Part shown: positions 1-45,028 of the stretch, piece after piece
Layout: the number at the start of each line of letters is the position of its first letter
Position numbering within the stretch: position 1 is the first letter of the stretch
DNA from: an uncultured Pirellulaceae bacterium
Lineage (GTDB): Bacteria; Planctomycetota; Planctomycetia; Pirellulales; Pirellulaceae
Length of the DNA: 45,028 nt
Direction: 5' to 3'
Assembly (NCBI GenBank): GCA_937928555.1
Contig: CALFWR010000087.1
Coordinates: forward strand, 1-45,028
The notes under the pieces: generated by a model
Told to the model about the DNA's origin: nothing
The model's input: only the letters and a program-made list of their open reading frames with translations
The model's database searches: none
Translations under genes and position numbers: made by a program

Positions 1-141
1 ATCCGCGACTCAGATACGATGAAACGATCGCTGTGGTTTTCATCTACCGGATGATTCACATTTCTTGTTGAAGTTCAGCTTTTCCCTTGCCTCCTGTTGG
101 CCAAGCGTAGAATCAACGCCCGTCGTCGTGAATAATCCGGG
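1..141 (-). mobile_element. MITE-like element, copy 1 (cut by window edge)
   Basis: This is the 3' part of the 187-bp element, in the orientation that ends ...CGTCGTCGTGAATAATCCGGG at 141. It shares the interior with the complete copies at 7854, 18003, 19358, 21028, 30499, 33244 and 36771. The outer end lies outside the window, so its target duplication cannot be checked; the inner flank starts ATAGA. It lies about 60 bp beyond the pepA stop codon. No coding capacity is seen. Confidence 0.9.
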
Positions 142-202
142 ATAGAAATCGCCACCCAATGGCCAACGTCGACCGGAGAGTTCCAATCGGCAGCATGGCA
201 AA

Positions 203-1648
203 CTACAGGCTTTCGGCTAGCTGGACCAACGACCGGACCATGCATCCGCTCGCGCCGCCATCGATCCACGCCGCTGGCTTGTCCGCAAAACTGGGACCGG
301 CGATGTCCAAATGCACCCATGGAACGTCCTGAACAAACTCTTCAAGGAACTTGGCGGCAGTAATCGTGCCGCCCCAACGACCGGTCCCCACGTTTTTCAC
401 ATCAGCGATCGTACTTTTCAGCTGCTCCGAGAAATATTTGTGCATTGGCAGCGACCAGACACTTTCGCCACTGGTATTGGCAGCGGAAATCAACTGGTCG
501 GACCAGTCGTCATCGTTGCTCATCACGCCCACGATTTCGGTCCCCAACGCCACCAGACAAGCCCCCGTCAGTGTCGCCAAATCGATCAGGCGATCCGCAC
601 CGTTTTCGATCGCCACATCCAAAGCATCCGCCAACACCAATCGGCCTTCGGCGTCGGTGTTGTGGACTTCGATCGTTTTTCCGGAGCGACTGGTCAGCAC
701 ATCGCCAAGGCGAAAGCTGTTTCCGGCGATCATGTTTTCGACTAGGCCCACGACACCGATAACGTTCTGTTTTACGTTCAGTTCGGCGAGGGCTTTCATG
801 GTGCCGACCACCGTCGCGGCACCGGCCATATCGCACTTCATGTCCAGCATCCCGGCAGTGGGCTTGAGAGAAAGCCCGCCACTGTCAAACGTGACTCCCT
901 TTCCAACATAGGCCACTGGAGCATCGGACTCTGTGCCGCCATTGTGACGCATGATCACCAACCGGGACTCGCGCGTGGAAGCCTTGCCGACGGCCAGCAG
1001 CGCACCGCATCGCTCGCGCTCAAGCCGCTCCTGGTCCCAGACTTCGACTTCGAATCCGGATTCCTTTCCCGTTTGCACGATCATGTCGGCAAACGATTCA
1101 GGATGAAGATCATTCGCTGGCATGTTCACTAGGCGACGCGTCAACCGGATACTTTCGCCCAGCACTTTGCCTCGGGTTAAATCTTCAGTGGAAACCTCAA
1201 ACCCCAACGAGACGCTTTGGATCTCGTTAAGCTTTTTCTTTTCCATGTACAGGTCCTGCCCAACGCAGCCGTTGATCAATCCGCAGATCGCATCCGGGAC
1301 GACGTCGACGTTTATATAAGTCGCAACATGCTCTCGCTGTTTGCTGCCGACGGTTTTGGAAACCACTCCGCCAACGCGATACGAAAACGTTTCGTCAACA
1401 TCGTCCTTGCTTCCCAGGCCAACCACCAACACGAGCGGCGCTTTGACTCCCGCCGGGCCATGCAGCACCGACGTCGAGAATCGCTCTGCGGAGACTTCTT
1501 CCAGCTCAATCATCCTAGAAAGCACACCGCCGGCAGCGTCGTCGATTTCTTTGGCGGGCCCGTCGAGCGGCTCATCTTTCCAGATGCCGATCGCCACCAC
1601 ATCGGCTTCGATTTCGGTGGCGGAAACAGTGGTCGTTTGTATGTTCAT
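203..1648 (-). CDS. pepA: Leucyl aminopeptidase (M17 cytosol aminopeptidase)
   Basis: Manganese/zinc-dependent M17 aminopeptidase that removes N-terminal residues from peptides in the cytoplasm. The C-terminal catalytic half carries the family blocks GKGVTFDSGGLSLKP, MKCDMAGAATV and NTDAEGRLVLADAL, which hold the metal-ligand Lys, Asp and Glu residues and the catalytic Arg. The N-terminal third (about residues 1-160) is the usual less conserved macrodomain-like part. The protein is about 481 residues, normal for the family. The open frame extends upstream to a TTG at 1681, but the ATG at 1648 (MNIQTTTV) gives a more typical N-terminus; neither has a clear Shine-Dalgarno. It is transcribed in the same direction as cutA, about 130 bp downstream of it, so co-transcription is possible but not shown. 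Confidence 0.93.
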   Translation of the reverse strand: MNIQTTTVSATEIEADVVAIGIWKDEPLDGPAKEIDDAAGGVLSRMIELEEVSAERFSTSVLHGPAGVKAPLVLVVGLGSKDDVDETFSYRVGGVVSKTVGSKQREHVATYINVDVVPDAICGLINGCVGQDLYMEKKKLNEIQSVSLGFEVSTEDLTRGKVLGESIRLTRRLVNMPANDLHPESFADMIVQTGKESGFEVEVWDQERLERERCGALLAVGKASTRESRLVIMRHNGGTESDAPVAYVGKGVTFDSGGLSLKPTAGMLDMKCDMAGAATVVGTMKALAELNVKQNVIGVVGLVENMIAGNSFRLGDVLTSRSGKTIEVHNTDAEGRLVLADALDVAIENGADRLIDLATLTGACLVALGTEIVGVMSNDDDWSDQLISAANTSGESVWSLPMHKYFSEQLKSTIADVKNVGTGRWGGTITAAKFLEEFVQDVPWVHLDIAGPSFADKPAAWIDGGASGCMVRSLVQLAESL

Positions 1649-1777
1649 ATTTTTGCCATGTTTGATTTTTGACGTTTGCAAAAATGTAACCCATTGGCCC
1701 CGGAAGATAAACTTGGCTACTTCAATCGATCAGCAACGATGAGAATCGCCAACATCGTTGGCTTGTCAGCGTTGCGT

Positions 1778-2110
1778 TCAGCGTCGCGTTTCGGTGCGGA
1801 CCCAATTCAGATAGTGATCGCAAACATCAGCGGCATTGACAACGATGATCTGCGGCAGATCATATTTGTGCATCTCGCGAATCTTTGACTTGATCGCTTC
1901 GACGTGCTCTTGGGTGGTCTTGATCGCACAGCTGAATTCTTGCTCGCTGGCAACACTGCCCTGCCACACATAGATGCTTTGAATCGGCTGGCTGATCTGG
2001 CAACAAGCCGCAAGCCTCTCCTCAACCAAGGCGGTAGCGATGTTTTCCAGTTCATCGCGATCGTCCGAAGTCGTCGTGATGATGACAAGGTTCCCGGCGG
2101 TTTCGCTCAT
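1778..2110 (-). CDS. cutA: Divalent-cation tolerance protein CutA
   Basis: Small trimeric CutA1-family protein of 110 residues, the typical length. The family pattern is intact: an N-terminal beta strand (NLVIITTTSDDRDE), the LVEERLAACCQI segment, the SIYVWQG strand, an acidic EQEF turn and the C-terminal H-KYDLPQIIVV stretch. The family is linked to divalent metal tolerance, but its biochemical role is unsettled. Its ATG overlaps the TGA of the upstream hypothetical gene (ATGA at 2107-2110), so the two are probably translationally coupled in one operon. Confidence 0.92.
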   Translation of the reverse strand: MSETAGNLVIITTTSDDRDELENIATALVEERLAACCQISQPIQSIYVWQGSVASEQEFSCAIKTTQEHVEAIKSKIREMHKYDLPQIIVVNAADVCDHYLNWVRTETRR

Positions 2111-2571
2111 GAGTTTTCAACGCAGAAATCAAACAGGGCTTCCCATTCGGCAAACGCCATCTTCTGCGTTTCGGCGGTCAATAATCCTGTGCGGTAATCG
2201 GACTGGCACCGATCAACAAACTCATACCGATCAAATGGCTCATCCATTGCAGCCATTGCCGGATGCTCGCCAACGCGCCGGTACCAGTACTTGCTATTGG
2301 AAAAGTCGCCTTCGGTGCGATGCATGATCGCGTGCCACCAACTGCCTTCGGGCGTGCCGATGTCCTGACTTATCGCGTGAGAACGATCAAGAAAATTGTG
2401 CAGCAGCCACAATCCCGAAGCACAGCATTTGGCGAAATTCGATTTTCCGGCGGTGGCTTGTGCCAAAGAATCCAGATCGTCGAAAGCCTCCTGATTCGGA
2501 TCCGGGTCCAACGCCAGGGCATATCCGGTGATAACTTTGTCGCTCTTGAGCGATGCGGGGATCGAAAGCAT
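2107..2571 (-). CDS. Hypothetical protein coupled to cutA
   Basis: A 154-residue soluble protein with no signal peptide or membrane segment. It has a conserved-looking core, GSWWHAIMHRTEGDFSNSKYWYRR, spread over residues about 74-97, rich in Trp, His and Tyr. I recall similar hypothetical proteins but cannot assign a function. The open frame continues upstream to a TTG at 2610; the ATG at 2571 (MLSIPASL) is preferred. It overlaps cutA by 4 bp, so the two form a unit, and it is divergent from lptD. Confidence 0.75.
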   Translation of the reverse strand: MLSIPASLKSDKVITGYALALDPDPNQEAFDDLDSLAQATAGKSNFAKCCASGLWLLHNFLDRSHAISQDIGTPEGSWWHAIMHRTEGDFSNSKYWYRRVGEHPAMAAMDEPFDRYEFVDRCQSDYRTGLLTAETQKMAFAEWEALFDFCVENS

Positions 2572-2771
2572 GGAAAGATAGGCAAACAGGAAAAGGCGAT
2601 TTTCTCTCAAGATTCGTTTCGCAGTTTATGTCACCTACGCGAATCGCTGCCAATCTTACCCAAAGTCCGCCGCAGATGCGAAGGAGGGATCGCCGGCAGC
2701 GAGCTTTCCTTGCCGTCGCCGACTTACTTTTGCCTGCTCTTTTCGGCTCAAAACACGAGCCCTTATTTGCC

Positions 2772-2800
2772 TTGCTGCGGAATAGTGCCGCTCCTATACT
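2772..2800 (+). promoter_or_regulatory. Predicted sigma70-type promoter of the lptD-like gene
   Basis: TTGCTG at 2772-2777 and TATACT at 2795-2800 are separated by 17 bp, close to the vegetative consensus. The predicted transcription start near 2807 falls upstream of the ATG at 2847. This argues against the much longer reading frame that is open back to 2553. Confidence 0.5.
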
Positions 2801-2846
2801 TCGCCGCCCCATTTTCGCAGGCTTAACACGACGCAAGCGGGCTCGC

Positions 2847-5800
2847 ATGTGCGAGGTCCATTTGCTTTCGCGCAGCGGTTCGTTTCGTATTGGTCGACTT
2901 CGGTCGGTTTCCAACTTGAACAACAAAGTTCGCAATTTACTATTTTCCAGTCACATCGTGGCCCTGGCTGTCATTGCGCTCACACTGCTGCCGGGCATCG
3001 CCTGCACGACTCTACACGCTCAAACTGAAATTGCGTTTGAGCGTCCGCCTGACACCTGGTCGGTCCGGGTAAGCGCCGACGCGATCGCCCAATGGCAATC
3101 GGGAAGCTACGACATCCTGCATCTCGATGGCAACGTCCAGATCGCCCAGGGCGACGTCACCGCCACCGCGCAGCAAGCGATTCTTTGGATCGAAATCCCG
3201 GAGGACGACGGGCCTCACCGTAGCCAGGTGATGTTCTACATCGAAGGCGACGCAGTGATTGAGCTTCCTCATGGAAAGATCACCGATCAGTCGATTGTCG
3301 ATTCTCTGTTCACCCAGGAGACCGTCCTGCTAGGTCGTGGTCGCCGCGTCGAAGCCACCGCACGAAGCAACGAAACCTTTGACCGCGCCGTCGCACTACG
3401 CCGCGCCAAAGCCGAATCGGCGTTCGTTCGACCGGTTCAGTACCAGCAAACCGAAATCATCGAAGGCACTTTCGCGCCCAGCAGCACACCGACGGTCGTT
3501 TCGCCGCAGACCGGCATCGCGGCACCTGTTGGTTCGGTGCTGGACAACAACGCCGCTGCGATTGGCCAGAACCAGCCGACCTTTGGCCAGCCGTTTCCTG
3601 ATTCACCTTCGGCGTTTGGCCAAACCGATCTGACCAGTGGACTTGCCCCGCAAACCGAATCGGATCCTTTCGCCGGGTTTGGCTTACAGGCTCCGCAGAA
3701 CGCAAACGAAAGCGATCGATTCTTCGTCAGTCCGCGTGATCCCCTGGCGCGACCGAGCTTGCGATCCGAACGCAACCCAAACAACCCTGCCGAGCGGATT
3801 TCCATCTACAACGGCGGCATTCGGGCACAAGTCAACAGCTCGGATATCAACTCGCAAGAACAGTTCAGGCGTGACAAAGTCAAAGCGCTAACCATCCTCG
3901 CGGACAACCTTGTTCAATGGCGAACGACGCTTCCATCCGGAGAAACGGTCGACGAAATCTACCTCGAAGGCAATGTGGTGTTTGCCAAAGGTGAACGCGT
4001 CATCGAAGCGGATCGCATGTTCTACAACGTCAACACGCAGCAGGGCACAATCCTGAATGCTGAAATTCGTACACCAATCGAAGGCTACCCCGGAACAGCC
4101 CGCATCAAAGCCGACGTGCTGCGGCAGTTGGACGAAAACCGGATCCAGGCAATCGGTTCCGCTTTCACCACCAGCCAGTTGGGCTTTCCCAGATACTGGG
4201 TCCAGTCCCAGGACATGCTGCTGACCCAACAGCCAACGCAAAAAATCGACCCGGTGACCGGACAGCCACTTTTCGACCAACAATCCGGCCAGCCGCAGGT
4301 CGGACAGGACTACTTCCTCCAAGCCCAAAGCAACCGCGTCTACCTCGCGGGCGTTCCGGTATTTGCGTGGCCCAAATTTGAAACCAATCTCTCAGACCAA
4401 AACGTGTTTCTGACTCGCCTCCGCGTCGGCAACGACAACATCTTTGGCTTTCAGTTGGGCGCTGGCTGGGACATATACCAGCTGCTTGGCCGCCGAGCCC
4501 CGCGCGGCACAACGTGGACCGGGCTGGTGGATTACTTTAGCGAACGTGGTCTGGCGTTTGGATCGGACTTCAACTACCGCCGCAATGAATTCTTTGGCAT
4601 TCCCGGCCGGGTTCGGGGCAGCTACAAAAGCTGGTTCATCAACGATGACGGTTTGGATTTTCTGGGTCGTGGCCGCGGCAGACTGGTTCCCGAAGAAGAC
4701 TTCCGGGGTCGCATTCGGGCCTTCCACCGGCATGACTTTGCGCCCGGATTCGTGCTTCGCGGCGAGTTAGGATACATCACCGATCGCAACTTTCTTGAGC
4801 AATTCTACGAACGCGAATGGGACACCGACAAAGACGCCACCACCGGCATTTGGCTGGAGCGGAACGTCGGCACGCAAAGCATCAACGTGATCGCCAATTT
4901 TCAGGTCAACGATTTCTTCACACAGACATCATGGCTGCCCCGCATTGACCATTTCGTAATCGGCCAGCCGCTTTTGGGCGATCGGGTTGTCTGGCACAAT
5001 CGAACCAACGCAGGCTATGGCCGCGTTCGTGTGGCCACAGACCCGACCGACCCCAACGACCTGGCGGACTTTGATCCCCTTGCCTGGGAAGCCGACGTGG
5101 AAGGGATCCGTTTCCACACCCGCCACGAACTCGATTTTCCAGTGCAACTGGGCCCCACCAAAGTTGTCCCCTACATCCTGGGAGACCTTGGATACTGGCA
5201 GGAAGGCCTGGACGGCAACGACCTGCTGCGCGGCGGTGGACAGGTCGGCATTCGAGCCAGCACGCCCATCTGGAAAATTCGCCCCGAGATTCGCAGCACG
5301 CTTTTAAACGTCAACGGCCTGGCCCATAAAGTCACGTTTGACTTCGAAGCCTTCTACGCGGATGCCTCGCAGGACCTGGACGAATTTGCACTTTACGACC
5401 AAATCGACGATGACTCTCAGGAACATTTCCGCCGCCGGTTCGCTTTCAACACCTTTGGCATCACTGCCGGCGAGGATACTCCGCTCCAGTACGACGAAAG
5501 GTTCTTTGCACTTCGCAGCGGACTGCAAGGTAACGTCACCAGTCAGTCGGCAGAGATTTTTGATGATCTGTCGGTGGTTAAGTTCGGTGCAAGGCAACGT
5601 TGGCAGACCAAACGGGGTGCTCCGGGCCGACAGCGGGTGGTTGACTGGTTGACTCTGGACACCAAAGTCAGCTTTTTCCCGAGAGCCGACCGCGACAATT
5701 TCGGGGCGGACTTCGGGTTGTTCGACTACGACTTCCGTTGGCACATTGGCGATCGGGTCGCCCTGGTTTCCGATGGCTTTGCGGACTTTTTCTCGCAGGG

Positions 5801-6176
5801 TTTGCGAACCTTCAGCGTGGGAGCTTACGCGGAACGACCGGAAATCGGCAGCGTCTATGTGGGCGTTCGCAGCATCGAAGGCCCCATCAGCAGCAACATC
5901 ATTTCTGCATCAGCGGTCTACCGGCTGAGCGACAAGTGGGGGCTCAAGGGCGGTGCCCAGTTGGACTTTGGCGAAGTCGGCACCATCGGGCAACGATTGG
6001 GTGTGGTCTACATCGGCGAATCGTTCCTGTGGGAAATCGGATTCAGCTACGATGCCAGCCGCGACAACTTCGGCGTCCGGTTCGGCTTCGAGCCACGTTT
6101 CATCGGCAAGAAGGGTCGCCTGTTCCGCCCCGGCAATGTTGCGATTCCACCGTCCAGCAGCCGCTGGCTGGAGTAG
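2847..6176 (+). CDS. lptD: LptD/OstA-like outer-membrane protein
   Basis: Large protein of about 1109 residues that should sit in the outer membrane and insert lipopolysaccharide. After a basic N-terminus comes a hydrophobic signal segment (about residues 28-50) with a likely cleavage after LHAQ. Two OstA/LptA-like beta segments follow, at about 70-130 (LHLDGNVQIAQGDVTATAQQ) and 341-400 (IYLEGNVVFAKGERVIEADR). They are split by a low-complexity Pro/Phe/Gln/Ser linker. From about residue 500 (NRVYLAGVPVFAWPKF) the LptD-type barrel begins and runs to the end with alternating aromatic strands. The start is uncertain: ATG 2847 fits the promoter, and TTG 2916 would give a shorter signal peptide. 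It is longer than proteobacterial LptD (about 780) because of the linker and the duplicated OstA-like part. No other lpt gene is in the window. Confidence 0.82.
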   Translation: MCEVHLLSRSGSFRIGRLRSVSNLNNKVRNLLFSSHIVALAVIALTLLPGIACTTLHAQTEIAFERPPDTWSVRVSADAIAQWQSGSYDILHLDGNVQIAQGDVTATAQQAILWIEIPEDDGPHRSQVMFYIEGDAVIELPHGKITDQSIVDSLFTQETVLLGRGRRVEATARSNETFDRAVALRRAKAESAFVRPVQYQQTEIIEGTFAPSSTPTVVSPQTGIAAPVGSVLDNNAAAIGQNQPTFGQPFPDSPSAFGQTDLTSGLAPQTESDPFAGFGLQAPQNANESDRFFVSPRDPLARPSLRSERNPNNPAERISIYNGGIRAQVNSSDINSQEQFRRDKVKALTILADNLVQWRTTLPSGETVDEIYLEGNVVFAKGERVIEADRMFYNVNTQQGTILNAEIRTPIEGYPGTARIKADVLRQLDENRIQAIGSAFTTSQLGFPRYWVQSQDMLLTQQPTQKIDPVTGQPLFDQQSGQPQVGQDYFLQAQSNRVYLAGVPVFAWPKFETNLSDQNVFLTRLRVGNDNIFGFQLGAGWDIYQLLGRRAPRGTTWTGLVDYFSERGLAFGSDFNYRRNEFFGIPGRVRGSYKSWFINDDGLDFLGRGRGRLVPEEDFRGRIRAFHRHDFAPGFVLRGELGYITDRNFLEQFYEREWDTDKDATTGIWLERNVGTQSINVIANFQVNDFFTQTSWLPRIDHFVIGQPLLGDRVVWHNRTNAGYGRVRVATDPTDPNDLADFDPLAWEADVEGIRFHTRHELDFPVQLGPTKVVPYILGDLGYWQEGLDGNDLLRGGGQVGIRASTPIWKIRPEIRSTLLNVNGLAHKVTFDFEAFYADASQDLDEFALYDQIDDDSQEHFRRRFAFNTFGITAGEDTPLQYDERFFALRSGLQGNVTSQSAEIFDDLSVVKFGARQRWQTKRGAPGRQRVVDWLTLDTKVSFFPRADRDNFGADFGLFDYDFRWHIGDRVALVSDGFADFFSQGLRTFSVGAYAERPEIGSVYVGVRSIEGPISSNIISASAVYRLSDKWGLKGGAQLDFGEVGTIGQRLGVVYIGESFLWEIGFSYDASRDNFGVRFGFEPRFIGKKGRLFRPGNVAIPPSSSRWLE

Positions 6177-6244
6177 CGGTTCCCTGCGGGTTCTTTCGAT
6201 GCATCGGTGAGCCGCTGGCCGTAAGGCGCTGTAAGGCCTCGGGT
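6174..6244 (+). repeat. REP-like hairpin repeat, copy 1
   Basis: The stop codon of the lptD-like gene is the first part of TAGCGGT. About 30 bp on follows GTGAGCCGCTGGCCG then ...AAGGCCTCGGGT. AGCGG pairs with CCGCT, and GGCC with GGCC across a short loop. This copy has an internal duplication of GTAAGGC. Related copies are at 17711 and 34856. It may act as a terminator or REP. The rest of the gap up to 6500 holds no gene I can support; only a GGAG ribosome-binding site just before the next ATG stands out. Confidence 0.6.
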
Positions 6245-6500
6245 AGAAGCACGGTTCGCATTTTTTCAGTTTGCGTTTTGGCAGATTACCCCGGTCCACC
6301 TCAAAAGAGCCTGAGACTCCGCAAACCCATGGCCTCACGGCAGACGCCTCAACAGGATTGCAAAACAACGGCACCGGCTCCCAAACCGCTCACTTGCAGG
6401 CAGCAATCAACCTTCCGCAAATCGCAGCCAATCGCCCAACATCGCGCTCGCAGATGCGTACAATAAAGCACATACGTCCCGTCATGACCCGGAGTGAATC

Positions 6501-7757
6501 ATGCCAGCGCCCGCAACTCATGCTGCCCTTTTTTCTTTGGTCATTGCTCTTTTGGCAACAGGCTCTGCCACCGGGCAGAAGAAACCCAACCCCGCCAAAA
6601 CCGCAGTCGATGTCGTTTCCGTCAAAGGACTCGGCAAACTCAGTGGCTTCATTCTGTCCCAATCAAACGAGAAACTGGTTCTGGCGGTCCGTCGACAGTG
6701 GCTGGCCAAAACCCATAACGACTTTTACAAAAAGCACCTCGATGCCGAAAAAGCATCCAGCGGCAGCATCTCCGCACGGAGACGGGAACGACTTGAAGCC
6801 TGGAAGAAAGAAAAACAGAATCTCGACATCGACGGTTTCCTCGCGGACTTCATCGACGGGGCTCTGCGAGCCGAACCCAAGGACCCGCCCGATCCCACGA
6901 CTCTGGATTTCACCATCGTTGAACTCGGCACAACGCAAATTCGAAAGGTCTACGCCAAAACCGAAAACCAACGTCAACTTGCCGGCATCGGCTGGTCGCT
7001 AAAGATGGACAGCGTCGAGTCGTTGTCCGCTTCGGCACTGGCCCGGCGACTCAAGAAAAGAAACATCGACATCGAGCACCACAACGTCAACCTTGCCGAT
7101 CAGCTGCCGGTAACGCTTGAGTTTGATGAACAGTGGGCAATCCGCAAGAGCCTCGTTGAGTTCGCGCTGCTGCCCCGGCTTGAGTTCCAGGGCTCCGGTT
7201 CGACGTATTTTCGTCGCGGTGCAGAGGTGAATCCGCTGCAGTTGATTGGACCGATGCTTCAGGGCGAAAGCGGATTTGGTTTCGGCGGCGATGTGGGTGC
7301 GATGGGCAAGGAACTTGGCCTGCCCGAATTCAAAAACTTTCCCTCTCGCGAAGAGAAGACAACGTCCGCGATTGACAGGATGATTCGCACTGCCGAAAAA
7401 GAAAACCGCAGCGCGTTTTCGGCAACCACGCTCGACCAGGGTCGCTTTGTCAAAGTCACCACCGACCTGTATCTCAAAGGCAGCGACGGCAAATGGAAAG
7501 TCTTTCGCTCATTCTCTACTTCGGAAGATCCTTCTGATCAGCCGCAGGAAGACATTGATGCTTTGCTGGACCAGCCACAGATCAAACGAATCGCGGACCT
7601 GTCGAAACAGTTTGGCCTTGGCGGCGGCGGGACGATGGACCAGGCGGTGCGAAACGGCGTCGCCACCCAAAAGGCCCTTGATCAGGTCATGACCAAGATG
7701 GACCGATACGTCGACGAATTCTCGCAAAGCGTTGATTCGCCCTCGATCTCACAGTAG
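6501..7757 (+). CDS. Secreted hypothetical protein
   Basis: A 418-residue protein that starts at an ATG preceded by GGAG (cccGGAGtgaatc). Residues 1-25 form a signal peptide (hydrophobic LFSLVIALLAT, likely cleavage near GSATGQ). Residues about 35-130 contain a charged segment rich in Lys/Arg/Glu. The middle is mixed alpha/beta, and a Gly-rich stretch (GESGFGFGGDVGAMG) lies near residue 260. I recognise no catalytic motif and cannot assign a family. The first segment, about QSNEKLVLAVRRQWL, hints at a beta-barrel-like fold, but this is weak. Location is probably periplasmic. Confidence 0.8.
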   Translation: MPAPATHAALFSLVIALLATGSATGQKKPNPAKTAVDVVSVKGLGKLSGFILSQSNEKLVLAVRRQWLAKTHNDFYKKHLDAEKASSGSISARRRERLEAWKKEKQNLDIDGFLADFIDGALRAEPKDPPDPTTLDFTIVELGTTQIRKVYAKTENQRQLAGIGWSLKMDSVESLSASALARRLKKRNIDIEHHNVNLADQLPVTLEFDEQWAIRKSLVEFALLPRLEFQGSGSTYFRRGAEVNPLQLIGPMLQGESGFGFGGDVGAMGKELGLPEFKNFPSREEKTTSAIDRMIRTAEKENRSAFSATTLDQGRFVKVTTDLYLKGSDGKWKVFRSFSTSEDPSDQPQEDIDALLDQPQIKRIADLSKQFGLGGGGTMDQAVRNGVATQKALDQVMTKMDRYVDEFSQSVDSPSISQ

Positions 7758-7853
7758 ACCACCCCGGCAGGACGCTGTCGCATTGAGAACATCGCGCACA
7801 AAAAGCGGGAGAGCCCCGCCCTCCCGCGAATTTCAACGCTTTAGCAAAATCAA

Positions 7854-8040
7854 CCCGGATTATTCACGACGACGGGCGTTGATTCTACGTCCGGCGAACA
7901 GGAGCAAGGGGAAAGCTGAATTTCAACAAGAAATTTGAATCATCTGGTAGATGAAAACCACAGCGATCATTTCATCGCATCCGAGTCGCGGATCACTGTC
8001 AGAACTGATTCTGACGCCCACGCCTCGTGAATAATCCGGG
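7854..8040 (+). mobile_element. MITE-like element, copy 2, TSD ATCAA
   Basis: Complete 187-bp copy. It starts CCCGGATTATTCACGA and ends TCGTGAATAATCCGGG, and is flanked by perfect 5-bp direct repeats ATCAA at 7849-7853 and 8041-8045. It carries the internal inverted repeats AATTTC/GAAATT and GATGAAA/TTTCATC. It fills most of the 294-bp gap between two convergent genes and ends 11 bp before the stop codon of the TPR protein gene. Confidence 0.95.
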
Positions 8041-8051
8041 ATCAAGCGACG

Positions 8052-9185
8052 CTACTTGTCCGCTTTTCGTTTCAGCTTGAACAAGAAACAATCATTCGCT
8101 TCGGTCGAATCGAACTTTTCTGGCCGCGTTCCACCGGTGCCGTTGTAGCACAGCACCACGTGTCCGTCGTCATCGAGCTTGACGATTCCCGCCGCCGGTG
8201 AGCCGACTGGAGCAGGGCCGCCAGTGATCTTCATGTCGATGGTGACAGGAGACTTTTTCAGATCCAATTCATAGCTCATTTCGAAAGCCATCTCGCCCTC
8301 GCCAAGCTTGAAGCCGTCCTTGGTCACGACGACGGCCGCAGCCAGGCTTTCGCCTTCCACGGCTTTGCCGGCCCGCGTTCCTTCAACGATCATCCAGTTG
8401 CCGACCAGTGTATCGGCGGCAAATTTGGCAACTTCCTTTTCCATTTCAAAATAATAGCAGCCATCGCCTTCGACCGACTCGAACTTCGTGGGCCGCTCAC
8501 CGGTTGGCTTGTAGCACAACATCATTTTGTTGCCGTCGAGTTTGACGATGCCTTTGGCGGAGCCCGCGGGAGCCGGACCCGATTCGATTTCCATGTCGAC
8601 TTCCATTGGCGACTTGGTCGCATCAAGCTTGTAGGACATCACAAACTGACTGGGCCCTGCGGGAATTGTGAACGTTTTGTCCGAGACCGTAACCGCCGTC
8701 AGGCGTTCCTTGGGTACCGCTGCGCCGGAACGGGTACCCGAAACAATTTTCCACTTGCCCACAATGGGCGGGCTTTTCATTTCTTTTTTGTCATCGACCG
8801 GCTTGCCTCCGTTTTTGACCCGTGCGATCAGCGTTACAAAGCGTGGGTCTCCCTTGATGTTCGCCAGATCATCATCACTTTCAAATTGATTGACGTCCAG
8901 GAAGCCCGCATCAACGGCTTTGTTCAGGTACTCAAATGCTTTGTCGGTTTCTTTTTTCAGAGAGTAAGCACAACCAAGGTTGTAGTTGCCAAGCCTGACG
9001 CCTTCGTCACCGAACGCCAACATTTTCTTGTGCAACTCGATCGCTTTGTCGTAGTTGCCCGCGCTGTGTTCCTTGATAGCCGCATCCATAATCTCTTGCG
9101 GCGATTCCTGGGCAACGAGCCCCGGAGCCAACGCCAATACGGATACAAACACTGCACACAATAAAGATCTCATTTTCGTCCCCAT
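8052..9185 (-). CDS. Secreted TPR protein with two TIGR03067-type domains
   Basis: A 377-residue exported protein. The signal peptide covers residues 1-26 (cleavage near GLVAQ). Residues about 28-125 contain TPR-like helices (GNYDKAIELHKKML, LGNYNLGCAYSLKKETDKAFEYLNKAV). Two tandem copies of a roughly 115-residue domain follow, each opening with (V)GKWKIVSGTRSG or VGNWMIVEGTRAG and closing with LCY...G.RP-KF-S, a pattern I know as the planctomycete TIGR03067 domain. The function of that domain is unknown. The start is ATG 9185 (MGTKMRS) or ATG 9173 (MRSLLCA). The duplication within the protein is visible directly. Confidence 0.85.
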   Translation of the reverse strand: MGTKMRSLLCAVFVSVLALAPGLVAQESPQEIMDAAIKEHSAGNYDKAIELHKKMLAFGDEGVRLGNYNLGCAYSLKKETDKAFEYLNKAVDAGFLDVNQFESDDDLANIKGDPRFVTLIARVKNGGKPVDDKKEMKSPPIVGKWKIVSGTRSGAAVPKERLTAVTVSDKTFTIPAGPSQFVMSYKLDATKSPMEVDMEIESGPAPAGSAKGIVKLDGNKMMLCYKPTGERPTKFESVEGDGCYYFEMEKEVAKFAADTLVGNWMIVEGTRAGKAVEGESLAAAVVVTKDGFKLGEGEMAFEMSYELDLKKSPVTIDMKITGGPAPVGSPAAGIVKLDDDGHVVLCYNGTGGTRPEKFDSTEANDCFLFKLKRKADK

Positions 9186-9259
9186 GGAATGACCAACTTG
9201 TTGGCCGCGATTATAGGAAACTCAATCGATGGCCAACAGGAATTCGAGTGACTTTCTGC

Positions 9260-11782
9260 CTATTGACGCTCAAGATACTCCTGCAAGTTCGCTGGCGGAT
9301 TCGACAAAGTTCCCGCCGGACCATCAGCAAACAGATCCAGATGAACCCGTCCCCCATCGTCGATCTGATTCACCGAGCAGGACCACACGTCATACCGCGT
9401 CTTACTGAGAACCGTATAGACGAACGGCTTTCCGGTAAATGGATCCGTCGTGATCCCGGGGATCCAGTCCAGTTCATCCAGGGTCGCAGGAAGCCGACCG
9501 GCAGACTGCTCAAAGTGCAGGATGCCAAGCTTCAAAAAGCGAAGCCTCTGGCGGCATACGAATTCCGTTTCCAATACCGCATTTCTCTGGAAGAGCGCGT
9601 TGCTTTCATCCTCGGCAGCAAGCGCCCGACCGTAACCGCCCGGTAAAGAAAGAAACTCAAAAAGCTGGGTTCCGAAGTTGCGCTCACCGACATTCAAACT
9701 GTCGTTCTCAACAAACGCCGCAGCAAAGTTGGACGTCATTGCATGTGTCACATCCCGCACGCGTCTTCGAGCACAAAAACGGGAATCAAGTTCTCGCAGG
9801 TAAGAATCCCAGTTGACGCTTCTTGGGCATCTCATGGCGATCTGTGCAAGGATCGCAGCATCTTGCTGGTTGCGATTCGCGTTAATTGCCCTTTGCATCA
9901 GTGCAAACCGAACAAACGCTTCACCTTCCATATCAGCCGGTACTTGCCGCGGCTCACAAAGTCGAATCGCAAGCTCTCGAAACTGGCTCCATCTCTCCCG
10001 GGTCAGATCATATCGCATGGCAATAAAGAGAAGTTGATCCATCACACTTGCACGTATTCGATAGTCCGCGTGAATATCTCTTGCGCCACTTGGATACCGG
10101 GCAATCACGCGTGACAATCGCTCCTGAGCCGTCATCAGCTCAAGGACATCGTCGAACTTGCTTTCGCCAATCGCGAACCAAGTTTGCGCCAACAGCATCT
10201 CTTTGGCAAAATTAAAGCCCGTGCTTCCCCCAAAAAAGCCATCTTCAGTAACAGGAAAATGAGCGCTTTCGCATCGGTCAATCGCTGTCAGAATTCTTTC
10301 CAGAACGACCTTTTTTTCGATGCAATACTCCGCCGCCAAAGGAAGTTCTTTCCGGGTCCAGGGCTTGTACAACTTCCGGAATTCCAACCCATCCCAATCC
10401 CACAAGGACAACAGATTATCGAAATTTTCTATGTCAACCGGCATTTCCTTCGCATCTTCAACGTGCTCTTCCCAGCGCGACTTCAGCCAGGTGGCCGCGG
10501 TATGATCCGCAATGGCATCAATCTCCGTCCGGGAGAGTCCAACCTGGCTAAAGTAAAAATCGTCCCGCTCCCGGTACTTCGTCCTGCTGACAAGCGAAAG
10601 CTGGTAGACCAGGTCGGACTCTTTGGGCGACCTTAGCCTGCCAAGTCGATTGATCCAGTCGTCCATCGTTTCGGGCGCCGTCGCTTCCACTTGGGCAACC
10701 GCTTCACTGCCAAAGGTAGATTCCAGCCTCTCAATCAAAAACGCCGACGAATCGAAGGAATCCGGGTACCGATTCGAAGTGAACACCGCAAAATGAGAAA
10801 CGGACCAGACAATCGTCCACAACCACAACCAAGATGCCACAGCAACAAATCCGCGGTAACAACCCATCTCGTGAAAACCCAAAGGTCGTGCCTGCCGAAG
10901 CGGTAACACCCAACTCGATAAACGAACCCAAACCAGGTACAACGCAATCGCAGCGCCAATCTGAATCGCTCTAACAACAGGAACATCACCAAAACCGTTA
11001 CTTTGCCCCGCCAAACGCAAACAGTACCCCAACAGCACCAAAGCAACAGCAATGATCCACACTCCTGCCGCGTGGACCCAATAGAACTTCACCCTACATA
11101 GCCAACGGGTGATCGGAAACACAACTCCGAGCAAAAGTACGGAACAAATGAATCCCGAAACAGCCAATCCTGGTATCGCATCGGGATCCGCCAATGCAAC
11201 AAACGCGTTGTGACTGGTCGCCAAGTAGAGCAAGCTCGCCACCAGCGCCGACCACACCAACAGCGACAGGATCGAGAACTGTGAAACTTGGCCGCTAACG
11301 GGGTTCGCAAGTTCGCGTTCAGGTTTGGCAGGCTGCCAGCGCAGAAAAAGCCACCAAAATATCACGCCAAAAGCAGCCGTGGCCACCATGATTTCGTACT
11401 GAAGTACATATCCATGTGAGAAAACAACAGGAACCCAACCCTGAAGCACAAAACACACAAACAGCAGATGCACCCAAACCGACAGCAGCAACCCGGCAGT
11501 CACCCGCCCGAATGGAAAGACTCCACGCTCACCTGAGAACGGCACGACGGCAGCGCTGAAAAGACAAACCACCAACAATTCAAGCTGCACAAACGAGGCA
11601 ACGTTTTCTGCCGGGGCTCTGGACCAGCAAAGCAAACTTTCTGTAGCACCATGAACCAGAAATAACCACGCAACCGAAAGAAGAGTCGGAAGAGCGAACC
11701 AAATAAGCAAAAGAACAATCGGAAGAGCGAGGCAAATGATCCAATCAACAATCTTCGACCACTGGCTCTGCTTCTCTACCAT
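9260..11782 (-). CDS. Polytopic membrane protein of unknown function
   Basis: 840 residues. The N-terminal part (about 1-340) has roughly nine or ten strongly hydrophobic segments. The C-terminal 500 residues are soluble and mainly helical. The last 60 residues contain ITTDPFTGKPFVYTVL and then DVWSCSVNQIDDGG, a DPFTGKP...DDGG arrangement I have seen at the C-termini of other planctomycete proteins that resemble type II secretion pseudopilins. I cannot assign a function. Its ATG overlaps the end of the upstream GTPase gene by 7 bp (11776-11782). This is strong evidence for an operon with the two GTPases, and suggests a shared membrane-related role. Confidence 0.82.
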   Translation of the reverse strand: MVEKQSQWSKIVDWIICLALPIVLLLIWFALPTLLSVAWLFLVHGATESLLCWSRAPAENVASFVQLELLVVCLFSAAVVPFSGERGVFPFGRVTAGLLLSVWVHLLFVCFVLQGWVPVVFSHGYVLQYEIMVATAAFGVIFWWLFLRWQPAKPERELANPVSGQVSQFSILSLLVWSALVASLLYLATSHNAFVALADPDAIPGLAVSGFICSVLLLGVVFPITRWLCRVKFYWVHAAGVWIIAVALVLLGYCLRLAGQSNGFGDVPVVRAIQIGAAIALYLVWVRLSSWVLPLRQARPLGFHEMGCYRGFVAVASWLWLWTIVWSVSHFAVFTSNRYPDSFDSSAFLIERLESTFGSEAVAQVEATAPETMDDWINRLGRLRSPKESDLVYQLSLVSRTKYRERDDFYFSQVGLSRTEIDAIADHTAATWLKSRWEEHVEDAKEMPVDIENFDNLLSLWDWDGLEFRKLYKPWTRKELPLAAEYCIEKKVVLERILTAIDRCESAHFPVTEDGFFGGSTGFNFAKEMLLAQTWFAIGESKFDDVLELMTAQERLSRVIARYPSGARDIHADYRIRASVMDQLLFIAMRYDLTRERWSQFRELAIRLCEPRQVPADMEGEAFVRFALMQRAINANRNQQDAAILAQIAMRCPRSVNWDSYLRELDSRFCARRRVRDVTHAMTSNFAAAFVENDSLNVGERNFGTQLFEFLSLPGGYGRALAAEDESNALFQRNAVLETEFVCRQRLRFLKLGILHFEQSAGRLPATLDELDWIPGITTDPFTGKPFVYTVLSKTRYDVWSCSVNQIDDGGRVHLDLFADGPAGTLSNPPANLQEYLERQ

Positions 11783-13140
11783 CCGAACCAGCCCTTTTTC
11801 TCTTCGGAGTGACGATTCAAATTCAGCTTTTCGCGAATGTCGTCCTTGAGGTGGTTCAACACCGAAGTTCGATCGGTCGAATCAAGAATCTCGCTGACAA
11901 TCGATTTGGGCGAACCATCGCCCCACGAACCACCCTGCTCAAAGTACCGCTTTGCCGCCTGGCCGATGATGTAGGACGTGAAACCCGCCGCGGCGCCCTG
12001 GGGAATCATCGTCAGCAGCGTACCCAACCCCAGCGTCATGCCCTTGAACAGACTCGCGCCGTAATTGGTCATCTCGCCGAGCGCATAAACGCCACCGGCA
12101 GCGGCGATGGATTTGGAAAGTCCACGGGCCTGGGACATATTGAAATCGATGCCGTAGACTTTCGACAAAGTCACCAACATGATCGCGTCGGTCGTCAATC
12201 CGCCGACAACATCAAAGAAAGGCAACGGGTTGGCCGCGACGACGATGGCTTTGGTCGCGGCCATCGCCCAGATGACTCTTTCTGCTGAATCGTTTCGCAT
12301 CGCAATCCGCATCGCAGAAATACGATCGGACTTGTCCGCCGCAAACATCGCAGCATTGAGCGCCACCAAGCCAAGGCCTTCCTTTTCCAGCGTCTCGAGA
12401 ATCAAAGACTTCAGTTCACCCACATCCGGTTCGGGCTCGCGCCATTCGGACGTGCTGCTGCCATCGGGCTGTTCGATAACGTATTCGATTTCTCGCGGAT
12501 CGGCAGCGGTGCGAACGAAGTGATGGGAAGGAATCAGGCCTTCCAGGCGACCCTTGAGCAGGTCGGTGACTTTCTTCAGATCGTCTTCCTCGTAAAGGTC
12601 GATCTTGTTGAACACCAGAATCATGGGCTTTTGAATTGCCGCCAGTTCGACTAGGGCCGCGTACTCGGTTTCGTTCAAATCCGAATCGGTGACAAACAGA
12701 ATCAGGTCCGCCCGCCTGGCGGTCGTTTCAGCAAGGTCCGCGCGGTCCTGACCAGAGACCTCATTGATCCCCGGCGTATCAAGCAAAACAATTTCCGACG
12801 ACTCCAGGCCCGGCATGCGATAACCCGAGCCCTCCCACTGTGCCCCCCAGACTTCTTTCGTCCAGCCACCGCGAACATCCACGCTGGCGATGTCCTTGCC
12901 AATCAGCGCGTTGATCATCGCCGACTTGCCGGTACTGATTTCGCCAAAGATCACGATCTCCACGCGACCGGTGGTGACTTTTTCGTACATCTCGGTCAAA
13001 CCGGAAAGTTCCTGTTGGAGCTTTTCCTTTTCAGCGTCACTGCAACCGCGTAGCTTGGCCAAAGTCGATTCGACCGTCGAGATCGCTTCGCGGTAGTTGG
13101 GGTCGTTGACCGAAGAGTCGGCTGTGGCTTGCGTTTCCAT
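11776..13140 (-). CDS. P-loop GTPase with DUF697-like membrane region
   Basis: A 454-residue GTPase. P-loop GEISTGKS at 66-73, switch-I Thr in GGWTKEV, DTPG at 121-124 and NKID at 178-181 are all intact, so nucleotide binding is expected. Residues 20-58 look like a coiled coil. From about residue 290 a hydrophobic, Gly-rich region (VVAANPLPFFDVVGGLTTDAI, then GASLFKGMTLGLGTLL) resembles the DUF697/YcjF-type C-terminus and could bind or cross the membrane. It is a diverged paralogue of the GTPase encoded upstream. The pair recalls dynamin-like or Era-related membrane GTPases, but the cellular role is unknown. Confidence 0.87.
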   Translation of the reverse strand: METQATADSSVNDPNYREAISTVESTLAKLRGCSDAEKEKLQQELSGLTEMYEKVTTGRVEIVIFGEISTGKSAMINALIGKDIASVDVRGGWTKEVWGAQWEGSGYRMPGLESSEIVLLDTPGINEVSGQDRADLAETTARRADLILFVTDSDLNETEYAALVELAAIQKPMILVFNKIDLYEEDDLKKVTDLLKGRLEGLIPSHHFVRTAADPREIEYVIEQPDGSSTSEWREPEPDVGELKSLILETLEKEGLGLVALNAAMFAADKSDRISAMRIAMRNDSAERVIWAMAATKAIVVAANPLPFFDVVGGLTTDAIMLVTLSKVYGIDFNMSQARGLSKSIAAAGGVYALGEMTNYGASLFKGMTLGLGTLLTMIPQGAAAGFTSYIIGQAAKRYFEQGGSWGDGSPKSIVSEILDSTDRTSVLNHLKDDIREKLNLNRHSEEKKGWFGW

Positions 13141-13182
13141 GATTCAATTCCTGTCCGTGTTTCAAGCTGGCTGGCTTTGCTG

Positions 13183-13212
13183 CCCTACTCTTTCCCGCCC
13201 TACTCTTTCCCG
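13183..13212. repeat. 15-bp perfect tandem duplication at a stop codon
   Basis: CCCTACTCTTTCCCG occurs twice in direct tandem (13183-13197, 13198-13212). The second unit holds the last codons and the TAG of the upstream GTPase gene on the minus strand (...GKE stop). The first repeats them beyond the stop, so a second, silent GKE-stop follows. It looks like a slippage product. Confidence 0.85.
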
Positions 13213-14771
13213 TCAGTCAACTTGGCTTTGGCGTCGGTCAGGAACTTTCGCAGTTCATCAGCGGCAGTCACTTTTTCCCAATGGCGTCGGGCCAAACAGG
13301 CAAGCCCGCCTTCGGGCGTCTGCATTTCATTGCGGAAGTAATCAATGAACACGCTTCCGATCCATTTGGTAATCAAAGCCTGGACCGCACCCTGCAACAC
13401 ACCGCCGGCAAAAGTCCCCGCAAAGGGAACCGCCTTCACCAGCGATGCCGTCACGCTGGTGATCGCGATCGCGGCACCCTGGGCACCCAGAAAGCCAATC
13501 AGGTTTTTGCCCATCTCGCCGATCCACGTCCGGGCCATGTCCAGATCAACGGTCTGATTGTAAACATCCGCTAGGTCCAAAATCATCTTGGTCGAAATCG
13601 CGCTGCCGGCAATCAGGTCGACAACTGGAAAAGGATTCACTGCGGCAACGCCACCGGCGCCCCACATATACTTTTCCACGATGTCCCAAGCTTTTTCATC
13701 GACCTTCCGCTGCACCCGGTCGCGGGCTTTTTCAACCAGGCCGCGTGACTGAAGCAACACGTTGGCCATCAGCAATTCTTTGCCGTCTCTTTTGACGATG
13801 TCCACCATCCGGGCGGCAAGCGGTTCGATGTCGGCGTCTTCGGTTACCGATTCCTTTTGCGTGGTCCCATCGGCCAACACTCGGTGGCGAACACGCGTCG
13901 ACTCCTGAGCCTGAATCGCGACCACGTCATCGTCTTCGACAAAGTCCGCAGTTTGCGAACGGATTTGATTTTTGAGCTTTTCGCGATCCGCGTCGCTGTA
14001 CCAGTCGGCCTTGTTCAGACAGATGATGACCCGCTTTTCCATCTTGCCCAGCTGATCGAGCAAGTCATGTTCGCTCTGCCGCAGCGGACCGTCGACCACC
14101 ACGATCACAAGGTCAGCGTCTTTTGCCGATTCGGCCGCGATCGCCACGTGGTCCGCGCCATCGACTTCGCCCAAACCCGGCGTATCGACCAGCGTCACCT
14201 TGTCGTCGGTTGGCCATGGAATTTCGTTTCGCGTGACCGTCGTGCCACCGCGGATGTCGGTTTGAAAAACCTCCTGACCGGCCAGCAGATTCAACACCGA
14301 AGACTTTCCGCTTGAGATCGTCCCAAAGGCAACAATCTCCAGCTCCTGGCTTTTGCGTTTGTATTCAATTTCCTTGACCAGCGGATCGAGCTGACCGGCC
14401 AGTTCCATGTCGTCGCCGGCCCGCTCGCGCAGTTCATCGACCTGACGAAGGTTTTCGTCAATTTCGTATTCCTGCTGCGACGAAGAAAGCTCGCTGGGGT
14501 TGCGGTTGCGGCGTTGGCGTTTGATTCGCTTGGCAACCGAAGCACCGTAAAGCTTCCACGCTGTCCAACCGATGCTGCCCAACAACAGGATCGCACCCAA
14601 GGCAACCGCCACGATGTACGCGATTCCAAACGGAGATCCAAACGCGTTGATGGCTTTGTAATTGCTGATGATCCAACCGGGAATCAAAATCAGGGCCAGC
14701 CCCAAACAAGCCGCGGCGATAATGATCATCAAGCCGGAAAATGTTTTGCCTGGTTTCATGGGAAATGGCAT
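13200..14771 (-). CDS. Membrane-anchored P-loop GTPase, DUF697-like
   Basis: A 523-residue paralogue of the next gene, with an extra N-terminal module. Two transmembrane helices (about 12-34 and 46-70) are followed by a basic stretch (KRIKRQRRNR) and a helical linker (105-145). The GTPase core has GTISSGKS at 150-157, GGTT as switch I, DTPG at 196-199 and NKAD at 253-256. The C-terminal part (about 370-490) contains VNPFPVVDLIAGSAIS and a hydrophobic Gly-rich segment of DUF697 type. It is first in an apparent operon with the second GTPase (59-bp gap) and the 840-residue membrane protein. Function is unknown; a membrane-remodelling or envelope role is an inference. Confidence 0.87.
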   Translation of the reverse strand: MPFPMKPGKTFSGLMIIIAAACLGLALILIPGWIISNYKAINAFGSPFGIAYIVAVALGAILLLGSIGWTAWKLYGASVAKRIKRQRRNRNPSELSSSQQEYEIDENLRQVDELRERAGDDMELAGQLDPLVKEIEYKRKSQELEIVAFGTISSGKSSVLNLLAGQEVFQTDIRGGTTVTRNEIPWPTDDKVTLVDTPGLGEVDGADHVAIAAESAKDADLVIVVVDGPLRQSEHDLLDQLGKMEKRVIICLNKADWYSDADREKLKNQIRSQTADFVEDDDVVAIQAQESTRVRHRVLADGTTQKESVTEDADIEPLAARMVDIVKRDGKELLMANVLLQSRGLVEKARDRVQRKVDEKAWDIVEKYMWGAGGVAAVNPFPVVDLIAGSAISTKMILDLADVYNQTVDLDMARTWIGEMGKNLIGFLGAQGAAIAITSVTASLVKAVPFAGTFAGGVLQGAVQALITKWIGSVFIDYFRNEMQTPEGGLACLARRHWEKVTAADELRKFLTDAKAKLTDGKE

Positions 14772-14929
14772 CTTGGGAATCGGTCAACAATGGCGAATCG
14801 TCAGCAGAACAGACAGGGGCAGCGATCCGCCGGATATTCTACTTCATCGACAATATGGCTTACCGTTACGCCGATAATTCGTGATTCGGCCCGGGGGTTC
14901 GGATATTGCGGATTCGACCGTAAAAACCG

Positions 14930-15688
14930 TCAGGAAAGCACCAATTCTACGGGGCAATGATCCGACCCCATGACTTCCTTGCGAATGCTGGCCGACGTCA
15001 CGCGGTCCCGAAATTTGTTGGCCACCCAAAAGTAATCCAGCCGCCAGCCGATATTTCGCTCGCGGGCATTGGTCCGCATCGTCCACCACGAGTAATGTTC
15101 CGGCCCGGTTTCAAACGCTCGAAACGAATCAAAAAAGTTCGCATCAACCATCCGGTCCAATCCCGCGCGTTCGTCTTCGGTAAAGCCCGCGTTCCTGTGA
15201 TTGGTTTTCGGATTCGCCAAATCGATTTCTGTGTGGGCACAGTTCAAGTCCCCACAAAAGATCACCGGTTTGCGTTTGTTCAGTTTTCGCACGTAATCCA
15301 AAAAGGCCGCATCCCACTGGACGCGATACTCCAGTCGCTTGAGCCCGCGCTGTGAGTTGGGCGTGTAGACGGTGACCAGATGGAAATCATCATACGTCGC
15401 GGTGAGCACACGGCCTTCCTGGTCGTGCTCTTCGATTCCCAATCCGGCGGTGACTTTGTTGGGTTTGACACGCGTCCAGATCGCCGTGCCGCTGTAGCCT
15501 TTTTTGACCGCACTATTGAAATGCGTTTCGTAGCCCAGGTCATGCACCCACTCAAGGTCCAGTTGACCTTCGTGGGCTTTGGTTTCCTGCAAGCAGAGAA
15601 CATCCGGCAAATCGCCAGCGAGAAATTCGTCAAAGCCCTTTTTGATGCAAGCGCGGATTCCGTTAACGTTGAAGGAAAGAAGTCGCAT
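14930..15688 (-). CDS. xthA: Exodeoxyribonuclease III (AP endonuclease family)
   Basis: A 252-residue ExoIII/AP endonuclease for base-excision repair. All family motifs are present: LSFNVNGIRA at the N-terminus (metal-binding Asn), LCLQETK (metal Glu), YSGTAIWTR, VYTPNSQRG, CGDLNCAHTEIDL (catalytic Asp/Asn), YSWWTMR with RNIGWRLDYFW, and the terminal GSDHCPVEL (catalytic Asp-His). Length and start (MRLLSFNVNG) are typical. It follows the putative nuclease gene on the same strand after a 177-bp gap that contains a long inverted repeat, so co-transcription is doubtful. Confidence 0.95.
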   Translation of the reverse strand: MRLLSFNVNGIRACIKKGFDEFLAGDLPDVLCLQETKAHEGQLDLEWVHDLGYETHFNSAVKKGYSGTAIWTRVKPNKVTAGLGIEEHDQEGRVLTATYDDFHLVTVYTPNSQRGLKRLEYRVQWDAAFLDYVRKLNKRKPVIFCGDLNCAHTEIDLANPKTNHRNAGFTEDERAGLDRMVDANFFDSFRAFETGPEHYSWWTMRTNARERNIGWRLDYFWVANKFRDRVTSASIRKEVMGSDHCPVELVLS

Positions 15689-15796
15689 GAGCTATCCGCG
15701 TCGCAGTAATCAGATTTGTTTGGCCAATTGAGGCTCACTCTGTCACGAGACTCGGGAAAAATCAAGCGGGCCAAGGTAGAAGGCACCAAAGTAGAA

Positions 15797-15858
15797 GGCA
15801 CACTCCGTGTGCCGTCGAGCGCCAAATCAAGCGCCAAAAACGGCACACGGAGTGTGGC
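15797..15858. repeat. Large inverted repeat between nuclease gene and xthA
   Basis: GGCACACTCCGTGTGCCGT (15797-15815) and ACGGCACACGGAGTGTGGC (15840-15858) match as inverted repeats over 17 perfect base pairs around a 24-nt spacer. The left arm is also a small palindrome by itself (GGCACAC-TCC-GTGTGCC), and the right arm nearly so. It starts 7 bp beyond the stop codon of the putative nuclease gene. There is no T-run, so it is either a REP-type element or a factor-independent stop of unusual form. Next to it GTAGAAGGCAC is repeated directly (15776, 15791). Confidence 0.75.
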
Positions 15859-15865
15859 TACTACC

Positions 15866-16621
15866 TTACGCGATCGCGGCCCGTACATCACGCAGCGTCT
15901 TGCGCCTGGCGACATTCTTGACCTTCAATTCGGCAGCGGCTTCCTTTCTGGTCGCCATCCGACACAAGATCGCATTGCCACGCTTGCCGACTTCTTTTGC
16001 GCATCCCGTTTTCCGCATCACGTAAGCAATCTTCTGAGCTTCCCAGCGTTTGATCTGAAGCGCCTTGGCAAGGTCCGCGGTGTCGAACTCCCTGGGTAAT
16101 TTTGGAATCAACTTCTGAATGTCGCTGACTTTGGAAAACTCGTACGTTTCGTGAACGTCAAGGATCTTTCGATCTTTCACCAGAAAGTTTCCTTTGCGTC
16201 GCCATCGTTTTCTTCCCTGCCCGGGATAGCGAATCTCCTGCACTTCGATCAGCGGCACGATCATCGTCAGGTTCGGATGCGGAAAGACACGCGTGAAATA
16301 AACCAGTTCGTCAAAGAAATCCAGAATCGTGCCACGCTTGGGACTCCACCGCTCACTTTCGACCTTGCCGTTCTTACGCGTCAGTTTCACCAGTTGCTTG
16401 CGAGCGACCACCGGTTTGACGACGTCCACAAGATAGCCCTGGTCACAGAGGTTGCGGATTTTGTCGCGGATCGACGAAAGCCCACTGCGCTGAATTTCGA
16501 CCAATCGCTTGCCATTGATCACGTCGATGCGGTACCGGCCAAGCTTGACTTCGATGGGCGCATCTTTCTCGCGAAAGATTTCTTTGAGTTGATGGTGAAG
16601 CGTATTTTCCACTACAGTCAC
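15866..16621 (-). CDS. Putative PD-(D/E)XK-type nuclease-like protein
   Basis: About 251 residues from a GTG at 16621 (a second GTG lies at 16612). The open frame runs on far upstream, but there it is antisense to cysK and cannot be coding. The N-terminal half has ENTLHHQLKEIF, then RYRIDVINGKRLVEIQ. That is an acidic residue on one strand and E-x-Q on the next, the arrangement seen in PD-(D/E)XK nucleases of the ExQ subtype. The C-terminal half (about 165-215) resembles a winged helix (FDTADLAKALQIKRWEAQKIAYVM), and the tail is strongly basic. A nuclease role is an inference; no family name is claimed. It diverges from cysK with 150 bp between. Confidence 0.68.
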   Translation of the reverse strand: MTVVENTLHHQLKEIFREKDAPIEVKLGRYRIDVINGKRLVEIQRSGLSSIRDKIRNLCDQGYLVDVVKPVVARKQLVKLTRKNGKVESERWSPKRGTILDFFDELVYFTRVFPHPNLTMIVPLIEVQEIRYPGQGRKRWRRKGNFLVKDRKILDVHETYEFSKVSDIQKLIPKLPREFDTADLAKALQIKRWEAQKIAYVMRKTGCAKEVGKRGNAILCRMATRKEAAAELKVKNVARRKTLRDVRAAIA

Positions 16622-16723
16622 TTTCGCGGACCCGGTTCGCCAACCTTTTTCGCGGAAGTCCGTGTTTTGATCCAGATCAATCGCCCCCTCTTGCGGTAGC
16701 GATGGCTTCCCGGGACAGGCATT

Positions 16724-16732
16724 TGCTATATT
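16724..16732 (+). promoter_or_regulatory. Extended -10 promoter of cysK
   Basis: TGCTATATT fits the extended -10 form TGn-TATAAT with one mismatch. It lies 39 bp before the cysK ATG, and no good -35 box is seen. Position and spacing fit, but the call rests on one hexamer. Confidence 0.4.
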
Positions 16733-16771
16733 TTCGGTCTCGAAACCTGAAAACTTTGCCTTCGGTATCCA

Positions 16772-17713
16772 ATGACCGCCATCTACGAAGAAATCACGCA
16801 CTGCATTGGCAAAACGCCCCTGGTTCGGCTTCGCCGCGTCACCGAAGGCTGCGCCGCCCAGGTGATCGCCAAAGTCGAAAACATGAACCCGCTGTGGAGC
16901 GTCAAAGATCGCATCGGCCGCGCGATGATCGATGCCGCCGAACGCGATGGGCTGATCGACTCCAACACCACCATCATCGAACCCACCAGCGGCAACACGG
17001 GGATCGCCCTGGCTTACGTTTGCGCCGCTCGCGGTTACAAGCTTCAGGTCACCATGCCGGACAGTATGTCGATCGAAAGACGCCGGCTGCTGACGGCTCT
17101 GGGCGCCGAAGTCATCCTCACGCCGGGTGCCGAAGGCATGCCAGGGGCCATTCGCCGCGCGACCGAAATGTCGCAGCAACCCAACCACTTCATGCCCCAG
17201 CAATTCAACAATCCAGCCAACCCCGAAGTCCACCGGCAAACCACCGCGCTTGAAATCTGGGAAGACAGCGGCCAGCAAGTCGATATCTTTGTCGCCGGCG
17301 TCGGCACCGGCGGCACGATCACCGGCTGCAGCGAAGTCCTCAAAGAAAAAAATCCGAATCTGCAATCGATCGCCGTCGAACCGGCCACCAGTCCGGTCAT
17401 CAGCCAACGCAAGTCCGGCGATCCGCTAATGCCAGGCAAGCACACGATCCAGGGCATCGGCGCGGGCTTCATCCCGGACATCCTCAACGTGGACGTTATC
17501 GACGAAGTGTTCACCGTCAAAGACGACGACGCCGTGCAAACAGCTCGCGATTTGTCCACCAAAGAAGGCCTCTTCTGCGGCATCAGCTGCGGCGCGGCGG
17601 CATACGCTGCGATTCAAGTCGCCAAACGCCCCGAAAACGAAGGCAAGATGATCGTCGTGATCCTGCCCGACCTGGGCGAACGCTACCTTTCGACAAGCCT
17701 TTATCCGTCGTAG
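16772..17713 (+). CDS. cysK: Cysteine synthase (O-acetylserine sulfhydrylase)
   Basis: PLP enzyme of 313 residues that makes cysteine from O-acetylserine and sulfide. The PLP lysine is in the [11 protein letters not shown] block (residues about 39-49; the family usually has NPxxSVKDR). The substrate loop [12 protein letters not shown], the phosphate cup [10 protein letters not shown] and the C-terminal [11 protein letters not shown] (serine contacting the PLP ring nitrogen) are intact. Length matches CysK (about 310) and not CBS, as there are no C-terminal CBS domains. The gene stands alone, divergent from the putative nuclease, and ends inside a REP-like repeat. Confidence 0.95.
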
Positions 17714-17754
17714 CGGTCGTGCGCACGTGAGCCGCTGGCCGCAAGGCCTCGGGT
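17711..17754 (+). repeat. REP-like hairpin repeat, copy 2
   Basis: Begins with TAGCGGT that contains the cysK stop codon, then GTGAGCCGCTGGCCG and AAGGCCTCGGGT at 17727-17754 with the pairing described for copy 1. It is the cleanest copy in the window. Possible transcription terminator for cysK. Confidence 0.6.
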
Positions 17755-17774
17755 GGGTCGTGCCACTAGTCCCG

Positions 17775-17987
17775 CTACCCTTCCACAGGCTGGTCATCCC
17801 TGGCCTGTTTGTTGTCTTTCGCTTCGGTCTTCCGATACTCGCGCCTGAGCCTCTCCGGGTATCGGTCTTCGTAGAAACGAAAGAATGGCGTCGAATTACC
17901 AATCGTTAAATCGAGCCGGGCTTCGGCGTCGGTTCCGAGACAGGCGCCCAACTGGTTTGGAGTCGAGTGGATTTCCGATCACGCCAT
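17775..17987 (-). pseudogene. Decayed small ORF, nonsense at codon 3
   Basis: A 71-codon frame with protein-like composition: ATG at 17987, then Ala, an in-frame TGA, then SEIHSTPNQLGACLGT..., LTIGNSTPFFRFYEDRYPERL and a charged end. If the TGA was once TGG the product would be a normal 70-residue protein. Alternatively translation could start at an internal TTG (58 residues). Element copy 3 lies 15 bp upstream of its start and has no target duplication, so local rearrangement may have removed its promoter. The remaining sequence up to 18003 is unremarkable. I do not know the family. Confidence 0.4.
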
Positions 17988-18002
17988 GGACGGGTATCTG
18001 AA

Positions 18003-18190
18003 CCCGGATTATTCACAAGGCGTGGGCGTCAGAATCAGTTCCGACAGTAATCCGCGACTCTGATGCGATGAAACGATCGCTGTGGTTTTCATCCACCGAA
18101 TGATTCACATTTCTTGTTGAAGTTCAGCTTTTCCCCTGCTCCTGTTGGCCAGACGTAGAATCAACGCCCGTCGTCGTGAATAATTCCGGG
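18003..18190 (-). mobile_element. MITE-like element, copy 3, no TSD
   Basis: Complete 188-bp copy with one extra T in the right terminal repeat (AATTCCGGG) and a change in the left (TTCACAAGG). The flanks are CTGAA and CAATG, so unlike six other complete copies it lacks a target duplication. Either it is old, or recombination with another copy exchanged a flank. It sits between the decayed ORF and the 3' end of the GyrB-like gene. Confidence 0.93.
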
Positions 18191-18266
18191 CAATGTGGTT
18201 CGATTCAGTTGCTCAAAAGATGGTGATACTCGCAAAACGCGTCACACGCCACACGCCACATCGCAA

Positions 18267-19244
18267 CTACGAACAATATGCCTCGAATCCGGGCCGAATC
18301 GCATCGCAAATCGGCGTCAGCATGTGATCCATGCCCAGCTTGGCCCGGGTCGGTCCGGCAAACTCGGGCGAATCGAGAATCAGATGCAGCATCGCAGCGG
18401 ATGGCTTCCAGTCGACGTTCTCCAACGTTTGCCGCAGCGCTTTGAGATGCGTTCCGCCTTCGTGACAGGTGTTGCCATTGGCGAAAACTTTAAACTCCGT
18501 CTCGCCATCGGTTGCTCCTGATGCCGCTGCCTGAACGTAAAAGTCATCGAACTTTTCATTCATCCAAAACGATGGCTTGTCGGTGGCTTCTCCTTTTTCG
18601 CTCGCCAAGCGATCGCACCAATCGGCAAGCCCTCGTGCATCATGAAACATCTCATTGCCGGTTTCTACTCTGAAACCCGGGAACAGGCTGGCGACTTCGG
18701 CAAGCTTTCCTGTCATCCATGACGCGTTCCATTGGATGTCCGGAAAGATTCTGGAATCAGCCACCAACCGGATGCAGGTTCCTTTCCCGTTGCCCTGGTC
18801 AATGGCTTTGGCAGACTGCTGAATCATGCCGCGCGAACTGCGAACCTCCCACAGCTCGCCGCTTCGCCATGACTCGATCACAAGCTCGCTGGTCAGGGCA
18901 CCCACGATAAACAGACCACAACCATATCCATGAATGTGTACGTGCGGCGTGTGACCGTCGGCCGTTGGCCTGGTGCGGCGAATATTTTTCAGGTAGTGCT
19001 CCAACAGTGAATCGCCAGACTCATGCGGAACATCGATCGGCAGACCTTCGCCGTCATCGGACACCGCTGCCACTTCGCCATCGAATTCGACTTTCACAAA
19101 ACTCGCTTTGCCGGCCAGAAACTGGTCAATCGAATTATCGACCAGTTCGGTAACCAGGTGATGAAGCCCCCGCCAGGTCGTGTCGCCGATGTACATCGAC
19201 GGTCGTTTGCGAACATGTTCGATATCAGACATCGGTGCGTCCAT
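18267..19244 (-). CDS. Stand-alone GyrB-type GHKL ATPase without TOPRIM
   Basis: 325 residues that align only with the N-terminal ATPase and transducer domains of DNA gyrase B. IEHVRKRPSMYIGD, the N-box ELVDNSID (33-40), DDGEG (63-67) and HGYGCG (105-110) are present, so ATP binding is expected. The transducer has NGNTCHEGGTHLKALRQTL and then EFAGPTRAKLG, where gyrase has a QTK loop; the ATP-contacting Lys is Arg here. The protein ends about 20 residues later, and there is no TOPRIM or tail domain. The start is well set by AAAGGAG 8 nt before ATG 19244. It cannot be a normal gyrase subunit. It could be a regulator or partner of gyrase or an ATPase with a new role. Confidence 0.85.
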   Translation of the reverse strand: MDAPMSDIEHVRKRPSMYIGDTTWRGLHHLVTELVDNSIDQFLAGKASFVKVEFDGEVAAVSDDGEGLPIDVPHESGDSLLEHYLKNIRRTRPTADGHTPHVHIHGYGCGLFIVGALTSELVIESWRSGELWEVRSSRGMIQQSAKAIDQGNGKGTCIRLVADSRIFPDIQWNASWMTGKLAEVASLFPGFRVETGNEMFHDARGLADWCDRLASEKGEATDKPSFWMNEKFDDFYVQAAASGATDGETEFKVFANGNTCHEGGTHLKALRQTLENVDWKPSAAMLHLILDSPEFAGPTRAKLGMDHMLTPICDAIRPGFEAYCS

Positions 19245-19357
19245 TCTCTCTCCTTTGGCAAAACAATATTCTACCAAAACCTGCAAAAATCCGCTTCAAT
19301 TCGCTTTGTTGCCAGCACTTGAATCCTGTACCCTTGGCATTCACCAACCGGAATTAA

Positions 19358-19545
19358 CCCGGATTATTCACGAGGCGTGGGCGTCAAAATCAGTTCCAAC
19401 AGTGATCCGCGTCTTCTGATGCGATGAAACGATCGCTGTGGTTTTGATCTACCGGACGATTCGCAGTTCTCGTTGAAATTCAGTTTTTTCCTTGCTCCGG
19501 TTGGCCAGACGCAGAATCAACGCCTGTCGTCGTGAATAATTCGGG
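19358..19545 (-). mobile_element. MITE-like element, copy 4, TSD ATTAA
   Basis: Complete 188-bp copy flanked by perfect direct repeats ATTAA (19353-19357, 19546-19550). It separates the HEAT-like gene from whatever lay upstream: only 25 bp remain between its end and the ATG at 19571. The frame of that gene is open into the element terminus, with an in-frame GTG at 19532. The rest of the 19245-19570 gap holds nothing further. Confidence 0.95.
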
Positions 19546-19570
19546 ATTAAAACTCAACTGGTTCACGATC

Positions 19571-20944
19571 ATGCCCTTGTTCAAAACAAAACCAACCATC
19601 GCCACGGGAGAAAAAGCCCGCCTTGAATTCGAGCTCCAGAAGCTCGCTGAATGCCTTGGCGACGAGCGATTTTCGCTGCCGGTACTGAGCTTGTCCCAGT
19701 GGCAGAACATGATCAACAAGCCACTTGCTGACACGCTCGAGGCGATTGGCAAGCACCTGCAGCACCCCACCGGTAGCATCCAGGTCATCGTCCAACCCGA
19801 GAACCTCGCGACCTGCGGAGGCGGTGGCTGAGGCGGCGGTTCCTGCGAAGGACTTGGCGGTCTGCCAGGCAAATACGATTCAGAAAACCGTTCCATTACG
19901 GTCACCGTTGATCCAAAATTCGAACCCAACCTTGCCACAGCGGCAGTGGCTCACGGCGTGGTTCAGGATCTGCTTTTTCAACACAAGTATCCCTACGCTC
20001 ACTTTCCCGAATCGGTGGACCTTGCCGCGATCGCGACGGGGCTTGGCGTGCTGCGTAGCCAATTCGATTTCGTTACCAAAGAAGGCACGTTCTGGGATTC
20101 GACCCAGTGGAAACTTTTCCCGCGCCCGTTTCTCGATTCCACCGGCCAATTGTGGGCTCATGCCGTGAGCGGCTGGCTACGGGGTAACAAAAAGCCCGCT
20201 TGGCTCGAAAGCCTCGACGGCGAGCTCCGACGCGGCGTTGCGAAAAATCTGAAATCACTTTTCTCGTCCGGCGATTGCTTCGTTGACCCTTCGCGCAATA
20301 CTGCCAACTGGTCGCAGGCCGATTGGCTCGCCGCCGCCAGCGGCAGATCCGGATCGGGCCAATCTGACTCAAGCCGAATCATTGCGGCGCGCCACCTGCA
20401 ACCGGACTCCGAAGTCGCTTCCCAACAGCAAACGCTGCTTCAGGAGCAGCTACGCAGCACCGAACTGGCCGTTGTTCTCAATGCGACCTCGGCAATCGAA
20501 CAGGTCGGAAGTCCATCGGTCGAAACCACCGAAGAGCTCCAGTTTCTTACCCGACATCGCGACGACGAAGTCCGCGCCAAAGCCATGTTGGCGCTAACGC
20601 GTCTGGGGCAACTGGACCCTTCGATGTTCGAAACGGTCGGCGAGTTCCTGGACAGCAAGTCTAGGCATGTGACTTTTTCGGGTTTGATGGCGGTGTCTTC
20701 GCTTGGAAAAATCGACGACGATCTGCTTGGTCCGATTCACCGCGCTTTCCTTCGCAGTCTTTCGGATTGCAACTACGAATTTGTAAATCTGTTTGCGGTG
20801 GCATTTACGCGTTGGTTTGACGATCCCAAACAACACGTTGAGAACATTCTGGCCGATCACTACAGCGAGTATCTCGAGATCGCGATCGAAGCAATCGACA
20901 ACGCGAAAGAGAATTTCGTCAAACTGGATTCTCAAGTCGCGTGA
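19571..20944 (+). CDS. HEAT-like protein with one in-frame UGA (codon 87)
   Basis: The frame from ATG 19571 (MPLFKTKP) runs 86 codons to a TGA at 19829-19831. It then continues in the same frame with no further stop to 20944, 457 residues in all. Both sides look coding. The UGA falls in a Gly/Cys-rich turn: TCGGGG, UGA, GGGSCEG. After it come LATAAVAHGVVQDLL and, from about residue 280, helical repeats of HEAT type (DDEVRAKAMLALTRLG, SRHVTFSGLMAVSSLGKI). It could be a nonsense mutation, a recoded UGA (selenocysteine) or two separate products; I saw no convincing SECIS hairpin just downstream. The 5' flank has been replaced by element copy 4, and no Shine-Dalgarno is seen, so decay is quite possible. 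Confidence 0.6.
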
Positions 20945-21027
20945 TATTGGCAATGATTAACAACGAGGGACGTTGCATTAAAACGAGCATCAAAGCCGAT
21001 TTCCCGTTGGGAACTCGGCACCCTAAT

Positions 21028-21214
21028 CCCGGATTATTCACGAGGCGTGGGCGTCAGAATCAGTTGAGACAGTAATCCGCGACTCAGACACGATAAAACG
21101 ATCGCTGTGGTTTTCATCTACCGGATGATTTACATTTCTTGTTGAATTTCAGCTTTTCCCTTGCTCTTGTTGGCCAGACGTAGAGTTAACGCCCGTCGTC
21201 GTGAATAATCCGGG
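21028..21214 (-). mobile_element. MITE-like element, copy 5, TSD CTAAT
   Basis: Complete 187-bp copy with perfect flanking direct repeats CTAAT (21023-21027, 21215-21219). It fills most of the 314-bp gap between two converging genes; the remaining sequence shows no gene. Confidence 0.95.
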
Positions 21215-21258
21215 CTAATGACGTAATGCCCGCGTTTCGTGAATAGCCGGAGCTGACG

Positions 21259-21981
21259 CTATTGGGCAATCAGCCGTTCCCAGAGAACGCCTTCCCCAGT
21301 TCCGTCTCCCCGAAATCGAATGAGTCTTGAAAACTGGTTTCGATTCAGGCACTTGATCGTATCACCAAGGCGTCTTTTGGGCTCCAGCCCGTTTTCTTGG
21401 GGCAACGGGTCAACAATCTTTGCTGGCCAGCCCTCTTCGGCAAAAACACCCAGAATCATTTCCTGATTTGGGGCTGGCCAACGAAACCGTTTGACAACTT
21501 TCCCCAGAAAGATCAGCTCTCTTCGCTCAAAGTTCCAGCTTGGCTTCTCGGTCGCGGCAGCAGCTGGATTCGCCGATCGGCCATCCGAAACATCACAGCC
21601 GGGCATTGGATATACGGGAGACTCATGGAAAAAGTCCCGCGCCACATCCAAACCCACTTCAGAGATTATGAAACAGGATGTTTCGCCTATTTCACCGGCG
21701 TTGACTGATGTCGCAACAGATGAATAAATATCTCTATGCTTGATCCAACCTTTACGCAACATCCACTGCAAATCATTGCAATTGACATCATAACTTTTCG
21801 CCTGGCTGCATCTCAGTGCAAAATCCCACGGAGACGCCGAGAGATCTACTGAATACTCAATCGCTTCCCCGAGAGCTTTCAGGAACGCTGAGAACTGGCT
21901 TGCTTTCCTTCGTGAAAAACCTTCGCTGACGCGGTTGTCCAGTCGGACAGATTGAGATTCCACTTCTCGCACAAAACCCAT
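21259..21981 (-). CDS. Hypothetical protein with conserved C-terminal domain
   Basis: 240 residues, no signal peptide or membrane segment. The start at ATG 21981 has GGGAGG about 11 nt upstream. The N-terminal part (1-120) is helical without a recognised motif. The last 75 residues contain KRFRWPAPNQEMILGVF, then EGWPAKIVDPLP, KRRLGDTIKCLNRNQ and LIRFRGDGTGEGVLWE. I know this module from many planctomycete hypothetical proteins and suspect a DNA-binding fold, but it has no established function. The gene is divergent from the papain-fold gene. Confidence 0.78.
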   Translation of the reverse strand: MGFVREVESQSVRLDNRVSEGFSRRKASQFSAFLKALGEAIEYSVDLSASPWDFALRCSQAKSYDVNCNDLQWMLRKGWIKHRDIYSSVATSVNAGEIGETSCFIISEVGLDVARDFFHESPVYPMPGCDVSDGRSANPAAAATEKPSWNFERRELIFLGKVVKRFRWPAPNQEMILGVFAEEGWPAKIVDPLPQENGLEPKRRLGDTIKCLNRNQFSRLIRFRGDGTGEGVLWERLIAQ

Positions 21982-22217
21982 TTTGCATTTCCCTCCCTGA
22001 GAACGTCGCTCAGCAAGAGATTACACAATTTCGGAACGCGATTGGTGCCAACTGGACCGCTTTTACCGGAACGCTCTCAGCACTTTTGATTTCAGCCCCC
22101 TTTGGTGATTCAAATTTCACCCCGACAAGCCAAATTCAATCCCATCCGAGTTCGTTGACATTGGCTCTGAAGTACGAAAATGAATTCAATCGATTGGGCG
22201 CAAACAGAAAGAGTTGG

Positions 22218-23030
22218 ATGGGACTTGAATCACTGGGCTGGTGTCCCGATATCGCCGATGCTCGTGATTTTCTGCTGGAAGAAATCCAACGCAACATCCC
22301 GCATGCGATCGATCTACGGGACTACGAATTTGGTATTTTTGGAATATCAGATCCGAAACACGCTCACATGTCGTGTGCTATTTCACTATTGGGAATGCTC
22401 GATTGGCAGCAAAGAAAATGGCATGGGCGACCGGTTTCAGGTTCGCCAGAGTTTCTACATGACCTGACAATCCGGATTTGGGGAGGCGGTGGCGCCAGTG
22501 GAGTTGGACTGCGTAACGTTCTCAAGACACTGAAACGGTTTGGAACGCCACCCCAATCACTTATTGTTCGCGAGAGTCGCAAACCGCTCTTGGACCAACC
22601 AGAGCTCTTTGGATACTCCCACGACTATGAATTTCTGGAATTCATTCGGCTGGACTCACATTGGTATTCATCGCGTCACAAAATCGACGCCATGAAATAC
22701 TGGCTTTTCAGCGGAGATCCATTTGTTATTGGATTTGCAGTCCCCAATCACGTCACTCGCGACTCAAAAGTAATTCCTCTGGACATCCGCGAAGGGGGAA
22801 CCTTGGGTGGCACCGCAGGAATTGTAATGGGTTTTGATGACAGGTACCCAACCGCCAACCACGTCAGAGGCCATCACCAGCGAATCGAGAACTCGAAACG
22901 CGGCGCGTTTCTGGTCCTCACCTGTTGGGGAAACGATTGGGGCAACAATGGTTTTGTATGGCTGCCCTATGCGTTTATCGAATCCGGATTCGCCAGAGAT
23001 GCGTGGGCAACCGAAAACAACTGTCACTGA
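22218..23030 (+). CDS. Papain-fold (C1-like) protein, catalytic site degenerate
   Basis: About 270 residues. GWCPDIADARDF and IDLRDY at the N-terminus match bacterial C1A peptidases (GW-PDLPD-RD...DLR). A Cys is present at residue 53 in HMSCAISLLGML, where the family has GSCTANA. The family Gln (DQG) is replaced by a DPK sequence. The His position (normally GGHAV) reads LGGTAGIVMGFDD and the Asn position (NSWG) reads LTCWGNDWGNNGF. His and Asn thus look like Thr, and only Cys remains. It is likely a non-peptidase or a very divergent one. The start is uncertain: the frame is open upstream, with a TTG at 22086 that would add 44 residues. ATG 22218 has GAAAGAG upstream. Confidence 0.66.
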   Translation: MGLESLGWCPDIADARDFLLEEIQRNIPHAIDLRDYEFGIFGISDPKHAHMSCAISLLGMLDWQQRKWHGRPVSGSPEFLHDLTIRIWGGGGASGVGLRNVLKTLKRFGTPPQSLIVRESRKPLLDQPELFGYSHDYEFLEFIRLDSHWYSSRHKIDAMKYWLFSGDPFVIGFAVPNHVTRDSKVIPLDIREGGTLGGTAGIVMGFDDRYPTANHVRGHHQRIENSKRGAFLVLTCWGNDWGNNGFVWLPYAFIESGFARDAWATENNCH

Positions 23031-23262
23031 ACCGGGACTGCTTCCATGGACTGCGACGCCGCAGCCAACTCAAATGGCGAACGATTATTGTCGCGCCTCG
23101 CACCGGTTCAACGCCGCCAGTGATCTCATTTCGTACACCTTGGCATCCGCTCCACGCCCCCGCCTGTTCCCTTGGTGGACCCATTTGAAGCTGCAATATT
23201 CCTCCAAAGCATTTGCTGTCGAGCTTGACGTGCTTTACCAAAACCTTTTTCGGAGTGACTGA

Positions 23263-24171
23263 ATGAATTATAGCCGTCTACTTTCCACGCTGGCGATTGT
23301 GTTGATCGCTTTTCCAACGATGTGCGTAGCCCAGTTCCAACAAATTTATCCAGCGCAGCGGATCGCATCGCCTCCGCAAGTGTACGCACCGGGCACGATG
23401 ATGCCGGGCCAAGCCAGCCACGCGTACAATCCGGCTTGCCAATGCAACCCAAACACTCCTGGCGACTGCAAATGCAAAAACCTCGATTGCAAAGTCCGGT
23501 TGCCGCACGGATGCAAGCGAGTAACACCCCGTTACAAAACTCCAATCAACTGCGAAATCTACGGCAGCATCCCAAAACTGATCGAAACTCGCTGCTGCAT
23601 GAAAAAGATCAAAGACTTCGAGGCATTAACGGACGTTCCCCAGATCTGCTGTGTCAGTGAAACCTGTATTGAAATTGGAAAAAAACTTCTTCAGTGCCTT
23701 CCCGGTTGCTGCTTCGATGTGTGCATTCCAACCTTCCAGTGCAAGTCAGATATCATTGAATGCAAAATGGTGCAAAAGGCAATGCCGATGGAACTTTGGG
23801 AACGTATCGACCACGGACAAACCGTCTACGACGTCTTCGTCGTCAACAATCGCGATCCAAATTCTAATTTCCACGCAGGTGGTATGCCCGCGAAATGGGT
23901 TGTAATGCACTGTGGAACCAAAGCTCACGTCCAATCCCGCTTCCCAGGGCTGCTTGCCAAAGCCGGCAAGGGCGCCAAGCCACAATCAACTCCTGCGGAC
24001 GTGGAAATCAGCCTGGTCGTGGACGAGAAAAAAATGAACGATTACTTTCGTAGTGAAAACGAAAAAGCAGCAAAGGAAAACGCGAAAGCGTCTGCACCAG
24101 CCAACAAAAAGGCTAAAACGAAAAACAGAATCGGACAAACAAAGGCAAATTCGAACTCAAAAACCGGCTAG
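23263..24171 (+). CDS. Cys-rich secreted protein with Lys-rich tail
   Basis: 302 residues, with ATG 23263 preceded by CGGAGTGAC. Residues 1-23 form a signal peptide (LLSTLAIVLIAFPTMCVAQ). The mature protein has 19 cysteines by my count, nearly all between residues 58 and 165, including CQC, CKC, and several CC pairs. They suggest a disulfide-stabilised or metal-binding domain. Residues about 170-225 form a more ordinary alpha/beta part. The last 45 residues are rich in Lys, Ala and Asn and may bind a polyanion. I recognise no family. The 232-bp gap before it holds only short frames I do not trust. Confidence 0.78.
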   Translation: MNYSRLLSTLAIVLIAFPTMCVAQFQQIYPAQRIASPPQVYAPGTMMPGQASHAYNPACQCNPNTPGDCKCKNLDCKVRLPHGCKRVTPRYKTPINCEIYGSIPKLIETRCCMKKIKDFEALTDVPQICCVSETCIEIGKKLLQCLPGCCFDVCIPTFQCKSDIIECKMVQKAMPMELWERIDHGQTVYDVFVVNNRDPNSNFHAGGMPAKWVVMHCGTKAHVQSRFPGLLAKAGKGAKPQSTPADVEISLVVDEKKMNDYFRSENEKAAKENAKASAPANKKAKTKNRIGQTKANSNSKTG

Positions 24172-24384
24172 CGTTGCGAGTTAATCTTCGCACCGCAGCG
24201 ATTATCGATCGAACGAGGCTGAAGCTCCGCGTTGTCTTGCAAAAGTCGACGTGGAGCTTCTCTCTTCTGGAAATTGACGGCACGTTTCAAGGACGCGAAA
24301 GCATCCAACGCGATTCTTACCCGAGGCTTTACAGCCTGCGGCTCGCTGTTACGAAGTCGGGAGGTTCCCCGATCTGACAACAAA

Positions 24385-27636
<3,252 letters not shown>

Positions 27637-27695
27637 TCGATAACGCCCTTTGATGGTGGTGGCGAACAAAATTTCCCAAAGGTACCAGCAGGTTG

Positions 27696-27713
27696 GCCCA
27701 TTGTTCAATGGGC
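27696..27713. promoter_or_regulatory. Perfect palindrome upstream of carB
   Basis: GCCCATTGTTCAATGGGC is a perfect 18-bp palindrome 60 bp upstream of the carB start, next to an AT-rich tract (TTTTAAAAA). It could be an operator or a leader hairpin. No regulator is identified, and the site may be fortuitous. Confidence 0.3.
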
Positions 27714-27978
27714 TGATTTTAAAAACACAGTAGCGGGTAAAGATTTCTGGCTTGCGAGAGGGTTTGCGACTTTTCTCCGGGCCCTATCTGCCCTCGAGGA
27801 AGTCCATACTGCCTCCGCCGGTTTGGTCCACGAACTGAACCAGGACGGGAGTTTTCCAAAAACTCTCTGACGGTGTCAGGCTTTCAGGCTTTGGCGTCGA
27901 ATCTGAGCCGTCGGCTGGCGAAACAATCACTGTCGCGGTGCCCTGTTGCGTCTTGGATTCAGGATTGCTTTTTAAGGC
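27714..27978. other. Intergenic region with no recognised gene
   Basis: Only short frames, none with a ribosome-binding site or protein-like composition. A GAGGAAGTCC segment at 27796 was checked against RNase P RNA and does not fit. No tRNA or terminator is seen. It probably holds the carB promoter on the minus strand. Confidence 0.5.
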
Positions 27979-28161
27979 AGTATCTCGCCTCTCGGAGGCG
28001 AGATGCTAACTGTGAAAACTTGACGCGGAGAGGTCGTGATTTAATCCACTTCAATGCCAATGCTCTCCCGCCGCTCTCCCTTTGGCTTTGGCAATGTTAG
28101 TCGCGTGCAACCCTCCCCGGCGGTGAGCCGCCGACCCTCCCAAGTGGGAGGGTGATCGAAA
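27979..28161 (+). repeat. Second repeat family, copy I (uninterrupted)
   Basis: About 183 bp with three hairpins: CTCGCC/GGCGAG near 27984, CGGCGG-tgag-CCGCCG near 28116, and CCCTCCCA-ag-TGGGAGGG near 28133. A related sequence occurs at 36709-37060, where it is interrupted by an MITE. Shared blocks include CGGAGAGGT, CAATGCCAATGC and CAACCCTCCCCGGCGGTGA. It contains no ORF. It lies 20 bp beyond the stop of the adjacent secreted-protein gene and may act in transcription termination or be mobile itself. Confidence 0.75.
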
Positions 28162-28181
28162 AAGCCACTCGAGAACGCCTG

Positions 28182-28895
28182 CTACTTCTCTAAAGCGAAT
28201 GAGTCAAACACGTCCAGAGCGATGGCTTTGTCTTCGCTGCCTTCGGTCGCGACCATCGTCATCTGATACTGCCGCGCCCCAACAAGGATGATGCGACAGG
28301 TGGCCTTGAGGATCCTTTCCTCTGTTTCACTCACCTTCATGCTGAACGAGTAATCAAAATCGCGAGCGTAATTGCCTTTGAACCGAAACGATTTGACTTT
28401 GTTATCCAACTGCCCCAGAACTCTGGCCACGTTTCCTTTCACCGCACCGTCGAGAGTTGCTCTGACTTTCCCGGTGGCTGCCGGATCTTCGTGCAAATCG
28501 TGCCACGATACGACGACCGACTGCTTTTCGTTAAGCACCGAAATGTACATGTGGCTGGTGATCGCTTCGCGGCCCGCGATCGGAGAGAATGAAACCGTCT
28601 TGTAGCGGGGCTCCTTGGGGACTTTAAAAGTCGCCTTTCCGGACGACTCTTCAACTTTCACCCACCCGTTTTCTCCGGCAACAAAATTTCCTTTGCCCTG
28701 GCTGTTGGACGCAGTGGTATCCTTGGCGGTGATCTTGGGGTTCTCGTCGGTTTGCGACTGGGTCATCTCCTGCGAATCCTGCGTCGCGGGAGCTTGCTCG
28801 GTGTTGGATTCCCGTTGAAACAACTGCCCCGAAGCAGCGGAGATTCCCATCCAGAAAAAGGCGAGCGAACAGATGCAAAGTCGTTTCAAGTTCAT
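28182..28895 (-). CDS. Secreted hypothetical protein, PsbP/DUF1795-like fold possible
   Basis: 237 residues. A signal peptide at 1-23 (LCICSLAFFWMGISAASGQ) is followed by a Gln/Thr/Ser-rich linker to about 75. The globular part begins FKVPKEPRYKTVSFSP and ends with AIALDVFDSFALEK. The order of strands, with YISVLNEKQSVVVSWHDL and RDFDYSFSMKV, recalls exported planctomycete proteins of a PsbP-like fold, but sequence identity is only a weak impression. No catalytic residues are recognised. It is the only gene between carB and argH and is not obviously linked to either. Confidence 0.76.
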   Translation of the reverse strand: MNLKRLCICSLAFFWMGISAASGQLFQRESNTEQAPATQDSQEMTQSQTDENPKITAKDTTASNSQGKGNFVAGENGWVKVEESSGKATFKVPKEPRYKTVSFSPIAGREAITSHMYISVLNEKQSVVVSWHDLHEDPAATGKVRATLDGAVKGNVARVLGQLDNKVKSFRFKGNYARDFDYSFSMKVSETEERILKATCRIILVGARQYQMTMVATEGSEDKAIALDVFDSFALEK

Positions 28896-28977
28896 AGCAG
28901 CAACCTGATGGGGAAGGAGTTACCTTGTTATCGGCAGGTCAGGACCGCGAATGAAGATCTGACCGAAGGAGGCATGT

Positions 28978-29006
28978 TTGACACGATTTTACGGCAAGCC
29001 TACGAT
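28978..29006 (+). promoter_or_regulatory. Predicted sigma70-type promoter of argH
   Basis: TTGACA at 28978-28983 matches the -35 consensus exactly, and TACGAT at 29001-29006 follows after 17 bp. The predicted start is near 29013, giving a leader of about 53 nt before the GTG of argH. This is the best promoter match in the window. Confidence 0.6.
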
Positions 29007-29065
29007 CTTCGCTGCTCGAATTTGTCGCAATTTAATGGCAAAAACCCAATTTACCGCGATCGACA

Positions 29066-30487
29066 GTGACTGAAAAACCATCCCAAAACTCCGCCTCCCG
29101 CTCCGATGCCAGCCCCAGCCGAAGCGGGGCTTTTGATGCCGCAGTCGACCAACGCGTGCAGCGTTTTAGCGAAAGCATCAGTTTTGACCGCCGATTATTC
29201 CGGCAAGACATCGCTGGCAGCATCGCCCACGCCCGCATGCTCTCCGATCAGGGAATCCTGACCGCCGAAGAAGCTGACAGCATCGAAAGGACACTCGGTC
29301 AGATTCGGGACGAAATCGAATCGGGACAGTTTGTCTTTCGTGAAGAACTCGAAGACATCCACATGAACATCGAGCAGGCGTTGATCGATCGAATCGGGGA
29401 CGTCGGCCGCAAGCTGCACACCGGACGCAGTCGCAACGATCAGGTCTCGACCGATATGCGGCTCTGGGTTCGCGACGCGATTGACCAACTTGACGCCGCG
29501 CTGGAAGATTTGCAGCGGGCGTTTGTGGGTCGCTGCGACCTTGACCGGGGCGTCATCCTCCCGGCTTACACGCACTTGCAGCGTGCCCAACCGGTCCTGG
29601 CGGCGCACTACTGGTTGGCTTACGCCGAAAAGTTCCAACGGGACCGTGACCGACTGGCCGATTGCCGCAAGCGATTGAATCTTTGCCCGCTTGGAACGGC
29701 AGCCCTGGCAGGGACTTCGATTGACATCGATCGGGAAAACACGGCCAATCGATTGGGCTTTGACGGTCTTGTTGAAAACAGTCTCGATTCTTCGAGTGAC
29801 CGCGACTACCTGTTGGAGACAGCGTTTTGCCTGTCCACGATTGCGATCCACCTGAGCGGTTGGGCCGAAGAATGGATCCTCTGGTCGACGGTCGAATTTG
29901 ATTTTATCTCACTGCCGCACGAGTTCTGCACCGGGTCTTCGATCATGCCACAAAAGATCAACCCGGATGTGCTGGAGCTGACGCGAGGCAAATCGGCGCC
30001 TGTGGTGGGCTCGCTACAGACACTGTTGCTGCTAACCAAGGGTTTGCCGCTGGCGTACAACCGTGACTTGCAGGAAGACAAGCGACCCATGTTTGTCGCG
30101 GTGGACACCGTCAGCGGTTGCCTTGAATGTGCGATTCCGCTGGTCAAGGGGGCCCGACTTAAAGTCGACTCGATTCAGCGTCGGCTCGAAAAAGGCTTCC
30201 TCGACGCAACGACGCTGATGGAGTATCTGATCAAACGCGGGATTCCCCAGCGAAAAGCACACCACCTGATTGGCTCGCTGGTCAAAGCCGCTACCGGGAA
30301 AGGCTGCACCCTGACGGAGCTTCCCTTGTCAGATTTTCGGGCACTGGACCCGGGAATCGACGAGTCTGTGTTTGACGTGCTGGGATGTGAAAACGCCGTC
30401 GCTGCATTCCAGAGTTTTGGATCGACCGCACCGGCTTACGTAGCCAGCCAGGTCAAGTCGTGGAAAACGCGTTTGAATCACGTTTGA
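29066..30487 (+). CDS. argH: Argininosuccinate lyase
   Basis: 473 residues; splits argininosuccinate into arginine and fumarate, the last step of arginine synthesis, in the cytoplasm. The fumarase/aspartase superfamily signature [12 protein letters not shown] is intact. Other family blocks are [29 protein letters not shown] (read as [11 protein letters not shown]) and [16 protein letters not shown]. It starts at GTG 29066. The N-terminal 20 residues are Ser-rich and lack the usual WGGRF motif ([12 protein letters not shown] stands in its place), which is worth noting but probably harmless. The good upstream promoter suggests a single-gene transcript. It ends 11 bp before element copy 6. Confidence 0.95.
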
Positions 30488-30498
30488 AACACGTTCAC

Positions 30499-30685
30499 CC
30501 CGGATTATTCACGACGACGGGCGTTGATTCTACGTCTGGCCAACAGGAGCAAGGGAAAAGCTGAATTTCAACAAGAAAGGTGAATCATTCGGTAGATGAA
30601 AACCACAGCGATCGTTTCATCGCATCAGAGTCGCGGATCACTGTCTCAACTGATTCTGACGCCCACGCCTCGTGAATAATCCGGG
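30499..30685 (+). mobile_element. MITE-like element, copy 6, TSD TTCAC
   Basis: Complete 187-bp copy with perfect direct repeats TTCAC (30494-30498, 30686-30690). The internal inverted repeat GATGAAA (30595-30601) / TTTCATC (30615-30621) is perfect here. It starts 11 bp after the argH stop codon. Confidence 0.95.
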
Positions 30686-30690
30686 TTCAC

Positions 30691-30886
30691 AAACCCTGAG
30701 GGTGACGATATTGCCGTTTTGGTCATCTTCACCCCTGCGTTTCCTGCACAGGTACGGACTGTGCGGAATCTGCCGATTCGGAAAATTTGCGTTTACCTAA
30801 CCGCCAAGGTTTTCGCTGCAACTACAATCGAAAGCATCGCTTCAAGCCTTGTGTTTGAGCGGCCTTTGTGACGATCCAACACGGTC
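30691..30886. other. Intergenic remainder upstream of HEAT gene
   Basis: No gene, tRNA or convincing promoter is seen between element copy 6 and the ATG at 30887. A weak inverted repeat around CACAG..CTGTG near 30753 was noticed. A TACAAT at 30821 is a possible -10 box without a matching -35. Confidence 0.4.
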
Positions 30887-33157
30887 ATGAGTATGCGCCG
30901 ACTTCGCCCCGTTTTTCCATGGATGGCTCTCCGATTTTCAGGGCCTCCGATTGTTTTAGCCTCCTTTATCACCGCACTTTCGGTGGTCCCGTTGGCGGTT
31001 GCGCAAAACGATAATCCGTTCGGAGAAGACGACAGCGACGACGCAGCCATCGTCCTTACCGAACCAAACACAACACGCGTTGGCGAATCGACGACCGACC
31101 TGCTGATTCGCTCGGTGACCCAATCCAATCCGACAACACCGTTGCAGCTTTCACAAGCCATCGTTGTGATGATGGACCTGGACCAATGGGACCGAGCCAA
31201 CGACTACCTGAACCAGTTCGCCGCAATCGAACTTGACGGTCCCGGCGCCTACAAGTTGAACGACAAAATTGGATCGGACTTTTTCTATCAGTTGGCACGT
31301 GTGGATGAACTCCAACCCGCCGGTCGCGAACAGGCCACACGGGTCTTTGGACTTGCCACCCAATGGGCCAATTCGCGGGAAAGAATCGATGGCCTTCTGG
31401 ATCAACTGGCCAGCGAAAACACAATCCTGCGCAGCGAGTCCTTTGAGCGACTTCGGCGAATTGGCAACCCTGCGGTTGCCCGGATACTTGAATCGTTCAC
31501 TGACGAAAACCGCAAAGACGAATACCCTGGCTTGCGCGGCGCACTGTATCGCTTTGACAAAACGGCGGTTCCGGTTCTGATTGGTGCAGCGCACGCAGAA
31601 GCTCCCGAAGTTCAACTCGAAGCCATTCGCGCGCTGGCAGAACAGAGTTCCAACGAAGCGCTCGACGAGATGATGTGGGCCTGGCTTGATCCGAAATCTC
31701 CCCCCAAGAGCAAAGCCGTCGCTGCGTCGAGGATGACAAAGGCCGGCGTTGCCTTGGACCCCGGTAAGATGGAAGCCCGACTCGCGACGCGCGTGCGGCG
31801 CTTTCTCGCTGGACGTCGCACCTCCACCGACGACATCAGCGGAGACCTCAAAGTCTGGAACTGGAACGGTGACACCGGCCAACTCGAATCCGCAAGAATC
31901 GATCCGCGAATTGGCACACGCCAGCGAGGCCTGAGGCTGGCCCGCACGCTTTACAACATCAATCCGAATTCGGTCGAAAACCAGAAACTTCTGATGTTGT
32001 CCGAATTGGAATCACGCAAGCGCGCCAGCGGGCCGTCGCGACGCATCGACGCGCAAGCGTTTGTTGATGCTTATCCCCAAGCCAATGCCGATCGACTCAA
32101 TCAACTGCTGCTCGACGCGATCCAGATGGATTTGATTCCGGCCGCGATTGCCTGCTGTGAAGTCCTGAAAACGTCTGCCAATGCGGCGCACCTCAACGGT
32201 CGCCCCTGCCCGCTGGTCGAAGCGATTCTCAGCGGCGAAAGGCAGCTTCAGTTCGCAGCCTTTGACGCCATCACGGAGATCGATCCGAAAACTCCTTTTC
32301 ATGGCTGCAGCTACGTGGCGGACTTTGCCACCTACATCGCGTCGAGCCGATTTCAGCGCGCGGTGTTGGTGGGGCACAATCGCGAAGAAGTCGCTCGGTC
32401 AACCGCCGCCACTTTACAGTCGCTCAAATGGGGAGGCGATCCCGCGATCAACAGCCGGGAGATCTTCGAACGCATCAACGCCAACCCCGATCTCGAAATT
32501 TTGCTTATCGGTGATGCCATCACCCGGCCAGCGGCCCGCGAACTGGTGCAGCAACTGCGAAACAACTGGAAAGCAAAGCGAATTCCAATCGGAATCATTG
32601 CCGATACCGAAGAACGCCTGATCCGGTCGTCACGACTTACCCACGGAGCCGATCAGCTTTTGACTTTCCCGACTCCTACCGACACACAGGCATTGGCTCG
32701 CCAAATCGGCGAGCTTGGCAAACTGCACAAGACCTGGGGTGCGGTCAGCAGCGACGACCGCTTCGCCCACGCAAGTCGTGCCGTGCAGTGGCTTAGCCGC
32801 ATCTCGGTGGACTCGCAATATGGATTCTATAACGTTGCCAAGTTCGAGGACCGGATGCTGGAGTGGCTTTACCATCCCGAGTTCACAGAACCGGCCGCAA
32901 AGATTCTTGCTGCCAACCCTTCGGCAACCGCTCAAAGAGCCCTAGTCAGTTTCATCAGCCAAAATGAACTTCCCATCGAAGCCCGTCAGGCGGTCGCCAA
33001 CTCGTTTGAAAAAGCCATCGAATCAAGTGGAACGCTACTGACGACCGGCGATATTAAGCTCCAGTACGATCGCTACAACGCCAGCGAAAGCCAACCCGTG
33101 GAAACGCAACAAATCCTTGGACGTGTCCTGGACATCATCGAAAAGGCCGCCCAATAG
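30887..33157 (+). CDS. Large HEAT-repeat-type exported protein
   Basis: 756 residues. An N-terminal signal sequence (about 1-40; FITALSVVPLAVAQ) points to export. Residues about 60-330 are helical and include HEAT-like repeats (SFERLRRIGNPAVARILESFTDE, VPVLIGAAHAEAPEVQLEAIRALAE). Residues about 510-610 contain a Rossmann-like segment, LEILLIGDAITRPAARELVQQLRNNW, then IPIGIIADTEERLIRSSRLTHGADQLLTFP. This recalls a receiver domain but lacks a clear phospho-acceptor Asp pair. The C-terminus is helical again. I know of no assigned function. The stop codon TAG is part of an inverted repeat. Confidence 0.8.
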   Translation: MSMRRLRPVFPWMALRFSGPPIVLASFITALSVVPLAVAQNDNPFGEDDSDDAAIVLTEPNTTRVGESTTDLLIRSVTQSNPTTPLQLSQAIVVMMDLDQWDRANDYLNQFAAIELDGPGAYKLNDKIGSDFFYQLARVDELQPAGREQATRVFGLATQWANSRERIDGLLDQLASENTILRSESFERLRRIGNPAVARILESFTDENRKDEYPGLRGALYRFDKTAVPVLIGAAHAEAPEVQLEAIRALAEQSSNEALDEMMWAWLDPKSPPKSKAVAASRMTKAGVALDPGKMEARLATRVRRFLAGRRTSTDDISGDLKVWNWNGDTGQLESARIDPRIGTRQRGLRLARTLYNINPNSVENQKLLMLSELESRKRASGPSRRIDAQAFVDAYPQANADRLNQLLLDAIQMDLIPAAIACCEVLKTSANAAHLNGRPCPLVEAILSGERQLQFAAFDAITEIDPKTPFHGCSYVADFATYIASSRFQRAVLVGHNREEVARSTAATLQSLKWGGDPAINSREIFERINANPDLEILLIGDAITRPAARELVQQLRNNWKAKRIPIGIIADTEERLIRSSRLTHGADQLLTFPTPTDTQALARQIGELGKLHKTWGAVSSDDRFAHASRAVQWLSRISVDSQYGFYNVAKFEDRMLEWLYHPEFTEPAAKILAANPSATAQRALVSFISQNELPIEARQAVANSFEKAIESSGTLLTTGDIKLQYDRYNASESQPVETQQILGRVLDIIEKAAQ

Positions 33158-33192
33158 CGGTTGCGGTCGGTTTCAGGTTCAGCGCACCGCTA
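33155..33192 (+). repeat. Inverted repeat TAGCGGT/ACCGCTA at the stop codon
   Basis: TAGCGGT at 33155-33161 includes the stop codon, and ACCGCTA at 33186-33192 is its perfect complement. It shares the TAGCGGT half with the REP-like repeats behind the lptD-like gene and cysK but lacks the GTGAGCCG part, so it may be a short form. Confidence 0.5.
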
Positions 33193-33243
33193 CATTTCCT
33201 GTTCGTTTCGGTGCGGATCGTCGGCTACAATGGAATCCATGAG

Positions 33244-33430
33244 CCCGGATTATTCACGAGGCGTGGGCGTCAGAATCATTTCCGACAGTGATCCGCGACT
33301 CTGATGCGATGAAACGATCGCTGTGGTTTTCATCTACCAGACGATTTACATTTCTTGTTGAAATTCAGCTTTTCCCTTGCTCCCGTCGGCCCGACGTAGA
33401 ATCAACGCCCGTCGTCGTGAATAATCTGGG
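33244..33430 (-). mobile_element. MITE-like element, copy 7, TSD ATGAG at a start codon
   Basis: Complete 187-bp copy with perfect direct repeats ATGAG at 33239-33243 and 33431-33435. The second copy supplies the ATG of the Uma2 gene; the first copy is its stranded twin. Between HEAT gene and element lies about 85 bp, with the short inverted repeat and nothing else recognised. Confidence 0.95.
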
Positions 33431-34033
33431 ATGAGGACTGCCAAACATCGGATGCCAATTTCCATCCAGGACTATCTCGAAGATGAAAAGTCCGCACAGC
33501 TGAAGCATGAGTACGTCTTTGGCGAAGTCTACGCAATGGTTGGCGGGACAGTCGCCCACAGTCGAATCTCGGTGAACGTGACAGGTGAACTATTTGCTCA
33601 ACTCAAAGATTATCCTTGCGAGGTGTTCAACTCCGACGCAAAGATAAAAATCACGACGAAAAACGGCGTTCGCTTCTTCTACCCGGACGTCTCGGTTGTC
33701 TTGGACTCCAACCCTGACCCGGAACTCTACCAGGAATCCCCCAAAGTCGTCATCGAAGTCCTTTCCAGATCGACTCGACGCGATGATCTCGGCTCCAAAA
33801 AAGACGGATACCTGGAACTGGCTTCTCTCGACACCTACATTTGCCTTGAACAATCAACGCAGGTTGCGATCGTGTTTCAACGTACCGCCATGGGAACATT
33901 TGAGGAGCTTGAATACGAAGGAGACCAAGCGATCGTGCCGCTGCCGTCGATCGATTGCACGCTTCCTTTGGGTGATGTTTACAGGGGAGTCGAACTGGTG
34001 GAAGAAAAACACGACGACGAACTCGGCCAGTAG
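33431..34033 (+). CDS. Uma2 family nuclease-like protein (PD-(D/E)XK)
   Basis: 200 residues of the Uma2/DUF820 family, which has a restriction-endonuclease fold. The N-terminus has the family motif KHEYVFGEVYAMVGGT, with HSRISVNV after it. The putative active-site residues are in FFYPDVSVVLD (Asp) and KVVIEVLSRSTRRDD (Glu, then Ser/Thr-Arg-Asp). Length is typical. Cellular role is unknown for the family, which is often found in multi-copy accessory sets. The apparent start ATG at 33431 lies in the 5-bp duplication left by element copy 7, and the next ATG is at 33452 (MPISI). There is no Shine-Dalgarno in the element terminus, so expression may be lost or altered. Confidence 0.88.
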   Translation: MRTAKHRMPISIQDYLEDEKSAQLKHEYVFGEVYAMVGGTVAHSRISVNVTGELFAQLKDYPCEVFNSDAKIKITTKNGVRFFYPDVSVVLDSNPDPELYQESPKVVIEVLSRSTRRDDLGSKKDGYLELASLDTYICLEQSTQVAIVFQRTAMGTFEELEYEGDQAIVPLPSIDCTLPLGDVYRGVELVEEKHDDELGQ

Positions 34034-34094
34034 TTGCGAACTTTTTCGGTAACCTTGCAGCGGGTTGGCGTGTAATTGTTATCGGGAGGCGATT

Positions 34095-34832
34095 TTGCAA
34101 AGAAAGTCCCAATCCGACCGCTTCGAAACCACCCAGTGGTCCGAAGTTCTCCTTGCTGGAAACCCCAACCAACTCGGTGCCAAAGAAGCCCTTGATAGGC
34201 TGTGCCGAAAGTACTGGTTTCCGGTTTACGCTGTGCTGCGCAAACGCGGGTCAACTCATACCGACGCCGAAGACCTCACCCAGGCTTTCTTCGCCGAAGT
34301 CCTCTCGGACAACAAAATCGCCGTCGCCGACAAAGCACGAGGCCGCTTTCGCTGGTTCCTCCTGACCGCCTGCAATAACTTTGTGGCCAACGTTCATCGC
34401 CACCAAACGGCTCTTAAACGCGGCGGCGGACAGAAACACATTTCGATCAACATCGACATGGAATCCGGGCTGCAGCGATACAAGTCCCTTGAGGATCAAC
34501 AGTGGACTGCCGAGCAAATTTTCGACCGACGCTGGGCTTTGGAACTGATCGACCATGCCACAAACCGGGTCCGTGACGAATACGAAGCCCGCGGGAAAGC
34601 CGCCTGGTTCGAAGCCCTCGAGCCCTTCATCGCTCCCGGCACCGAACTACCACCGCATAACCAAATCGCTGCAGGTCTCAATGTCAGCGTGGGAGCCGTC
34701 AAGACTGCCATTCATCGTTTGCGAAAACGGTTCGGCGTCGCTTTGCAGGAAGAAGTCGCCGAAACCGTTCATCACCGAAAAGAAGTGAAGGACGAATTGA
34801 AAATTTTGCTCGATGCACTCACCGGAGCATAA
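34095..34832 (+). CDS. ECF-type RNA polymerase sigma factor, kinase-linked
   Basis: About 245 residues. The start is a TTG at 34095 with GGGAGG ending 5-6 nt before it; the frame's first TTG at 34065 has no such site. The N-terminal part (FETTQWSEVLLAG, then ALDRLCRKYWFPVYAVLRKRG and DAEDLTQAFFAEVL) is the region-2 type seen in planctomycete extracytoplasmic sigma factors. The C-terminal half has a helix-turn-helix (HNQIAAGLNVSVGAVKTAIHRLRKRF) of region-4 type. It lies 190 bp before a Ser/Thr kinase on the same strand, a common planctomycete pairing, so phosphorylation-dependent control is a reasonable guess. A REP-like repeat lies between them. Confidence 0.85.
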   Translation: MQRKSQSDRFETTQWSEVLLAGNPNQLGAKEALDRLCRKYWFPVYAVLRKRGSTHTDAEDLTQAFFAEVLSDNKIAVADKARGRFRWFLLTACNNFVANVHRHQTALKRGGGQKHISINIDMESGLQRYKSLEDQQWTAEQIFDRRWALELIDHATNRVRDEYEARGKAAWFEALEPFIAPGTELPPHNQIAAGLNVSVGAVKTAIHRLRKRFGVALQEEVAETVHHRKEVKDELKILLDALTGA

Positions 34833-34855
34833 GCTCAGCACCGCGAACATCAAAG

Positions 34856-34883
34856 TGAGCCGTTGGCCGTAATGCCTCGGGTG
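34856..34883 (+). repeat. REP-like hairpin repeat, copy 3
   Basis: GTGAGCCGTTGGCCG then TAATGCCTCGGGT, a diverged version of the repeats at 6207 and 17727, 23 bp after the sigma-factor stop codon. It is a candidate terminator before the kinase. Confidence 0.55.
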
Positions 34884-35022
34884 GCCCAACGAGAAACGCT
34901 GGGCCTGTTTTCCCCGTCTCAAAACCTTTTACCGCATTGAATGTAACCTTTCAAAACATCCCGTGTATTTGAATATAGAGCCGCCAAACTTCCTTCTATT
35001 GGCGGTACAACAAAGGACCATC

Positions 35023-36702
<1,680 letters not shown>

Positions 36703-36708
36703 TTCGAA

Positions 36709-37060
36709 AGTAGCTCGCTTCTCGGAGGCGAAAATTCACAGACTACGGCTCGGAGAGGTTGTGGTTTTATCCCGGATTATTCACGACGACGGGCGTTGAC
36801 TCTCGTCTGGCCAACAGCAGCAAGGGAAAAACTGAATTTCAACGAGAAATGTAAATCATCCAGTAGATGAAAACCACAACGATCGTTTTATCGCATCAGA
36901 GTCGCGGATCACTGTCTCAACTGATTCCGACGCCCACGCCTCGTGAATAATCCGGGTTTATTCACCGCAATGCCAATGCCATTCCTGCAGCAGTGTTAGA
37001 CGAGCGCAACCCTCCCCGGCGGTGAACCGCCGACCCTCCCAGATGGGAGGGTGATCAAAA
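36709..37060 (+). repeat. Second repeat family, copy II, interrupted by MITE
   Basis: The same family as 27979-28161, but split into 36709-36770 and 36957-37060 by MITE copy 8. Left of the insertion it has CTCGCTTCTCGGAGGCG and CGGAGAGGTTGTGG; right of it CAATGCCAATGCC and the two terminal hairpins (CGGCGG-tgaa-CCGCCG, CCCTCCCA-ga-TGGGAGGG). It lies between the kinase and the NRDE gene; the rest of the gap to 37126 shows nothing more. Confidence 0.75.
36771..36956 (+). mobile_element. MITE-like element, copy 8, TSD TTTAT, nested
   Basis: Complete 186-bp copy with perfect direct repeats TTTAT (36766-36770, 36957-36961). It is inserted into repeat family 2. Comparison with the empty homologous site near 28040 shows the insertion boundaries independently of the direct repeat. 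Confidence 0.95.
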
Positions 37061-37126
37061 CGACAGTCGCCAACATCCAGGGGATCTATCGAAGAGTTCT
37101 CGCTTCCTTCACCCTGGCTTACGGAG

Positions 37127-37912
37127 CTACGCGTTGGCGGCGTTGGCGTTTGCCTTGGCTCGTGACTCGCGCAGACCGCGGCTGAGGATATCGCGAAGCA
37201 TCGGGCTGTAGTCCTCGTACTTCACCTGGTCGGGTGCACCGTTGGCGTACTGATAAATCGCATCACGGGGCTTTTTGCCGACCGCAATCAAAGTCGAACT
37301 CACCGTGCCGAAGTCCTTCTCACGAACAACCATGCTAGGCCGATCAGGAGCGATCGGCGAGCGAGCCAAAACCTTGCTGGCGATCGCAAGGAACTTGACC
37401 GGCGAATCGAGCGTCTGAAGCGTCAGCAGTCGCTGAGCCATCGAACCACGTGCATCCCGCGAACTGTTCACGTCAGCGTCAGTCACAATCGAAAGCCCCT
37501 GCCCGAGTTCACACGCGTTGAGGTCATTTCCACCGTGAACCACCCAACCGGATTCCGGATCGGCAATCACGTAGTTGGCACCGCGGTACTGGTCGCTGTG
37601 AAGCTCTTCCATCGCCAAATCGAGCCCAGCCCGAGCTGAATCGGCTTTGAGAATTTCCCGGACCAGCATGTGTCGCGATTTGCGAGCGCCAAGTCCTTCG
37701 CGCTTGCGGCGAGACGTCATCCCCACAAAAAGTCCGTTCTGATTGATGCCAAGGCACGTACCGCCATTCTTGTCGGTACTTGCCAAAACGCGGGGTTTAC
37801 CCGATTGAATCGAGGGGTTGGGGAAAACTTGTTCGAAAGATGAATCGCGATTAAAAGCTACCAGAATGGGTGATTCGGGGACGAGGTGATATACGATTGC
37901 CAAAAGGCTCAT
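37127..37912 (-). CDS. NRDE (TANGO2-like) family protein
   Basis: About 261 residues from ATG 37912 (MSLLAIVYHLV); a GTG at 37921 lies 3 codons upstream. The family pattern is clear: PILVAFNRDSSFEQ, which holds the NRD motif after which NRDE is named, GGTCLGINQNGLFVGMTSR, and a later Asp/Gly region (NYVIADPESGWVVHGGNDL). TANGO2-type proteins usually begin Met-Cys; this one begins Met-Ser, so the conserved Cys is missing. The family is linked to heme trafficking in some organisms, but function here is unknown. The C-terminal ten residues are an Ala/Asn-rich tail. It is a lone gene on the minus strand. Confidence 0.8.
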   Translation of the reverse strand: MSLLAIVYHLVPESPILVAFNRDSSFEQVFPNPSIQSGKPRVLASTDKNGGTCLGINQNGLFVGMTSRRKREGLGARKSRHMLVREILKADSARAGLDLAMEELHSDQYRGANYVIADPESGWVVHGGNDLNACELGQGLSIVTDADVNSSRDARGSMAQRLLTLQTLDSPVKFLAIASKVLARSPIAPDRPSMVVREKDFGTVSSTLIAVGKKPRDAIYQYANGAPDQVKYEDYSPMLRDILSRGLRESRAKANANAANA

Positions 37913-38099
37913 GAGCGTCACTTTTCAAAGATCTTGAGTTGGTCCGTAACTTCAGCAACCCGGAATTCCCTCTCGAACTGCTGCTACTGGTCTCCGCCAG
38001 CAAAAAGTCCAATCTATCCGAATGAGGTCCGCAAGACACCCTAAAAAGCGGGGTAAAGGGCCGAATAGCCATCAAATCCAAAATCTGAAAAGCGGCAAA

Positions 38100-38125
38100 A
38101 ACCAAAGCCAATCGCCCCTTTGGTT
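38100..38125 (-). terminator. Possible intrinsic terminator of the sigma/anti-sigma operon
   Basis: Read on the minus strand, AACCAAAG and CTTTGGTT form an 8-bp stem with a 10-nt loop, followed by TTTG. It starts 21 bp downstream of the anti-sigma gene's stop codon at 38146. The stem is GC-poor but position and T-tail fit. Confidence 0.45.
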
Positions 38126-38145
38126 CTTTCGTCTGTCGCCGCTTG

Positions 38146-39669
38146 CTAGTATGGAGCCTCGTCAAAGTCATCGATCTCGAAATCGCTGTCCAGGCCATTT
38201 TCACGAAGAAAACGGCGAAACTCTTCTTCTTCGGCGGGTTCGGCACTTTTGACGATGTTTTCCGCCTCCCAGTACAAGCGGGTCAGAGATTCGTACCAGT
38301 CATCGGGATGCATATTGTCCAGCTTGTCACGGGTCACCACCGGAAGCGTTTCATAAAACGCCTTCAGTTTGGTGGTCTGAATCGGAAACCGGGTCTTGTT
38401 GGCGACTTCGATCCAACGCAGCACCAACTCCCGTTTTTCGTCCACTTCCAGTCCATCCAAGATCAGCAGCGACGAGCGAGTCAACTGGTTCTCAAGTTCC
38501 CGCATTCCGTACTGAGTTTCGTTGGCTTTGGCGGCGATAAGCTGACCAAAGTTTTCCCTGTCCTGCCGCATCAGAAAATCAACGAGTTGCCCGATCGGGC
38601 CGGACATCACCCGGCTCACGTCGTCCTCGAGAATGGGCAGGCCTTTTTTGCTGCGGATATCTGAAAAGACCTTTCCTGCCCGTTTGCGGATCTCGGGGTT
38701 GTAGCACGTAATCGCAAAATCATACCAACCGTAAAATGCTTCTGCGTCTTCGACCGGAAGTTTGGTCGCGCCGAGTCTTCCAAACGCCTGTTCGGCCTGA
38801 AGCCGCGTAATCTCACGAATCTTGCCCAGCCGTTTCTCGATCGGAGAATCCAACAAACCAGTCCGCTGGCTGGCACGCAAGGTCTTCAACCAGTCGTAAT
38901 AGGAAACCAGCGACTCCCACAAGCGATCGCGATCAGGATCGTTGGAAAGCAGATTGTGGAAATCCCGAATGGCGGTCTGAGTCTCTTGCGGGAGAGCTTC
39001 AAATTTCTGCTTTTTGGCGAACAGGTCCTCGCGTTGCTGGTCGGTCATACTCGTCAGCCGGTCGCTACGATCTTGGATCATGTCCGCCGACGGGGGCACG
39101 GTGGTGGCAACCAGATCCACAACCGCTTCCTCGGTTTCATCTTCGGAGTCGACCGGGAAAAGCTCTTCCACCTCAGAGAACAATCCGCGCTCATAGATGG
39201 AGTTGAGAAAGTGAATCCCCTGCTCCGGATCGTTGTCGGAGAAAACTCTCGAGTAGCGGTCGTAATTTTCAATCACCGGAAGCTCGCCAAGCAACTCCCG
39301 TTCGGGCTGCTCGATCGATTCACGGGTCGCGAAAAAGGCCACTGCAAAGAGAGTCAATGGCAAACCCAACATCGCCAGAGCCCCGATAATTCTCGGACCC
39401 CACGCCGAAATTCCGCTTCGCTGGCGACCCGCGATCGCCATTTCCACCGTCGTACGAACAAAGGCAACATCCGGTTTAACGGCCGGCAATGCGTCCAACA
39501 TGTCCCAGGCATTTTGCATGTCCTGCATCTGGCTGCGAAAACCGGAATCGCTCGCAAGCCGCCTTTCGACCGCAATGGTTTCGGACTCCGACAACTCGCC
39601 GTCTAGGTACGCGGTCAACAGCTCGCTATCAAGCTCTTCTGGCGCTCGGTCCCCGTTCGATTCACTCAT
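38146..39669 (-). CDS. Anti-sigma-factor-like membrane protein
   Basis: 507 residues. The N-terminal segment (about 12-60; ELLTAYLDGELSESETIAVERRLASD) is the helical zinc-less anti-sigma motif seen in membrane anti-sigma factors. A single transmembrane helix follows at about 92-113 (IIGALAMLGLPLTLFAVAFFA). The remaining 390 residues should lie in the periplasm. They are charged and helical, with no recognised domain, and end in an acidic tail (DSDFEIDDFDEAPY). Its ATG overlaps the sigma gene's stop (ATGA, 39666-39669), so the two are translationally coupled. The function as sequestering partner of the upstream ECF sigma factor is inferred from this and the N-terminal motif. Confidence 0.82.
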   Translation of the reverse strand: MSESNGDRAPEELDSELLTAYLDGELSESETIAVERRLASDSGFRSQMQDMQNAWDMLDALPAVKPDVAFVRTTVEMAIAGRQRSGISAWGPRIIGALAMLGLPLTLFAVAFFATRESIEQPERELLGELPVIENYDRYSRVFSDNDPEQGIHFLNSIYERGLFSEVEELFPVDSEDETEEAVVDLVATTVPPSADMIQDRSDRLTSMTDQQREDLFAKKQKFEALPQETQTAIRDFHNLLSNDPDRDRLWESLVSYYDWLKTLRASQRTGLLDSPIEKRLGKIREITRLQAEQAFGRLGATKLPVEDAEAFYGWYDFAITCYNPEIRKRAGKVFSDIRSKKGLPILEDDVSRVMSGPIGQLVDFLMRQDRENFGQLIAAKANETQYGMRELENQLTRSSLLILDGLEVDEKRELVLRWIEVANKTRFPIQTTKLKAFYETLPVVTRDKLDNMHPDDWYESLTRLYWEAENIVKSAEPAEEEEFRRFLRENGLDSDFEIDDFDEAPY

Positions 39670-40358
39670 TTGTCTTCCTCGCTTACCTGATCCGTTTTCA
39701 GCTCGGTGGCGACGCTTTCGACAAGTCCTCCTGACTCCAAGTAGGGTCGCAGGATCTCTTTGAGGTTACTGCGGGCACGAGACAGCAAACTCTTCACCGC
39801 CTGCGTCGATAACCCCATCGCTTCGCCGATTTCCAGATAACTCATTCCCTCGAATTTCGAAAGCATCGTGGCGATACGCTGCCTTTCGCCCAACTGTTCG
39901 ATCGCCGCCAGCATCACGTTTTCCATCTCGGACTTGAGCAACTGCCGCGTGGGCATCAATCCGCTTTTCTCCTTTGCCATCACTTCCAGGGGACGAACCG
40001 GCATCGAACTCGAAGACGTTGACACCAGGTTGATCTCCCGACGCCTGGATGCTTTCCGCAGCGCGTTGCTGGCCACGTTATGGGTGATCGTAAATAGCCA
40101 GGTGGAAAATTTGGCCGTCGGCACGTAACGCTCACGCGCCCGATAGACTCGCAGAAACACATCCTGGGCAAGGTCTTCGGCCAAGTCTCGGTTGCTTACC
40201 ATGTGCGTCAGAATTCCGACCAGACGAGCCTGATACTTTTCAACTAGCTCCTGAAACGCCGCATTGTCTCCCTTCCGCACGCGAATCATCAGCCGTACAT
40301 CCGGATCCGTCTGCTCGTAGTGAGACTTTTTCTGCTCTAGCGGATCGGAATCTGTCAT
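39666..40358 (-). CDS. ECF RNA polymerase sigma factor (RpoE/SigW type)
   Basis: 230 residues. Region 2 runs from AAFQELVEKYQARLVGILTHM through DLAEDLAQDVFLRVYRARERY to FSTWLFTITHNVASNALRK, the standard core-binding and -10 recognising block. Region 4 (VMLAAIEQLGERQRIATML, then SYLEIGEAMGLSTQAVKSLLSRARSNLKEIL) holds the helix-turn-helix for the -35. The linker between them is about 45 residues with a Ser-rich stretch. The downstream coupled gene encodes the likely anti-sigma factor. It belongs to a different sub-type from the kinase-linked sigma factor at 34095. Its target regulon cannot be read from this window. Confidence 0.92.
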   Translation of the reverse strand: MTDSDPLEQKKSHYEQTDPDVRLMIRVRKGDNAAFQELVEKYQARLVGILTHMVSNRDLAEDLAQDVFLRVYRARERYVPTAKFSTWLFTITHNVASNALRKASRRREINLVSTSSSSMPVRPLEVMAKEKSGLMPTRQLLKSEMENVMLAAIEQLGERQRIATMLSKFEGMSYLEIGEAMGLSTQAVKSLLSRARSNLKEILRPYLESGGLVESVATELKTDQVSEEDK

Positions 40359-40530
40359 GAACGGATTTCAGAAGAAGGTTGCAATTAAGTTAACCCGCTC
40401 GGGCTGATTTCGTGGTGACCCAATTTGGGCTTTGTCCCCCATTTTGCGAATGATTCGCTGTTACCGCGAGCCGATTTGCCGGGAAACCGGGATTCCAACG
40501 AAGAACTAGCCTTTTGCCGGTAAAACAAAT

Positions 40531-40536
40531 ATAATC
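40531..40536 (+). promoter_or_regulatory. TATAAT -10 box before histone-like gene
   Basis: TATAAT at 40531-40536 lies 57 bp before the ATG. No good -35 is found at 16-18 bp. Tentative. Confidence 0.35.
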
Positions 40537-40593
40537 TCCGGTTTTCCCAGTCCGCGCCAATCGCGGTCCTCAACCCCCATTCAATACCTGATC

Positions 40594-41049
40594 ATGGCCA
40601 AAAAGGCGACCAAGAAAGCTACCAAGGCGACCAAGAAAGCTACCAAGAAAAAGGCGGCTCCGAAAAAGAAAGCCGCCAAGGCCACCACCAAAAAGGCAAC
40701 CAAGAAGGAAAAAGGCGATGACGACGCCGCCGAGGAAGCTCCCAAGAAAAAGAAGAAAGCCACCAAACGGAAAAGTCGCGCGAAAGCCGCCGAAGTCCGC
40801 CTTCGTGTCTTTTGGGGAGTCTTCAATCACCAGATGAAGCGAGTCGCTCTCTACGAATTCAACCAACGCAAAGCCGCCGAAAAACGTGCCAAAGAGCTCA
40901 GCCCCGAAGGCAAGCCACCGCACTTTGTGCAGAAGGTCAAGGAAGAAGTCCTTGATGCTCCGGTAGCCGACGGCGAAGAAGCAGCGGCACCGAAAAAGAA
41001 AGCCACAAAAAAGAAGGCTGCCAAAAAGAAAACCACCAAGAAAAGCTAG
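40594..41049 (+). CDS. Histone H1-like lysine-rich protein
   Basis: 151 residues. The first 70 and last 25 residues are Lys/Ala/Thr-rich repeats (KKATKKATKATKKATKKK at the start, KKKATKKKAAKKKTTKKS at the end), very like the C-terminal tails of histone H1 and bacterial H1-like proteins. Between them lies a short folded-looking part of about 55 residues, RLRVFWGVFNHQMKRV through to HFVQKVKEEV. This arrangement, two basic arms around one globular part, suggests DNA compaction. That is an inference. The gene is single and followed by the M50 gene after 60 bp. The DNA itself shows irregular repeats (CCAAGAAAGC) because of the protein repeats. Confidence 0.78.
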   Translation: MAKKATKKATKATKKATKKKAAPKKKAAKATTKKATKKEKGDDDAAEEAPKKKKKATKRKSRAKAAEVRLRVFWGVFNHQMKRVALYEFNQRKAAEKRAKELSPEGKPPHFVQKVKEEVLDAPVADGEEAAAPKKKATKKKAAKKKTTKKS

Positions 41050-41054
41050 TCCTG

Positions 41055-41072
41055 GCAGAATCTCCCTTCTGC
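41055..41072 (+). terminator. Short hairpin after histone-like gene
   Basis: GCAGAA (41055-41060) and TTCTGC (41067-41072) form a perfect 6-bp stem 6 nt beyond the stop codon. There is no T-run, so termination is only possible, not established. Confidence 0.3.
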
Positions 41073-41109
41073 AAGTTCACCTTCAGTTAAAGCCCGAGGT
41101 AAATCGATC

Positions 41110-41889
41110 GTGTTGTCCGAACCGGGAACGACCCCCTACGACCTCAATTTCGACTTCCTCGGCTTTCCCTGTCGCGTTCATCCCGCATTTTTTGTGCTGC
41201 CGATCCTCTTCGGTGCAGGCCTTGGCGGTCCCGAGATGAACGCCGGCGTCGGTATCCTGCTGATGGCGGTTGTGTTTTTCGTTTCCATTCTCGTTCATGA
41301 ACTTGGGCACGCGCTGGCGTTTCGCAAGTACGGAATTCCCTCACGCGTGGTTCTTTACTGGATGGGTGGCCTGGCAATTCCCGAAAGCGGTGGCTGGGGC
41401 AGTCGCACCCGATCGCTCACGCCCGAACAGCAGGTCGTCGTCTCAGGCGCCGGGCCGGCAGCAGGATTTTTGGTCGCACTGCTGGCGACCCTGATCTTCG
41501 TTGCCCTCGGATCCACCGTTTCGCTCGACTGGATGGGTCCCATGCCAATGCCGAAATTCACTTTGAAAGCAGATTCCCTGCTGGCGAACAACGAGCCCCT
41601 GCGAATTCTTTTGTTGATGTTCGTCATCGTGAACATCTTTTTGAACCTGCTGAACCTGTTGCCGGTCTACCCACTCGATGGCGGACAAATCTCCCGGCAA
41701 CTGTTCATCAAAGCCGACCCATGGGGTGGTATTCGAAACAGCATGATGCTTTCGATCGGAGTGGCCGTTTTTGCCGCTGTGATAGCGTTCAAATTCAATG
41801 ATCGCTTTATCGGTATCTTCTTTGGGTTCATGGCCTGGCAAAACTATCAAACGCTGCAACAGGGCGGCAACCCGCGACGGCCCTGGTGA
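41110..41889 (+). CDS. Site-2-protease-like M50 membrane metalloprotease
   Basis: 259 residues, polytopic. The zinc motif HELGH lies at residues about 64-68 in the membrane segment FFVSILVHELGHALAF, and the second metal-binding motif is NLLPVYPLDGGQ (about 184-195). Between and after them are hydrophobic segments, six in all by eye. This fits the short site-2 protease family that cuts transmembrane substrates such as anti-sigma factors. Whether it acts on the anti-sigma protein two genes upstream is an open question. The start is GTG 41110 (GTG TTG TCC); TTG 41113 is possible. Confidence 0.87.
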   Translation: MLSEPGTTPYDLNFDFLGFPCRVHPAFFVLPILFGAGLGGPEMNAGVGILLMAVVFFVSILVHELGHALAFRKYGIPSRVVLYWMGGLAIPESGGWGSRTRSLTPEQQVVVSGAGPAAGFLVALLATLIFVALGSTVSLDWMGPMPMPKFTLKADSLLANNEPLRILLLMFVIVNIFLNLLNLLPVYPLDGGQISRQLFIKADPWGGIRNSMMLSIGVAVFAAVIAFKFNDRFIGIFFGFMAWQNYQTLQQGGNPRRPW

Positions 41890-42040
41890 CCCGTCAAGCA
41901 TCGGCGAAACAATGACTGTCGTCGTGGATTTCACGGGAAATCCTCCGGGAGCAGAGAATCCTGGCAAAGCCCACTACCTTTATCTGACCGATCGCTAACT
42001 GACGATGCGATCGTTTGTCCCAGGAGCGTCCTCCGCTTCG

Positions 42041-42049
42041 TGCTATAAT
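42041..42049 (+). promoter_or_regulatory. Extended -10 promoter, leaderless start
   Basis: TGCTATAAT matches the extended -10 consensus exactly. Its last base is 9 bp before the A of the ATG at 42059, so transcription would start 2-4 nt before the start codon, giving a leaderless mRNA. No Shine-Dalgarno is present. Confidence 0.5.
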
Positions 42050-42058
42050 TGCGGCGTC

Positions 42059-42319
42059 ATGAAATCTGTCCCTCAAATCCTTGCCCTGTTGTTACTGGCT
42101 GTCTTTACGACCGAAGCACACGCCTGCCCTACCTGCAAATCCGCCCTACATGACGGGCTTGTTGTGGGATACGCGATCAGCATCCTGTTTATGATGGCGA
42201 TGCCGTTTGCAATTTTCGCGTTCTGGATCGTCACCATCTGGCGACTGCGCAATCAGGCGATCTCGGGTGAAAACGAATTGGTGCTCGAGGAACTGGCGTT
42301 TGAAAATTCCGCCCGGTAG
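42059..42319 (+). CDS. Small membrane protein with CPTC motif
   Basis: 86 residues from ATG 42059. A hydrophobic N-terminus (1-18, a signal or first membrane segment) is followed by HACPTCKSALHDG, a Cys-x-x-Cys motif that would lie outside the membrane, and a transmembrane helix (about 34-58; GYAISILFMMAMPFAIFAFWIV). The end is acidic. The frame continues upstream to 42005, but the promoter at 42041 makes that start unlikely. I recall similar small planctomycete proteins but no function. It could bind metal or be a redox partner. Confidence 0.7.
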   Translation: MKSVPQILALLLLAVFTTEAHACPTCKSALHDGLVVGYAISILFMMAMPFAIFAFWIVTIWRLRNQAISGENELVLEELAFENSAR

Positions 42320-42366
42320 TACTTTCACCCAGTGAAACTTCCGCCCGGCAACGCGAGTAATGGTGG

Positions 42367-42657
42367 ATGATGTTTCGTTTTCGCATTCGTGACCTGTTCC
42401 TGATTACAGCCTGCGTGGCCCTGGAAATCAGTCTCCTCAACCGATATCAGATCGGCTGGGTATTTTGCCTTACTCTTCTTCTGATGGGACTGCTGATCGT
42501 GGCGATCGGCACGACGGCTTTCTTCAGCCAATCCAAAAATGGAATGCTGGACATCGATTCCAATCCCGGCACGCGAGCCATGCTGTGGCTGCTACGAATT
42601 GACCTGGTCTTTATCGCAATCAACCTCTTGTTGGTCATTTTCGGTGCGATCCAGTGA
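42367..42657 (+). CDS. Small membrane protein, two or three helices
   Basis: 96 residues. RIRDLFLITACVALEISLL opens the protein, a motif (F-RIRDLF-LIT) I know from planctomycete hypothetical proteins. Two strongly hydrophobic segments follow (about 31-52, 75-95). It lies 47 bp after the CPTC-motif protein, so the two may share a transcript. The start is ATG 42367 or the adjacent ATG 42370. No function is recognised. Confidence 0.68.
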   Translation: MMFRFRIRDLFLITACVALEISLLNRYQIGWVFCLTLLLMGLLIVAIGTTAFFSQSKNGMLDIDSNPGTRAMLWLLRIDLVFIAINLLLVIFGAIQ

Positions 42658-42681
42658 CGCAACCTGGCATCAAAACTCAAA

Positions 42682-43242
42682 CTACTTCCAGTCGCGATTG
42701 GCTTTGACCCATTCAATCTGAGCCACATGGTGGTCGGTGTGCCAAACGTAGCTGGGCAATGCCTCGGCCAGCGAAACCACGTTGCCAATTTCCGGATGAA
42801 AATAGTCTCTTTGAAACTGCTGTTCGTCCAGGTGCGTGATCAGATTCGCCCAGCGCGAGTGAAGCCCGACCAGAATCGATAACGAATCGTCGATCGGTGC
42901 CGTTTTTGAATCGGGCGTTTCGGACCAGAGCGTTTCGTTGTAGGCCTTGATCAGCGGCGATTCCTCCGTCAGAGCCCACTTGTAACGGACGTAGGCATTC
43001 ACGTGACTGTCAGCAAGATGGTGAACGATCTGCCGAATCGTCCAGTTGCGATAAAGCGTATCCAACTGGGCATCATTGAGCGTTTTTACTGCAGCGGCAA
43101 CCCTGTCCGGAGCAGCCTTGAGCAAGCCCACGTACTTTGCCTTTTGCTCGTCGTCGTAGTCTCCCGGCGGCACAAACTCGCCTGCCGGGAACAAGGGCGC
43201 GGCTTCATCACTCATGTTCTTTCCCTGTTCATTGATATCCAT
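42682..43242 (-). CDS. DinB/YfiT-type metal-dependent protein
   Basis: 186 residues of the DinB/YfiT four-helix-bundle family, whose members include thiol (bacillithiol) transferases. The metal-binding histidines are in RQIVHHLADSHVNAYVRYKW and SYVWHTDHHVAQIEWV. The N-terminal block FPAGEFVPPGDY and the TLYRNW segment also fit. Two starts are plausible: ATG 43242 with GGAG 6 nt upstream, and ATG 43215 (MSDEAAP) with AGGGA 6 nt upstream. Substrate is unknown. It is a lone gene facing the two small membrane proteins. Confidence 0.85.
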   Translation of the reverse strand: MDINEQGKNMSDEAAPLFPAGEFVPPGDYDDEQKAKYVGLLKAAPDRVAAAVKTLNDAQLDTLYRNWTIRQIVHHLADSHVNAYVRYKWALTEESPLIKAYNETLWSETPDSKTAPIDDSLSILVGLHSRWANLITHLDEQQFQRDYFHPEIGNVVSLAEALPSYVWHTDHHVAQIEWVKANRDWK

Positions 43243-43281
43243 CCACCACTCCCCTGTTTGCTTTTCCAGTAGCGACCCAAA

Positions 43282-43467
43282 CCGGAATTATTCACGACGA
43301 CGGGCGTTGATTGGCGCTGAATGGCGTTAAAGCGAACAACAAAGCCGAATCACCTTCAGGACTTCGGTTCACCTCGCTGATAAAGTCCGAAACAGGGGCT
43401 TTTTCCAAACGATACGGAGCTCATTGGTTGAACTGAAAGTCACACCCACGCCTCGTGAATAATCCGG
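43282..43467 (+). mobile_element. MITE-like element, variant with unrelated interior
   Basis: The left end (CCGGAATTATTCACGACG, then GGGCGTTGATT) and right end (CCCACGCCTCGTGAATAATCCGG) match the main family. The roughly 130 bp between them do not resemble the other copies. Total length 186 bp is the same. Flanks CCAAA (43277-43281) and CTAAA (43468-43472) agree at 4 of 5 positions, an eroded target duplication. The right end directly abuts the thrC stop codon. Confidence 0.85.
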
Positions 43468-44835
43468 CTAAATCCCCAAACGTTTGGCGATCTCTTCTTT
43501 CACCGCATCGGCATCGTTGGGCAGATACGTTGGCGGATTCGCATGCTGCGAAACCATGTCGTCCAGTTTCGATTCGTGATAACGGACTTTGAAATCCGTG
43601 AACTTGAGCCCGTGTGCGGTGCTGATCACAATCGTCCGCTGATTCTTTTTGATCTGTCCGGACTTCACAAGCTTTTTCAAAACCGCCAACGCAACGCCGG
43701 TGTGCGGGCAGCAGTACATTCCGGTACGATCCGCTTCGGCAGCCGCTTCGGCAAGCTCCGCCTCAGTCGCCTGTTCAACCACTCCGTCAGTTTCCTGCAC
43801 CGCTTTGACGGCTTTGTGGTAGCTAACCGGATCGCCGATGCGAATCGCATTGGCCAGAGTCTCGCCCGCGGTGACGGCGATTTTGTCCGAGAACCCGTTC
43901 TTGTAAGACTGGTAAAACGGATCGGCCTTTGCTGCCTGCGCCGCGACAAGCCGAGGCATCGTGTTGATGATGCCAAGGTCCATCATCAGCTTGAAACCCT
44001 TATGCAAGGCACTGATGTTTCCAAGATTGCCAACCGGAATAATGATCCAGTCGGGAACTTCCCAGTCGAACTGTTTCACAATCTCGATGCCAACGGTCTT
44101 TTGGCCTTCGATCCTCAAACTGTTCATCGAGTTCGCAAGGTAGATACTTTGGTCCTTGGTGACTTCCTTGACGACTTTCATGCAACCGTCAAAGTCCGTA
44201 TCCAACGCCAACACGTGGGCGCCGTTGGAAACGGGTTGAATTAACTGCGCGGTGCTGACCTTGCCGGCGGGCAAAAAGATGATCGCCGGAATCCCCGCAT
44301 ACGCAGCGTAAGCCGCCAAAGCCGCACTGGTGTCACCGGTACTGGCACACGCGACCGCTTTCACCGGATTGCCTGGCATCCCCATCATTTGTTTGACAAC
44401 ACTCACCAACACCGTCATGCCCAAATCTTTGAAGGACCCGGTGTGACTGTTGCCGCAGAGCTTGATCCACAGATCCGGAACTCCCAACTGACGTCCCAGA
44501 CGTTCGGCCCAAAACAGATTCGTATTCCCTTCGCACATGCTGACCACATTTTCGTTACGCAGCGACGGCACGACCCACTCGCGCATCGCCCACACACCAC
44601 TGCCATAGGGCCACGTCGTGGTGCTGGCTCTGGAATCCAGCAACTGCTGCCACTTGTACGGGTTGAGTCGCCGTAGTGGCTCGCGCTCGTGGTACACTTC
44701 CAACAGGCTGCCGCATTGGGGACAGGTGTAAATCACGTCGTAGATAGAATGCTTGCCATCGCAGCCGGCAAAGCAGCGAAAGTAAGTCTGGTCGGTTTCA
44801 ACGGTGGCTTGTTCAGATGGGGTGACGGTAGACAT
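43468..44835 (-). CDS. thrC: Threonine synthase
   Basis: 455 residues; PLP-dependent conversion of O-phosphohomoserine to threonine. The N-terminus has a Cys pair pattern (FRCFAGC...[12 protein letters not shown]) that probably binds zinc. The PLP lysine is in [12 protein letters not shown], followed by [20 protein letters not shown], the phosphate-binding region. The cofactor glycine loop [14 protein letters not shown] is also present. The start is ATG 44835 (MSTVTPSEQ); a TTG at 44853 would add six residues. The stop codon TAG lies inside the eroded duplication of the variant element. No other thr gene is visible nearby. Confidence 0.94.
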
Positions 44836-44889
44836 GGCGATCGTAAAATTCAAAAAAGGGCTTCAACAACGTAATCTGTTGTCATTAAA

Positions 44890-45028
44890 CCCGGATTATT
44901 CACGACAACGGGCGTTGATTCTACGTCTGGCCAGCAGGAGCAAGGGAAAAGCTGAATTTCAACAAGAAATTTGAATCATCCGGCAGATGAAAACCACAGC
45001 GTTCGTTTCATCGCATCAGAGTCGTGGA
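44890..45028 (+). mobile_element. MITE-like element, copy 10 (cut by window edge)
   Basis: The first 139 bp of the standard element, starting CCCGGATTATTCACGA at 44890. The flank before it is TTAAA (44885-44889), the expected target duplication; the matching end is outside the window. It lies upstream of thrC, 55 bp from its start codon. Confidence 0.93.

What the first reader, a model, noticed from the sequence alone, without database searches (positions are those of the whole stretch)
1..45028. Dispersed 187-bp MITE family, ten copies in 45 kb, with 5-bp target duplications
Seen directly: ten copies (1-141, 7854, 18003, 19358, 21028, 30499, 33244, 36771, variant 43282, 44890-45028), both orientations, terminal inverted repeats CCCGGATTATTCACGA / TCGTGAATAATCCGGG, and perfect 5-bp direct repeats ATCAA, ATTAA, CTAAT, TTCAC, ATGAG, TTTAT at six of the eight complete copies. 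None encodes a protein. The element makes up about 4 per cent of the window. Inference: a non-autonomous element moved in trans by a transposase encoded elsewhere. If the density is genome-wide, it would exist in hundreds to over a thousand copies. Transposases of the IS1380 type are one candidate by terminal pattern and duplication length, but I am not certain of that match.
Basis: partly seen in the sequence, partly recalled or inferred. Interest (0 to 1): 0.85.

Follow-up and report, generated by a model that had tools for sequence, protein, structure and literature searches.

The report
Jumping DNA repeats, hundreds of copies
Hundreds of copies of a 187-base "hitch-hiking" DNA element with no gene of its own have spread, mostly between genes, through one bacterium's genome, and the enzyme that most likely moved them was not found in that (incomplete) genome.

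Summary
Ten copies lie in the window (eight complete, two cut by the contig ends); six of the eight have perfect 5-bp duplications. Genome-wide the exact 16-bp end occurs 787 times, its reversed control 0 times; this extrapolates to about 530 complete copies, roughly 3% of the DNA. In a 1.03-Mb sample 81 of 147 distinct complete copies have a perfect 5-bp duplication, usually NTNAN. Copies nested in copies, and one empty site in two same-genus genomes, show real insertion. Three subfamilies share length and ends.

The IS1380 guess is supported: a related genome holds a 1,684-bp IS1380 element with identical 16-bp ends. But elements with such ends in relatives duplicate 4 bp (7 of 10 pairs; none 5), and no partner transposase was found in the window's 91%-complete assembly.

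Verdict: an IS1380-type MITE family, nearly confined to this genome among those searched, moved in trans by a lost or unassembled transposase with a 5-bp stagger. New member of a known kind; the 4-to-5-bp shift is the unusual part.

The parts
1..141 (+). copy cut by the contig start (model positions 48-187)
7854..8040 (-). complete copy; TSD ATCAA on both sides
18003..18190 (+). complete copy, right end with one inserted base; no matching TSD (CTGAA / CAATG)
19358..19545 (+). complete copy; TSD ATTAA on both sides
21028..21214 (+). complete copy; TSD CTAAT on both sides
30499..30685 (-). complete copy, just 3' of the argH-like gene; TSD TTCAC; empty site in same-genus genomes G025 and G015
33244..33430 (+). 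complete copy; TSD ATGAG; the ATG of ORF 33431-34033 lies in the right-hand TSD
36771..36956 (-). complete copy; TSD TTTAT on both sides
43282..43468 (-). copy of subfamily B (same ends, diverged interior); no perfect TSD (CCAAA / TAAAT)
44890..45028 (-). copy cut by the contig end (model positions 50-187)

Best explanation
A MITE (miniature inverted-repeat transposable element) family of IS1380 type. Each copy is a 187-bp cargo between two inverted ends of about 27 bp (16 perfect bases plus a conserved subterminal GGGCG block). A DDE transposase of the IS1380 family, encoded elsewhere, bound the ends in trans, cut the element out and joined it to a 5-bp staggered cut at NTNAN; host repair made the 5-bp duplication. 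Several waves (subfamilies A, B, C) spread in one lineage to about 530 complete copies. Insertions between genes survived, and subfamily A has since aged roughly as neutral DNA. The master element is lost from this genome, or not assembled in it. Shown: ends, TSD, target motif, nested insertions, one empty site, abundance, near-confinement to this genome among those searched. Inferred: the transposase family in this genome, cut-and-paste chemistry, the number of waves, loss of the master.
For: 787 exact TIRs against 0 control. 81 of 147 distinct copies with an exact 5-bp TSD; in the 86 matched rows (duplicates included) T at position 2 in 85 and A at position 4 in 82. Nested insertions flanked by both inner and outer TSDs: L111 inner ATCAG, outer ACCAA; L144 inner CTCAC, outer GTTGG. 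Empty site after argH. IS1380 element L077 978-2661 in genome G087 with identical 16-bp ends and transposase NF033539 at 287 bits (cut-off 180); four more relatives' IS1380 elements with CCCGGAT... ends and 4-bp TSDs. Ends less diverged than the interior: 0.029 (TIR), 0.020 (subterminal), 0.065 (interior). Perfect-TSD fraction of subfamily A by divergence tertile 0.66/0.58/0.54 against a neutral expectation of 0.71/0.57/0.44. 99 of 135 classifiable copies intergenic against 16% of random NTNAN sites.
Against: In relatives the same kind of ends go with a 4-bp YTAR duplication (7 of 10 end pairs, none 5). The IS1380 element left in this genome (L009) has other ends and appears to have CTAG flanks. 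No transposase with matching ends was found here. L077's subterminal bases differ from the MITE's, so L077 is a cousin of the master, not the master. Subfamily B keeps 10 of 18 perfect TSDs although it is 17% off its consensus, so its spread of divergence is not simply age; the divergence of A is wider than one burst would give (variance/mean 1.41).
Confidence: 0.8

Rival explanations
1. The same kind of MITE, but mobilised by a non-IS1380 DDE transposase that has converged on similar ends and makes 5-bp duplications.
For: TSD is 5 bp NTNAN here but 4 bp YTAR for the IS1380 elements and shorter elements with such ends measured in relatives; no matching IS1380 gene found in this assembly.
Against: Sixteen identical bases shared with an IS1380 element are unlikely by convergence. 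A paper states that the IS1380 family makes 4-5 bp repeats (PMC12116815, passages). The only PF01609 match in this genome is an IS4-type fragment whose multicopy relatives end in a different sequence.
Confidence: 0.14
2. A host-maintained repeat with a function (terminator, RNA, binding site) kept by selection between genes, mobility being incidental or ancient.
For: Intergenic bias and strong predicted folding of the consensus (z -4.6 for A, -5.3 for C).
Against: No Rfam match in the window at gathering scores. The outer stem of the predicted folds is the inverted ends themselves. Interiors differ among A, B and C and vary more than the ends. Copies nest inside copies. The end motif is found in 3 of 296 genomes, this one included.
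Confidence: 0.04
3. Assembly or binning artefact: repeats from another organism or misjoined contigs.
For: 20 of 64 contig ends examined lie in a copy, and 66 of 147 distinct copies lack a perfect TSD.
Against: Copies occur in 56 of the 61 sampled sources, no sampled pair of subfamily A is identical (best 98.9%), and TSDs and nested insertions are not what misassembly makes.
Confidence: 0.02

Closest known systems
IS1380-family insertion sequences; here L077 in genome G087
   Same: Identical 16-bp terminal inverted repeats; T...A target palindrome (NTAN against NTNAN); 4-5 bp TSD stated for the family (PMC12116815, passages)
   Different: The MITE has no transposase gene, duplicates 5 bp instead of 4, and has a different subterminal block (GGCGTGGGCG / CGACGGGCG)
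Short elements with IS1380-type ends in relatives (172 bp in G064, 159 bp in G074)
   Same: First 13 bases of the ends the same to within 2 mismatches, same size class
   Different: 4-bp YTAR duplications; consensus A, B and C match them only at the ends; 6 and 1 exact 16-bp ends in those genomes
Correia elements and ERIC (known prokaryotic MITEs; PMC10969869, passages)
   Same: Short and multicopy, MITEs of prokaryotes being normally intergenic; ERIC is reported at 711 copies in Photorhabdus luminescens, so this copy number is high but not a record
   Different: Not compared by sequence here; by recall they have other ends and other presumed mobilisers
QMITE2 and Chunjie bacterial MITEs (PMC10969869, passages)
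   Same: Similar length (about 190 and 178-235 bp), TIRs plus direct repeats, partial copies
   Different: 78 and 95 copies, against about 530 complete copies estimated here; not compared by sequence

Membership tests
MITE | short, non-coding, terminal inverted repeats | tested here: met
   187 bp, 16-bp TIR extending to about 27 bp; too short for a transposase
MITE | target-site duplication of fixed length | tested here: met
   5 bp in 81 of 147 distinct copies; of 156 rows 1 has exactly 4 bp and 0 have 6 bp; shuffle mean for 5 bp 3.25
MITE | insertion into previously empty sites | tested here: met
   nested copies and one orthologous empty site, at the only window copy whose two neighbouring genes are syntenic in the relatives fetched
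MITE | ends shared with an autonomous element | tested here: met
   identical 16-bp ends on an IS1380 element, but in another genome; not found in this one (which had no positive control)
IS1380-derived | IS1380 terminal repeat (CCCGGAT... type in these relatives) | tested here: met
   (5 of 17 IS1380 loci tested show such ends with a TSD, one more such ends without)
IS1380-derived | TSD of 4-5 bp | tested here: met
   5 bp; family range from PMC12116815. Relatives with these ends show 4 bp
IS1380-derived | IS1380 transposase gene with these ends in the same genome | tested here: not met
   three PF13701 matches in the assembly, two over the cut-off: L009 has other ends, L010 no such end within 4 mismatches, L011 is an IS4 gene. 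The assembly is 91% complete, so absence is not proven
IS1380-derived | transposition in trans by the transposase | not testable with these tools
   needs an assay

The most novel reading that the evidence does not exclude
One IS1380-type end sequence has been used with two staggers: 4 bp at NTAN in relatives and 5 bp at NTNAN here. That would mean a transposase lineage shifted its cut spacing by one base while keeping the same 16-bp recognition sequence, and then drove a lineage-specific expansion of about 500 copies before the master was lost.
Probability: 0.5. Interest if true: 0.55.

Novelty: new member of a known kind. Interest (0 to 1): 0.45.

Why it matters
It is a large MITE expansion for a bacterium, nearly confined to one genome among those searched, with no visible master. 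It gives about 500 insertions of graded age for studying how a genome tolerates non-coding parasites. The contrast between 4-bp and 5-bp duplications on the same 16-bp ends would make the control of stagger length in IS1380 transposases (prokaryotic relatives of piggyBac) directly testable.

Tried and rejected
IS4-type transposase as partner: L011 (G000 contig C96) first looked like the autonomous element, because CCCGGATTATTCATCA (14 of 16 bases of the MITE end) lies about 110 bp beyond its gene and a MITE lies on the other side. Thirteen near-identical relatives in one named MAG show a conserved block ending near GACAGTGCCATTCG, which L011 also has just after its gene, so I take it as a bystander hit by a MITE. 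The isolated 14-of-16 end stays unexplained. The resident IS1380 element L009 was rejected as partner: its ends read TCCTTAAACAAG with apparent CTAG flanks. The C30 fragment (L010) has no matching end within 4 mismatches.

Autonomous element in the sample: no non-MITE pair of these ends at IS size. The two long pairs found, 1,116 and 1,590 bp, have MITE sequence at both ends. The sample is about a fifth of the genome. The protein search for L077 in the whole assembly found nothing but had no positive control; the PF13701 search had matches in 3 of 14 control genomes.

IS1380 ends in relatives: of 17 loci tested, 5 gave CCCGGAT-type ends with a 4-bp TSD, 4 gave ends without a clear 4-bp TSD (one of these with a 6-bp repeat containing CTAG), and 8 gave no credible ends. 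No 5-bp NTNAN duplication turned up among them.

Recombination between copies: 66 of 147 distinct copies lack a perfect TSD; 40 of these still have NTNAN on both sides. Of the 40, 22 differ at one N position (7.3 expected by shuffling) and 18 at two or three (31.6 expected). Mutated duplications explain many; up to about 18 could be exchanged flanks or misjoins. Not resolved.

Literature: seven searches listed no paper on this family; they cover an open-licence library, and only the listed rows were seen.
Full report
CHECK. The ten copies are real and at the stated places. Eight are complete (186-188 bp); two are cut because the window is a whole contig that starts and ends inside a copy. Six of the eight complete copies have a perfect 5-bp direct repeat. 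Rfam has no match in the window at its gathering scores.

GENOME-WIDE. The exact 16-bp end occurs 787 times (399 + 388) in the 4.87-Mb assembly; the reversed control occurs 0 times. I took 60 stretches plus the window, 1,034,713 bases. nhmmer gave 229 hits in 56 of the 61 sources, 219 after merging overlapping ones, of which 149 were complete. Scaling by exact ends (220 in the sample) gives about 530 complete copies and about 780 pieces for the genome. Part of the sample was chosen at contigs known to hold copies. The 21 stretches taken by contig number alone (316 kb, each from a contig's first base) hold 52 pieces, 34 of them complete, 2.7% of bases, against 3.4% in the whole sample.

TARGET. 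Of 156 complete-copy rows with flanks, 86 have an exact 5-bp repeat, 1 exactly 4 bp and 0 have 6 bp; the shuffle mean for 5 bp is 3.25, maximum 9 in 200 shuffles. After removal of duplicate rows (near-palindromic copies hit on both strands) it is 81 of 147, leaving 66 without. The repeat is NTNAN: T at position 2 in 85 of 86 rows, A at position 4 in 82 of 86; 76 of the 81 distinct matched copies have both, against a background NTNAN frequency of 4.4%.

INSERTION SHOWN DIRECTLY. In L111 and L144 a complete copy sits inside another. The inner copy has its own duplication (ATCAG, CTCAC) and the outer copy still has its own (ACCAA, GTTGG). In L128 the inner repeat is TTCAT and the outer pair (TTTAC / CTTAC) differs by one base. 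In the window, the copy at 30499 (between the argH-like gene and ORF 30887-33157) is the only one whose two neighbouring genes are both found together in the relatives fetched, so only it could be tested. In same-genus genomes G025 and G015 the argH 3' end (AAACACGTT...) runs on without the element, and with the element and one duplication removed the downstream part aligns better, as judged by eye. The bases at the junction have diverged, so the single-copy target itself is not identical in the relatives.

SUBFAMILIES AND AGE. Of 147 distinct copies 115 form subfamily A, 18 B and 10 C; four are singletons. All three consensus sequences are 186-187 bp and share about 27 bp at the left end and about 30 at the right (the last bases of B differ), with diverged interiors. 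Subfamily A is 5.4% diverged from its consensus, no two sampled copies are identical (best pair 98.9%), and the fraction of perfect duplications by divergence tertile is 0.66, 0.58, 0.54 against 0.71, 0.57, 0.44 expected from neutral decay. The spread of divergence is somewhat wider than one burst would give (variance/mean 1.41). Subfamily B does not fit simple ageing: 17% off its consensus but 10 of 18 perfect duplications; C has 3 of 10. Ends are better conserved than the interior: 0.029 for the 16-bp ends, 0.020 for the subterminal bases, 0.065 inside. I infer that the transposase read about 27 bp, and that A spread in an older period rather than now.

CONTEXT. With the elements removed in a script, 99 of 135 classifiable sites (12 further sites lay at sequence edges) are intergenic by a simple ORF rule, against 16% of random NTNAN sites. 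Among intergenic sites divergent gaps (promoter side) are 12% against 23% expected. The ORF rule is crude and admits spurious ORFs. I infer selection against hits in genes and promoters.

DISTRIBUTION. The exact 16-bp end is in 6 of 117 genomes searched, this one included, and in none of the 27 other same-genus genomes. The longer end motif ATTATTCACGAN{4,5}GGGCG is found 961 times here, 2 times in same-genus G015, once in G068 and not in the other 293 of 296 genomes (exact matches only). The 187-bp sequence as a DNA query matches 2 of 99 genomes: this one, and G015 with 25-29 bp at the ends (where at most 8 candidates per genome were scored). G015 therefore seems to hold decayed relatives, one of them an 86-bp element with both end types but no matching duplication.

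WHICH TRANSPOSASE. Genome G087 (same family) has a 1,684-bp element with both 16-bp ends identical to the MITE's, flanked by CTAG, encoding an IS1380 transposase (NF033539, 287 bits, cut-off 180). Four other relatives' IS1380 elements have CCCGGAT-type ends with 4-bp duplications (17 loci tested). Shorter elements of 159, 172 and 538 bp with such ends occur in G074, G064 and G087. Seven of 10 end pairs in the relatives' stretches have exactly 4 bp duplicated, none 5; the other three have no duplication. In this genome no such gene was found: PF13701 gives three matches, two over the cut-off; L009 has other ends, L010 none within 4 mismatches, and L011 is an IS4-type gene. PF01609 gives one match, the same L011 gene. 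The L077 protein gives none (without a positive control). The assembly is 91% complete and breaks at repeats (20 of 64 contig ends examined lie in a copy), so the master may be unassembled rather than gone.

AGAINST MY READING. The duplication length differs from that of the relatives' elements with these ends that I could measure. The subterminal block differs from L077. 66 of 147 copies lack a perfect duplication; many fit mutation, but up to about 18 may be exchanged flanks or misjoins. Empty-site evidence between species rests on one site.

KNOWN WORK. Prokaryotic MITEs of hundreds of copies are known: ERIC 711 in Photorhabdus luminescens (PMC10969869, passages); [quoted passage not shown] IS1380 is stated to make 4-5 bp repeats (PMC12116815, passages), and IS1380 transposases are used as outgroup to piggyBac (PMC10813416, passages). 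Passages of PMC9330008 were also seen. I saw no paper on this family in the listings of seven searches of an open-licence library. Verdict: a new member of a known kind, with an unusual stagger length and a large expansion nearly confined to one genome among those searched.

Noticed in passing
window 28091-28161 and 36990-37060: A second, unrelated repeat (palindromic, GGCGGTGAGCCGCC and CCCTCCC...GGGAGGG); 24 matches in the 1.03-Mb sample. REP-like by recall.
   Followed up: partly
L110 11036-11071 (G000 contig C14): A 36-bp element made of little more than the two ends, flanked by TTGAG on both sides.
   Followed up: partly
subfamily A consensus, about positions 93-107: An internal ACCGGATGATTCACA motif resembles the terminal repeat; possibly a relic of an older nested insertion.
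   Followed up: no
window 33426-33435: The start codon of ORF 33431-34033 is formed by the right-hand duplication ATGAG, so the insertion touches the start of that ORF.
   Followed up: no
G000 contig ends: 20 of 64 contig ends examined lie in a copy, so the family seems to account for a good part of this assembly's breaks.
   Followed up: partly
L155 9550-11139 (G000 contig C2): Two MITE copies about 1.2 kb apart enclose other DNA, a composite-transposon-like arrangement with unmatched flanks.
   Followed up: no
L011 (G000 contig C96): IS4-family transposase gene apparently cut by a MITE insertion, with an isolated 14-of-16 copy of the MITE end about 110 bp beyond it; relatives of the gene are multicopy in one named Pirellulaceae MAG.
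   Followed up: yes
G087, G064, G074: Other genomes of the same family carry their own short elements with IS1380-type ends and 4-bp YTAR duplications.
   Followed up: partly
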